46,996 nt of DNA, from contig NZ_RHOR01000017.1 in NCBI RefSeq assembly GCF_003946625.1, positions 1-46,996 of the forward strand. The letters run 5' to 3'. The position numbers and the translations under genes are program-made. A model generated the notes under the pieces. That model ran no database searches. It saw nothing but the letters and a program-made list of their open reading frames with translations, and was not told where the DNA came from. Source of the DNA: Companilactobacillus kedongensis (GTDB lineage: Bacteria; Bacillota; Bacilli; Lactobacillales; Lactobacillaceae). Numbering within the stretch: the first letter of the stretch is position 1; every line of letters starts with the position of its first letter. This document shows, piece after piece, positions 1-46,996 of this stretch.

Positions 1-781
1 ATATTATATCTGTAAAGACATTCTCTTTTAAGTAGGTTAAAAAAACTCTCAATGGGGGCATTGTCGTGACAATTGCCCTTTCGAGACATACTTTGCTCAA
101 TACCCATTGTTTTTAGGGCATCTCGATAATACTTAAGTTGATAATGCCACCCTTGATCAGAGTGGAGGATGGGGTTCAAATGTGGGTCTATATTTTGTTT
201 TAATTTTTCTAGGGTATCTAGTATGAGTAATTTGTTAGGACTCAAGCTTATTGAATAAGACAATATTTCGCCGCTGGCCTGGTCCAGCACGGCGGATACA
301 TAACCCCATTTATCTTTTTGTAAACGTATTTGAGTTACATCTGTATGTAACACTTTTAACGGTTCTATCTCATTGAATTTCTGCTTTATAGTATTAGGAG
401 CTACTTTCCCAACACTACCCTTATAGGAACAATATCCAGATGTATGCTTTGAAAAAACAGTTACTTTTAATTTCAATTTTGTCATTAAATGCCGGATCGT
501 TTCTGGAGAATTTTTGAATCCGACCTTGAGGGATTCTTTCCATATTCGACGATAACCGTAGGTTGAGTTTGAATCGTGATATATCTTGACAATAAATTCT
601 TTTAATTGGGCATATTTATCTGTTTTATCAATCTTACTAAGACGCTCATAATAAGTTGATCTTGGCAAATCTACCTTAATCAATAACTCGTTCAACGTGT
701 ATTTATTAAGTAATGATTTGACTAATTTTGCTTTTTCGAACCGGGATTGTTTTCTCGCAAGGTCTTTAGTGCTTTTAAAAT
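1..781 (-). CDS. IS3-family transposase OrfB (DDE integrase), partial, expressed by -1 frameshift
   Basis: This frame is open on the minus strand from just after a TGA near 783 to the window edge and has no usable start codon of its own. The translation shows the rve integrase core: first Asp in VLHTDVTQIRL, second Asp in ILHSDQGWHYQ and Glu in NAPIESFFNLLKREC, so the DDE triad is intact. Upstream of it is the HTH_21-like segment around LPRSTYYERL. It overlaps the end of orfA in the -1 frame and should be made as an OrfAB fusion. The last residues of the protein fall outside the window. Confidence 0.85.
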
Positions 782-1252
782 ATCACGGTCCATTTCGGTA
801 TCGTGTAGTTTAGCTTTTAAATTAAGGATTTCCTGTTTGTATTTCTCTTCTTTTGTGGAATCCAAACGTACTTGTTTCTTCTTCTTGGCCATTAACGGTC
901 GTCTCCCTCTGGGACGACGCCTCAATCCAATAACACCATAATGATTATATTTATATATCCATGAATTAACCTGGCTAGGTGATATTTTGAAATAAATTGC
1001 AGTATCAAGGCGACTGATCTCATGTAATTTATAATATTCTATCACGGATAGTTTTAAGTCCTGAGAATATTCCTTACGAGATTTTTTAGTTATCAAATAA
1101 TTAAGTCCATTTACCTCTGCCTCGTGGACCCAACGGTAAATTGGAGATTCACTGGGCAATCCATACTTTTTTGATAATCCAAGTATAGAAATTTGCCCAT
1201 CGAAATATTCGTTTACCAATTTGACTTTGAATTCTGAAGAGTATTTGGTCAT
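722..1252 (-). CDS. IS3-family transposase OrfA
   Basis: 176-residue DNA-binding half of an IS3/IS150-type transposase. Two helix-turn-helix segments are visible: residues about 8-45 (LVNEYFDGQISILGLSKKYG) and about 65-105 (IEYYKLHEISRLDTAIYFKI). A basic GLRRRPRGRRP stretch and a C-terminal leucine-rich coiled coil follow, as expected for OrfA. The C-terminus overlaps orfB in a different frame, with a slippery heptamer in the overlap. Full length for the family and no internal stop, so the copy may still be active. Confidence 0.9.
   Translation of the reverse strand: MTKYSSEFKVKLVNEYFDGQISILGLSKKYGLPSESPIYRWVHEAEVNGLNYLITKKSRKEYSQDLKLSVIEYYKLHEISRLDTAIYFKISPSQVNSWIYKYNHYGVIGLRRRPRGRRPLMAKKKKQVRLDSTKEEKYKQEILNLKAKLHDTEMDRDILKALKTLRENNPGSKKQN
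773..779 (-). promoter_or_regulatory. programmed -1 frameshift heptamer T TTA AAA
   Basis: In the orfA frame the minus strand reads ATT TTA AAA GCA, giving the canonical X XXY YYZ heptamer. Slipping back one base enters the orfB frame only a few nucleotides after that frame's last stop (TGA TAT TTT AAA). The position is exactly where IS3 elements make the OrfAB transposase. No pseudoknot was modelled. Confidence 0.8.
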
Positions 1253-1363
1253 AAAAAAAGTGCTCCTAAAGTTGTTAGATTATGTCTAACAATTTTAGGG
1301 CACTTCAAGAGCTTCTCCGTTTGTAATGTAATATCGACTTTTATATAATTATCCACAAATTGA

Positions 1364-1537
1364 GCTGGAGAGTTCGAGTAATGGAACCAGTTGTGCAAGT
1401 GTTGTAGAACGGTGGTCTTCCGTTCGTACAACACCGACGATTCTGCGATTTGCGTTAGCAAAGCTCAAAATCGAGTCACCAGACCAAGACTGGGTACGGC
1501 CGCATAACAGGTGGAATTACTCGAAATCGGAAGCGGC
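1364..1537 (-). repeat. structured 3'-UTR element, copy 1
   Basis: Minus-oriented copy, 174 nt. Outer arms TTCGAGTAAT and ATTACTCGAA pair. Inside are three hairpins, including the core CTCGATTTTGAGCTTTGC paired to GCAAATC...GAATCG. Its 5' end overlaps the 3' end of the LysR gene, so the last seven or so LysR codons and the stop are element sequence. No terminator is visible beyond the 3' end because the IS end lies only 57 nt away. Confidence 0.85.
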
Positions 1538-2380
1538 CTCCCGATACATCTCAACAAAATAACTATCCTTCAAAAACACCAAATTAATAGGATGCTCAAT
1601 ATGAAATTCTTTGATCAAGACTTGATTTAACAATCCGTGATCCAATTCGTTTTCCACAAGTGACTTGTACATGAAACTTATCCCTAAGTTTTGTTTTAAC
1701 AACTGAATAATAGTCGTTGGACTAGATATTTCGGAAATGTTTTGGAAATCGTTGATTTGAAAATTTTGAATGGCCAGCCAATTTTCCAAAATATCTCGAC
1801 TTCCGGAACCAGGCTCTCTAACCAAAATATTTTGATCAAATAACTTATCGATCGAGATAGGTTTTTCAAAATCCAATTCAGGATTAGCTACACAGATAAA
1901 TGGTTCACGTTTGATCTGGATCGAATCGAATTCTTTTTTATTAAAATTACCTTCGATCAAGCCAAAATCAATTTTGCCATCGCGTATTTTTGCTAAAACA
2001 TGTTTGGTATTGTTGATCTCGGTGGTCGTGATCCTGAATTTACCAGATAATTTTTTAATGAAATCAGGTAGTAGGGTCGTACTTAGTGATAGAGTACAGC
2101 CCATTTTTAGTTGATTTGAATTTTTTTCATTTTGCAGTGAGTCGATTAGACGAGCACTTTCTAAAGAAATTTTTTTAGCATAGTCAGCTAGTTCAATTCC
2201 AGAATGAGTTAATTTAATTTTGTTATTGTGCTTAGTTACTAAAGTTAAATTCAATTCATTTTCCAAAGAGCTTATCTGTTGAGAAACAGCAGGTTGCGTA
2301 ACGAATAATTGTTGTGCAGTTTTAGTATAGGAGAGAGTCTCCGACAAGAGTGCTAAAGTTTTAAATCTTTTATCTAACAT
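1517..2380 (-). CDS. LysR-family transcriptional regulator (YeiE/CysB-like context)
   Basis: 287-residue LysR-type regulator. The N-terminal winged helix-turn-helix (about residues 3-62) has the hallmark TAQQLFVTQPAVSQQISSLE. An effector-binding domain follows (about 88-287) with the family motif REPGSGSR. It is divergent from a YeiH-family exporter across 107 bp, the usual arrangement of a LysR regulator with its target; YeiE/YeiH in enterobacteria is linked to sulfite stress. The 3' end runs into a repeat element, so the C-terminal EAASDFE is encoded by the repeat. Start ATG at 2380. The ligand is unknown. Confidence 0.85.
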   Translation of the reverse strand: MLDKRFKTLALLSETLSYTKTAQQLFVTQPAVSQQISSLENELNLTLVTKHNNKIKLTHSGIELADYAKKISLESARLIDSLQNEKNSNQLKMGCTLSLSTTLLPDFIKKLSGKFRITTTEINNTKHVLAKIRDGKIDFGLIEGNFNKKEFDSIQIKREPFICVANPELDFEKPISIDKLFDQNILVREPGSGSRDILENWLAIQNFQINDFQNISEISSPTTIIQLLKQNLGISFMYKSLVENELDHGLLNQVLIKEFHIEHPINLVFLKDSYFVEMYREAASDFE

Positions 2381-2487
2381 AATTACCTCATAAGTATTAT
2401 TTATGGTATAAAAATAATTACTAATTTTTACTTATATCATTTCTATATTATCATTTAAATCATGTTGATAGAGAGAGGAATATAATT
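2381..2487. promoter_or_regulatory. divergent lysR/yeiH promoter region
   Basis: 107-bp AT-rich gap between divergent starts. CATAA and TTATG form an inverted repeat with 7-nt spacing at about 2388-2404, resembling a LysR T-N11-A box beside the lysR start. AGAGAGGAA at about 2471-2479 is the ribosome binding site for the exporter gene. Core promoter elements are ambiguous because the region is so AT-rich. Confidence 0.45.
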
Positions 2488-3504
2488 ATGGGGATTTTTA
2501 AGACAAGAAGTTTTTATTATGCATTTATTCTTACCTTAATATGTTCAGTTTTGGGAACGATTTTGGGTAGTTTACCATATTTAACGATTATTGGAGCGTT
2601 AGTGATCTCGTTAATGTTGGGGATGATATTTCAAATTCATCAACCGGTGATTGACACAGCACGTTCTGGCATCGGATTTATTTCAAATAAATTTCTACGA
2701 TTGGGAATTATTTTATTAGGTTTTAAATTAAATTTGATTGATTTAGCTAATGCAGGTATCAGAACGATTCTGGTAGCTATGATCGTTGTAACTGGAGTGA
2801 TTATTCTAACTTATAATATTGCTCGAAGATTTGGTGTTAATAAAGAATTGGCTATTCTTACCGCTAGTGGAACTGGCATTTGTGGGGCAGCTGCTGTTAT
2901 GGGGGTTTCTCCACAGATCAAAGTTAATGCTGATAAAGAGGCACAGAAAAAAGATGATGAAGTGTTAGCAGTGGCCATTGTGGCAATTTTGGGAACAGTG
3001 TTTACTTTGATTGAAATTGCTATTAAGCCATTGCTACATATGAGTTCTATACAGTTTGGAGTTATGGCTGGTGGTTCATTACATGAAATAGCCCATGCAA
3101 TTGCGACTGGTGGAGCCGGTGGAGCAATCAGTTTAAGTTCAGCTATCATTACAAAATTATCCAGAGTTTTGATGTTAGCCCCAGCTGCTTTGATTATTGG
3201 GATTTGGTATCAGAAAACGGAATCAAAAGGATCAACAGCTAAACAGAAATTACCAATTCCTTGGTTCATGGGTGGTTTTATTTTAGCCAGTATTATAGGT
3301 ACATTTATTCCAATGCCAGCGGATCTTTTAAACGGATTAGTTAAACTAGCCTACTTAGTTTTAGGAATGGCAATGGCTGCCTTGGGTATGAGTGTTAATT
3401 TTAAAGTTTTCGTTACTAGTGGTAAAAAGGCTGTTTTAGCGGCATCCGTTGTATCAGTTGTTTTGTTAGGATTTATGATCGTAGTTAGTAAGGCGTTTTT
3501 CTAA
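2488..3504 (+). CDS. YeiH-family putative sulfate/anion exporter (UPF0324)
   Basis: 338-residue inner-membrane protein with about ten hydrophobic segments. It carries the family signatures RLGIILLGFKLNL (about residue 71), a GTGICGAAAVMG loop (about 129) and GGSLHEIAHAIATGGAG (about 196). The family is annotated as putative sulfate exporters; the substrate here is unproven. Control by the divergent LysR gene is likely. The stop codon is followed after 1 nt by a structured 3' element and then a bidirectional terminator, giving a defined single-gene transcript. Confidence 0.85.
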   Translation: MGIFKTRSFYYAFILTLICSVLGTILGSLPYLTIIGALVISLMLGMIFQIHQPVIDTARSGIGFISNKFLRLGIILLGFKLNLIDLANAGIRTILVAMIVVTGVIILTYNIARRFGVNKELAILTASGTGICGAAAVMGVSPQIKVNADKEAQKKDDEVLAVAIVAILGTVFTLIEIAIKPLLHMSSIQFGVMAGGSLHEIAHAIATGGAGGAISLSSAIITKLSRVLMLAPAALIIGIWYQKTESKGSTAKQKLPIPWFMGGFILASIIGTFIPMPADLLNGLVKLAYLVLGMAMAALGMSVNFKVFVTSGKKAVLAASVVSVVLLGFMIVVSKAFF

Positions 3505-3505
3505 T

Positions 3506-3680
3506 GTCGCTTACGGTCAAAAAAGAGAAGGCCTGCCGTGTGGAACAACCTGAGCCATAGTCTCAGATCTCGATTTTGAGCTTTGCAAAGACCGCAAATT
3601 TCAAAATACGTCCAGTATTGTAAGCGATGAATCGCTAACAATACTAGCCACGGCTGGTCTTATCTTTTTTGATCTTCAGC
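3506..3680 (+). repeat. structured 3'-UTR element, copy 2
   Basis: 175 nt in the direction of the upstream gene. Outer arms GATCAAAAAAGA-like and TCTTTTTTGATC-like pair (CAAAAAAGAGAAGGCC with GGTCTTATCTTTTTTG). The conserved core CTCGATTTTGAGCTTTGC is present and the third hairpin is CAGTATTG...CAATACT. It starts 1 nt after the stop and ends 26 nt before an intrinsic terminator. Confidence 0.85.
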
Positions 3681-3706
3681 TAATATTGATCATCCATTTT
3701 ATAAAC

Positions 3707-3755
3707 AAAAAAGGGTAATCCTGAGAATTATTAAAGTTCTCAGAATTACCCTTTT
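3707..3755. terminator. bidirectional intrinsic terminator
   Basis: AAAAGGGTAAT pairs with ATTACCCTTTT, with an inner CTGAGAA/TTCTCAG stem and A/T runs on both sides. It serves the convergent yeiH and hydroxyisocaproate dehydrogenase transcripts and lies between their two 3' repeat elements. Confidence 0.9.
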
Positions 3756-3798
3756 CAAATTTAAAATTTAATTTACTAAACATAATAGTATCAAACAA

Positions 3799-3970
3799 GC
3801 TGGAGGTAGTGAGTAATGGAATCAGTTGTGCAAGGGGAGTTGAACGGTGGTTTCCCGTTCTTACTCCGCCGACGATTCTGAGATTTGCGTAAGCAAAGCT
3901 CAAAATCGAGTCCCCAGACCAAGGCTGGGACGGTCGCATAACAGATGGAATTACTCGCTACCGGAAGCGA
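3799..3970 (-). repeat. structured 3'-UTR element, copy 3
   Basis: 172 nt, minus orientation. Arms GGTAG-GAGTAAT and ATTACTC-CTACC pair. The inner hairpins CCCAGCCTTGGTCTGGG and GAACGGG...CCGTTC are conserved in form. The 5' end is 14 nt beyond the dehydrogenase stop and the 3' end is 44 nt from the shared terminator. Confidence 0.85.
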
Positions 3971-3984
3971 AAATATAACGCTTG

Positions 3985-4917
3985 TTAAGCTTCCTGATAC
4001 ATAGTAGCAAACTTTTCTTTAATTGTATCAGCAGAATTTTTTAACTTGGCTTCTTCTTCATCAGTCAAATGTAATTCATTAACATACTGGACTCCGCCTT
4101 TTCCTACTACGGCAGGTTGCCCTAAATATGTATCGTATTTCTTATTATAAGTAGAAACTGGACATTCTAGTTGTGCATCGGAGATAACTGATTGAGCTAA
4201 CTTGACGGCACATGTACCAATTCCAAAGCTGGTATAACCTTTACCAGAATGGATGGCCCAGCCGCCGTGTCTGATTTCGTCTTCTAGCTTATCAAGATCT
4301 AAATCTTTACCTTTTGATTTGGCAAATTCTTTTAGGGGATGATTGTTAACTGTGACAGTTGACCAGGCTACAAATTGTGACTCACCATGTTCGCCTAAAA
4401 CATAACCGCCAACATTCTTCGAGTTGGTTCCGAATTGTTCGGCCACGACACGTTGCATTCTAGCTGTATCTAGGAACGTTCCAGTAGCTAAGCATTGTTC
4501 GGCAGTGAATCCGGCTGTTTTTTGAAGATATTGAGCAATTGCATCGCAAGGATTCATAGTGTCCACTAAGACACCATTAAAACCTGATTTAGCAATTTTA
4601 GGTGCAATATCTTTAACGATTTCTCTAGTATATTCAAATTCAGCCCAACGATTTCCTGAATTATGATCCAAAGCATGAATATTTCCAGCTGTGACGAATA
4701 ATACGTCAGCATCTTTTAATTCACTATAATCTTGAATCTTAACTTTAGTCGTTGTATCTAGTCGAGCCTGACAATCTTGTAAATCAAGTTGTTCAGCTAC
4801 TGCTAGTTTTTCATTTTTGTCGATCAAGACTAGTTCGTCTGCGATTCCTTTAGTAACTAATGTATATGCAACGGTAACTCCTACGTGTCCTACACCGATA
4901 ACTCCGAATTTTCTCAT
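3985..4917 (-). CDS. L-2-hydroxyisocaproate dehydrogenase (LDH/MDH superfamily)
   Basis: 310-residue NAD-dependent 2-hydroxyacid dehydrogenase. The Rossmann motif GVIGVGHVGVTVAYTL is at residues 4-19. Other matches are the catalytic region GTFLDTARMQRVVAEQF, the catalytic His in LGEHGESQFVAWS and GKGYTSFGIG. These segments match the L-HicDH branch better than true lactate dehydrogenase, whose usual substrate-loop Gln-Arg motif is absent. It interconverts branched 2-keto acids (for example 2-ketoisocaproate) and L-hydroxy acids. It starts 21 nt after the aminotransferase gene, so the two form one operon on branched-chain keto acids. Substrate preference is inferred from similarity and context. 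Confidence 0.8.
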   Translation of the reverse strand: MRKFGVIGVGHVGVTVAYTLVTKGIADELVLIDKNEKLAVAEQLDLQDCQARLDTTTKVKIQDYSELKDADVLFVTAGNIHALDHNSGNRWAEFEYTREIVKDIAPKIAKSGFNGVLVDTMNPCDAIAQYLQKTAGFTAEQCLATGTFLDTARMQRVVAEQFGTNSKNVGGYVLGEHGESQFVAWSTVTVNNHPLKEFAKSKGKDLDLDKLEDEIRHGGWAIHSGKGYTSFGIGTCAVKLAQSVISDAQLECPVSTYNKKYDTYLGQPAVVGKGGVQYVNELHLTDEEEAKLKNSADTIKEKFATMYQEA

Positions 4918-4938
4918 AATAATGATCCCCTCACTCTT

Positions 4939-5970
4939 TTAGTCTACTTGCTGTACCCAATTTTCTGGAGCTTCTACGGTACCGAATTGAATTCCTGTCA
5001 ATTCATCGTAGAGCTTTTGTGTTACTGGTCCTACTTCAGTCTCACTGTAAAAGACATGTAGGTTACCATTATGTTCGATACCACCGATAGGTGCGATTAC
5101 AGCGGCAGTACCACAGGCACCAGCTTCTTTAAATCTGTCTAATTGGTCAATGTAGACATCGCCTTCTTCTGTACCTAAACCTAATCTGTGTTCAGCTAAC
5201 CAAAGTAATGAATACTTTGTGACACTAGGTAGGATAGAAGGTGATTTAGGAGTAACAAAAACATCGTCTTTTGTGATACCGAAGAAGTTAGCAGCACCAG
5301 CTTCTTCGATCTTCTTATGTTCAACTGGATCTAGGTAAACACAGTCGGCAAAGCCTCCCTCGGCAGCGTTTTTATGAGGTAATAAACTGGCAGCATAGTT
5401 ACCACCAACTTTAGCTTCACCGGTACCTTTATGAGCAGCACGGTCAAATTGTGATGTTGTAAAGTTCATTGGTGTCATACCACCTTTGAAGTAAGCACCA
5501 ACAGGTTGTGCGAAGACTGTGAATAAATATTCTGGTGCGGGACTAACACCAATTTGATCTCCAACACCGATCATTAATGGACGTAAGTACATAGTACCGC
5601 CAGTACCATATGGAGGTACGAAATCTTCATTGGCTTTAACGACTTTTTTAACAGCTTCGACGAATTTATCTTCTGGGAAAGCTGGCATTAATAATCTTTC
5701 ACAAGAATTGTGGAATCTTTTAGCGTTTTGATCGGGGCGGAATAATTGAACTTTATTGTCGGGTGTTCGGTAGGCCTTTAACCCTTCAAAAGCTCCTTGA
5801 CCATAGTGTAGGATAGTTGAAGCTTCACTGATGTGTAAAGTATTATCTTCAGTTAATTCACCGTCTGACCATTCTCCATCTTTCCATGTTGCTAGGAATC
5901 GATAAGGTAAGTCCATATATGCGAAACCTAAGTTATTCCAATCTAATTTTGATGCATCTGCTTTTGCCAT
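4939..5970 (-). CDS. ilvE: branched-chain amino acid aminotransferase
   Basis: PLP enzyme exchanging amino groups between Leu/Ile/Val and 2-oxoglutarate. 343 residues from the ATG at 5970; a TTG two codons upstream is possible, but AAGGAG lies 10 nt before the ATG and only 4 nt before the TTG. Fold-type IV features include LHYGQGAFEGLKAYR (about residues 55-69), the PLP lysine in GTGEAKVGGNYAASL (about 190) and the late GACGTAAVIAPI loop. First gene of an operon with the hydroxyisocaproate dehydrogenase. Upstream is a leader peptide rich in Ile, Leu and Val followed by an intrinsic terminator, so expression should rise when branched-chain aminoacyl-tRNAs are scarce. Confidence 0.93.
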   Translation of the reverse strand: MAKADASKLDWNNLGFAYMDLPYRFLATWKDGEWSDGELTEDNTLHISEASTILHYGQGAFEGLKAYRTPDNKVQLFRPDQNAKRFHNSCERLLMPAFPEDKFVEAVKKVVKANEDFVPPYGTGGTMYLRPLMIGVGDQIGVSPAPEYLFTVFAQPVGAYFKGGMTPMNFTTSQFDRAAHKGTGEAKVGGNYAASLLPHKNAAEGGFADCVYLDPVEHKKIEEAGAANFFGITKDDVFVTPKSPSILPSVTKYSLLWLAEHRLGLGTEEGDVYIDQLDRFKEAGACGTAAVIAPIGGIEHNGNLHVFYSETEVGPVTQKLYDELTGIQFGTVEAPENWVQQVD

Positions 5971-6011
5971 ATACAATTATCTCCTTGAATGTGTTCTTAA
6001 TTTAGAATAAA

Positions 6012-6047
6012 AAATGACCAAGTTGAATAGATATCAACTTGATCATT
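6012..6047 (-). terminator. attenuator terminator upstream of ilvE
   Basis: On the minus strand TGATCAAGTTGAT pairs with ATTCAACTTGGTCA and is followed by six Ts, only about 40 nt before the ilvE start. The left arm can instead pair with ATATCAACTTG at 6106-6117 inside the leader ORF, or with CAATTGATC near 6057-6065, giving alternative folds typical of attenuation. Confidence 0.85.
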
Positions 6048-6069
6048 CGTTAGCTCCGATCAATTGGGA

Positions 6070-6165
6070 TTAAAATAGTCCCTCACTGAAGGTACGACTA
6101 GAATGCAAGTTGATATTCTTAATAATGACTAACAAAATAATTAGAATAATAATTGATAACATCAT
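6070..6165 (-). CDS. Ile/Leu/Val-rich leader peptide of the ilvE operon
   Basis: 31-codon ORF. Start ATG at 6165 (a second ATG follows), stop TAA at 6070-6072, preceded by a perfect AAAGGAGG ribosome binding site. Residues 3-15 are LSIIILIILLVII: twelve of thirteen are Ile, Leu or Val. The codons just after this run (AAG AAT ATC AAC TTG CAT) contain the strand that can pair with the left arm of the downstream terminator. This is the layout of a ribosome-mediated transcription attenuator. The peptide itself probably has no other job. Too short for usual gene calling. Confidence 0.85.
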   Translation of the reverse strand: MMLSIIILIILLVIIKNINLHSSRTFSEGLF

Positions 6166-6213
6166 AAGTAGTACCTCCTTTGATTAGAAATTTATTAAAA
6201 TTAAGTTAGACAC

Positions 6214-6243
6214 ATAATAAGTCTTGATTAGCGTGGTTGTCAA
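6214..6243 (-). promoter_or_regulatory. promoter of the ilvE leader
   Basis: Minus strand -35 TTGACA (6238-6243), 18-nt spacer, -10 TATTAT (6214-6219). It lies about 50 nt upstream of the leader peptide start, so the transcript begins just before the leader ORF. Confidence 0.75.
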
Positions 6244-6362
6244 TAATAAATTACAAATTTATTGATATGATGGTATTCGTAGAAAATTGGTATAGTTGTT
6301 AGAAGGACTCTAATAAAGATTAGAAATAGGCCTACTTAAGGTGGACAGAACGCCAAATATAG

Positions 6363-6390
6363 TAGTCCCCATGGGACTATGAAGTATAAT
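6363..6390 (+). promoter_or_regulatory. operator-like palindrome and -10 box before the immunity-like gene
   Basis: TAGTCCC-CAT-GGGACTA (6363-6379) is a perfect 7-bp inverted repeat ending 5 nt before a TATAAT -10 box (6385-6390). It would cover the promoter spacer, where a repressor or activator could act. No good -35 box is visible, which fits an activated promoter. The binding protein is unknown. The rest of 6244-6419 shows nothing further. Confidence 0.5.
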
Positions 6391-6419
6391 AAGCACTATG
6401 AAATATCGGAGGCTAGGTT

Positions 6420-6731
6420 ATGAAAAAGGAAGAAAAGGTCAATTTGGTAAATAAGCTGTTGAATGAATTGAATGCTGGTTTAGATAACAAGTTTGCTAAG
6501 GAATCAGTAACCAGAGCTTATATTAAAATCAATAAACCAGAAAGAATTTCTTCTAAATGTAAAGAAGTTCCAGAGGCAATTGATAACTTGGAAGATGACT
6601 TTATCTACCTTTCCAGGCAGCACTATCATTTTTCTGATAAATCTATGGCAATATATCGCCAACTAAAGAAATTGTCACGAACAAAATTCGGCCACGGTTG
6701 GGGCGGTTTGATATTCGCTCCTATATGGTAA
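6420..6731 (+). CDS. small cytoplasmic protein, possible bacteriocin immunity protein (EntA-immunity-like)
   Basis: 103 residues, charged, without signal peptide or membrane segment, predicted mostly helical. Length, helix pattern and the late HFSDKSMAIYRQLKKLSR segment resemble enterocin-A-type immunity proteins, four-helix bundles that protect against pediocin-like bacteriocins. No bacteriocin precursor (double-glycine leader) is seen beside it, so it would be an orphan immunity gene. GGAGGC lies 9 nt before the ATG. A palindrome at the promoter suggests regulation. Assignment is by pattern only; a plain hypothetical protein is the alternative. Confidence 0.45.
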   Translation: MKKEEKVNLVNKLLNELNAGLDNKFAKESVTRAYIKINKPERISSKCKEVPEAIDNLEDDFIYLSRQHYHFSDKSMAIYRQLKKLSRTKFGHGWGGLIFAPIW

Positions 6732-6836
6732 GTTTTAATTAAACTAATTATCTTTTAGTCTTGAAAAATTTGTTTTTGTGTTATGATTTAGGCATTACTT
6801 TTGGACTAAATTTGATATAAGGAACGAGGACAATCT

Positions 6837-7703
6837 ATGACAACGGCAGTTGTGACAGATACAGCAGCGTACTTAACACCTGAACAAATCGAGAAATATC
6901 ACATTACTGTGTTGCCAGTAACGGTCATTTTAAATGGTAAACAGTATAAAGAAACAGAAGAATTAGATCTTAATACCTTTTATGATTATCTAAAAAATGA
7001 AAAAGAGTTGCCAACTACTTCGCAAGTTTCAATGGGACAAATTGAAGAAGCTTATGACAAACTTGTTGACAGCGGTGTGGATAAAATTATTTCTATCCAT
7101 TTATCTAGCGGTATAACTTCCTTTATGGATAATTTACGCATGTTTTGTAAAAGTTATACACGAGCTAAAGTTTTTCCTGTGGATTCATTGGCCGCCAGTG
7201 CCGGTGAAGCTAATTTATGCCTATTAGCTGGAGCCTTGGTAGCAGAGGGTAAAGAAGCAGAAGAGATCATTCCAGAATTGGAAAAATTGCGAGATACAAC
7301 TAATGTTTATTTTGCCGTTGATGACTTGAAACACTTAATGAGAACTGGACGTTTGAGCAATCGCTCAGCCGTTATTGGTAACTTATTAAATATCAAGCCA
7401 CTATTAACTTTTAATGCTGAAGGAAAGATAATTGCTATTGGCAAAGAAAGAACCATGAAACGTTGTTTACGTTTAATGCTGTTGGAATTGCAAAAGGACC
7501 TTGAACAAGCAGATTATAAGATTCATGCGACTGTAATTGATGCTAACAATGAAGTGCTATCAGAAGCTTGGGTCAATGAATTGCATGAAACTTTCCCCAA
7601 TGTACGTGTTACTATCAGTCATTTGGGACCATCAATCAGTGTTCATACTGGTGAAAAGACAATGGGAATATTGTGGAGTCGTGACTGGCAGAGTATGATT
7701 TAG
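6837..7703 (+). CDS. DegV family protein (FakB-like fatty acid-binding)
   Basis: 288 residues, full length for DegV. N-terminal VVTDTAAYL, the TTSQVSMGQ loop (about 60) and the lipid-contacting SSGITSFMDN motif (about 90) are family marks, as is the later MRTGRLSNRSAVIGNLLNIKPLL. DegV/FakB proteins bind a fatty acid and present it to the kinase FakA for phosphorylation and phospholipid synthesis. No kinase gene is adjacent. GAACGAGGAC precedes the ATG. The structured 3' element begins at the base after the stop. Confidence 0.9.
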   Translation: MTTAVVTDTAAYLTPEQIEKYHITVLPVTVILNGKQYKETEELDLNTFYDYLKNEKELPTTSQVSMGQIEEAYDKLVDSGVDKIISIHLSSGITSFMDNLRMFCKSYTRAKVFPVDSLAASAGEANLCLLAGALVAEGKEAEEIIPELEKLRDTTNVYFAVDDLKHLMRTGRLSNRSAVIGNLLNIKPLLTFNAEGKIIAIGKERTMKRCLRLMLLELQKDLEQADYKIHATVIDANNEVLSEAWVNELHETFPNVRVTISHLGPSISVHTGEKTMGILWSRDWQSMI

Positions 7704-7848
7704 GGTTTCCGTCTCCGGTAACAATGAAGTTGTCCTGCTATGCGACCGACCCGAACCAAGATCTCGAAATCATCGATTCCGTAAGTACGGCTACGCCGCT
7801 CTAACGGAATTGTCACAGCGGGCTAACTTCATTGTTACCTCCGTCTCT
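7704..7848 (+). repeat. structured 3'-UTR element, copy 4 (short form)
   Basis: 145 nt. Arms GGTAACAATGAAGTT and AACTTCATTGTTACC are perfectly complementary. CTGCTATGCGACCGA and the ATTCCGTAAG...CTAACGGAAT hairpin are conserved, but about 30 nt of the middle hairpin is missing. It starts directly after the degV stop and ends 22 nt before a terminator. Confidence 0.85.
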
Positions 7849-7870
7849 TTATAAATTAATAAATTTTAGA

Positions 7871-7925
7871 TATCCTTTATTGGTGTTGGATTAATTTTAT
7901 CCGATTGCTGATGAAGGATTTTTTT
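7871..7925 (+). terminator. intrinsic terminator after degV
   Basis: ATCCTT pairs with AAGGAT with an inner TTGGAT/ATCCGA stem, followed by seven Ts. It ends the degV transcript after its 3' element. Confidence 0.75.
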
Positions 7926-7943
7926 GCTTATCTATAACGCAAA

Positions 7944-7981
7944 TAGGAGCCTCACACTTTATCTCAAGCGTGAGGTTCCTA
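7944..7981. terminator. hairpin at the 3' side of the MFS gene
   Basis: AGGAGCCTCACACTT pairs with AAGCGTGAGGTTCCT. It lies 47 nt beyond the MFS stop on the minus strand. The flanking T-run is weak on both sides, so termination strength is uncertain. Confidence 0.55.
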
Positions 7982-8027
7982 TTTATATTTCTCAGTAAAA
8001 AAGATATTGAACAATTTTATATAGGAA

Positions 8028-9404
8028 TTAATCAAATTCATCTTCGGTCTTTAACCATATAGTCATAACTAAGCATAACAAAATCATACCGATCGAGACT
8101 ACAAAACCGACTTTGATCCCGCTTAGTTCGCCGACTAATTGATGAGCTGGAGTTAAGTTCTCGGTTACACTGATGATACCAACTAAGATAGCTGTTCCGA
8201 CGGAGGCTGCTACTTGGCGCAAGGTGTTAAACATTGCTACGGCATCAGATATCATCATATTTGGAACAGACGATAGGGCATGGGTTTGGATGGGGATAAG
8301 GACTAAGACCAATCCTAACTGACGGACAAATTGACCTAAAGTAACCATCAAAATAGAAGTATCTTTGGTAACAAATGACTGCATAGTTGTTCCTATGACA
8401 TCAATTGATAATCCGATAACGACTAGGCGTTTGATACCGAATCTATCATATAGACGGCCACTTATTGGTGATAAAATAGCGGTTGAAGTGGCACCGGGTA
8501 AGATAACCAAACCGGATACTAGGGCGCTGTAATGCATAACGTTTTGGACTAGTAAGGGGATGATGATGGTATTTCCGTACATTGTGATCATTAATAGCAT
8601 ATTGATGACAGTTGCAACATCGTATTGTCTTCGACCAAAAACTTTTAGATTGATGAAAGGACTGTGAGCCTTGGCTTGAGTTAAGACAAAGACCGTCAAA
8701 ATTATTAAACCAATTATGATCGAACCGACGACACGGAAAGATAGACTGTTAGTTGTTCCGATGTTTGATAGACCGAATAGTAAGAACAGCAATCCAAAAC
8801 TGGAAAGGATCAAGCCTAGTGTATTGAAAGTAACGTCTTGTTTTTTAGATAGTCCGGGTAGATACATGATTGCTAAAATAATATTTATAGCGGTAAAAGG
8901 TATTACGAATATAAAGAGAAATCTCCACGAGAATTGTGACAGGATAAATCCTGATAAGGTTGGTCCAAGCACTGGTGCAAAATTGAATGCTAAACCGATG
9001 ATCCCCATGATGGCACCACGAGATTTTTTGGAGGCTTCACTCATAGCCAGTACGTTGACCAATGGCATCATGACCCCAGCACCAATAGCTTGGATCATAC
9101 GACCGATAATTAAAAGTACGTATTGTTGAGCAAAGGCTCCAAAAATAGTTCCCAAGAGAAATATTATCGAGAATATTAAATAGAGTTTTCTAAAGGAAAA
9201 TCGTTTCATTAAAAAGGCACTCGTCGGGATCATAATGGCATTGACCATGATATATCCGTTAGTTAACCATTGACCGGACGAGGCCGTGATTCCGAAAGTT
9301 GTCATAATTGAAGGCAAAGCTGTACTCATCAAAGTAGAACTTAGGACTCCAAAAAAGCTCCCTATGGTTACGATCCACAGTGACAGCTTGGTTTCTTTCG
9401 ACAT
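8028..9404 (-). CDS. MFS multidrug exporter, DHA2 (EmrB/QacA-like) family
   Basis: 458-residue proton-driven exporter with 12-14 hydrophobic segments. MFS motif A-like loops and the TM5 motif C (GPTLSGFILSQFSWRFLFI, about residue 146) mark drug:H+ antiporters of the DHA2 group; TSTAILSPISGRLYDRFG is the second-half motif. It is divergent from a MarR regulator and shares a 93-bp control region with it, so MarR-controlled drug efflux is the likely role. The substrate cannot be read from sequence. Nothing is truncated. Confidence 0.88.
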   Translation of the reverse strand: MSKETKLSLWIVTIGSFFGVLSSTLMSTALPSIMTTFGITASSGQWLTNGYIMVNAIMIPTSAFLMKRFSFRKLYLIFSIIFLLGTIFGAFAQQYVLLIIGRMIQAIGAGVMMPLVNVLAMSEASKKSRGAIMGIIGLAFNFAPVLGPTLSGFILSQFSWRFLFIFVIPFTAINIILAIMYLPGLSKKQDVTFNTLGLILSSFGLLFLLFGLSNIGTTNSLSFRVVGSIIIGLIILTVFVLTQAKAHSPFINLKVFGRRQYDVATVINMLLMITMYGNTIIIPLLVQNVMHYSALVSGLVILPGATSTAILSPISGRLYDRFGIKRLVVIGLSIDVIGTTMQSFVTKDTSILMVTLGQFVRQLGLVLVLIPIQTHALSSVPNMMISDAVAMFNTLRQVAASVGTAILVGIISVTENLTPAHQLVGELSGIKVGFVVSIGMILLCLVMTIWLKTEDEFD

Positions 9405-9424
9405 TAAATACGCCTCCTAATTAG

Positions 9425-9474
9425 TTGACAAAAGCAACTTTTTTAATGATAATGTCACTAGTTGTTTTTGTCAA
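9425..9474. promoter_or_regulatory. overlapping face-to-face promoters and MarR operator
   Basis: Plus strand: TTGACA (9425-9430), 17 nt, GATAAT (9448-9453), for marR. Minus strand: TTGACA (9469-9474), 17 nt, TATCAT (9446-9451), for the MFS gene. The two -10 boxes overlap. TTGACAAAAGCAAC and GTTGTTTTTGTCAA form an inverted repeat containing both -35 boxes, a natural target for a dimeric MarR protein repressing both genes. Confidence 0.8.
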
Positions 9475-9497
9475 CCAAATATAGGGAGTAATAAGCT

Positions 9498-9926
9498 ATG
9501 GATGCCGATAAAATTAATGAGGTCAGACAATTTAATCGTTTTTACACACGTACACTTCAACTTACTAATAAGTATCATTTGGGAACTGGTTTGACTGTTC
9601 TAGAGTCCAGACTGTTGTTAGAAATATATGAAAATAAATTACGAACCGCTAACGAATTGGTGGCCTTATTAGATATTGATAAAGGATATTTGAGTCGAGT
9701 ATTGAAGAGCTTGCAAAAACGCGGCTATATTGAACAGACGATCGATGATGCCGATAAACGTTCTAAGTTATTAGCATTGACCACTTTAGGTCATAATACT
9801 TTAAATACGATCAATAAAAGAGCCGACCAACAAGTTGATCAGCTCTTCTCAGATTTGTCCGACCAAGAAATAGAGCAGGTTATCTCAGCCATGGACTTTA
9901 TTCAAAAAAAGGTTAATTTAAGTTAA
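9498..9926 (+). CDS. MarR-family transcriptional regulator
   Basis: 142 residues, typical MarR length. The winged-helix core is at about 35-100 (NELVALLDIDKGYLSRVLKSLQKRGYIEQT, with wing DADKRSKLLALT). Divergent from the MFS exporter and most likely its ligand-responsive repressor, acting on the palindrome that spans both promoters. Its stop overlaps the convergent aldo/keto reductase stop by a few bases, so no terminator separates them. GGGAG lies 10 nt before the ATG. Confidence 0.9.
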   Translation: MDADKINEVRQFNRFYTRTLQLTNKYHLGTGLTVLESRLLLEIYENKLRTANELVALLDIDKGYLSRVLKSLQKRGYIEQTIDDADKRSKLLALTTLGHNTLNTINKRADQQVDQLFSDLSDQEIEQVISAMDFIQKKVNLS

Positions 9927-10855
9927 ATCATAGCGTGTTCCCAGAAGCCTTTAGTCTCAACATTGGTTGCAGCAGCAAGGTCTTCTAGTTGTTTCATTTC
10001 TTCAGAAGTTAATTTAATATCTAGCATTTCCTTAGTTGGAGTTAGATATTTTTCCTTCGTTAATCCAATGATAGGTGTGGTATTTTTGTTTACTGCCCAA
10101 GCTTCAGCAATCTGTGCAACATTGGCATGATATTTTTTACCGATCTCGGACATTTTATTTGTTAAAGTCTCGAGTTCTGGTAACATTTTATTGTATTTTT
10201 CAGCACGTTCAGAACCGCTAGGTAGAGGATTCTTAGTATTATATTGACCATTTAGAGCGCCTTGTTCAAGGACCATATATGAATAGAAAGTGATGTCATT
10301 TTTATTGCAATAGTCGATGATACCGGCTTCTTCTGATGAGCGATACAGTAGGCTAAAGTGATTTTGAACGGCAGCTAATTTGATGCCAGCTCCTTTAAGG
10401 ATACCTTCAGCTTGTTTGATTTCAGCTAAATTGTGGTTAGAGACACCAACATTTTTGATCTTGCCGGCTTTAACTAATGGAATCAATTGCTTAGTCCATT
10501 TTTCAACATCTGATGGACGGTGAATCCAGTAAAGGTCGACATAGTCAGTTTTCAGTCTCTTTAAACTGCCATCAAGCATTTCCTCCATAGCATTTTCGTG
10601 ATCACTAGCTATTTGAGGACTGAACTTAGTAGATAGGTAATAAGAAGTTCGATCATAATTTTCCAAAAGATTTCCAACGGCAGTTTCTGAGATTCCCATT
10701 CCGTAGACCGCTGCTGTGTCCCAAAGGTTCAAGCCCATCTTCATAGCTGAAGTAACAACTGGCTTTAATTTGGTTTCAGTTAAATTGTCACCGAAAGTTT
10801 TTTCGGCACCCCAAGCCCAAGTTCCTAGTGCTACTGCTGGTAAAGTCTTATCCAT
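9923..10855 (-). CDS. aldo/keto reductase
   Basis: 310-residue NADP-dependent oxidoreductase. The tetrad is visible: Asp and Tyr in LWDTAAVYGMG (about 45-55), Lys in YLSTKFSPQ and His in LYWIHRPSD. The C-terminal cofactor segment ATPIIGLT-like (TTPIIGLTKEKYL) is present. GGGGCG precedes the ATG at 10855. The 3' end overlaps the marR stop. Physiological substrate unknown. Confidence 0.88.
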   Translation of the reverse strand: MDKTLPAVALGTWAWGAEKTFGDNLTETKLKPVVTSAMKMGLNLWDTAAVYGMGISETAVGNLLENYDRTSYYLSTKFSPQIASDHENAMEEMLDGSLKRLKTDYVDLYWIHRPSDVEKWTKQLIPLVKAGKIKNVGVSNHNLAEIKQAEGILKGAGIKLAAVQNHFSLLYRSSEEAGIIDYCNKNDITFYSYMVLEQGALNGQYNTKNPLPSGSERAEKYNKMLPELETLTNKMSEIGKKYHANVAQIAEAWAVNKNTTPIIGLTKEKYLTPTKEMLDIKLTSEEMKQLEDLAAATNVETKGFWEHAMI

Positions 10856-10944
10856 AGTAATACGCCCCTTTTTATTCGATAATTATATATTAATCTTTGT
10901 AAGCGCTAAACAAAAGGGTTATAAAGTTGATTTTGAGTTAGTTT

Positions 10945-11115
10945 GTCTCCAGGTCTGAGAATATTTACCTGCTATGCGGACCGATCCTAGCCGTTGTCTC
11001 GAATCTCGGTTTGAAGCCTTGTAAAGTTCGACAAGTCTTCAAACGCGCCCGATTGTGCGGGAGCTAAAGCTCCAACGCCACTGCCACAGTTGGTAAATAT
11101 TCTCAGATCTTCCGA
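10945..11115 (+). repeat. structured intergenic element, copy 5 (diverged core)
   Basis: 171 nt. Arms GTCTGAGAATATTTACC and GGTAAATATTCTCAGATC are complementary; CTGCTATGCGGACCG is conserved, while the central hairpins are rewritten but still paired (GACTTGTCGAAC-type stem, GGGAGCTAAAGCTCC). Exception to the 3'-UTR rule: no plus-strand gene ends before it. It lies upstream of the minus-strand aldo/keto reductase, with its 3' end facing the methyltransferase terminator 44 nt away. Confidence 0.8.
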
Positions 11116-11151
11116 CTAAAAAATGGTTCATACTGATTTAAATTGTTAACT

Positions 11152-11198
11152 AAAAAACGGAGCTGTATCATACTTTATTTCAAGTATGATGCAGCTCC
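11152..11198 (-). terminator. intrinsic terminator of the rRNA methyltransferase gene
   Basis: GGAGCTGTATCATACTT pairs with AAGTATGATGCAGCTCC around a 6-nt loop; on the minus strand it is followed by six Ts. Confidence 0.9.
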
Positions 11199-11210
11199 TA
11201 TTTTATAAAT

Positions 11211-12590
11211 TTATCTACGGGCCAATTTCACGATAGTTTCAACGTGAGGTGTCTGTGGGAACATATCAACTGGTTGAAGATATTCGACACGATATTTGTT
11301 TGTTAGTCTAGCTAGATCTTTGGCTAGTGTTGATGGATTACATGAGATATAAACCAGCTTCTCAGGACGATGACGCAATAGAGTGTCAATTAGTTTGCCA
11401 TCTAGTCCAACACGTGGAGGATCGACGATAACGGCATTTGGATGAATATCATCAGTCAATAATTGTGGATAAACTTGGTCAACGGAACCTACATAGTAAT
11501 CAGCATTCTTGATTTCATTCATTTCAGCGTTCTTTTTAGCATCTTCGATTGCTTCGGGGATGATTTCAATTCCGTACACGTGTTTAACGCGGTTAGCTAA
11601 GGTTATACCGATCGTACCAACACCGCAGTAAGCATCTAATAAGACATCTTCAGCGTTAGGATTGAGAGCTTGTGTTGCTAAATCGTACAACTTGTCTGTT
11701 TGAAGTGAATTCAATTGTAAGAAGGCACGAGGTGATAAGTTGAAGATATAACCGTTGATATCTTCTTGAAGATATTCGTCACCCCAGATCAATTTAGTTT
11801 CGTCTCCCCATACGCTACCTTTGTCGTCAGTATTGATATTTTGTGAGATCGAACTTACTTCAGGAATCTCAGCTTGGATTTTTTCGATTATCTGACGTTC
11901 TTTGATGAATTTAGGTGAACGAGTAATGAATGTAACTTGTAACTTGTTAAATTCAACAGATTCACGAATCACGATCATACGTAAAATTCCGGATTTTTGC
12001 TCAGGATTAAAGACGGGGATACCAAGTTCTTTAATGATGCCGACAAGTTTTCTCATTGCTGACATAGTTAAGTCCATTTGAGTTGGCATTTCAGTTAGAT
12101 CAACTAATGTTTGTGTGCCGTTTTTGTATAATCCACAGAGAATCTTACCATCAACTTCTTGAATCGGAAATTGAGCTTTATTACGATATTTTTCTTGTTG
12201 AACTGAGGCAACAGTTGGTTTGATGTTGTATTTTTCGTAGGCATAAGGTTTGTATTTCTCGAGTGATTCGCGCAAAATATCAGCCTTAAACTTTAGTTGA
12301 TCTTCATATTTGATGTGGGCAAATTCCAAACCGCCAACTTCACTAGCTAGTTCTGGAACATCTGGATTACGGAAGGGACTAGGAGTTCTCAGTTTGTGGA
12401 TTTTACCGTTGATGAATTTTTCATGTAGATCAACGATTTCACAGACAATAACGTCTTCTGGAACAGCTTTAGGAACAAAGACGATGACATGCTTGAAAAA
12501 GCCGATACCTTCGCCATTGATACCAATTCGTTTAATTGTTAAAGGGAAACGATCCCCAACTTTTAATTCACTTGTAATATTTGTATTCAT
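11211..12590 (-). CDS. rlmD: 23S rRNA (uracil-5-)-methyltransferase RlmD/RlmCD family
   Basis: S-adenosylmethionine-dependent m5U methyltransferase. The start is set at ATG 12590 (MNTNITSELKVGDRF) because the open frame upstream lacks a ribosome binding site and family similarity; about 459 residues. An N-terminal TRAM domain (about 8-65) binds RNA. The SAM fold has DAYCGVGTIGITLA, then IVDPPRVGLD, and the catalytic Cys is in YISCNPSTLAKDL near the C-terminus. The family modifies U747/U1939-type positions in Gram-positives. Divergent from recX across about 64 bp. Confidence 0.9.
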   Translation of the reverse strand: MNTNITSELKVGDRFPLTIKRIGINGEGIGFFKHVIVFVPKAVPEDVIVCEIVDLHEKFINGKIHKLRTPSPFRNPDVPELASEVGGLEFAHIKYEDQLKFKADILRESLEKYKPYAYEKYNIKPTVASVQQEKYRNKAQFPIQEVDGKILCGLYKNGTQTLVDLTEMPTQMDLTMSAMRKLVGIIKELGIPVFNPEQKSGILRMIVIRESVEFNKLQVTFITRSPKFIKERQIIEKIQAEIPEVSSISQNINTDDKGSVWGDETKLIWGDEYLQEDINGYIFNLSPRAFLQLNSLQTDKLYDLATQALNPNAEDVLLDAYCGVGTIGITLANRVKHVYGIEIIPEAIEDAKKNAEMNEIKNADYYVGSVDQVYPQLLTDDIHPNAVIVDPPRVGLDGKLIDTLLRHRPEKLVYISCNPSTLAKDLARLTNKYRVEYLQPVDMFPQTPHVETIVKLARR

Positions 12591-12654
12591 TATTTTTCCT
12601 TTTTTCAAATCTAGGTTAAACTTACACTTGAGTATAACATGTGAGGTAAGTATA

Positions 12655-13431
12655 TTGGCAAAAGTAACGAAGGTCCAAGCACAAAAACGTAAAGGCAGAT
12701 ACAATGTTTTTCTTGACGGAAGTTATGCATTTCCCGTATCTGAAACAACTTTAGTCGAATTTCGTCTGATGAAAGATGAAGAATTGACCGATTCTCAGAT
12801 CAATGAAATAAAAAATCGTGAGAATATCAATAAAGCTTACGGGGATGCCGCAAATTATTTGAGTTATCAATTGCGGACCAAAAAAGAGATGAGAGATTAC
12901 CTCTACAAAAAAGAATACGACTATCCAACAATTGAGGCCGTTTTTAAAAAATTGATCGACCTGCATTATTTGGATGATGAAGCCTATGCTAAGAGTTTTA
13001 TCAATACGCAATTGAACACCACTGTCAATGGTCCCAAAATCATTGAACAGAAAATGGTTCAAAAAGGTGTTCCCAGTTTGATCATTCAAGATAAAATGGC
13101 ACAGGTCGATGAAGATATCTTGTTGGAAAATGCTTCTAAATTCGCCGAAAAACAGGCTAGAAAGCAGCGTCGAGCATCATTTCAACAGCAGATGACTAAG
13201 GTTAAACAGAGTCTTTATCAAAAAGGATATAGCGGTGACATTATTAATGAAGCAATAGATAATTTGGATTTGGAGAAAGATGACGATACCGAATTAGATA
13301 ATCTTCGCAAGATGGTTAATAAAGTTAGCCATCGCTATGATAACCGATCTAAGCTGATTACTTATTTGATGGGTAAGGGTTATCGTTACGATGCTATTAA
13401 ACAAGTGTTGGATGAGGATGAAACCGATTAA
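12655..13431 (+). CDS. recX: regulatory protein RecX
   Basis: 258 residues from a TTG at 12655 (MAKVTKVQAQKRKGRYNVFL) with GAGGTA 5-8 nt upstream; the longer open frame back to 12310 is antisense to the methyltransferase gene. The repeated three-helix units of RecX are visible: YLSYQLRTKKEMRDYLYKK, IDLHYLDDEAYAKSFI, then further repeats near the C-terminus (LITYLMGKGYRYDAIKQVL). RecX binds the RecA filament and modulates recombination. The length suits the long Lactobacillales form. Confidence 0.88.
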   Translation: MAKVTKVQAQKRKGRYNVFLDGSYAFPVSETTLVEFRLMKDEELTDSQINEIKNRENINKAYGDAANYLSYQLRTKKEMRDYLYKKEYDYPTIEAVFKKLIDLHYLDDEAYAKSFINTQLNTTVNGPKIIEQKMVQKGVPSLIIQDKMAQVDEDILLENASKFAEKQARKQRRASFQQQMTKVKQSLYQKGYSGDIINEAIDNLDLEKDDDTELDNLRKMVNKVSHRYDNRSKLITYLMGKGYRYDAIKQVLDEDETD

Positions 13432-13514
13432 CATTTAACATCAGATTAGCTTTTATTTGTTTCACAGCTCTGTTATAATTTTTCGTGAACAAGAATTGGA
13501 AAGCTGGGTAATTT

Positions 13515-14048
13515 ATGCAGATCCCTAAAGAAGGAGATTACGTGGCAATCCAGAGTTATAAGCACGATGGTCATTTACATCGTACTTGGCGTGAAACAAT
13601 GGTGTTAAAGACAAGTGAAAACGAAATTATTGGTTGCAATGAGAACACTCTTGTTACTGAATCTGACGGTCGCCGTTGGGTTACAAGAGAACCAGCGTTA
13701 GTTTATTTTCACAAGCACTACTGGTTCAATATAATAGCTATGATCCGTGAGAGTGGGGTTTCTTATTACTGCAATTTAGCGACACCATTTGCTTTAGATA
13801 AAGAGGCTATCAAATATATTGATTATGATTTAGATGTTAAGGTCTTTCCTGACGGAGAGAAGCGTTTATTAGATGTGGACGAATATGCAGCTCACAGCCA
13901 AATGTGGAATTATCCGCCAGAAATAGATACGATTTTACATCGCAATGTCGACGTTTTAATCGATTGGATTGATAAAGGCAAGGGCCCGTTCTCGCAGACT
14001 TATGTTGATCTGTGGATGCAACGATACAATGAATTGTCGCACCATTAG
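13515..14048 (+). CDS. DUF402 family protein (nucleoside tri-/diphosphate phosphatase type)
   Basis: 177 residues. Matches the UPF0374/DUF402 family: [19 protein letters not shown] start, [20 protein letters not shown], and the acidic [17 protein letters not shown] segment that binds metal in characterised members. Staphylococcal and related members hydrolyse nucleoside tri/diphosphates. Single gene, ended by a strong bidirectional terminator 15 nt after the stop. In vivo role unknown. Confidence 0.88.
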
Positions 14049-14061
14049 GATTGCTCGATAT

Positions 14062-14091
14062 AAAAAAAAGACCGCTTATGCGGTCTTTTTT
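14062..14091. terminator. bidirectional intrinsic terminator
   Basis: AAAGACCGC-TTAT-GCGGTCTTT with A and T runs on both sides, between the convergent DUF402 gene and the cystine transporter ATPase. Confidence 0.93.
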
Positions 14092-14095
14092 ATTT

Positions 14096-14842
14096 CTAAT
14101 TTTCAGCTTCAAGTGAGATTCCGGATAAGAATTCCTTGATCCTAGGAGATGGATGCTCGAAGAATTCCTTTGTTTCACCGTCAAATACTTTATTTCCGTC
14201 TTCAATAAAGACGATTTTATCAGCAACTAAACGTGCAAATTCCATATTATGGGTAACAATAACCATTGATTGACCTTCATCGGCAAGTTTCTCCAAAATC
14301 TTCAAAACTTGTGTTTCCAGCTCAGGGTCAAGAGCACTGGTAGGTTCATCAAGCAAAATATATTCTGGATTGATGGCCAGCGCGCGACAGATAGAGATAC
14401 GTTGTTGTTGTCCACCAGATAATTGACTGGGATAACGATCCTCTAAGTCTGCCAAACCAACTTGTTTTAGTAGTGATTTGGCATTCTTTTCAGCTTCAGA
14501 TTTAGACTGATTTAAAACAGTAATTGGAGCAGCCGTGATGTTATCTATAACTGTCAAATTAGGAAATAGGTTCCAGTTTTGGAAAACCATACTAGTTTTA
14601 CGACGAAGGTTGAAACTATCTTTTTTGTTGATAGGTTCAGCGTAATTAACTGATAGGTCTGGAAAACTGACTGACCCGCTTTCAGGACGGACCAACAAAT
14701 CTAATGAACGTAACAAGGTTGATTTACCTGAACCTGAAGGTCCAAGGATAACCGAAGTTTTGCCACTAGGGAAGTCCACACTGATGTCATTCAAAATGGT
14801 TTTACCTTCGTACTTTTTAATGATGTTTTTCATTGAGATCAT
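14096..14842 (-). CDS. tcyC: cystine ABC transporter ATP-binding protein
   Basis: 248-residue polar amino acid ABC ATPase. Walker A GPSGSGKST (about 33), Q-loop FQNWNLFPN, signature LSGGQQQR (about 138), Walker B YILLDEPTSALD and H-loop THN are intact. Start codon and permease stop share one base (TAATG), implying translational coupling. Last gene of the cluster; the terminator follows within 10 nt. Substrate assignment comes from the FliY/TcyJ-like binding protein and the cysteine leader far upstream. Confidence 0.85.
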   Translation of the reverse strand: MISMKNIIKKYEGKTILNDISVDFPSGKTSVILGPSGSGKSTLLRSLDLLVRPESGSVSFPDLSVNYAEPINKKDSFNLRRKTSMVFQNWNLFPNLTVIDNITAAPITVLNQSKSEAEKNAKSLLKQVGLADLEDRYPSQLSGGQQQRISICRALAINPEYILLDEPTSALDPELETQVLKILEKLADEGQSMVIVTHNMEFARLVADKIVFIEDGNKVFDGETKEFFEHPSPRIKEFLSGISLEAEN

Positions 14843-15537
14843 TATGCTTCACTCCCTTTCACGTATTTAGATGTTCTGCGTTCTAGGTAGTGTTGCAACC
14901 AGCTTAGTAGTGAGCAGACGATTGCATAAAGTGCAGCAGCTATTGTATACATCAATAATGGTTGATAGTTTTTAGCTGTGATCTGTTGACTGACCTGGAA
15001 CATTTCCAAAATAGTGATCGAACTGGCCAAAGATGTATCCTTCACCAAACCAATAAATGAGTTAGATAGTGGTGGTAAAGCAATTCTTACGGCTTGTGGC
15101 AAAACAATTTTCATCAATGTCTGTCTAGTTGAAAAGTTCAATGTGTAGGCGGCATCCCATTGGTCCTGCGGTACAGATAATAGGGCAGAACGGATGGTTT
15201 CAGATGCATAGGCACCAGTGTTCAATGAAAATCCGATCACGGCCGCAGTAAAGGCTGATAGTTGAACGCCAATACTTGGAAGTCCAAAGAATATGATAAA
15301 TAATTGAACTAGTAGTGGTGTTGAACGGAATAACCAAACGTAAAAGTTGGCAATAGCGCGCAATAATAAGTAAGGGTAACGGATAGCCTTATTTTCACTG
15401 GGTTCAATAAATTTAATTAGTGCTGTTAAAACGGCTAGGATCAAACCTAGAATAAATGATATGACGGCTAACGGAATTGTAAATTGAAGCATAGCTCCAA
15501 CCATTTCCGGAAGCGACGTTATGATAATATTCCACAT
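14842..15537 (-). CDS. tcyB: cystine ABC transporter permease
   Basis: 231-residue integral membrane protein of the HisM/GlnP family. It has about five hydrophobic segments, the N-terminal FRSTPLLVQLFIIFFGLPSI stretch and the EAA loop (SETIRSALLSVPQDQWDAAY, about 113-132) that docks the ATPase. Located between the binding protein and the ATPase. Confidence 0.85.
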   Translation of the reverse strand: MWNIIITSLPEMVGAMLQFTIPLAVISFILGLILAVLTALIKFIEPSENKAIRYPYLLLRAIANFYVWLFRSTPLLVQLFIIFFGLPSIGVQLSAFTAAVIGFSLNTGAYASETIRSALLSVPQDQWDAAYTLNFSTRQTLMKIVLPQAVRIALPPLSNSFIGLVKDTSLASSITILEMFQVSQQITAKNYQPLLMYTIAAALYAIVCSLLSWLQHYLERRTSKYVKGSEA

Positions 15538-15574
15538 GGAATAGAGTGCTCCTCTCGCTGACTTAAATTAGAAA

Positions 15575-16363
15575 TTATTTTTTAGTGATGTCATCTGTAA
15601 AGTATTTCTTAGATAACTTAGTTAATGTACCATCTTTTTCAAGCTTCTTAAGTGCCTTGTTAACTCTGTTACGCAAGTGTTTTGAATTCTTGTTATAGAT
15701 AGGTGCGATCTTAGATGTAGCAATCTTATCAGATGGAATTTCGATATAGTGCAAGTCAGTGTTCTTGTGACCGTCTTTCTTCCATGTTAAGAATGATTCT
15801 TTGGAATTGATAGTACCAGCGATACGACCTTGGTCGATCATTGATAGTGTTGTTTGGTAATCTGATGATGGAACTACATCAGCGTCAAATTTCTTAGCTT
15901 TATTGTAGTTATCAGTACCAGTACCTTCACCTAACTTTTTACCTTTAACATCGTTGATAGATGTGATCTCAGTATTATCCTTTTTAGTAACGATAACTGA
16001 TTTTGAGTAAATGTATGGGGTTGAGAAAATGTATTGTTTTTCACGTGAAGGGTTGATAGCAACGTTGTTGAAAACAACATCAAATGTTTTTGAGTTTAAT
16101 CCGGCGATAAGTGAGTCCCACTTTGTAGGTACAAACTTAACCTTCAAGTCTAATTCTTTAGCAACATCTCTGGCTAATTCAACCTCAAATCCCTTTAACT
16201 TGCCATTTTCACGATATGAATAAGGTGCAAATGTTCCCTCAAGTCCAACGGTCAAAGTTCCTTTTGTTTTAGTGTCGTTATTAGCATTGTTACTTGAGCA
16301 GCCAGTTAAGACCAAAATCAAGGCAAATGCAGCGGCTATGATTAGTGCAATTCGTTTCTTCAT
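15575..16363 (-). CDS. tcyA: cystine-binding lipoprotein (TcyJ/FliY-like)
   Basis: 262 residues from the ATG at 16363 (MKKRIALIIAAAFALI), which has GGGAG 9 nt upstream; the longer frame adds 11 residues without a ribosome site. The lipobox LTGC gives a lipid-anchored binding protein. GTLTVGLEGTFAPYSYRENG, GFEVELARDVAKELDLKVKF, PTKWDSLIAGL and TLTKLSKKYF follow the FliY/TcyJ cystine-binding pattern closely. It starts 85 nt after the preceding binding-protein gene with no terminator between them, so all seven genes may share one transcript. Confidence 0.85.
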   Translation of the reverse strand: MKKRIALIIAAAFALILVLTGCSSNNANNDTKTKGTLTVGLEGTFAPYSYRENGKLKGFEVELARDVAKELDLKVKFVPTKWDSLIAGLNSKTFDVVFNNVAINPSREKQYIFSTPYIYSKSVIVTKKDNTEITSINDVKGKKLGEGTGTDNYNKAKKFDADVVPSSDYQTTLSMIDQGRIAGTINSKESFLTWKKDGHKNTDLHYIEIPSDKIATSKIAPIYNKNSKHLRNRVNKALKKLEKDGTLTKLSKKYFTDDITKK

Positions 16364-16448
16364 CTTAAATAATCTCCCAATATAAAAATTTTCCATTTTC
16401 TATTTTCTCATAAATAACAATATCATAGAAAGGATATGACTTTTAATT

Positions 16449-17303
16449 TTACTTTTGTGGCAAAATTATGTCTGATGGTTTGACTTCGTCACCAAAATAT
16501 GGTTTTAGTTGACTATTATAGTCATCTGTAAAGAAGCTTTGTTTGTTAAGTTTCTTGATTTCTTTGTTAGTCCAGTTGAGTAATGACTTGTTACCCTTTT
16601 TAACGGCAGGTGAGACGTATTGCTTAGGTCCAATATTCTTGATACCTACAGTATAGGTAGGATTATTTTTTACCCAAGCATATAGGTATGAGTTATCATC
16701 AGCTAAGGCTACACCACGATTGTTCTTTAGAGCATTAAATTGTTGAGTTTTAGAATCAAACTTCAAGAGGTCAACGCCTTTTTGCTTAGAAGTGAAGTAA
16801 TTCTCGGCGGTAGTACCTTTGGTAACTATCAAATTTTTACCTTGTAGTTGACTAGCACTAGTGATCGGTTTGTCCTTTGGTGAAACAATACCGACAGAGA
16901 CCTTCATGTAGGCTTTAGCAAAATCTACAACATCTTTTCTTTCAGGTGTAACGGTGAAGTTTGCTAGAACAATATCTACCTTATTAGAATTTAAAGCGTC
17001 AACACGATTATTAGCGTTTACTTGAACAAACTTGATCTTAACGCCTAGATCTTTAGCAATTTTTCTGGCTAAAGTAATATCGTAACCAACACGTTTACCG
17101 TCTTTATTTACCCAACCATAAGGTGGCAGATCGCCAAAGACAGCAACTCGAATGGTACCACGTTTTTTTATTTTTTCAACACTGCTGGAATTATTGCTGT
17201 CAGCACTAGATGAGGATGAAGATCCACATCCGGCAAGGACCAAACTGATGCTGGCAATGATACCAACTAATGCGAGTAATTTAACCAATATTTTATGTTT
17301 CAT
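16449..17303 (-). CDS. amino acid ABC transporter binding lipoprotein (CjaA-like, probably cysteine)
   Basis: 284 residues. Signal peptide with lipobox LAGC (about residue 25) and a Ser/Asn-rich linker. The core GTIRVAVFGDLPPYGWVN, GYDITLARKIAKDLGV, ANNRVDALNSNKVDIVLANF and TVTPERKDVVDFAKAYMKVS resembles the cysteine-binding protein CjaA, including the NKGTTA-like TKGTTAENYF. Last gene of the first transporter set (permease, permease, ATPase, binding protein). The Cys-codon leader upstream supports cysteine as substrate; direct proof is lacking. Confidence 0.85.
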   Translation of the reverse strand: MKHKILVKLLALVGIIASISLVLAGCGSSSSSSADSNNSSSVEKIKKRGTIRVAVFGDLPPYGWVNKDGKRVGYDITLARKIAKDLGVKIKFVQVNANNRVDALNSNKVDIVLANFTVTPERKDVVDFAKAYMKVSVGIVSPKDKPITSASQLQGKNLIVTKGTTAENYFTSKQKGVDLLKFDSKTQQFNALKNNRGVALADDNSYLYAWVKNNPTYTVGIKNIGPKQYVSPAVKKGNKSLLNWTNKEIKKLNKQSFFTDDYNSQLKPYFGDEVKPSDIILPQK

Positions 17304-17327
17304 AATATTTCCCCCAATATATAAAAA

Positions 17328-18068
17328 CTAAAAGTCCATGCTTTGTAAAAATTCTTTTGCTTGGTCAGTGGTTGGATCTTTGAAGAATTTCTTGCCCGGA
17401 GTATCTTCAAGAATACTGCCGTCCTTCAAAAATAGAACTCGATCAGCTATTTGTTGTGCAAAATTCATTTCGTGTGTGACGATAATCATTGTCATATCAT
17501 CTTGATCTGCGAGGTCTTGAATGATATTCAAAACGCCACGAACCATTTCTGGATCAAGTGATGCAGTTACTTCGTCAAAGAGCATAAATTCTGGATGCAA
17601 AGCGAGTGCTCTGACAATGGCAATACGTTGTTTTTGACCACCTGATAATTGTCTAGGGTAGGCGTCTTTGTAGTCTAGCAAGTCGACTTTTTTGAGTAAT
17701 TCATCAACTTCTTTTTTTACTTCATCAACATTTCTCTTTTGTACTTTAGTTGGTCCCAACATGATATTGTCTAAAACAGTTAAATTAGGGAAGAGGTCGT
17801 AACTTTGAAAGACCATCCCAATTTTTTGTCTTAACTGTTGCCAGTTCTTTTCACTGGGGACAACTTTTTTATTCTCAAAAGTTATCTCACCATTTCTAAA
17901 GTCTTCAAGACCATTGAGACATCTGATCAATGTACTTTTACCTGATCCTGAAGGTCCAAGTAATGTAATAACTTCACCCTTAGAAATGGAGAAGTTGATG
18001 TCATGTAAAACGTGTTTCTTCTGATAATACTTCTCAAGGTGTTCAACCTTTAAAACTTCATTCGCCAT
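17328..18068 (-). CDS. amino acid ABC transporter ATP-binding protein
   Basis: 246 residues. Walker A GPSGSGKST (about 36), Q-loop FQSYDLFPN, signature LSGGQKQR, Walker B FMLFDEVTASLD (Val where Pro is usual) and H-loop THEM. The first codons overlap the end of the permease gene by 11 nt, so translation is coupled. Energises the first transporter set. Confidence 0.9.
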   Translation of the reverse strand: MANEVLKVEHLEKYYQKKHVLHDINFSISKGEVITLLGPSGSGKSTLIRCLNGLEDFRNGEITFENKKVVPSEKNWQQLRQKIGMVFQSYDLFPNLTVLDNIMLGPTKVQKRNVDEVKKEVDELLKKVDLLDYKDAYPRQLSGGQKQRIAIVRALALHPEFMLFDEVTASLDPEMVRGVLNIIQDLADQDDMTMIIVTHEMNFAQQIADRVLFLKDGSILEDTPGKKFFKDPTTDQAKEFLQSMDF

Positions 18069-18750
18069 TTGCTTGCTCCAATCTCTTCTTTTCTAATCGT
18101 CCCGCCCACCAAGATAGCGGATAGTCGATCAAGAAATATAATAAGAATATTAATCCATAGATCCAAAAGACCCCGGTTGGATATTTTTGATTATTGGCTT
18201 CAACGATTTGCTGACCAATATTGACTACATCCATGACGCTGATCAGCATCAAAAGCGATGTCGTTTTGATAACACGTGTTATCAAGTTGATCGTAGCTGG
18301 AAGTTCTAATGAAACTGCCTGTGGGACTAAAACATAGCGATAGAGTTGATAACGTGTTAAACCGATCGCCAAACCAGATTCCCTTTGGTGGATTGGTACT
18401 GAAATCAAAGCACCTCTGACAATATCACTCATTTCAGCCGCGACCCATAAAGCAAAGACAAGCATTGCCACTTGTGTACCTGGCATATGAAGATTCAGTT
18501 GTCTGGGCAAAATGTAATAGAACAAAAATAATAAAACAACTGTTGGAACGATCCGGAAGAATTCGAGATAGATCCGTAAGACAAATCTCAATAGTTTATT
18601 ATGGAAAGTCCGAAGTATTCCTAGAATGATCCCGATGATCAAACCGATTACTATGGCAATGGCGGCAATCTTAAAAGTTGTCCACATCCCTAAGAGCAGA
18701 CGTGTAAAATTTGTTCCCTCAAACAAAACGTTAATTCCCGAATGTGCCAT
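18058..18750 (-). CDS. amino acid ABC transporter permease
   Basis: 230 residues, HisM/GlnP type, about five hydrophobic segments. The EAA loop is near SDIVRGALISVPIHQRESGL (about 127-146). Second of two permeases that probably form a heterodimeric channel; overlaps the first permease gene by 20 nt and the ATPase gene by 11 nt. Confidence 0.88.
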   Translation of the reverse strand: MAHSGINVLFEGTNFTRLLLGMWTTFKIAAIAIVIGLIIGIILGILRTFHNKLLRFVLRIYLEFFRIVPTVVLLFLFYYILPRQLNLHMPGTQVAMLVFALWVAAEMSDIVRGALISVPIHQRESGLAIGLTRYQLYRYVLVPQAVSLELPATINLITRVIKTTSLLMLISVMDVVNIGQQIVEANNQKYPTGVFWIYGLIFLLYFLIDYPLSWWAGRLEKKRLEQANGE

Positions 18751-19390
18751 AACGGACCCTCCTTTCCAACAGTGTCAAAATGATTGATAACGGGATTAAG
18801 ATGATTGCGTATGCAACCACTAAGACGAATAAATATTCATTCGAATTGTAGTACAGACCGATCAAGTCCAAAGCTGTATTAGTCAGCTCTGGTATTGCGA
18901 TGACGGTAAAAATCGAAGTCTCCTTGATCAAGAAGATGATGTTTGCGGCCAAAGCAGGGATACTTAATGCAAATCCTTGTGGAAAAACGACGTATCTTGC
19001 TAATTGCCAGTTGCTAAGTCCGATAGCTTTACCAGATTCAACTTGTTTTTTGCTAACACCATTGAAGCCACCGCTAAAACCAGCCGCCATGTAACTGCCA
19101 CCTAAGAAAATCAAACCGATAATCCCACAAAGTTGGGCGCTTAACTTGATCCCCATAGCTGGAAAAGCATAGTACAAGAAGAATAACTGAACTAATAACG
19201 GTGTGTTTTTAGAAATCTCGATATAAACTTGCAGAATTTTGTCTAAAATTGGAACTTTGAAATATTGAACCAAGCTACAAATTATTCCAACGATTGCTGA
19301 ACCAATAATCCCGACCAATGATAAGTAAAGCGTTAAGACAAATCCTTGCTGAAACATTGGCAAGCTTTGTTTGATAATTTCCCAACTCAT
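18731..19390 (-). CDS. amino acid ABC transporter permease
   Basis: 219 residues, HisM/GlnP type, with KNTPLLVQLFFLYYAFPAMG near the N-terminus and an EAA-like loop around GFNGVSKKQVESGKAIGLSN. First structural gene after the cysteine leader: its ATG lies 23 nt beyond the attenuator terminator, so read-through past that hairpin decides expression of the whole cluster. Confidence 0.88.
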   Translation of the reverse strand: MSWEIIKQSLPMFQQGFVLTLYLSLVGIIGSAIVGIICSLVQYFKVPILDKILQVYIEISKNTPLLVQLFFLYYAFPAMGIKLSAQLCGIIGLIFLGGSYMAAGFSGGFNGVSKKQVESGKAIGLSNWQLARYVVFPQGFALSIPALAANIIFLIKETSIFTVIAIPELTNTALDLIGLYYNSNEYLFVLVVAYAIILIPLSIILTLLERRVRYGTFGN

Positions 19391-19412
19391 AAATTTCCCC
19401 CTTCTGTAGGTA

Positions 19413-19450
19413 TAAAAAAAAGGAGAACTGACTAATGTCAGCTCTCCTTA
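19413..19450 (-). terminator. attenuator terminator upstream of the cysteine/cystine transporter cluster
   Basis: On the minus strand AAGGAGAGCTGAC pairs with GTCAGTTCTCCTT, followed by eight Ts. It sits between the leader peptide and the first permease. The left arm GGAGAG can alternatively pair with CTCTC in the last codons of the leader ORF (plus 19478-19482). Confidence 0.9.
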
Positions 19451-19471
19451 ATTTTTTACACTACGTGTTTA

Positions 19472-19579
19472 TTAATTGAGAGTGGTATTAGGCATGCTGA
19501 AATAGTATAGTAATGTATTTTGCATCATTACTACACAACAACAAGCTTGCATTTGTTTTACATTGTTTAAATTTCTCAT
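19472..19579 (-). CDS. cysteine-codon leader peptide of the transporter cluster
   Basis: 35-codon ORF with a GGGAGG ribosome site 8 nt before the ATG at 19579. Residues 11-20 are QACCCVVMMQ, with three consecutive TGT codons. The codons near the stop (ACT CTC AAT TAA) contain CTCTC, complementary to the left arm of the terminator that follows. A ribosome stalled at the Cys codons would leave CTCTC free to form the antiterminator; one that reaches the stop would cover it and let the terminator form. Overlooked by normal gene calling because of its length. Confidence 0.85.
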   Translation of the reverse strand: MRNLNNVKQMQACCCVVMMQNTLLYYFSMPNTTLN

Positions 19580-19636
19580 GTCTAATACCTCCCTTGATTA
19601 ATTTCTTGTTTACAGACTATTATTAAAATTTCTCTA

Positions 19637-19642
19637 AGTCAA
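19637..19642 (-). promoter_or_regulatory. -35 box before the cysteine leader
   Basis: TTGACT on the minus strand about 60 nt upstream of the leader ATG. The -10 is unclear: TAGTCT lies at 17-nt spacing within an AATAATAG stretch. Confidence 0.45.
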
Positions 19643-19647
19643 GTGTT

Positions 19648-20118
19648 TTATTTCTCATTTTTCTTTTTACTTGTATAAATTGAAAGTGAATCAAATTCCA
19701 TATATGAGGCAATCGTTAGTGAGACCATAAGCGTTAAAACTAACCAACCAATAGCTGAACCAATAATTGTGGATAAGGGAATTAATTCTGCCACAATGTA
19801 AATACTAGCGATCGATAAAAGAAAATCGACAATTAAATTTAATCCAATAGTGGATCTTTTTCTTTCAAGGATAAAGAAATTTAATAGTCCTCTGAGAAAT
19901 TTGGTCGTCGATGAACGATACATAATTAAAACTGGACGTTGCGCGATAACTTTGACTGCAAACATTCCAAAAGCACCGACAACACCACCAGCCACGACGC
20001 GCCACGTTAGAGCGTGTAGGACTAGAGCGTTATAAGCAATACCAACTACTCCCATACAGACAATGTAAGGGATGATGAAAAAGAAAAGATAAATGACTGC
20101 AATTTTCTTATTAGACAT
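19648..20118 (-). CDS. small integral membrane protein of unknown function
   Basis: 156 residues with four strongly hydrophobic segments (about 7-28, 33-58, 95-115 and 118-140) and a basic C-terminus ending in KKKNEK. I do not recognise a family. GAGG lies 8 nt before the ATG. It stands upstream of the cysteine leader in the same direction, with only 5 nt between its stop and that leader's -35 box, so some read-through into the leader is possible. No catalytic motif is visible. Confidence 0.7.
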   Translation of the reverse strand: MSNKKIAVIYLFFFIIPYIVCMGVVGIAYNALVLHALTWRVVAGGVVGAFGMFAVKVIAQRPVLIMYRSSTTKFLRGLLNFFILERKRSTIGLNLIVDFLLSIASIYIVAELIPLSTIIGSAIGWLVLTLMVSLTIASYMEFDSLSIYTSKKKNEK

Positions 20119-20249
20119 TATTAGGACCTCAAATCTATTAATATCTTAATTCTAGCATGAAAAAGCTTTATTGTTGAAAACTTTAACACCTGCTATAATG
20201 ATTCTATCAATTTTGTTTAAAGTTCTTTATGAAAGAGAGTGAAAATTTA

Positions 20250-21605
20250 ATGAGTGATGATCCTACCGGAGCGACGCTTTTAGGTCAGTTGATCTTAATT
20301 GTTGTTCTAACACTTTTGAATGCCTTTTTTGCTGCTGGCGAAATGGCAATTGTCTCGGTTAATAAAACCAAGGTTGAGGAGAAAGTGAGCGACGGAAATC
20401 GTCGTGCTGCTAGAGTTTTAAAGGCAATAAATAATCCGAATAGTTTTCTATCAACTATTCAAGTAGCAATTACTTTAGCAGGTTTCCTTTCATCTGCCAG
20501 TGCTGCAACAAGTTTGAGTACCAGGTTTGAAAGTTTGATTGGAACTTTCCCGGGTAGCCGAGAAGTTTCTATTGTTGTTATTACAGTGATACTTTCCTAT
20601 ATATCACTAGTATTCGGTGAGCTATATCCCAAAAGGATCGCATTACATCGTCCTTATCAAGTAGCAAGTTTTACTGAACCAATGATTACTGTTTTTGGAA
20701 AATTCTTAAAACCATTTGTTTGGCTGTTAACTGCTACAATTGAGCTCTTAATGAAGATCACACCAATTGACTTTAGTCAAAAAGATGAGCCAGTGAGTCG
20801 AAATGAGATGTTGGCTACCATCCAAAAATCACGTCAAAGTGGAACGATTAATTCTGATGAGTTTGAAATGTTACAAGGAATTATTCGCTTTGGTGACAAA
20901 ACGGTTCGAGAAATTATGGTTCCTCGGATCGATGCGTTCATGATTGATATAAATGATCCCGTCGATGAAAACATCGATGCTATTTTGAACCAACCATATT
21001 CCAGAATTCCGGTCTATGGTGGTGATAAAGATAAAGTTATCGGGATCGTGCACATTAAAGATCTACTAAAAAAGGCTCGTGAGTCTGGGTTTGATAATAT
21101 TAATCTAACAGACATTATGACGGACCCTTTATTTGTTCAGGAATCAACTAATATTGATGCCGTTTTATTAAAGATGCGCAGCACTCAGACACAGATCAGT
21201 ATGGTTGTCGATGAGTACGGTGGTATCGTTGGTTTAGCCACGATCGAGGATATTTTAGAGGAGATCGTCGGCGAGATCGATGATGAATATGATGAAGCAA
21301 CATCTAATTATCAACGGATCAGTCCTGATAAGTATTCAGTTTTTGGTCGTTTGTCGATCGAAGATTTCAATGACATGTTTGAAGAGGATATTCATGTTGA
21401 TGATGTTGACACAATTGCGGGATTTTTGATTATGAATGTCGGTGAAATTCCTGACAATAATCATCCCAAATCGTTTACTTTGGAAGATGGTGTTGAGATA
21501 ACTTCAGGTAAAATGGACGGATCAAAGATCGAGGATGTTATTGTAACCATCCCCAATGAAAAAGTAAAAATAGTTACAAGCAACATGTTTAAGAAGAGTT
21601 ACTAG
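20250..21605 (+). CDS. hemolysin-family membrane protein with CBS and CorC_HlyC domains
   Basis: 451 residues from the ATG at 20250 ([13 protein letters not shown]), which has GAGAGTGA upstream; an in-frame ATG at 20229 has no ribosome site. Order: DUF21 membrane domain (about 10-200, three to four segments), paired CBS domains (about 215-335, with [11 protein letters not shown] and [20 protein letters not shown]), C-terminal CorC_HlyC domain (about 350-440). The family relates to CNNM/CorC proteins implicated in Mg2+ or metal export; the hemolysin name is historical. It is followed by prfC after 8 nt. Confidence 0.9.
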
Positions 21606-21613
21606 GAGATAAT

Positions 21614-23191
21614 ATGGAACAAAAACAATTAGAAAATGAAGTTAACAAACGTAGAACATTTGCAATTATTTCTCACCCGGATGCTGGTAAGACAACAATT
21701 ACAGAGCAAATGCTCTATTTTGGTGGGGTAATCCGTTCTGCCGGTACTGTTAAGGCCAAAAAATCTGGTCAATTTGCTACCAGTGACTGGATGGAAATCG
21801 AAAAGAAACGTGGTATTTCTGTTACCAGTTCTGTTATGCAATTTCATTACCACGATAAAGATGTTAATATCCTGGATACACCAGGACATGAGGACTTCTC
21901 AGAAGATACCTATCGTACTTTGATGGCGGTCGATGCTGCGGTCATGGTTATTGATTCTGCTAAAGGTATCGAGCCACAAACCAAGAAATTATTTAAAGTT
22001 GTTAAAAAACGTGGTATTCCAATTTTTACCTTTATGAATAAGTTAGACCGTGATGGTCGTGATCCGCTAGATTTGATTGCTGAACTAGAGGACCTACTCA
22101 ATATTGAAGGCTGTGCAATGAACTGGCCGATCGGTATGGGTAAGGAATTAAAGGGACTTTACGATATTGCCAATAATCGTGTTGAACTTTACCGTAAAGA
22201 AGGCGACGATCGTTATTTACCATTAACTGATGGTAAACTTCCTGCCGGGAACGAAGAATTAGAAGGCGAAGGGGTTTATGAACAAGCAATTGGTGAAGTT
22301 GATCTTATTAAAGAAGCCGGAAATACTTTCGACCTTGAAAAAATCCAAAATGGTGATCAGACGCCAGTTTTCTTTGGTTCAGCCTTGACAAACTTTGGTG
22401 TACAAACATTCTTGGATACATTCCTTGATATGGCACCAGCTCCTGCTGAACATAAGATGCAAGATAGTGAAGCGGTCGTTAAACCAGATGACCCAGAGTT
22501 TTCAGCCTTTGTCTTTAAGATCCAGGCTAATATGAACCCTAATCACCGTGATAGAATCGCTTTTGTACGTATCTGTTCAGGTGAATTTGAAAAGGGTATG
22601 GATGTAACTTTACAAAGAACTGGCAAAGTTATGCGTTTGAATAATGCCACTGAATTCATGTCCGATCAAAGAGAGCAAGTTAAGACAGCTGTTGCCGGTG
22701 ATATCGTTGGTTTATACGATACTGGTAATTTCCAAATCGGTGATACGATCTACACTGGTAAAAAGTCAGTTCAATTTGAAGATCTTCCACAATTTACACC
22801 AGAAATGTTTATGGAAGTTCAAGCTAAAAACGTTATGAAACAAAAATCTTTCCACAAGGGAATGCAACAACTTGTTCAAGAAGGTGCCGTTCAGTTGTAT
22901 AAGACTTATACGACCAATGACTACATCTTGGGTGCCGTTGGTCAACTGCAGTTTGAAGTTTTCCAATTCAGAATGAAGAATGAATATAACTGTGATGTTG
23001 TAATGAAGCCAATCGGTTCTAGAACAGCCCGTTGGATCGATCCTGAACAACTTGATCCATCAATGTCTTCGACACGTAATATGTTGGTTAAAGATCTTGA
23101 TGATCAACCATTGTTCTTGTTTGAAAACAGATTTGCTGAGAATTGGTTTGCCAATAAGTATCCAGATGTAAAATTAACTTCTAAATTGTAG
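21614..23191 (+). CDS. prfC: peptide chain release factor 3
   Basis: 525-residue translational GTPase that recycles RF1/RF2 from the ribosome. G1 SHPDAGKTT (about 20), switch motif [13 protein letters not shown]3 [16 protein letters not shown] and G4 [10 protein letters not shown] are intact, followed by domains II and III. TAGGAGAT precedes the ATG. Probably cotranscribed with the CBS-domain gene. The 3' element begins 12 nt after the stop and a terminator follows it. Confidence 0.96.
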
Positions 23192-23203
23192 TATTGTGGT
23201 GTG

Positions 23204-23378
23204 AACCGCCTACGGAAACGAGGGTGTGTGCCTGCTGTGGAACCGGCATCAGCCAAGGTCTGATGCCTCGATTTTGAGCTTTGCTGTCGCAAATCTCGAA
23301 ATCGTTTATTCCGTAAGTACGGCTAACGCCGTTCTAACGGAATTGTCACTGCTGGCACGCACCCTCGTTTCCTCCGGC
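23204..23378 (+). repeat. structured 3'-UTR element, copy 6
   Basis: 175 nt after prfC. Arms GGAAACGAGGGTGTGTGCC and GGCACGCACCCTCGTTTCC pair over 19 bp with one G-T wobble. All three inner hairpins are present: GGCATCAGCC/GGTCTGATGCC, CGATTTTGAGCTTTGC/GCAAATCTCGAAATCG, and ATTCCGTAAG.../CTAACGGAAT. A good reference copy for the family. Confidence 0.88.
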
Positions 23379-23405
23379 TTTAGATAACATGTAAATAAAA
23401 AATAT

Positions 23406-23439
23406 ATTCCTTGATAGATTCCTATTGAGGAATTTTTTT
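23406..23439 (+). terminator. intrinsic terminator after prfC
   Basis: ATTCCTT pairs with GAGGAAT, with seven Ts following; 27 nt beyond the 3' element. Confidence 0.75.
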
Positions 23440-23452
23440 GTCCAAAATTAGG

Positions 23453-23504
23453 TAAAAAAAATCTCCTAAATTACACCCAGTAAAAATGGTATAGCTTAAG
23501 AGAT
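23453..23504 (-). terminator. intrinsic terminator of the GNAT gene
   Basis: On the minus strand ATCTCTTAAGCTA pairs with TAATTTAGGAGAT, with wobbles and one mismatch, followed by eight Ts. It lies 29 nt beyond the 3' element of this transcript. Confidence 0.75.
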
Positions 23505-23533
23505 ACTATATTAATATTTTATCCTGTTATATA

Positions 23534-23707
23534 GCCGGAGATTTTTAGTAATGGAACCAGTCGCCAAAATGGCGTTGGAACGGTGATTTTCCGTTCTTAC
23601 GGCATGGACGATTCTGAGATTTGCGTAGGCAAAGCTCAAAATCGAATCTTCAGACCTTGGCTGAAGATGGTCCGGCAACAGGTGGAATTACTAAAAATCG
23701 GAGGCGG
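23534..23707 (-). repeat. structured 3'-UTR element, copy 7
   Basis: 174 nt, minus orientation. Arms GATTTTTAGTAAT and ATTACTAAAAATC are perfect complements. Hairpin one is ATCTTCAGCC/GGTCTGAAGAT, hairpin two CGATTTTGAGCTTTGC/GCAAATCTCAGAATCG, hairpin three GAACGG/CCGTTC. It begins 10 nt after the GNAT stop. Confidence 0.87.
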
Positions 23708-23717
23708 AAAAGAAAAC

Positions 23718-24272
23718 TCAATACCTATATTCCCGACGCAATATAGAATAACAAACCTCATCGCAAACGCCATTATTGTTTAAACCCTTGTCACGCAAGA
23801 TTCCCTCAAATCTCATATGACACTTAGTCATAACTCGTCCAGAATTAGGATTGTTATCGTCGTGTTTGGTTTCAATGCGATTAACATCAGTCATATCGAA
23901 CAGATACTCGATAATTCTTTCCAATGCTTCGGGTGCATATCCATGTCCCCACCATAGTGAGCCAATACAATAACCTAGTTCCATGGTATAAGTTTTTTCA
24001 TCGATATTGACTACGGAAATAGTTCCGATCAATTCGTGTGTTTCTTTGATCATGATACCCCAGACGTACGTGGATAAATCAAAGTAATCCTTTTCCATTT
24101 GAACTAAAAAATCTTGGGCTGTTTCGACTGACTGATAAGTATGCCAAGTCAAATATTTAGTAACTTTGTAGTCACTGGCCCAATTGTTAAACATTTCGTT
24201 AGAATCTTCAATCGTTAATCGTCGTAAAATCAAGCGGTCAGTTTCAAGCGGTATAGTTCCAACATGCTTCAT
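23718..24272 (-). CDS. GNAT family N-acetyltransferase (RimJ/RimL type)
   Basis: 184 residues from the ATG at 24272 (MKHVGTIPLETDRLILRRLT), which has GGGAGA 7 nt upstream; an ATG nine codons earlier lacks one. GNAT hallmarks: ETDRLILRRL start, LGYCIGSLWWGHGYAPEAL acetyl-CoA loop (about 107-126) and VNRIETKHDDNNPNSGRVM. It transfers acetyl from acetyl-CoA to an amine, in this subfamily often a protein N-terminus or small molecule. Acceptor unknown. Stands alone with its own 3' element and terminator. Confidence 0.88.
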   Translation of the reverse strand: MKHVGTIPLETDRLILRRLTIEDSNEMFNNWASDYKVTKYLTWHTYQSVETAQDFLVQMEKDYFDLSTYVWGIMIKETHELIGTISVVNIDEKTYTMELGYCIGSLWWGHGYAPEALERIIEYLFDMTDVNRIETKHDDNNPNSGRVMTKCHMRFEGILRDKGLNNNGVCDEVCYSILRREYRY

Positions 24273-24420
24273 GCCATCATCTCCCAGAATTAATTTCATT
24301 CTATTCTATTTTTAAAATTTATAAAAGTTTAAAGTTGAAAAATACATTTTAATCTAAAAAAGCTGTATTAAATTTTGAAAAATTGGTATCTTGGTAATAG
24401 TGCTTTTTTAGGGAGTTTAA

Positions 24421-25749
24421 TTGAAAATGAAATCAAAATTATCATGGCGTAATTTGATATTTATCGGTTCAATGTTGTTTGGATTGTTTTTTGGAGCGGG
24501 AAATCTTATTTTCCCTGTTTTTCTAGGACAGCAAGCTGGTAATACAGTAATCATAGCAATTATTGGCTTTTTGATCGCTGGAATCGGATTTCCATTATTA
24601 GGTGTCGCTGGCATGGGGATGACTCGCAGTGACAATGTGTTTGAATTAGCAACGAAGGTCAATCGCCCATATGCGTATGGGTTTACGATCTTGCTTTATT
24701 TAACGATAGGACCATTTTTTGCAACACCACGACTAGCAACTTCGTCCTTTCAAATGGGGATAGTACCGTTTATAAATGCTGGTCAGGAAAAATTAGTTTT
24801 AGCAGTTTTTTCAGTGATATTTTTCCTAGTAGCTTGGTTCTTTGCTCGAAAACCTAGTAAGTTAATGGTCTATGTTGGAAAATGGCTGACACCAATGTTC
24901 TTGATCTTACTCGGAATCCTCATAGTAGTGGCATTAATTAAGCCGATGGGGAGTTTATCGTTTCAACCTGCTAAAAATTATGCAACTAGTCCAGCTTTAA
25001 GTGGATTTACAGAAGGATATAATACGATGGATGCATTGGCCTCATTGGCTTTTGGGACGATCGTGATAGATGCAATTAAAAATCTTGGTGTGACTGAACC
25101 TACTCAAATTGCTAAAGATACGATCAAGTCTGGTGTCATCAGCGTTATTTTGATGGGAGCGATATACTCATTACTAGCCTTGATCGGTACGATGAGTTTG
25201 GGACAATTTACGCGAGCAGAAAATGGCGGCATCACGCTGGCTCAAATCTTCAATTATTATTTTGGATCATTTGGTAGTATATTATTAGCCTTGATTGTAA
25301 TAATTGCTTGCTTGAAGACAGCAATAGGATTGATATCTGCTTTTGGGGAATCGATCCATGATATGTTTCCTAAACTTTCATATAGATTTTTGATCATTTT
25401 CGCAAGTATTGTGCCATGTATCTTCGCAAATGTAGGATTGACTAATATTATTAAATATTCAACACCAGTGTTGATGTTCATTTATCCTTTAGCAATCGTT
25501 TTAATATTGTTGGCTGTTTTGTCACCAGTATTAGGAGACTCACGATGGGTATATGGGATGACGACACTATTTACAATTATTCCGGCAATTTTATCTGGTG
25601 CAGTAGTCATGCCAAAAAATTTACAAATAGATTGGTTGATAAATTTAAATAATTATTTGCCAATGTCTAATATAGGATTAAGTTGGATCGTACCGGCAAT
25701 TATTGGATTGGTTATAGGATTAATATTTAAACGTATAAAAAATAATTAA
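24421..25749 (+). CDS. brnQ: branched-chain amino acid:cation symporter
   Basis: 442 residues from a TTG at 24421 with AGGGAG 5 nt upstream; the ATG two codons on (24427) is the alternative. About twelve hydrophobic segments. The family start is clear: FIGSMLFGLFFGAGNLIFPV (about 12-31), then GFPLLGVAGMG and TMDALASLAFGTIVIDAIK. BrnQ imports Leu, Ile and Val with Na+ or H+. It is not adjacent to ilvE and has no visible leader peptide or T-box of its own. Ended by a strong terminator. Confidence 0.93.
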   Translation: MKMKSKLSWRNLIFIGSMLFGLFFGAGNLIFPVFLGQQAGNTVIIAIIGFLIAGIGFPLLGVAGMGMTRSDNVFELATKVNRPYAYGFTILLYLTIGPFFATPRLATSSFQMGIVPFINAGQEKLVLAVFSVIFFLVAWFFARKPSKLMVYVGKWLTPMFLILLGILIVVALIKPMGSLSFQPAKNYATSPALSGFTEGYNTMDALASLAFGTIVIDAIKNLGVTEPTQIAKDTIKSGVISVILMGAIYSLLALIGTMSLGQFTRAENGGITLAQIFNYYFGSFGSILLALIVIIACLKTAIGLISAFGESIHDMFPKLSYRFLIIFASIVPCIFANVGLTNIIKYSTPVLMFIYPLAIVLILLAVLSPVLGDSRWVYGMTTLFTIIPAILSGAVVMPKNLQIDWLINLNNYLPMSNIGLSWIVPAIIGLVIGLIFKRIKNN

Positions 25750-25752
25750 AAT

Positions 25753-25796
25753 GCTTCAATCAGGCTAGTATTGTTTGTCTGATTGAAGCTTTTTTG
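25753..25796 (+). terminator. intrinsic terminator after brnQ
   Basis: GCTTCAATCAG pairs exactly with CTGATTGAAGC, followed by six Ts. Confidence 0.93.
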
Positions 25797-25917
25797 ATAT
25801 CTACAGAAGTTATATTACTATGCGTTTGATGTATAGTAGCATGTCCATTTGGTAATTTTCAAAGTACGCTTATGACCATATAATGAACTCATGAATTAAA
25901 AGAAGAGGTAAACAAAT

Positions 25918-26775
25918 ATGGATACAGTTAAATTAAATAATGGAGTTGAAATGCCACAATTAGGATTCGGTGTATTTCAAGTAACCGATTTAGAGCAATG
26001 TGAACAGGCAGTCGTTGATGCGATTGCCTCTGGATATCGTTTGATCGATACAGCCGCAGCTTATCAAAACGAAGAAGCAGTTGGACGTGCCATTAAACGT
26101 AGCGGTGTGGATCGTAAGAAACTCTTTATCACATCAAAACTTTGGGTTTCTGATGCTAGTTATGAAAGAGCAAAGAAAGGTATCGAAACCTCACTTAATA
26201 ATCTTGGAGTTGATTATCTAGACTTGTACTTGTTACATCAACCTTATGGCGATGTTGCCGGAGCATGGCGTGCTTTAGAAGAAGCTTACAAAGCTGGAAA
26301 GATTCGTGCCATTGGAGTTTCTAATTTCTATGCTGATCAATTGAAGAACCTTGAATTATCCAACGAAGTAAAACCAGTTATCAATCAAATTGAAGTTAGT
26401 CCTTGGTATCAGCAGAACACCGAGGTTGAATTTAATCAAAGTGAAGATGTTCGTGTTGAAGCTTGGGCACCATTTGCTGAAGGTAAGCATGATATCTTTA
26501 CCAATGAAACTATCAAAGAAATTGCTGATAAATATAACAAATCTAATGGTCAAGTTATCTTGAGATGGTTACTTCAAAGAGGCATCACAGTCATCCCTAA
26601 GTCGGTTCACAAGAATCGTATGGAAGAAAACATCAATGTCTTTGACTTTAAGTTAACAGATGATGAGATGAAAATTATGGGCAGTCTTGATAAAGGTGAA
26701 AGTCAATTCTTCGATCATCGTGATCCAGTAACAATTGAACAAATATTTGGATCAAGTTTGGCTCAATTAAAATAA
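25918..26775 (+). CDS. aldo/keto reductase (2,5-diketogluconate reductase type)
   Basis: 285 residues. Classical AKR tetrad: Asp and Tyr in RLIDTAAAYQNEEAVG (about 42-57), Lys in LFITSKLWV and His in LYLLHQPYGD. Cofactor motif VIPKSVHKNRMEENI near the C-terminus. Reduces small carbonyls with NADPH; true substrate unknown. AAGAGGTAAAC precedes the ATG, and TATAAT about 40 nt upstream is a likely -10 box. The stop is followed immediately by a long inverted-repeat structure. Confidence 0.9.
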   Translation: MDTVKLNNGVEMPQLGFGVFQVTDLEQCEQAVVDAIASGYRLIDTAAAYQNEEAVGRAIKRSGVDRKKLFITSKLWVSDASYERAKKGIETSLNNLGVDYLDLYLLHQPYGDVAGAWRALEEAYKAGKIRAIGVSNFYADQLKNLELSNEVKPVINQIEVSPWYQQNTEVEFNQSEDVRVEAWAPFAEGKHDIFTNETIKEIADKYNKSNGQVILRWLLQRGITVIPKSVHKNRMEENINVFDFKLTDDEMKIMGSLDKGESQFFDHRDPVTIEQIFGSSLAQLK

Positions 26776-26776
26776 A

Positions 26777-26946
26777 CTAAAAGGAGCTGTGACATAACTA
26801 TTTTCACCTTAAACATGTAGCATAAACGTGCAACGGAACATAGCTTTTTCCGCTTAAGACAAACAAGACTAGTAATCCAAAATCGGATTACTAGTCTTGT
26901 TTGTCTTAATGCTCGAAAGCTGACCATGTTTTGTCGCGCTCTCTTT
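26777..26946. repeat. long palindromic intergenic element filling the convergent gap
   Basis: At 26854-26909 two perfect 25-nt arms (starting TTAAGACAAACAAGACTAGT) flank a 6-nt loop. Outside it, AAAGGAGCTGTGACATAAC (from about 26780) is roughly complementary to GTTTTGTCGCGCTCTCTTT (to about 26946), so the entire gap can fold into one structure. It could end both convergent transcripts or be a miniature inverted-repeat element. It differs in sequence from the other repeats here. Confidence 0.75.
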
Positions 26947-26949
26947 AAT

Positions 26950-28680
26950 CTAAATACTTAACAGTTCTTTTTCAAAATGGGGATTCCATCTCTCTACTGC
27001 AAAGTGACTGTCAGAAATGTCCGCCACTTTCTGAATCCACTCGATTTCATTGTTGGCGCGGATCTTGAGAAATTTGTTAGTAGTATTTGAAGCAAAGAAA
27101 CTCTGGTTGACTATCCACCAAGTGTGGGCAATCTTAGTACGATTCAAGTCATCATTCAGACGCATTGATTCGTAAAATGGTGTTGGTTCGGGGAGAGTAA
27201 CCATGACGATTTCAGTTTGTTTGGGATCTTGCAATTTAGGTAGCAGATCTATCATTGACTGAGGGATCTCTCCAGAAGTACGCTTGATCTCTTGAGCATA
27301 TCTTTGTGTCGAATCGAGTAACAACAAGGTATGTCCAGTCGGTGCTGTATCGACAACGACTATGTCATCTCTATCGTCAGCAATTAGACTAGCAAATTCC
27401 CTAAAGACGGCGATTTCCTGAGTACAAGGTGAACGCAGATCTTCAGCCACATAGTCAACATCGTCAGAGTTCAGAGCTTTTCTAGCATCGTCTAAGACTT
27501 CATCTTGATATTTCTTAAGAGCTGTTTTCTCATCAATGTGGCTGATATGAATATTAGGATCAGAAATATTGAAGTATGATAGATGATCAGCCGGATCAGT
27601 TGTTATTAAACGAACAGATTTATTCTGTTGGGCCAATTTATTGGCAACTTGGACCGCAACGGTAGTCTTACCAACGCCGCCTTTGCCCATAGTGAAGACC
27701 AGTTTCTTATTACTTTCTATCAGGCTATTAACAATGACATTAACGTTTTGGTAATTATTGTCAGGCAAGGTAATATCAGTTTCTGCTGGTTGTTGTGAAT
27801 CAAGCATTAATCGAATATTACTTAGACTGGAGATATCGTATGGACGTAGTGGAACTTTAGAAGTTATCAACTTGTTGATAAAGTTTTCAAATTCAGTTAA
27901 ATCGTTTCTCTGTTGGTTAAAGATACTTTCAGATAACTCGTCGTCGAATTTTTCCATGACACCATTGATAACTAATTTTTGATTATTCATACCAATGTTA
28001 GCCAATTCCATTGAGGAACGCTTTGTTTCCTTTAGTGAAGCGAGTTGAGGACGAGTTACTAGAATCAAAGTGGTTTTTGATGAGTCTGTCAAAGTGGAAA
28101 CAGCTTTTTCGTACATTTTCTTTTTGTCATTTAGTCCTGAAAGTTGTCCTAAACAAGATACCCCGCGGTCATTCTCATCCAAATAATTGTTCCAAGCAGA
28201 AGGTAATTGCAACATTCTGATCGTGTGACCAGTTGGTGCTGTATCGAAAATAATATAATCAAATTCGTCATCGATCTGTGGATCAGTTAAAAAATTGGCG
28301 AATTCGTTGAAGGCAGCAACTTCGACTGTACATGATCCAGAGAGTTGTTCTTCCATATTTTTGATAGCAGAATCAGGTAATTTACCGCGATATGGTTCTA
28401 GAACACTTTCCTTATACTCATTGGCGGCAGTAACGGGATCAAAATTGGCCAGTTGTAGTCCCTTTGCTTGATCGACCTTAGTCAATTTGTTACCAAGTTT
28501 CATTTCAAAAACATCTTGTAGGTTACTTGCCGGGTCAGTAGAGACCATTGCCACTTTGAAACCATTATCTACTAGTTGTAATGCGGTGGCACTGGCAATA
28601 GATGTTTTACCAACACCGCCTTTGCCAGTGAAAAAGAGATAATGAGTCAGGCTGTCTGTTAGTGGATCATATTTTTCCAT
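26950..28680 (-). CDS. arsA: arsenical pump-driving ATPase ArsA
   Basis: 576-residue, two-domain ATPase. P-loops FTGKGGVGKTSIA (about residue 17) and FTMGKGGVGKTTVA (about 330) open the halves. Signature DTAPTGHTIRMLQLPSAWN in the first half is mirrored by DTAPTGHTLLLLDSTQRY in the second. Metalloid-binding cysteines appear in GSCTVEVAAFNEF, RGVSCLGQLSG and RSPCTQEIAVFREF. It takes As(III)/Sb(III) from ArsD and drives a membrane pump (ArsB or Acr3). No pump gene is adjacent, so the partner must be elsewhere if the system works. Confidence 0.95.
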   Translation of the reverse strand: MEKYDPLTDSLTHYLFFTGKGGVGKTSIASATALQLVDNGFKVAMVSTDPASNLQDVFEMKLGNKLTKVDQAKGLQLANFDPVTAANEYKESVLEPYRGKLPDSAIKNMEEQLSGSCTVEVAAFNEFANFLTDPQIDDEFDYIIFDTAPTGHTIRMLQLPSAWNNYLDENDRGVSCLGQLSGLNDKKKMYEKAVSTLTDSSKTTLILVTRPQLASLKETKRSSMELANIGMNNQKLVINGVMEKFDDELSESIFNQQRNDLTEFENFINKLITSKVPLRPYDISSLSNIRLMLDSQQPAETDITLPDNNYQNVNVIVNSLIESNKKLVFTMGKGGVGKTTVAVQVANKLAQQNKSVRLITTDPADHLSYFNISDPNIHISHIDEKTALKKYQDEVLDDARKALNSDDVDYVAEDLRSPCTQEIAVFREFASLIADDRDDIVVVDTAPTGHTLLLLDSTQRYAQEIKRTSGEIPQSMIDLLPKLQDPKQTEIVMVTLPEPTPFYESMRLNDDLNRTKIAHTWWIVNQSFFASNTTNKFLKIRANNEIEWIQKVADISDSHFAVERWNPHFEKELLSI

Positions 28681-28689
28681 GATTTCCTC

Positions 28690-29022
28690 CTAACTATTTG
28701 CTACTTTGGCTAAAGATACACCGGTGTATTTTTCAAACTCCTGTACTGTTGGGTATTCTCCCTTTTTGGCGATCTCACCATCAACAATTGTGATCGGTAA
28801 TTGATCATCATCTTCCTTTTCGTGCATAGCTGCTAAAACCATTGAATTATTAATATAAGAACGAGGATTTGATTTCAGATTATATCTTTCAAATTCAACG
28901 TCAGGATTATCTTTTAATTTATTATAAATTAAAGTGATCGTGATGAGATTCTGATCGACAGATGGTCCACAAACTCCAGTTGAACAACATAATGCTGGTT
29001 CATATACTTGAATTTTTTTCAT
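28690..29022 (-). CDS. arsD: arsenic metallochaperone ArsD
   Basis: 110 residues. The CCSTGVCGPSVD motif (Cys12, Cys13, Cys18) is the As(III) site of ArsD, which hands the metalloid to ArsA and acts as a weak co-repressor. The C-terminal vicinal cysteine pairs of the plasmid R773 protein are absent, as in many short ArsD forms. Located between arsR and arsA with short gaps. Confidence 0.93.
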   Translation of the reverse strand: MKKIQVYEPALCCSTGVCGPSVDQNLITITLIYNKLKDNPDVEFERYNLKSNPRSYINNSMVLAAMHEKEDDDQLPITIVDGEIAKKGEYPTVQEFEKYTGVSLAKVANS

Positions 29023-29039
29023 ATCAATTCTCCTTAGTT

Positions 29040-29342
29040 TTATTTTTTACAATGACAAGCACATTCAGGGCCATTTTCAAAAAGAGTAGAAACATTGTTA
29101 TTAAAACCCGCAATAAATGATGATTCCAAAGTGTAATGTTGCCATTTTCCAACACGTTTAGCGCTGACGATCCCGGCTTCCTGAAGTATTTTCATGTGGT
29201 GCGACAATGTAGGCTGTGTAAATTCAAAATGCTCCAAAAGATCGCAAGCACAGAGTGTGCCGCAAGATAATAGATCGATTATTTTTAGTCGGTTTGGATC
29301 CGAGATTGCCTTTAATTGTTTGCTAAAATTTTCGTAGTCCAT
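29040..29342 (-). CDS. arsR: ArsR-family arsenic-responsive repressor
   Basis: 100 residues from the ATG at 29342 (MDYENFSKQLKAISDPNRLK), with AAGGAG 7 nt upstream; the longer frame runs into the promoter. Winged helix-turn-helix with metal-site motif LSCGTLCACDLLEHF, where Cys residues bind As(III), and recognition helix TQPTLSHHMKILQEAG. The extra C-terminal ECACHCKK cluster may add metalloid ligands. First gene of arsRDA and its probable autorepressor. Confidence 0.93.
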   Translation of the reverse strand: MDYENFSKQLKAISDPNRLKIIDLLSCGTLCACDLLEHFEFTQPTLSHHMKILQEAGIVSAKRVGKWQHYTLESSFIAGFNNNVSTLFENGPECACHCKK

Positions 29343-29376
29343 TAAAAAACTCCTTTTTTTGAATGCCCTTACATTA

Positions 29377-29405
29377 AACATAGACGCTTATCTATATGAA
29401 GTCAA
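29377..29405 (-). promoter_or_regulatory. arsRDA promoter with ArsR-type inverted repeat
   Basis: Minus strand -35 TTGACT (29400-29405), 17 nt, -10 TATGTT (29377-29382). The spacer holds ATAGATAAGCGTCTAT, an inverted repeat (ATAGA/TCTAT) where ArsR would block RNA polymerase. Confidence 0.7.
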
Positions 29406-29433
29406 TAAGTAATTGATAAATTAATCACAAAAT

Positions 29434-29474
29434 AAAAAAGCTGCTCTGATATTAGTTATCAGGACAGCTTTTTT
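29434..29474. terminator. terminator formed by the last codons of the LacI-family gene
   Basis: AAAAAAGCTGCTCTGAT pairs with ATCAGGACAGCTTTTTT. The stop codon at 29452-29454 lies in the loop and the codons for SCPD form one arm, so the CDS end and the terminator are fused. It can work in both directions. Confidence 0.85.
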
Positions 29475-30411
29475 GATCTCTAAGGATAAATTTTGATTCG
29501 ACAGAAACTTGTCTGGTTTTATTTTCGAGTGCTAATTCAAATGCCAATTTTCCTATTTCGTGAAAATTATGATCGATTGTTGGCAGTCTTAGTAATTGAC
29601 CAGATAACTGATTTTCTTGTCCAATAAGCAGTGGTATGGGTAGATTATTATCCAGATAAAATTGACGTGCACCAGCGGCAATATCATCGCCGTTTGCAAA
29701 GATCATATCTGGATATTTTTTATTTTCGTAGAGTGATCGGGCGGATTTATAGCCCTCTTCATAAGTAACTACTCCGGTTCTCAATAGGTCATTTGTGGGT
29801 ATATGACCAAATACTTCAATGAATGCTTTGCGAGTCAGTTGGCTGGTAGCACTCAATGTGAAATCACGGCTTAAAAAAATTGCCACATCATGAACAGATT
29901 GTTTTTTAGCCCACTTAAAAGCTGCCAAATATGAAGCAATTCTTTCGGTGTAGGCAGCGGAAATTTTATAATTTCCCGGGTCGTGGCAACAAACAATTGA
30001 ACCATAGGCTTGATAATTTACCAGGTCATCTAGACTGACCCCGTGGGATGTAAAGATAATTGCGTCGTAAGCCTTACGTCGCAATCTATTCAGATAGTTC
30101 ATTTCAATGTCAGCATTATACATTGATGGTAATAAAACTATTCGATAACCGGCTGGAAAGGCAGCGTCCATAATTCCGTTGATTATCCCAGTATAGTAGG
30201 GATGTTTGGTATGTGGCATAACAACACCGATATTGTGAGTTTTCCCTTTGCTCAAATCACGTGCTACATCGTTAGGAACATAATCGTATTCTTTAATAAC
30301 TTTTTGTACTGCTAGTTTGGCATCATCCGAAACATATTTGCGACAATTGATGACACGAGATACTGTTGCAGCAGAGTAACCGCTCAACTTTGCAATATCA
30401 TGTATATTCAT
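29452..30411 (-). CDS. LacI-family transcriptional regulator
   Basis: 319 residues. N-terminal LacI headpiece (MNIHDIAKLSGYSAATVSRV, residues 1-20, hinge to about 58), then a periplasmic-binding-like ligand domain. Nine nucleotides after the HAD phosphatase gene, so the two are cotranscribed. A 14-bp palindrome TGAAACGCGTTTCA inside the operon promoter is the likely autoregulatory operator, and a near copy before the EIIA-like gene at 45.6 kb suggests a wider regulon. The effector is unknown. Confidence 0.9.
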   Translation of the reverse strand: MNIHDIAKLSGYSAATVSRVINCRKYVSDDAKLAVQKVIKEYDYVPNDVARDLSKGKTHNIGVVMPHTKHPYYTGIINGIMDAAFPAGYRIVLLPSMYNADIEMNYLNRLRRKAYDAIIFTSHGVSLDDLVNYQAYGSIVCCHDPGNYKISAAYTERIASYLAAFKWAKKQSVHDVAIFLSRDFTLSATSQLTRKAFIEVFGHIPTNDLLRTGVVTYEEGYKSARSLYENKKYPDMIFANGDDIAAGARQFYLDNNLPIPLLIGQENQLSGQLLRLPTIDHNFHEIGKLAFELALENKTRQVSVESKFILRDQKSCPDN

Positions 30412-30420
30412 GACTACCTC

Positions 30421-31227
30421 CTAATGTGTGAGATATTTTTTGATTCCGAAGGCGACACCGTCTTCAACGTTACTTTTAGTGATCAAGTTGCTATATTGTT
30501 TCACTTCATCAACGGCATTTTCCATAATGATCGGTGTTTCAACCATTTTTAGCATAGGAATATCGTTGTGACCATCACCAAAGGCGGCTAAATCAGATCT
30601 TTTCAAATTATTCAGTTCCTGCACGTATTTGATACCGTGGGATTTTTGAGCCTTATTATTAGTAACTTCCAAGTAGTTATTACCGGATTGCTGTACTGTA
30701 ATATCGGATATTTTCAAATCAGTTATAAACTTGTGTAAAACTTTAACTTCTTTAGCGGTTGGTGTTATTAACATGATTTTGAAGAAATTGATATTGGCAT
30801 TTTGGAAAAGTTCTTCAAAATTAACTATGGTAGGATCAATTGAAGTTATTTTTGATTCATATTTAATACCAAAGTCAACTTTTTCTGAATACCAATTGTC
30901 GGTATCGTAACAGCTGATACTTACATCAGGAAAATCTGTTTTGATATGTTCGATGATTTCTTGAACGGTACTTAGTAGTAAGTGATGTTCAGATATTTTT
31001 TCGATGGAACCATTGTTAGGTTTGAAAATCAGTCCCCCATTAAAGGCAATTTGAGCACTGGTTAAATTTAATTTATCGATCGTATCTTGCATTTCCATGG
31101 GAGCTCGGGCTGATACAAGAGTAAAAGGGATCTTACTTTCTTTGATAGCTTTGATATTGCCTTCGCTTACTACTCCAGTGGCATTTAGAAGTGTGTTATC
31201 CATATCAGAAAAAATGTGCTTTATCAT
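30421..31227 (-). CDS. Cof-type HAD-IIB sugar phosphatase
   Basis: 268 residues from the ATG at 31227 (MIKHIFSDMDNTLL), which has GGAG 8 nt upstream; an in-frame TTG four codons earlier overlaps that ribosome site. HAD motif I is SDMDNTLLNATG (nucleophile Asp), motif II near TLVSARAP, and motif III/IV KSHGIKYV...AFGDGHNDIPML. The Cof C2 cap suggests a sugar- or nucleotide-phosphate substrate. Operon with a LacI-type regulator fits carbohydrate metabolism or sugar-phosphate detoxification. Confidence 0.9.
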   Translation of the reverse strand: MIKHIFSDMDNTLLNATGVVSEGNIKAIKESKIPFTLVSARAPMEMQDTIDKLNLTSAQIAFNGGLIFKPNNGSIEKISEHHLLLSTVQEIIEHIKTDFPDVSISCYDTDNWYSEKVDFGIKYESKITSIDPTIVNFEELFQNANINFFKIMLITPTAKEVKVLHKFITDLKISDITVQQSGNNYLEVTNNKAQKSHGIKYVQELNNLKRSDLAAFGDGHNDIPMLKMVETPIIMENAVDEVKQYSNLITKSNVEDGVAFGIKKYLTH

Positions 31228-31239
31228 AGTATTCTCCAA

Positions 31240-31285
31240 TCGATTTATAGTTTTATTTTAGTTTCTGAAACGCGTTTCAGGTCAA
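31240..31285 (-). promoter_or_regulatory. LacI-type operator/promoter of the HAD-LacI operon
   Basis: TGAAACGCGTTTCA (31266-31279) is a perfect 14-bp palindrome immediately downstream of a minus-strand -35 TTGACC (31280-31285). A TAAAAT -10 lies 19 nt from the -35. The centre is GC rather than the CG of CcpA cre sites. The same layout recurs at 45630. Confidence 0.8.
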
Positions 31286-31343
31286 GTTTGATTTTGTTAA
31301 TAGTTTAGAATTATGGTTCAATTAGAAAAAATGAGGTGATGAG

Positions 31344-32180
31344 ATGTTAACAGACGGACATACACATACAGAATTTTGCCCACACGGAAGTGGCGAACCC
31401 GTCGAAAAAATGATTCAACGGGCAATCCAACTTGGTTTTAAAAAGTATTGCATCACAGAACATGCACCGATCCCTAAAGATTTTGAGAAAGTTTACTCTG
31501 GAACACCAGATGGTTACGAAACCGCGGGTATTGCCATGGATGACTTGCCAAAATACTTTAAGGAAACACGCCGACTTCAGAAAAAATATCAATCTGACAT
31601 TAAAATTACGATTGGATTTGAAGTTGACTACTTAGAAGGATTCGAGAACTGGACTAAAGATTTCTTAGATGAATATGGTCCAGAAACACAGGAAAGTATC
31701 CTATCAGTGCATTTTATGAAGGGAACTAACAACAAAGAATGGTGTATTGATTACGATACTAATAATTATCAAACTGGATTTGCTGATTATTTGGATGATC
31801 CGCAACATATCTTCCAAGTTTATTATGACACGGTTAGAAAATCAGTTGAAGCTGATTTAGGCGAATATGCACCGCAGAGAATTGGACATATGAGTTTAAT
31901 TAGAAAATTTCAAGATTATTTTAATTTAACAGAAGATTATGATAAACAAACTATCCAACAGATCAGTGAGATCCTGAATATTATTAAACAACAGAACCGA
32001 GAATTAGATCTGAATTTGGCCGGATTATATAAACCTCTTTGCAATGATTACTATCCTGGTAAGCAAATAACTGAAATGGCTCAAAAGATGAATATACCAA
32101 TGGTTTACGGTTCCGATGCACATGACATAGAATCCGTTGGTCATGGATTCCATCTGTTAGATTCCGCAATTCTTGCTTGA
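31344..32180 (+). CDS. hisK: histidinol-phosphatase, PHP family (HisJ/HisK type)
   Basis: 278 residues. PHP metal-binding motifs: DGHTHTEFCPHG (residues 4-15), the central ITEHAPIP, LSVHFMKG, and the late YGSDAHDIESVGHGF. It removes phosphate from L-histidinol phosphate, the step between HisC and HisD, which otherwise has no gene in the operon because HisB here has only the dehydratase domain. It lies upstream of the his T-box in the same direction, and its stop codon overlaps the his promoter, so it is expressed separately from the T-box-controlled genes. Confidence 0.9.
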   Translation: MLTDGHTHTEFCPHGSGEPVEKMIQRAIQLGFKKYCITEHAPIPKDFEKVYSGTPDGYETAGIAMDDLPKYFKETRRLQKKYQSDIKITIGFEVDYLEGFENWTKDFLDEYGPETQESILSVHFMKGTNNKEWCIDYDTNNYQTGFADYLDDPQHIFQVYYDTVRKSVEADLGEYAPQRIGHMSLIRKFQDYFNLTEDYDKQTIQQISEILNIIKQQNRELDLNLAGLYKPLCNDYYPGKQITEMAQKMNIPMVYGSDAHDIESVGHGFHLLDSAILA

Positions 32181-32205
32181 CAAACTAAATCGCAACTTCT
32201 ATAGT
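32177..32205 (+). promoter_or_regulatory. his operon promoter overlapping the hisK stop
   Basis: -35 TTGACA (32177-32182), 17-nt spacer, -10 TATAGT (32200-32205). The TGA of the -35 box is the hisK stop codon. Confidence 0.8.
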
Positions 32206-32249
32206 TATCACTAAATTAAATATTAGTTAGAAAAACTAATTTAAATTTA

Positions 32250-32506
32250 ATAAAAGTTGTGATTAGGAAAAGTAAGTAATGACCAATCAAACAGAGAGCC
32301 TTGGTAGCTGGAAACAAGACGGAAGTTATTATTGAACACACACCTATGAACTGTAGAGCTGAATTCAGTAGGCTTTACCGATATTTGGTTCGTTATCCAA
32401 GTTGACTCAGCCAACATGAGGTCTAATTCGCAAGGATTAGATAAAATGAGGTGGAACCGCGTTTATACGTCCTCTTAGCATTTATTTGCTAAGGGGACTT
32501 TTTTTG
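32250..32506 (+). promoter_or_regulatory. T-box riboswitch, histidine-specific
   Basis: Leader with AGAGAG and GCTGG stem I landmarks (about 32293-32310), a specifier loop GAA-CAC-A with His codon CAC at 32337-32339, and the T-box GAGGTGGAACCGCG (32448-32461), whose TGGAA-type bulge pairs with the uncharged tRNA 3' end. The intrinsic terminator at 32469-32506 is CGTCCTCTTAGC paired with GCTAAGGGGAC plus seven Ts. Uncharged tRNA-His should favour the antiterminator and switch on hisZ-hisC. Confidence 0.93.
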
Positions 32507-32508
32507 TA

Positions 32509-32621
32509 TAGAGGGTGGAACAAGGCGGTTAACTCTTGAGCATTACCTAGAATAACGAGAATGGCGGTTCATGCCATACTCGTTATTCGTAGTAAGCGCA
32601 GAGAGTTGCCTTGTGTAACCC
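32509..32621 (+). repeat. tandem hairpin repeat, unit 1
   Basis: Begins TAGAGGGTG right after the T-box terminator. The 70-nt core (32537-32606) is identical to unit 2 and contains the hairpin GAATAACGAG-ATGGC-GCCAT-CTCGTTATTC. Outer arms ACAAGGC and GCCTTGT are perfect complements but unrelated to those of unit 2. Confidence 0.88.
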
Positions 32622-32624
32622 GTT

Positions 32625-32730
32625 TAGAGGGTGAAGTGGGAGTGGTTAGCTTCTGAGCATTACCTAGAATAACGAGAATGGCGGTTCATGCCATACTCGT
32701 TATTCGTAGTAAGCGCAGAGAGTCACTCCC
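32625..32730 (+). repeat. tandem hairpin repeat, unit 2
   Basis: Same TAGAGGGTG beginning and the same 70-nt core (32654-32723). Outer arms GGGAGTG and CACTCCC are complementary. Between the terminator and hisZ, so it is carried in every antiterminated his mRNA. The remaining 32731-32800 shows nothing recognisable before the AGGAGG. Confidence 0.88.
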
Positions 32731-32815
32731 CGGAGCCAGTTTAAACTAGTACACTTCAATCTCTTAACGAATCAATCTTCAAAAATGAATCAAAATTAAC
32801 TAGGAGGCGTTGAAC

Positions 32816-33964
32816 ATGAAGAACAACTTATTACCATTAGGCACGCGTGATGAATTTGGCAGACGTGCAGTCGCTAAGCAAAAAATAATTTCGGTGATCC
32901 AACGACATCTAAATCAACGTGGGTTCTCAGTGATCTCAACGCCATTATTAGAAAAACAAGAAGTATTCGATCAATATCAGTTGGGAAATTACCAGATGTA
33001 CCGTTTCTTGGATTCAGAAGGTGATACTATCGTCCTTCGTCCAGATATGACATTACCGATTGCTAGATTCCTAAGCTCAACTAATATCCCTTTACCACAA
33101 AAATTCTTTTATGTAGGCGATATCTTTAGGATCAGTCGTCGATTATCTGGTTCATACAACCAGTTAACACAAGCTGGTATTGAGTTGATCGGTTATGACT
33201 CCATGAAAGCCGAACTAGAATGTTTAATGATAATTAATCAATTAAGCCAAGAATTATTAAAAAAGAACGTGGAAATAGAATTAGGTATTGCTGATTTTGC
33301 ACCAACTTTATTGGAATTTTTAACTACGGATAAAGAATTACAGAATCAAATTGCACAAGCACTTTATGACAAAAACATCCCTGAATATTCAAAGCTGATT
33401 CAACAATATTCAGATTTACCACAATATAAATTATTAAAGAAATGGCCGCGATTATTCGGTGATCCAACGACTGTTTTTGATGAATTGAATAACTTTGATT
33501 TGTCGTTTGAATTGCAGTCCAAAATAAGCGATTTAAAAGAGATTATTGCTTGGATCAAAAGAGTCATGCCGGAACAAAAAGTATCAGTTGATCTTAGCAG
33601 TCGTGCTCCACAAAGCTATTACACCGGATTGACTTTCCGAGGATTTTACCAAGATGGCAATGATTATTTATTCAGTGGTGGACGTTATGACAAACTTTTA
33701 GCTAATTTTCAAGATCAAACAGAACCAGCTGTCGGTATGGGAATCGACGTCGATATGATTGCCGACTTAACTATCCCAGCTAATAAATCAAAGAAAACCA
33801 TGATTTATTTTGACAAGGATCAGTGGCAAGAGGCTGAAGCTAAATTAAAGGAATTACCAAATAGCGTTTTGTCATTATCGGAAACTAAAAATGAAGCGGA
33901 AGTAGAAGCTAAAAACAGCAATGCGACACTATTAGATTTGACAGGAGATGACAGACTTGAATGA
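32816..33964 (+). CDS. hisZ: ATP phosphoribosyltransferase regulatory subunit
   Basis: 382 residues from the ATG at 32816, which has AGGAGG 8 nt upstream; an in-frame TTG at 32810 is too close to it. Histidyl-tRNA-synthetase-like fold: LPLGTRDEFGRRAVAK, motif 2 region FFYVGDIFRISRRLSGSYN-like, and YYTGLTFRGFY plus FSGGRYDKLL. It lacks a tRNA-binding domain. HisZ is needed with short HisG to make the first enzyme of histidine synthesis and give feedback inhibition. First gene behind the T-box; its end overlaps hisG. Confidence 0.94.
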   Translation: MKNNLLPLGTRDEFGRRAVAKQKIISVIQRHLNQRGFSVISTPLLEKQEVFDQYQLGNYQMYRFLDSEGDTIVLRPDMTLPIARFLSSTNIPLPQKFFYVGDIFRISRRLSGSYNQLTQAGIELIGYDSMKAELECLMIINQLSQELLKKNVEIELGIADFAPTLLEFLTTDKELQNQIAQALYDKNIPEYSKLIQQYSDLPQYKLLKKWPRLFGDPTTVFDELNNFDLSFELQSKISDLKEIIAWIKRVMPEQKVSVDLSSRAPQSYYTGLTFRGFYQDGNDYLFSGGRYDKLLANFQDQTEPAVGMGIDVDMIADLTIPANKSKKTMIYFDKDQWQEAEAKLKELPNSVLSLSETKNEAEVEAKNSNATLLDLTGDDRLE

Positions 33965-34613
33965 AAATCGTATCAAAATTGCTTTGACAAAAGGGCGAGT
34001 GGAAAAACAAGTTGTGCCACTCCTAGAAAAGGCCGGTATCAATTGTGACCAGATAAGGCAAAAAAAGCGTCGCCTGATTTTTGACTCACCGGTACAGCCA
34101 TATGAATTTATTTTAGCCAAAGGTCCAGACGTTACTACCTTTCTTGAACGTGGTGCTGCTGATATTGGCATCGTCGGCAGTGACATTTTAGTAGAACATC
34201 GCAGTACTCAATATGAGTTGTTAGATCTTAAAACTGGAGATTGCCAGTTTGTTTTAGCTTCCACTAAGAACTTTGATCCCGATGAACCGAAACGAAAAAT
34301 TATTGGGACGAAATATCCTAATATCACTAAGAAATATTTTGACAGGTTAGGACAAGATGTTGAGATCATTAAAATAGAAGGTTCAGTCGAATTGGCACCA
34401 TTAACCGGTTTAGCAGATGCCATTGTTGATATAACAGAAACCGGAACAACTATAAAAGAAAATAATCTCAAAATTTATGACTATTTAGATAAGGTGTCAA
34501 CACGATTAGTAGTTAATCGGATGTCTTTAAAACAACACTCAAAAGAAATTTATGCGTTAGTAGACAAACTAGAAGGAGCCATTAAAGATGAAAATTTATC
34601 AAAAGAGTATTAG
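33957..34613 (+). CDS. hisG: ATP phosphoribosyltransferase catalytic subunit, short form
   Basis: About 218 residues, the short HisG that requires HisZ. Start chosen at TTG 33957 because AGGAG (33943-33947) is 9 nt upstream; the in-frame ATG at 33948 directly abuts that site. IKIALTKGRVEKQVVPLLEKAG start, DIGIVGSDILVE and the PRPP-binding stretch LADAIVDITETGTTIKENN are intact. The regulatory C-terminal domain of long HisG is absent, as expected. Catalyses ATP + PRPP to PR-ATP. Overlaps hisZ and hisD. Confidence 0.94.
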   Translation: MNENRIKIALTKGRVEKQVVPLLEKAGINCDQIRQKKRRLIFDSPVQPYEFILAKGPDVTTFLERGAADIGIVGSDILVEHRSTQYELLDLKTGDCQFVLASTKNFDPDEPKRKIIGTKYPNITKKYFDRLGQDVEIIKIEGSVELAPLTGLADAIVDITETGTTIKENNLKIYDYLDKVSTRLVVNRMSLKQHSKEIYALVDKLEGAIKDENLSKEY

Positions 34614-35874
34614 TGAATTGGAACAGATCGTTCAAAGAAAAACGATGCAGTTGAGTGACTTAAAGGTAGAAACAACAGTTAGTGACATCATAAAAAATGT
34701 TATTGAAAACGGAGATTCTGCTTTAAAAGAATATGAAGAAAAATTTGATGGAGTAAAAATTTCTGATTTCAAATTATCTCAAGAGGTGATCGATTCTGCC
34801 TACGATAATCTGGACCCTGAGGTTAAGGATGCCTTGTTATTAGCAAAGAAGAATATCACTAGTTTCCACGAAAAGGAAAAGGCAACTGGTTTCATTGATT
34901 CTGAACAAAAGGGTGTCTTGAGAGGTCAAAAAGTCTTGCCATTAAAACGCGTTGGATTATATGTACCTGGTGGTACTGCTGCGTATCCTTCAACTATTTT
35001 AATGAGTGCTTTACCTGCTAAAATCGCGGGTGTTGATCAGGTTGTCATTGTGACACCACCGCAAAAAGATGGTATTAACCCAGCTGTCTTGGCAGCTGCC
35101 AAAATTGCCGGTGTTGATTCGATTTATCAAGTCGGTGGGGCGCAAGCTATTGCTGCTTTAGCATTTGGAACTGAATCAATTTCACGTGTAGATAAAATTG
35201 TTGGACCAGGAAATGTTTTTGTTGCGACGGCTAAAAAACAAGTCTTTGGACAAGTCGATATTGATATGGTCGCTGGTCCATCAGAAATTGGAATTATTGC
35301 TGATTCGTCAGCTGACTATAAACAGATTGCTGCTGATCTATTGTCACAAGCAGAGCATGATAAACGGGCACGTCCAATTTTGATCACTGATAATTTGGAG
35401 TTGGCCAAAGCAGTTGATACAGAAGTTGATCGTCAGTTGAAAGTTTTACCAAGAGAAGAAATCGCTACTGCATCAGTCAACGACAAAGGCTTTATTGCCG
35501 TTGTTAAAGAAATTGACGATATGTTTACTTTGATGAATACCGTTGCTCCAGAGCACTTGGAAGTTCAAGTCGAAAATCCGACTCAATATCTCAATCAAAT
35601 TAAAAATGCTGGATCGGTCTTTTTAGGAAAATATGCCAGTGAGCCATTAGGTGACTATGTAGCCGGACCAAACCACATTTTACCAACTGGTGGAACCGCT
35701 AGATTCTCATCACCACTAGGTGTTTATGACTTTGTTAAACGCACATCATTTATTCAATACACTAAATCAGCCCTACAAAAAGAAGCTAAAGCAATCACAA
35801 CTTTGGCTCGGGTCGAAGGTTTGGAAGGTCATGCTAGAGCTATCGAATCACGCTTTGGAAAATTTTACGACTAG
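34588..35874 (+). CDS. hisD: histidinol dehydrogenase
   Basis: 428 residues, two-step NAD-dependent oxidation of histidinol to histidine. Family motifs: [20 protein letters not shown] (about 120), [13 protein letters not shown], the nucleotide segment [14 protein letters not shown], zinc and catalytic residues in [17 protein letters not shown], and the C-terminal [20 protein letters not shown] is 9 nt before the ATG. The gene starts inside hisG, a 26-nt overlap. Confidence 0.97.
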
Positions 35875-35885
35875 GAGAGAACACT

Positions 35886-36470
35886 ATGAGACAAGCAACT
35901 ATTGAAAGAAAGACAAAGGAAACTCAAATCAAAATCAGTTTAAACCTTGATGAACAGACGGGGATCGACATTGATACCGGGATTGGTCTTTTGGATCACA
36001 TGCTGAATCTCTTTGCTAAACATGGACGCTTTGGATTAGTTGTTAAAGCTCATGGTGATTTGGATGTCGATCCGCACCATACGACTGAAGATACTGGGAT
36101 CGTACTTGGTGAATGTTTCAAGCAAGCTCTTGGTGACAAAGCTGGGATCGAACGTTATGGTACGCAGTTTGTACCAATGGACGAAACATTAGGACAAGTC
36201 AGTGTTGATCTATCTGGGCGGTCATATTTGGTCTTCGATGCTGAATTTACTAATCCTAGACTAGGTGGACTAGACACCGAAACAGTTGAAGATTTCTTCC
36301 AAGCGGCCGCTTTTGCAGCTGAGATGAATCTTCATGCAAGAATCCTTTATGGAAGAAATACACACCACAAAGTTGAAAGTCTCTTCAAAGCATTCGGCCG
36401 GGCAATGCGTGAGGCAGTGACGATCAATCCCGATATTATCGGAGTCAATTCTACAAAGGGTGTCATCTAA
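35886..36470 (+). CDS. hisB: imidazoleglycerol-phosphate dehydratase
   Basis: 194 residues, the monofunctional dehydratase without a phosphatase domain. Metal-binding [13 protein letters not shown] and the second half [18 protein letters not shown] are intact, as is [14 protein letters not shown]. Converts imidazole glycerol phosphate to imidazole acetol phosphate. The missing phosphatase step is supplied by the PHP-type enzyme upstream of the T-box. Stop and hisH start overlap. Confidence 0.97.
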
Positions 36471-37090
36471 TGTTTGCCATTGTTGATTACGATACCGGCA
36501 ATACTCGTAATTTAAAGAAGGCCCTTAATTATTTAGGGATCGACAATGAACTAACAGATGATAAAGAAAAGATTTTACAAGCAGAAGCAGTAATTCTACC
36601 GGGAGTGGGTGCTTTTAAGGCAGCTATGGTGGAACTGGAAAAGAGAGATTTAGTAAATACTTTAAAAAAGGTAGCAGCTAATAAAACTCCAATTTTAGGT
36701 ATTTGTTTAGGAATGCAATTATTGTTCGATAGCAGTCAGGAATATGGGTTAACCAACGGACTAGGATTGATCACTGGTAGTGTTGAACAGATTCCTGATA
36801 CCGGGTTGAAAATCCCTCAAATGGGTTGGAATCAAAATAGGATCATTCAAAATAGTCCTTTTAATGGCGTAAATGGACAGTTTACTTACTTCGTTCATTC
36901 ATATTATGCCAATTGTGATCGGAGAAATATTATTTCAGCAGTAGATTATGGAATCTTGATCCCAAGTATCGTCCAGAATAAAAATGTTATTGGGATGCAA
37001 TTTCATCCTGAAAAAAGCGGCGATGTTGGCTTAGAGTTATTAAAAACTTTTCAAAAGATGGTGAAGACAAATGATTTTTCCAGCAATTGA
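36470..37090 (+). CDS. hisH: imidazole glycerol phosphate synthase, glutamine amidotransferase subunit
   Basis: 206 residues, class I glutaminase. Nucleophile Cys in ILGICLGMQLLF (about 80) and catalytic His-Glu in GMQFHPEKSG. IVDYDTGNTRNLKKAL starts the fold (Thr replaces the usual Gly). Supplies ammonia to HisF. Overlaps hisB by one base (TAATG) and hisA by 20 nt. Confidence 0.96.
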   Translation: MFAIVDYDTGNTRNLKKALNYLGIDNELTDDKEKILQAEAVILPGVGAFKAAMVELEKRDLVNTLKKVAANKTPILGICLGMQLLFDSSQEYGLTNGLGLITGSVEQIPDTGLKIPQMGWNQNRIIQNSPFNGVNGQFTYFVHSYYANCDRRNIISAVDYGILIPSIVQNKNVIGMQFHPEKSGDVGLELLKTFQKMVKTNDFSSN

Positions 37091-37790
37091 TTTATATAAG
37101 GGCCAAAGTGTCCGCTTGTTTAAAGGCGATTATAAAGAAGTAACTTTGATCAATAAAGATCCTGTCGCACAGGCTAAGGAGATTTTTCAAACTGTAAAAC
37201 AACTTCATTTAGTAGACTTGAACGGAGCTAAATCAGGTGTTCCTGAAAACCTTGAGATCATTAAACAGATTCGTCAAAATTTTGGAGGTTTCTTGGAGTT
37301 AGGCGGCGGTATTCGTGACTATAATACGGCCAAAGAATATCTCGATATGGGAATTGATCGAATTATTATCGGCTCGGCAGCTATTGAAGATCCTAAACTG
37401 GTTAAAAAATTGTTGAATGAATATGGTGGAGATCGCATTGTAATCGGAATTGATGGTAAAGATGGTAAAGTTGCCGTCAATGGTTGGCTGGATCAGTCAC
37501 AGATAAAAATGTCTGACCTTATTTCAGAAATGGTCAACTTCGGTGCTAAGTCATTTATCGTAACGGACGTAAATCGTGATGGAACTATGACTGGCCCAAA
37601 TCTAGATTTATTGATGAGTTTGACCCAAAAGTTACCGCAGATAAATGTAGTAGCTAGTGGTGGTGTCCGTGATCTTAGAGACCTTCATCAATTAAAAGCT
37701 TTAGGAATTCGTGACGTGATCATTGGCAAGGCATTATATGAAAAGACAATTACCTTAGAGCAGATTGCGGAGGTAGAAAATGTTAGCTAA
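37071..37790 (+). CDS. hisA: ProFAR isomerase
   Basis: 239-residue TIM barrel. First-strand Asp in [38 protein letters not shown], and second catalytic Asp in [18 protein letters not shown]. The phosphate-binding ends VASGGVRDL and IIGKALYE are present. Catalyses the Amadori rearrangement of ProFAR. Located between hisH and hisF with overlapping ends. Confidence 0.96.
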
Positions 37791-38532
37791 AAGAATTATT
37801 CCTTGTCTAGATGTTGACGATGGTCGAGTTAAGAAAGGCGTTAATTTCGTCAATTTGACTGATGTTGGTGACCCAACTGAAATTGCTGCGGAATATCAAA
37901 AACAAGGCGCAGATGAATTAGTTTTTTTGGACATTACGGCTACTAATGAACATCGAAAAACTATGGCAGATATTGTTGAAAGTGTTTCTTCACAAGTGTT
38001 TATGCCCTTAACTATCGGTGGTGGAGTACACGATGTGACAGATATTCAGAGATTACTAAAAGCTGGAGCCGACAAAGTGGCGATTAACTCTGCTGCTGTT
38101 TCAGATCCTGAACTTATCACTAAGGGTGCGGAGAAATTTGGTAATCAATGTATCGTTGTGGCAATCGATGTTAAAAAAACAGCTGGAAAATATTTAGTCC
38201 ATACTCATGGTGGCAAAAATGCAACTGATATTGATGCTATTGAATGGGCCAAAGAAGTGGTAAAACGTGGTGCTGGTGAGTTATTGATCACAAGTATGGA
38301 TAAAGACGGTACTAAAGATGGATTTGATATTGAGCTTTATCAAGCTATAAATGAAGTAGTTAATGTACCGATCATTGCTTCTGGCGGTGCAGGAAAAGTT
38401 GAAGACTTTACAGAAGTTTTTGAGGAAGCTGATGTCGACGGGGCTTTAGCTGCTTCTGTATTTCATTTTGGCGAGTTGTCCATTGATGATGTGAAACAGG
38501 CAGTCAGAAAAGCAGGTGTAGTTGTCAGATGA
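37780..38532 (+). CDS. hisF: imidazole glycerol phosphate synthase, cyclase subunit
   Basis: 250-residue TIM barrel. Catalytic Asp11 region [40 protein letters not shown], and second Asp in [14 protein letters not shown]. Phosphate loops [13 protein letters not shown] and AASVFHFGE. Makes IGP and AICAR from PRFAR using ammonia from HisH. Overlaps hisI by 4 nt. Confidence 0.97.
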
Positions 38533-38849
38533 TAAAACCAGATTTTTCTAAAGGATTATTAACTACTGTTGTGGTAGATGCAAAGACAAAAGATGTTTTG
38601 ATGGTGGCCTGGATGAATGAAGAGAGTTACAAACGTACTCTTGAAAGTTGTCAGACATGGTTTTGGTCACGATCCAGAAAAGAGCTTTGGCACAAAGGTG
38701 AAACAAGTGGGAATTTCCAAGATGTTGTTGATCTGACACTAGATTGTGACTTGGACACTTTACTTATTAAAGTTAATCCACATGGTCCAGCCTGTCACAC
38801 TGGTCATCGCAGCTGTTTCTTTCAAAACGTAGAACAAGAGGGTAAGTAA
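38529..38849 (+). CDS. hisI: phosphoribosyl-AMP cyclohydrolase
   Basis: 106 residues, monofunctional. Zn and Mg sites in [14 protein letters not shown] and [13 protein letters not shown]; also [12 protein letters not shown] and [20 protein letters not shown]. Opens the purine ring of PR-AMP. Separate from hisE rather than fused as in enterobacteria; the two are 1 nt apart. Confidence 0.96.
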
Positions 38850-38850
38850 G

Positions 38851-39183
38851 ATGCAAAATTTAGATGAATTATATGCAGTTATTAAAGAGAGGCAAAAGAA
38901 TCCCCAAAAAGGTTCATATACCGATTATTTATTTGGTAAAGGATTGGACAAGATCCTTAAAAAATTTGGTGAAGAGTCAACTGAAGTTATCGTCGCTGCT
39001 AAGAATGAAAATAAACCCCGTGGGGATGATGAGTTGGTTTATGAATCAGCTGATCTTTTGTATCACTTGTGTGTTTTGTGGGCTGAAAAAGGTGTTACCT
39101 TTGATCAGATCAAAGAAGAATTAGCTAAACGTGAAGGTCTGATGAGTGAATTTAAAGATCGTCCCGAAATCAAGGATTTATAG
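38851..39183 (+). CDS. hisE: phosphoribosyl-ATP pyrophosphatase
   Basis: 110 residues, MazG-like all-alpha fold. [20 protein letters not shown] and [13 protein letters not shown] hold the metal-binding Glu and Asp residues. Removes pyrophosphate from PR-ATP. Directly follows hisI, and hisC starts 9 nt after its stop. Confidence 0.95.
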
Positions 39184-39192
39184 GAGGTCAAT

Positions 39193-40260
39193 ATGAAAAA
39201 AATCATTCAAGATTTAAGTCCATATATCCCCGAAAAACCTTTGAATGAATTACGAGATGAATTAGGTTTGGATAAATTAGTACGTTTGTCAGCTAACGAA
39301 AATCCATATGGAACCTCACAGTCAGTCAGAGAATCAGTTATTAGTTGGGCTAAAACAGGTCACAGTAATCGTTATCCTGACAGTGCCGCTAATCAGTTGC
39401 GTCAATTGGTATCTGAAAAATTTGATTTAGATCCAGAACAATTAGTTTTTGGCGTGGGGTTAGACGAAGTTATCGTCATGCTGTCACGAGTTTTTCTATC
39501 ACCTGGGGATGCCGAAATGGTTTCCGTACCAACATTCTCTGAATATGCCTTGCATGCTGAAATCGAACAAGCAAATATTCAAAAAGTCGCCACAAAAAAA
39601 GATGGTCGAATAGATTTCTCAGCCATGTTAGAAGCTATTACACCAGAAACTAAATTGATCTGGATCTGTAATCCTAATAATCCAACTGGAACCTATGAAA
39701 CAGTGGATGAAATTGAAAAGTTTGTTTCGCAAGTTCCTGATAATGTAATGGTTTTAGTTGATGAAGCCTATATTGATTTTGTAACCTGTGAAGAACCAAT
39801 ATCAGCTATGCAGTTGACTAAAAAATATTCTAATATTGTCGTTATGAGAACCTTTTCTAAGGCATACGGTTTAGCAAATTATCGTGTCGGTTATGCAGTA
39901 TTTTCTAAAGACGTTGCCGACGATGTTCAAAAAGTTCGTTTGCCATACAATATAAATTCAATTGCTCAAGTTGCGGCTGTGGCCGCTTTTAAGGATCAAG
40001 AATTTGTCACAAAAGTGGTCGATAAGAATGCTTTGGAACGTCAAAAAATGCAGAACTTCTTTGATGATAAAGAAATCCATTATCTCGACAGTCAGGCTAA
40101 TTTTATTTTCTTTGAGTATCCTGAAGCTGATAAATTTGCTGATTATTTGTTGCATCATGGATATTTGATCCGGACTGGTTTAAAAGAAAACTGGTTGCGA
40201 ATGACGGTTGGGACTAAAGAGGATAATGCTGAAATTAGAAGTTTAATTGAGGATTATTAG
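39193..40260 (+). CDS. hisC: histidinol-phosphate aminotransferase
   Basis: 355-residue fold-type I PLP enzyme. LSANENPYGTS start, CNPNNPTGTYE, VDEAYIDF with the PLP-contacting Asp, PLP lysine in MRTFSKAYGLANYRVGYAV (about 223) and the C-terminal LKENWLRMTVG with the substrate-binding Arg. Converts imidazole acetol phosphate to histidinol phosphate. Last gene of the operon; a structured 3' element and then a terminator follow. Confidence 0.95.
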   Translation: MKKIIQDLSPYIPEKPLNELRDELGLDKLVRLSANENPYGTSQSVRESVISWAKTGHSNRYPDSAANQLRQLVSEKFDLDPEQLVFGVGLDEVIVMLSRVFLSPGDAEMVSVPTFSEYALHAEIEQANIQKVATKKDGRIDFSAMLEAITPETKLIWICNPNNPTGTYETVDEIEKFVSQVPDNVMVLVDEAYIDFVTCEEPISAMQLTKKYSNIVVMRTFSKAYGLANYRVGYAVFSKDVADDVQKVRLPYNINSIAQVAAVAAFKDQEFVTKVVDKNALERQKMQNFFDDKEIHYLDSQANFIFFEYPEADKFADYLLHHGYLIRTGLKENWLRMTVGTKEDNAEIRSLIEDY

Positions 40261-40270
40261 GCTTTTATTT

Positions 40271-40445
40271 GCCGCCTACGAGTGAAAGAAAATTGGTCCG
40301 CTGTGCGACCGACACGAACCGAGGTTTCGTGTCTCGATTTAGAGCTTTGCTGTCGCAAATCTCGAAATCGTCGATTCCGTAACGTCGGAAGACCATCGCC
40401 GTAACGGAATTTTCACTGCTGACCAATTTTCTTTCGCCCTCCGGC
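40271..40445 (+). repeat. structured 3'-UTR element, copy 8
   Basis: 175 nt, 10 nt after the hisC stop. Arms GAAAGAAAATTGGTC and GACCAATTTTCTTTC are complementary. The first hairpin is rewritten as ACACGAACC/GGTTTCGTGT and the core TTTAGAGCTTTGCTGTCGC.../AAATCG is retained. Ends 71 nt before the his operon terminator. Confidence 0.87.
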
Positions 40446-40516
40446 TCAGGTTTATTTTGGATTTAAATAGTTATTTAGACTGTTTGTTGTAATTAAATAT
40501 ATAAGTTTAAATAATA

Positions 40517-40549
40517 AGAGAAAACCAATCATTATGGCTTTCTCTTTTT
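40517..40549. terminator. intrinsic terminator of the his operon
   Basis: AGAGAAAACC pairs with GGCTTTCTCT (one mismatch), followed by five Ts on the plus strand; on the minus strand a T-rich tract also follows. Confidence 0.8.
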
Positions 40550-40568
40550 AATGTATATTTCAATATAA

Positions 40569-40741
40569 GCCGGAGAATTAGAGTAATGGAACCAGTTGTG
40601 CAAGTGATGTTAGAAGGTGATTTTCCTTCTTACAACACCGACGATTCTAAGATTTGCGATAGCAAAGCTTGGAATCGAGTTCCCAGACCAAGGCTGGGGA
40701 CGTTCGCATAACAGGTGGAATTACTCTAATTCGTAGGCGGC
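40569..40741 (-). repeat. structured intergenic element, copy 9, without an upstream gene
   Basis: 173 nt, minus orientation. Arms GAATTAGAGTAAT and ATTACTCTAATTC are perfect complements. Full three-hairpin core. Exception: no minus-strand gene ends at its 5' end, which lies upstream of the alarmone synthetase gene. Its 3' end still faces the his terminator, 19 nt away. Confidence 0.87.
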
Positions 40742-40808
40742 AATTTAACCACTATCTTTTCTTATTAATGCTATATTGTAGATATAACACAACCTTGGAG
40801 GCATTTAC

Positions 40809-41492
40809 GTGATATTAGAACGAGAGAATATGATCAATATTAACCAGATCAAAAAGGAACTTGGAGAAATTCTTAATGGTAATGAAGAAGTTGAAGAGTT
40901 CAGTGCTTTGGTCAGTTATTACCAGCTTTGCCGGGCAGCCGTTGGAGAATTCGGAACTAAACTAGAGAATTTAGATGCTGATTATCAGGTTCGCCACGAT
41001 CACAATCCGATTCATCATATCGAAGTTCGAATGAAGGATGTTGGTAGTTTGTTCGGTAAGTTAAAGAGGAAAGAACTTCCCAGACGTTTTGAAAGTATTC
41101 CTAATCATATTTTTGATATTGGTGGTCTAAGAGTTGTTACTAATTATTTGGATGATGTTTATACTGTTGCCGATAATTTATTGGCTCAAGATGACGTTAA
41201 ACTTATAAAAAGAAAAGATTATATTAAAAACCCAAAGCCAAGTGGTTATCGTAGTTTGCATTTGGTTGTATCTGTGCCGGTTTTTCAAGCTGATAATGTG
41301 CAAGTGACGCCAGTAGAAATTCAGATTCGTACGATCGGAATGGATATGTGGGGGAGTTTGGAGCATAAATTACGTTACAAGACTGATGCACCTTCTGATA
41401 AAGTTGCTAAATATTCTGAGGAATTACAAGGATATGCTGACGAAATAAATAATATCGAATCGAATATGCAAAATATTTTCCATGATATTTAG
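40809..41492 (+). CDS. relP: small alarmone synthetase, RelP/YwaC-like
   Basis: 227 residues, GTG start with GGAGG 8 nt upstream. RelA/SpoT synthetase domain only, no hydrolase or TGS/ACT domain. HNPIHHIEVRMKDVGSL, IFDIGGLRVVTNYLDD, YIKNPKPSGYRSLHLVV and VEIQIRTIGMDMWGSLEHKL match the RelP (YwaC) branch rather than RelQ. Makes (p)ppGpp from ATP and GTP/GDP, typically under cell-wall or other stress. Monocistronic. A remnant of the structured 3' element follows 5 nt after the stop. Confidence 0.88.
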   Translation: MILERENMININQIKKELGEILNGNEEVEEFSALVSYYQLCRAAVGEFGTKLENLDADYQVRHDHNPIHHIEVRMKDVGSLFGKLKRKELPRRFESIPNHIFDIGGLRVVTNYLDDVYTVADNLLAQDDVKLIKRKDYIKNPKPSGYRSLHLVVSVPVFQADNVQVTPVEIQIRTIGMDMWGSLEHKLRYKTDAPSDKVAKYSEELQGYADEINNIESNMQNIFHDI

Positions 41493-41497
41493 GTGGT

Positions 41498-41530
41498 TAA
41501 CTGCTGGTCGACTCACTCGCGCTCTTCGGC
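41498..41530 (+). repeat. 3'-terminal fragment of the structured element, copy 10
   Basis: AACTGCTGGTCGACTCACTC followed by the CTCTTCGGC end matches only the last fifth of the family (CACTGCTGG-arm-CTCCGGC). The 5' arm and core are gone. It lies between the relP stop and a terminator, the normal site of the family. Confidence 0.6.
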
Positions 41531-41565
41531 TAGATTTGCGGAATTATTTGAAGTTTATAGAGAAT

Positions 41566-41628
41566 AAAAAAAGCTCCTTAGGTATACAGAATTTTATTAA
41601 AAATCTGTATTCTTAGGGAGTTTTTTTA
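41566..41628. terminator. bidirectional terminator between relP and the yhgE gene
   Basis: AAAAAAAGCTCCT...ATACAGA pairs with TCTGTAT...AGGGAGTTTTTTT, with A and T runs on both sides. Confidence 0.9.
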
Positions 41629-41661
41629 TTGTTCTATTTTGTAAAATTAAAGCACATAAGA

Positions 41662-41758
41662 GCCGGAGATTTAGAATAATGGAACCAGTCGTGCAAGTGG
41701 AGTAGAACGGTGGTTTTCCGTTCGCACAACAGGTGGAATTATTCTAAAACGTAGGCGG
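41662..41758 (-). repeat. structured 3'-UTR element, copy 11, internally deleted
   Basis: 97 nt. Outer arms TTTAGAATAAT and ATTATTCTAAA are kept, and so is the AACGGAAAACCACCGTT hairpin, but about 75 nt containing the first two hairpins is missing, leaving CTGTTGTGCG fused to the third hairpin. It starts 5 nt after the yhgE-type gene and ends 33 nt before the terminator. Confidence 0.85.
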
Positions 41759-41763
41759 AACTT

Positions 41764-44355
41764 TTAAACAAGACTATGTTCAGATGCTTCTTTAGTATAA
41801 TCAATTTCTTTAATACGTGACTTACGACGAATAAAGAACAATAAGCATAGAACGACAAATGCTAAGCTGACTAGAGATGTAAAGATCATTTGTGGTATTG
41901 CCGAGTTACCTGTCATCAGAGTATTTCTTAGTCCACTAACTGTGTATGACATTGGTAACCATGGATTGATATCATTGAAGAATTTATCCGACAATTGAAT
42001 TGGGTAAGTACCAGCTGATCCGCCCAGTTGGAGAACTAATAAGACTAAACTGATAAAGGACCCGACTTTTCCTAGTACTAGATTCAACCAGGAGACTATC
42101 ATCATGAACATTAATGCGGTTAAGAAAATCATGATAAAGGTTGCAAAAGGATGAACTGGTGCTAGTCCATCGATGAATTTCATTAAGAAATAGACGATGA
42201 CTGTTTCACCAACAACGAAGGCTGTATTAAGTGAAGCTTTACTTGCCCACCATGCAACACCACTACGAGGGAATTTTCTAGGTGTATATGTATCAAACAT
42301 TAGATTGAAGGCTAACGCACCGATAAATAGTGAAACTGACAGCATGTAAGGTGCCATACCGGTACCATTATTAGGTGCATCGTCACGTTCTGTATGCTTA
42401 GTTGTTGTAGGTTTGGATATTTGATTATAAGTCAACTTCGTAGGGTTTACCTTGGCTTGTTTGGCACCATTTGAAAGCTGTGATGCTAATTCTCTATTAC
42501 CATTGTAAACTTGATTGATCCCGTTGCCCATTTGTGCTGAACCGCTAGATAGCGTCTGGGAGCCACTAGATATTTGAGTTGCTCCACTGGCTAATGTATT
42601 AGCACCAGATGTCAATTGTGAACCATTAGATTGAAGTGTATTTAAACCAGATGTCAGAGTATGAGCTCCAGAGTCAAGTTGTGAAACGCCACTTTGTAAT
42701 GCTGGCATTTGACCGTTCATTGAACCGATCCCACTGGCCAAAGTAGCAGCGCCGTTATTTAAAGTAGAGCTGTTATTTGCTAATTTACCAGTACCAGCTG
42801 CGATTTGGTTTGTCCCACTGGCAAGTTGTGAACTACTTGAATTTAGTTGACCGATACCTTGCGTCAATTGATTCATACCACTTGAGGCGGTTCCTAATTG
42901 AGTAGTGATCGTTTGTGATCCATTAGCAAGCTGTGCTAAGGCTGCAGCAAGTTCTGCTTGAGAATCACCAGCGGTTGTCAAAGCAGTCTGTAGTCCTGAC
43001 AATTGGCCAGTCGATCCGCTTGTCAAACTTGATAGATCGCTATTTAAACTTGCGGCAGCACTTTGAAGAGCGGATGTATCTGAAGATCCAGTATTAGAAC
43101 TATTAACAGCTGCGACCATAGCTGCCTTTTGATCTGCGGTTAGGCCTTGTTCATCTGCGGCTGCAGAAACTTTAGCTGCAATATTTGAAGTACTTGAGTT
43201 GGATTGTGCTGCAATTGCTTGTTGCAAGGCTTGCATATCAGTTTTAATCGCAGCTGACTGTGCAGTTGAATTTGAAAGCTGACTTTGGGCACTGGATAAA
43301 GCGCCACTCAATTGCTTAAGCTGTGATTGGCTATTATTAACGCCGTCACTGACCTTTTGTAATTGAGAAGTAAGTGTACCGCTGGCTGTATAAAGCTGTC
43401 CAATACCAGAATTTAAGGTATTTGAGCTACTTGCCAAAGTATTAGTACCACTAACTAAAGCGTTAGTTCCAGTGTTTAAAGTATTGGCAGCTGAATTTAG
43501 TTGATCAACACCAGATGTATAACTTTGCACACCAGAGCTTAGAGTACCTGATCCGGTTGCTAATTGGCTGACACCACCAGCTAAAGTTTTCGACTGAGTA
43601 TTTAAAGAATCAAGTCCACTAGTCAACGTTTGACTACCAGAAGCAGCCTGATTAACACCGGAAATGTATTGGTTCAAGCCATTACTTAAAGTAGTTGCAC
43701 CATTAGAGAAGGTCAATGAACTACTTGCCAATGTATTTAAACCAGAAGTTATTTGGTCATTGGCGGAGGCTAGTTCTTTACTACCAGAGGTTAACTTATC
43801 TCCACCTTTAGCAGCAGTTTGCATTCCCTTACCGAGTTTTTGAATAGCAGCAAAGAGAGTTTTAGAGTAGGTTTTAGTAACTTGTCTTGAAACTTGTTCG
43901 GCTGCTGTTTTAGCGGCGGAAGCCGTCATTTTTGAAGCGATAAAGTTATGCCCAGCACTTGTTTTGTAATCAAGTACCATTTTGTCAGGCTTTTTATTTA
44001 AAAGAGTTGTTGCATTTTTGGAGAAGTCTTTAGGAATAGTAATTACCATATAGTATTTACCTTCATCTAATCCTTTAGAGGCTTCTTTTTTAGAATCCAA
44101 GACCTTGAAATCCATAGCTTCAGATTTTTTGAGGTTTTTGGCCAGATCTTGTCCTACGGATAACTTGGTACCACGATAGGTTACTGATTTATCATTATCG
44201 ATAACTGCAACGGGCAGGTTGCTGAGTTCTCCATATGGATCCCACATCGATTTCAGGAATGTAACTGAGTAAATCGATGGGACAAACATAATAACAATCA
44301 GGACAAGCATCATAAATTTGTGTTTCAGCAAATATTGCCATTCTGCTTTAATCAT
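41764..44355 (-). CDS. YhgE/Pip-domain membrane protein
   Basis: 863 residues. One N-terminal transmembrane segment (about 11-31) with the family start EWQYLLKHKFMMLVLIVIMF; an extracytoplasmic YhgE region; a long central tract (about 190-640) of Ser/Gly-rich helical repeats such as LASGTNQIAAGTGKL and QLTSGANTLASG, probably an extended coiled rod; and five or six C-terminal transmembrane segments (about 690-850) like ABC-2-type permeases. The lactococcal relative Pip is a phage receptor, and related EsaA-type proteins serve type VII secretion; exact role here unknown. Divergent from a TetR regulator. Confidence 0.88.
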   Translation of the reverse strand: MIKAEWQYLLKHKFMMLVLIVIMFVPSIYSVTFLKSMWDPYGELSNLPVAVIDNDKSVTYRGTKLSVGQDLAKNLKKSEAMDFKVLDSKKEASKGLDEGKYYMVITIPKDFSKNATTLLNKKPDKMVLDYKTSAGHNFIASKMTASAAKTAAEQVSRQVTKTYSKTLFAAIQKLGKGMQTAAKGGDKLTSGSKELASANDQITSGLNTLASSSLTFSNGATTLSNGLNQYISGVNQAASGSQTLTSGLDSLNTQSKTLAGGVSQLATGSGTLSSGVQSYTSGVDQLNSAANTLNTGTNALVSGTNTLASSSNTLNSGIGQLYTASGTLTSQLQKVSDGVNNSQSQLKQLSGALSSAQSQLSNSTAQSAAIKTDMQALQQAIAAQSNSSTSNIAAKVSAAADEQGLTADQKAAMVAAVNSSNTGSSDTSALQSAAASLNSDLSSLTSGSTGQLSGLQTALTTAGDSQAELAAALAQLANGSQTITTQLGTASSGMNQLTQGIGQLNSSSSQLASGTNQIAAGTGKLANNSSTLNNGAATLASGIGSMNGQMPALQSGVSQLDSGAHTLTSGLNTLQSNGSQLTSGANTLASGATQISSGSQTLSSGSAQMGNGINQVYNGNRELASQLSNGAKQAKVNPTKLTYNQISKPTTTKHTERDDAPNNGTGMAPYMLSVSLFIGALAFNLMFDTYTPRKFPRSGVAWWASKASLNTAFVVGETVIVYFLMKFIDGLAPVHPFATFIMIFLTALMFMMIVSWLNLVLGKVGSFISLVLLVLQLGGSAGTYPIQLSDKFFNDINPWLPMSYTVSGLRNTLMTGNSAIPQMIFTSLVSLAFVVLCLLFFIRRKSRIKEIDYTKEASEHSLV

Positions 44356-44384
44356 ATTTTTCTCCCAATTTCAAAAAAGTGTTG

Positions 44385-44510
44385 TATTATAGATGTGAAT
44401 ATATAATACTCACATGAGTATAAATAATAATAACTATGAAACTAAAATTCCACAACAAATTTGCTTAAAGTGTGGATTAAACCACATCGTTAAAATGTGG
44501 GTACTACAGG
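44385..44510. promoter_or_regulatory. yhgE/tetR divergent control region with stacked palindromes
   Basis: Three inverted repeats share TGTG/CACA halves: ATGTGA...TCACAT (about 44393-44416), TGTGG-ATTAAA-CCACA (about 44471-44486) and CCACAT-CGTTAAA-ATGTGG (about 44481-44500). TATAAT on the minus strand near 44388-44393 is the likely yhgE -10. These are plausible TetR-type operators. The 164-bp gap holds no gene. Confidence 0.55.
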
Positions 44511-44520
44511 GAGTCGAATT

Positions 44521-45087
44521 ATGAGAATAGATAAAAGGGTACAAAGAACTAATCAAGCATTGAAAAATTCATTTAGGGATTTATCTAAAGTCCATAAATA
44601 TCGCGATATAACCGTTAAAGAACTGACCGATAACGCCAAGATAAACCGTAAGACATTTTACCTGCATTACGATTCTATCGATGATTTTGTTAATACCTTT
44701 GCTGACGAAATGGCTAGTCAATTACTAGTTATAATTGCTGGTAAACCGTTACACGATACATTAACTCATCCTGGAGATTTGTTTGACAGTGTAGTCGATT
44801 ATTTTGAACAATCCCGAGATTTCTATGCATTTATCATCACGTCAGATGACTACAGTTTCCTCTCAAGAAGAGTGGAGCGGATCGTCTGTGATGGTTTTGC
44901 CAGCGCCTTGAAAGATGAATTCAATATTAGTCAAATTGATGCCTATATCAGTGCAAGCTTTATTATCAGAAATACCTTGATGCTCTTTAGATTGTTTGAA
45001 AAAGGGCAGGTTAAATTAACTAAAAATGAATTCAAAGATCGTTTGATCCGTTTGAATCAATCTGGATTAAAGACCTTCTTAGACTAA
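44521..45087 (+). CDS. TetR-family transcriptional regulator
   Basis: 188 residues from the ATG at 44521 (MRIDKRVQRTNQALKNSF), with GGGAG 8 nt upstream; an earlier in-frame ATG lacks a site. N-terminal helix-turn-helix at about 10-55 (DITVKELTDNAKINRKTFYLHY), then a helical ligand domain. Divergent from the YhgE protein gene and likely its repressor, acting on the palindromes between them. Followed directly by a terminator. Confidence 0.9.
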   Translation: MRIDKRVQRTNQALKNSFRDLSKVHKYRDITVKELTDNAKINRKTFYLHYDSIDDFVNTFADEMASQLLVIIAGKPLHDTLTHPGDLFDSVVDYFEQSRDFYAFIITSDDYSFLSRRVERIVCDGFASALKDEFNISQIDAYISASFIIRNTLMLFRLFEKGQVKLTKNEFKDRLIRLNQSGLKTFLD

Positions 45088-45125
45088 AAAATCCCTCCAA
45101 CTCGTAATGAGTGAGAGGGATTTAT
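45088..45125. terminator. bidirectional terminator
   Basis: AAATCCCTC...ACTC pairs with GAGT...GAGAGGGATTT between the convergent TetR and EIIA-like genes. Confidence 0.85.
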
Positions 45126-45139
45126 TATTGTGGGATTGT

Positions 45140-45589
45140 TTAACTCTCAACTCCCTGTAATAGTAAATCATTAATAGTATCAGTTAATTGATCAGGATCA
45201 ACTTTTGCATCTTGTAATGCATTGGCATTATTTAATAATTTTTGTTTGATACCGTCATAATCGATTTCTACGTCTGCTGCGGCTACAATGGCAACGAAGA
45301 TATTGACCGGCTTTTTATCGACGCTTAACCAATCGATTGGCATTTCTGAAGTAAAGACAAAGACTTGCGGATCTGAAACTTCACTAGCACTAGCTTTTGG
45401 CATAGCAATTTTTTGACCGATAGATGATGTATTAGTTGCTTCACGGGCTAAGAAGCTGCTTTTTACTTCTTGTTCGGAAATATTAAGTTTCTTGGCCACA
45501 GCGTATGAAATTAAAGATAGTGCCTTGACCTCATCATAACCTGACATTGGTAAGTTTGCGTAAACGTTATTTTTATTTAGTTTCATCAT
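45140..45589 (-). CDS. PTS EIIA (fructose/mannitol-type)-like protein lacking the active-site histidine
   Basis: 149 residues, full length for the EIIA-2 fold. FLAREATNTSSIGQKIAMPKAS aligns with the canonical F..RE...S.GIG..AIPH motif, but the phosphoacceptor His is Lys, so phosphotransfer by the normal route is not expected. The following strands (VFVFTSEMPIDWLSVDKKPVNIFVAIVAAAD) are well kept. It has no EIIB/EIIC neighbours. A LacI-type operator nearly identical to that of the HAD/LacI operon precedes it. Possibly a regulatory or binding version of EIIA. Function unknown. Confidence 0.8.
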   Translation of the reverse strand: MMKLNKNNVYANLPMSGYDEVKALSLISYAVAKKLNISEQEVKSSFLAREATNTSSIGQKIAMPKASASEVSDPQVFVFTSEMPIDWLSVDKKPVNIFVAIVAAADVEIDYDGIKQKLLNNANALQDAKVDPDQLTDTINDLLLQGVES

Positions 45590-45623
45590 AAAACACTCCT
45601 TTAAATTTGTTCAACTGAAGTGT

Positions 45624-45649
45624 AAGGTGTGAAACGCGTTTTAGGTCAA
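45624..45649 (-). promoter_or_regulatory. LacI-type operator/promoter of the EIIA-like gene
   Basis: TGAAACGCGTTTTA (45630-45643) directly downstream of -35 TTGACC (45644-45649), with TACACT 19 nt from the -35. The operator plus -35 differ from the site at 31266-31286 at only one of 21 positions. Confidence 0.8.
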
Positions 45650-45707
45650 GGGTGATTTTAAAATAAGTTGGAAACCCTTACAGACACAAGCAAAGAAAAT
45701 TTTCAGT

Positions 45708-45733
45708 TATAATTTATTGTAGAACCCGTTTCA
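45708..45733 (+). promoter_or_regulatory. AEC promoter with degenerate operator
   Basis: TATAAT near 45708-45714 is the likely -10 of the AEC gene. TAGAACCCGTTTCA (45720-45733) just downstream matches the LacI-type operator at 11 of 14 positions when read on the other strand, so it may be a weaker site for the same regulator. Confidence 0.5.
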
Positions 45734-45753
45734 TAACTAAGAGAGGAAATTAC

Positions 45754-46671
45754 ATGAACGTTGCACAATTAACTAATCAAATTGTCCTAATGTTTTGCTT
45801 GATGCTAGTCGGTGTTTTGATCAATAAAGTTGGTTTCATGAAAGAGTCAACCTCAAATGATCTGACTAATATTTTGTTATATGTTGTTTCACCATGTTTG
45901 ATCATCAATGCTTTTGAGCAAAATTATTCTGCCAAAAGAATTCAACAGTTCATTTTAGTGGCAATCGGGATACTTATCTTCTATATTATTGCCATTCTTG
46001 CTGCACATTTTATTTTTGGTAGGATCAAGAATTCCAATCTGCGCCGGATAACCCAATATGGAAGTGTTTATTCCAATGCTGGATTTATGGGCATTCCACT
46101 TGTCAGTTCCTTATTCGGTGCTGAAGGTGTATTTTTTGCAGTCGTATCCTTAGCCGGATTTAACATTTTCAGTTGGACACATGGAATATCATTATTTAGA
46201 ACTAAAGATAACGATGAACCAGTTAATTGGAAACAGATTTTATTAAATCCCAATATTATTGCAATAGTCTTGGGATTGATAATGTTTCTAACTTCGTTTA
46301 GAATTCCGGGAACCTTGAATCAAGTCGTTAAATATGTTGGATCAGTCAATACTCCTTTGTCGATGATCATTATTGGTAATAGTTTGGCTAATATTAAGTT
46401 CTCAAGAGAGATGTTGGATAAAAATATCGGTTTGACTATTTTACTGAGGAATATTATTTTTCCTATTATGATGGTATTTTTATTGAAAATGTTAGGAGTG
46501 TCGGAAGTCGCACTGTATACGACTGTTATTATGTCGGCCTGTCCGGTAGCGGGAATCGTAGTATTATTTACATTGCAAGCACATGATGATGCTGGGCCAG
46601 CGATATCATTAATGAGTTTGTCGACGGTTTTGAGTTTGGTTACAATTCCGTTGGTTTTTGCTTTTGTATAG
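45754..46671 (+). CDS. AEC (auxin efflux carrier) family transporter
   Basis: 305 residues, ten hydrophobic segments. The family pattern is clear: MLVGVLINKVGFM near the start, YGSVYSNAGFMGIPLVSSLFG (about 109-129) and MSACPVAGIVVLFTLQ near the end. Bacterial members export or import malate or other organic acids. Divergent from the EIIA-like gene, and both may answer to the same LacI-type protein. AGAGAGGAAA precedes the ATG. Substrate unknown. Confidence 0.88.
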   Translation: MNVAQLTNQIVLMFCLMLVGVLINKVGFMKESTSNDLTNILLYVVSPCLIINAFEQNYSAKRIQQFILVAIGILIFYIIAILAAHFIFGRIKNSNLRRITQYGSVYSNAGFMGIPLVSSLFGAEGVFFAVVSLAGFNIFSWTHGISLFRTKDNDEPVNWKQILLNPNIIAIVLGLIMFLTSFRIPGTLNQVVKYVGSVNTPLSMIIIGNSLANIKFSREMLDKNIGLTILLRNIIFPIMMVFLLKMLGVSEVALYTTVIMSACPVAGIVVLFTLQAHDDAGPAISLMSLSTVLSLVTIPLVFAFV

Positions 46672-46680
46672 AGGGTGAGC

Positions 46681-46752
46681 CTTCCGCCTACGAACGTGAG
46701 GGAGTCGACCTGCTGTGTGGACCGTTCTCAGCCAAGGTCTGAGAACTCGATT
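46681..46752 (+). repeat. structured 3'-UTR element, copy 12, truncated
   Basis: The 5' part is intact: TTCCGCCTACG, arm GTGAGGGAGTCGACC, CTGCTGTGTGGACCG, and hairpin one GTTCTCAGCC/GGTCTGAGAAC. Family similarity stops abruptly after CTCGATT at about 46752. The 3' half is not in the window, suggesting insertion or deletion at that point. Confidence 0.8.
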
Positions 46753-46996
46753 CCTACGATTAGTCAAGTATGATCTAGGAAAATGAGAGTATTCTAAACA
46801 GTACTTCATAACTTGTGCTTTAAAATTATGAAGGTAAGAGTTAGTATTTGAAATAGAGATATTATTGTATCTCTGTGGACTTCGAGTCCGTATATGCATA
46901 AGCATATTTAGTCTTGCTTCTAATCATGGAGAACAGACACTTAAGTGTCTTGTTCATGCAGGCTACTGTGGCAACCTTGTCCCCTTTGGGGACGGG
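46753..46996. other. unidentified hairpin-rich noncoding tract at the window edge
   Basis: 244 nt without a supported gene. Successive hairpins: CTTCATAA/TTATGAAG, GAGATA/TATCTC, GGACTTCGAGTCC, TATGC/GCATA, GAACAGACAC/GTGTCTTGTTC and GTCCCC/GGGGAC. It begins where element copy 12 breaks off, so it could be the end of an inserted mobile element or the start of a structured RNA that continues beyond the window. I cannot name it. Confidence 0.4.

Follow-up and report, generated by a model that had tools for sequence, protein, structure and literature searches.

Structured interspersed repeats as such are common, and several described systems lie close to the elements analysed here. BOX elements of Streptococcus pneumoniae are small structured intergenic repeats, numbering 125 in one genome, which are enriched between convergent genes, are modular with target duplications, and were judged parasitic; the accessible part of that paper gives no tail-to-tail rule (PMC3049150). 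REP, REPIN and BIME sequences are described as palindromic and mostly intergenic, favouring gaps between unidirectional and convergent genes and forming inverted dimers; the REPs are palindromes of 20-40 bp with a GTAG or CGTC tag, the GTAG type being found with RAYT genes, and most REP families prefer heterodimers, while a REP sometimes provides a stop codon (PMC3733652). The same source counts EFAR among the MITEs (PMC3733652), and Efa-1, a stem-loop family of 163 nt, has 65 members in Enterococcus faecalis (PMC2267715).

The window, a stretch of 46,996 nt from Companilactobacillus kedongensis (contig NZ_RHOR01000017.1, positions 1 to 46,996), had been described in a first-pass annotation as holding 12 copies of a dense family of structured intergenic elements of about 175 nt, with a common layout of three hairpins and a long variable arm. 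That description left out the subclasses, the polarity relative to stop codons, the arrangement in convergent pairs with a terminator-like spacer between the members, a fourth helix and the wide distribution.

Copies and fold of the element

A covariance model built from 30 copies (R1; 174 positions, 52 pairs, two branch points) matches 11 of the 12 listed places in the window, with E values from 2e-42 to 4e-4, namely nine copies with both ends, the internally deleted copy at 41662-41759 and the truncated copy at 46683. The minus strand carries those that start at 1364, 3799, 23534, 40569 and 41662. The full class A element at 1364..1537 (minus strand, 181.2 bits) overlaps a LysR-type gene (1517-2380) by 21 nt and provides, with its 5' end, the final codons and stop of that gene. 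The first convergent pair comprises a full class B element at 3506..3680 (plus strand, 113.4 bits), which starts one base past the end of gene 2488-3504, and a full class A element at 3799..3971 (minus strand, 185.0 bits); their 118-nt spacer (3681..3798) contains a hairpin between A and T tracts, is terminator-like on both strands, and was counted by our strict terminator rule. A short class B element at 7708..7845 (plus strand, 73.0 bits), 4 nt past gene 6837-7703, carries a deletion that spans parts of hairpins one and two, and a full class C element at 10942..11116 (plus strand, 117.5 bits) is antisense to both flanking genes.

The second pair joins a full class B element at 23205..23378 (plus strand, 166.3 bits), with the prfC stop 13 nt before it, to a full class A element at 23534..23708 (minus strand, 183.6 bits); the 155-nt spacer (23379..23533) has a terminator-like hairpin by eye that the strict rule did not count. 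In the third pair, the full class B element at 40271..40445 (plus strand, 153.4 bits) lies 10 nt behind the hisC stop, the 123-nt spacer at 40446..40568 has a terminator-like hairpin counted by the strict rule, and the full class A element at 40569..40741 (minus strand, 187.2 bits) is antisense to a RelA/SpoT-domain gene (40809-41492). Behind that gene follows the twelfth listed place, a plus-strand class B 3' remnant at 41498..41530 that has no R1 match in the window; by eye it resembles the 3' tail of a full, R1-matched element at the orthologous locus of a related genome (L217). The adjoining spacer (41531..41661), with a terminator-like hairpin, has homologues between the members of three further pairs of the genome (E about 4e-9 to 2e-10), so that four pairs have homologous spacers, and is followed by a class A element at 41662..41759 (minus strand, 67.2 bits) that has lost hairpins one and two and kept the arm and hairpin three. 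The last copy, at 46683..46752 (plus strand, 27.6 bits over 46683-46826), is a truncated class B element that runs into other sequence; its orthologue at locus L206 is complete.

The covariance analysis confirms the fold of the family. It bears out the three hairpins and the long arm, and adds the fourth helix (XGAC / GTCX'), which encloses hairpins one and two. Pairing holds in 95.3% of alignment cells, against 81.5% after shuffling, and two-sided change occurs in 39 of 55 pairs, against 20.4 expected from shuffles. Most elements are branched folds of 145-187 nt, with an outer arm that is variable yet self-complementary and has an internal loop near its tips. Nine alignment columns are invariant across four families. 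The hairpin-one pattern has three matches in the window and none in 100 shuffles, and a shorter version has 56 in the genome against none for the reversed pattern; since these controls give no matches, a chance origin is excluded.

Abundance, distribution and placement

Searching the whole genome with the covariance model yielded at least 149 non-overlapping copies, which bears out the dense family of the first pass, with well over 100 members in this genome. Their intergenic character was also upheld: for the 75 copies within 437 kb, no overlap exceeding a 40-nt tolerance was found with genes called by a home-made caller. With the source genome counted, R1 matches occur in 24 of the 36 Companilactobacillus genomes and, in a sample of the family, in 62 of 301 genomes, which belong to 9 of 40 genera; the other 12 congeners have none, presence is patchy between close species, and weaker relatives of the element occur elsewhere in the order Lactobacillales. 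A class-wide pattern scan gave one match each in 17 of 249 genomes besides the source genome (G000), and 22 genomes carried the reversed control; as the sample included just one further genome of the family, the scan is hardly informative on that family.

No Rfam family reached its gathering threshold on an element, either in the window or at seven loci from relatives, and a permissive scan of 23100-23800 reached a best E of 0.87. With two elements as queries, blastn found no match in plasmids, and a search with one element found none in phages. On viral contigs, the hairpin-one pattern occurs in at least 120 stretches; each of the 80 listed has a single match, and we therefore take these matches as chance. 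No description of the family was found in the literature searched, which included few subscription papers, and it looks like an undescribed family of mobile elements.

The elements have a marked polarity. A gene with its stop codon ahead of the element's 5' end, at a median distance of 11 nt, is found at 60 of 74 copies, and the distance is at most 42 nt at 52 of them; the remaining 14 lack a sense gene on their 5' side. In convergent gaps, each of the 11 unpaired copies is placed with the 5' end closer to its stop, and single copies in codirectional gaps are sense in eight cases and antisense in three, which is not significant (p 0.23). Occupancy is highest in convergent gaps (27 of 62, versus 2 of 65 divergent gaps), and eight codirectional gaps hold two copies. 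Close neighbours are arranged tail to tail in 47 of 48 cases, usually around a spacer of ~120 nt, which gives a pair cassette of roughly 470 bp. Among the 24 spacers, 12 were found to have a terminator-like hairpin; crude shuffles gave 4.7, and at most 11. Full pairs are of mixed subclass in 18 of 23 cases (permutation mean 14.1, p 0.06), which is only suggestive of a preference for unlike classes; the split between classes A and B rests on our arm-motif rule, and distance clustering sets class C apart and does not separate A from B. Two long-spaced pairs were also seen, one on C22 with an 854-nt spacer containing small ORFs, and one on C23 (171852/172521) with a 484-nt spacer containing a short gene, which by eye we take to be an antitoxin.

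Site turnover and target duplications

Orthologous sites in relatives differ in the presence, class and completeness of the copy, with gains, losses, swaps and remnants. C. jidongensis and C. nodensis have no element behind prfC, and one site can hold different classes in different species. Several orthologous copies retain class and arm, and deletion remnants retain paired arms. At the hisC-relA site of one relative (G016) the sequence resembles the spacer behind relA, with 78% identity over about 170 nt. No site that is cleanly empty and shows the exact edges of an element was obtained.

Target duplications were found in another genus. Of 35 copies examined in genome G321, 20 are enclosed in a unit with both terminal inverted repeats (TIRs; CTAAAGGTTGAAAG; 17 nt, up to 6 mismatches), and the pair-bearing unit measures ~545 bp, typically 538-551 bp. 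Exact target duplications flank eight of these 20 copies, with a length of 7-9 bp in seven cases and 6 bp in one, and the mismatched-flank control gave at most 0.005. In genome G228, both TIRs are present at 2 of 15 copies. The same type of TIR is also found at the ends of units that do not contain the element, for example one of ~214 bp in the spacer of a pair in L080; the G321 pair may therefore be a passenger of another MITE. No transposase gene was seen between the two TIRs in seven bare-TIR loci of two genomes. In the source genome, no target duplication surrounds 70 single elements or 24 pairs, for which reason we can only infer movement there; no TIR of the G321 type (up to 2 of 16 mismatches) occurs in 437 kb, and the pairs end in inverted GCCGCCTACG-like tips with no further TIR.

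Origin of the family and comparison with known systems

We consider it probable, at a little under 60%, that these copies form a new family of non-autonomous, REP/BOX/MITE-like elements, mobile or formerly mobile, which often occur as a paired terminator cassette. The identity of such an element would lie in its folded shape, consisting of the outer arm, the internal loop, the four-base helix around two hairpins and the third hairpin. Copies lie between the stop codon and the terminator of a gene, with the 5' end against the stop, and two of them often stand tail to tail around a terminator-like spacer, in a cassette of ~470 bp that may be copied or exchanged in its entirety. The Companilactobacillus copies, too, would have come by transposition, with the folded DNA strand as what the enzyme recognises, and any influence on mRNA 3' ends would be a by-product. 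A Y1/RAYT mobiliser was rejected, as PF01797 is absent from 6 of 11 genomes with many R1 matches and present in 7 of 12 without; the source genome has no more than a match of 36 positions at the end of a contig. A bolder version, to which we give quite a low probability, would see an old Lactobacillales class of hairpin-defined mobile DNA with a near-invariant hairpin (ACCG-N-AGCC..GG-T-CT, with one bulged T), a heterodimeric cassette with its own bidirectional terminator that enters directionally behind stops and whose folded single strand is recognised by an enzyme unlike any known type of transposase.

Polarity relative to stop codons could also come from selection at mRNA ends. A cis-acting 3'-UTR RNA, whose transcribed fold shields the end of the mRNA against 3' exonucleases or modulates termination and whose pairs serve convergent transcripts, is a doubtful explanation, although it accords with the 52 copies close behind a sense stop, the uniform orientation of the 11 unpaired copies in convergent gaps and the excess of terminator-like hairpins in spacers. 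Against it stand the 14 copies without a sense gene on the 5' side, the three antisense copies among 11 unpaired ones in codirectional gaps, the same gene without an element in relatives, as for prfC, and the dozen congeners with no match. Stem defects depend on how they are counted: over all positions, G-U outnumbers A-C by 134 to 90, which would favour RNA, whereas without three wobble-rich positions the counts are 67 G-U and 88 A-C, and the exclusion rule (>25% in one column pair), which we set ourselves, decides the outcome. A reading as a conserved RNA family is doubtful and unsupported here, since orthologous sites lose, swap and leave remnants of the element and a G-U preference is missing outside those three positions. 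The closest described kinds are interspersed DNA repeats, BOX and REP among them.

An architectural role in DNA has been proposed for BIMEs, and cruciform-prone convergent pairs between genes could similarly be binding sites for a nucleoid protein or topoisomerase, or act as insulators where transcription converges. The high occupancy of convergent relative to divergent gaps and the convergent pairing agree with this; it is nevertheless very unlikely in our judgement, given the eight codirectional gaps that also hold two copies, the lack of a protein candidate and the patchy presence between close species. We assign a similarly small probability to old repeats that exchange by homologous recombination, in which template switching and gene conversion keep complementarity without selection or an enzyme. 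The spacer-like sequence at the G016 hisC-relA site, the different classes at one site in different species and the survival of paired arms in deletion remnants are consistent with such exchange, which leaves unexplained both the first seeding of well over 100 sites and the nine columns invariant across four families.

If mobile, the family would be a terminator cassette of natural origin and might represent a new mode of movement for hairpin DNA. In lactic acid bacteria, the element alters the sequence that follows many genes. In the literature searched we found no described counterpart that has a core recognisable across several families, polarity relative to stop codons and tail-to-tail pairs around terminator-like spacers. 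Several of seven folded BOX copies resemble the element in having an outer arm that is long and opens into an internal loop close to its tips. Membership in BOX was rejected, as R1 run with filters off on 12 BOX-bearing loci gave a best E of 0.005, away from the BOX copy; the BOX (boxA) 18-mer, with one mismatch allowed, has no match in the source genome and was found in 32 of 395 genomes, all in one genus (g43) of 80 sampled. The likeness to Efa-1/EFAR is one of description, and equating the two is our assumption. From REPs and REPINs the present elements differ in being branched folds of 145-187 nt with no Y1 transposase that tracks them, and no GTAG or CGTC end tag was seen by eye in 70 element edges. 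Compared with MITEs, the source genome showed neither a TIR outside the element nor a duplication, whereas the pair-bearing unit of G321 has TIRs and target duplications. This family provides a second, unrelated system in which to ask why palindromic repeats prefer heterodimers.

The element, its fold and its copies in the window

The intergenic elements (about 175 nt) were extracted and folded, and 30 full-length genome copies were aligned (alignment A1) to give a covariance model, R1, as the first-pass annotation had proposed. The window makes up the whole of contig C9 (46,996 bases), one of 37 in a genome of 2.27 Mb. The PrfC it encodes shares 99% identity with the Companilactobacillus keshanensis protein, on which basis the source was assigned to the genus Companilactobacillus and the family Lactobacillaceae. 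Of the 12 window places originally listed for the element, R1 finds 11, and the listed coordinates proved accurate to within a few bases; the twelfth, a fragment at 41498-41530, has a full-length orthologous counterpart in locus L217 that accounts for it. The element at 1364-1537 provides the final codons and stop of its gene. At the contig end (46753-46996), the 3' half of an element is replaced by other sequence; the element is complete at the orthologous locus L206, which therefore points to a rearrangement or insertion at the contig's edge. The window also holds a T-box leader (32250-32477; Rfam RF00230, 115.6 bits) upstream of a gene block ending in hisC, probably a histidine operon. Near the contig start, Pfam assigns helix-turn-helix domains of the transposase type to a minus-strand ORF (722-1252), which probably belongs to an insertion sequence.

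The fold tested on A1 was the RNAalifold structure plus one helix that we added. Standard pairs occupied 95.3% of 1648 cells (81.5% after shuffling), and 39 of 55 pairs showed two-sided change (20.4 after shuffling). Pairing fell to 31-43% when partners were slid by one to three columns, a control that favours the structure because the latter was derived from A1 itself. In the added helix, XGAC / GTCX', 90% of cells were paired and two of four pairs changed on both sides. The outer arm, the most variable part of the element, keeps its complementarity, with two-sided change in 12 of 13 pairs; hairpin one keeps AGCC..GG-T-CT, with the extra T in most copies.

Abundance, pairing and placement next to genes

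Searching the genome with R1 returned at least 150 matches among 751 candidates (at least 149 without overlap). Direct reading of 437 kb gave 123 matches, reduced by hand to 75 places with the better strand retained, versus 62 places in the same stretches among the genome-wide matches listed; the genome total, extrapolated from these 437 kb, is therefore probably nearer 180 copies. Density is regional (contigs C1, C23, C36 and C34): some 25-kb stretches contain at least 8 elements, and 100 kb of C1 lack the element among the matches listed. Counting the window's own genome, R1 matched 24 of 36 genomes of the genus and, among 301 genomes sampled from the family, 62 that are spread over 9 of 40 genera, with named records including Lactiplantibacillus and Lapidilactobacillus species. 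An order sample yielded 14 of 246 genomes; ten lie outside the family and match more weakly, with best E-values between 9e-8 and 5e-5, and several of these have matches at many places. AGCCWWGGTCT is exact in 19 of 20 extra-family loci and preceded by ACCG in 16 (counted by eye), and a 17-copy alignment across four families has nine invariant columns: two positions in ACCG, the whole of AGCC, and the G, C and T of GGTCT. From their sequences, the third hairpin seems to be arranged differently in these outside copies, among which one locus (L220) carries a convergent pair and another (L238) a tandem pair. Two loci on different contigs of genome G429 (L236 and L237) share the same 165-nt element with near-identical flanks, a likeness that suggests a larger recent duplication.

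Among the 149 copies listed genome-wide, 47 of 48 neighbours less than 300 nt apart are convergent, with 3' ends facing, and the remaining one is tandem; the 47 lie 7-230 nt apart, 46 of them at least 47 nt. Within the 437 kb, 25 convergent pairs comprise 50 of the 75 copies, spaced 81-183 nt with one exception of 484. Each of 8 codirectional gaps there holds two copies, so pairing is more than two genes each bringing their own. In L055 (contig C22 of the window's genome), the place of the short spacer in a convergent pair is taken by 854 nt (1674-2527), in which three short ORFs lie on the plus strand.

Terminator-like hairpins occurred in 12 of 24 spacers under a strict rule (crude block shuffles: mean 4.7, maximum 11). 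A homologous spacer is common to four pairs (E 7e-6 to 2e-12), as expected if the whole cassette was copied or converted. An arm-motif rule divided 69 copies into subclasses that we named A (23), B (31) and C (15); distance clustering set C apart and did not resolve A from B. The 23 full pairs comprised 16 A-B, 1 A-A, 2 B-B, 2 B-C and 2 C-C, an excess of mixed pairs over the permutation mean reaching only p 0.06. In genomes G321 and G228, from two other genera, R1 copies are mostly lone among the matches listed; by our reading of the sequences, several in G321 have a partner too divergent for R1.

Gene context came from a home-made gene caller applied to four contigs, the same 437 kb. For 60 of 74 copies, a gene's stop faces the element's 5' side, at a median distance of 11 nt and within 42 nt in 52 of the 60. 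Occupied gaps were 27 of 62 convergent, 2 of 65 divergent and, among codirectional ones, 20 of 149 when at least 30 nt long and 0 of 65 when shorter. Polarity was tested on distance because any element in a convergent gap necessarily follows a sense gene: for unpaired copies in such gaps, the 5' end was nearer its own stop than the 3' end was to the other gene in 11 of 11 (p 0.001). In codirectional gaps, unpaired copies were 8 sense versus 3 antisense, an orientation bias that is not significant. The placement rule holds in weaker form in G321 (sense gene before 12 of 15 copies, 36-133 nt) and G228 (10 of 15, 8-312 nt).

Turnover and possible mobility

Behind prfC, C. tucceti has both copies with differing arms, C. 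keshanensis one copy together with a short piece of the second, and C. jidongensis and C. nodensis none. Between hisC and relA, the spacer is different and the element shortened in G016, G032 carries a remnant, and G003 shows next to nothing. In eleven comparisons at nine sites, picked because a relative carries an R1 match at each, the copies differ in whether they are present, in class or in completeness, and class and much of the arm are preserved in several copies. Remnants retain tips or paired arms, as expected from deletion inside a palindrome. Judged by eye, other large inverted-repeat sequences lie behind prfC in C. mishanensis (L073; no R1 match) and C. zhongbaensis (L087, 5961-6128; weak R1 match, E 4e-5), so the family may include members of greater divergence.

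Neither 70 single elements nor 24 pairs in the window's genome showed a target duplication; there, edges carry T at the left in 73% and at the right in 99%, and the left flank is C-poor. In G321 (genus g38), copies lie within a common unit of roughly 545 bp. It runs from an outer terminal inverted repeat (TIR) through about 68 nt to the first element, followed by a spacer, the second element in inverted orientation and the other outer TIR. Both TIRs are present in 20 of 35 copies (at most 6 of 17 mismatches), whereas the other 15 do not have both; exact target duplications flank 8 of the 20, seven of them 7-9 bp long and one 6 bp, for which mismatched flanks gave at most 0.005 at these lengths. 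The same TIRs occur on 2 of 15 copies in G228. G321-type TIRs also flank units without the element, so the G321 pair may be a passenger of a TIR-bounded unit. In Companilactobacillus huachuanensis (L080, 3358-3571), a unit of about 214 bp lies in a convergent pair's spacer and ends in CTAAAGGTTGAAAG-type inverted repeats, the same as bound the G321 cassettes. A Y1 transposase as mobiliser, tried by analogy with REPs, was not supported.

Test for selection on the stems and relation to known repeats

If the fold were selected in a transcript, G-U defects should exceed A-C defects. Across 67 full copies (56 of 123 alignment rows, mostly opposite-strand duplicates and fragments, were excluded), all stem positions together gave 134 G-U versus 90 A-C, totals that may possibly be read as such selection. 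Three positions exceeded the 25% cutoff that we set for a single column pair and were excluded; they account for 67 G-U and 2 A-C defects, and without them the count is 67 versus 88 (p 0.11). Hairpin three has 25 G-U versus 2 A-C, 23 at one excluded position, and the middle arm 32 versus 15, 24 at another. We take the three G-U-rich positions to have been fixed by descent; the other stem positions we read as kept at the DNA level or as belonging to copies that decay freely after arising.

BOX repeats resemble the element in layout and life style; neither homology test (the boxA pattern, and R1 on BOX loci) supported BOX membership. For REPs, one study reports that most families prefer heterodimers and suggests protection from hairpin-cutting enzymes (PMC3733652), which by analogy could explain the A-B pairs. 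The first-pass annotation had recognised no named family, and the Rfam comparison agreed, with no match to the element in the window and seven loci of relatives at gathering thresholds. We therefore place the element among structured interspersed repeats and file it as a new sort, separate from BOX, REP and Rfam families.
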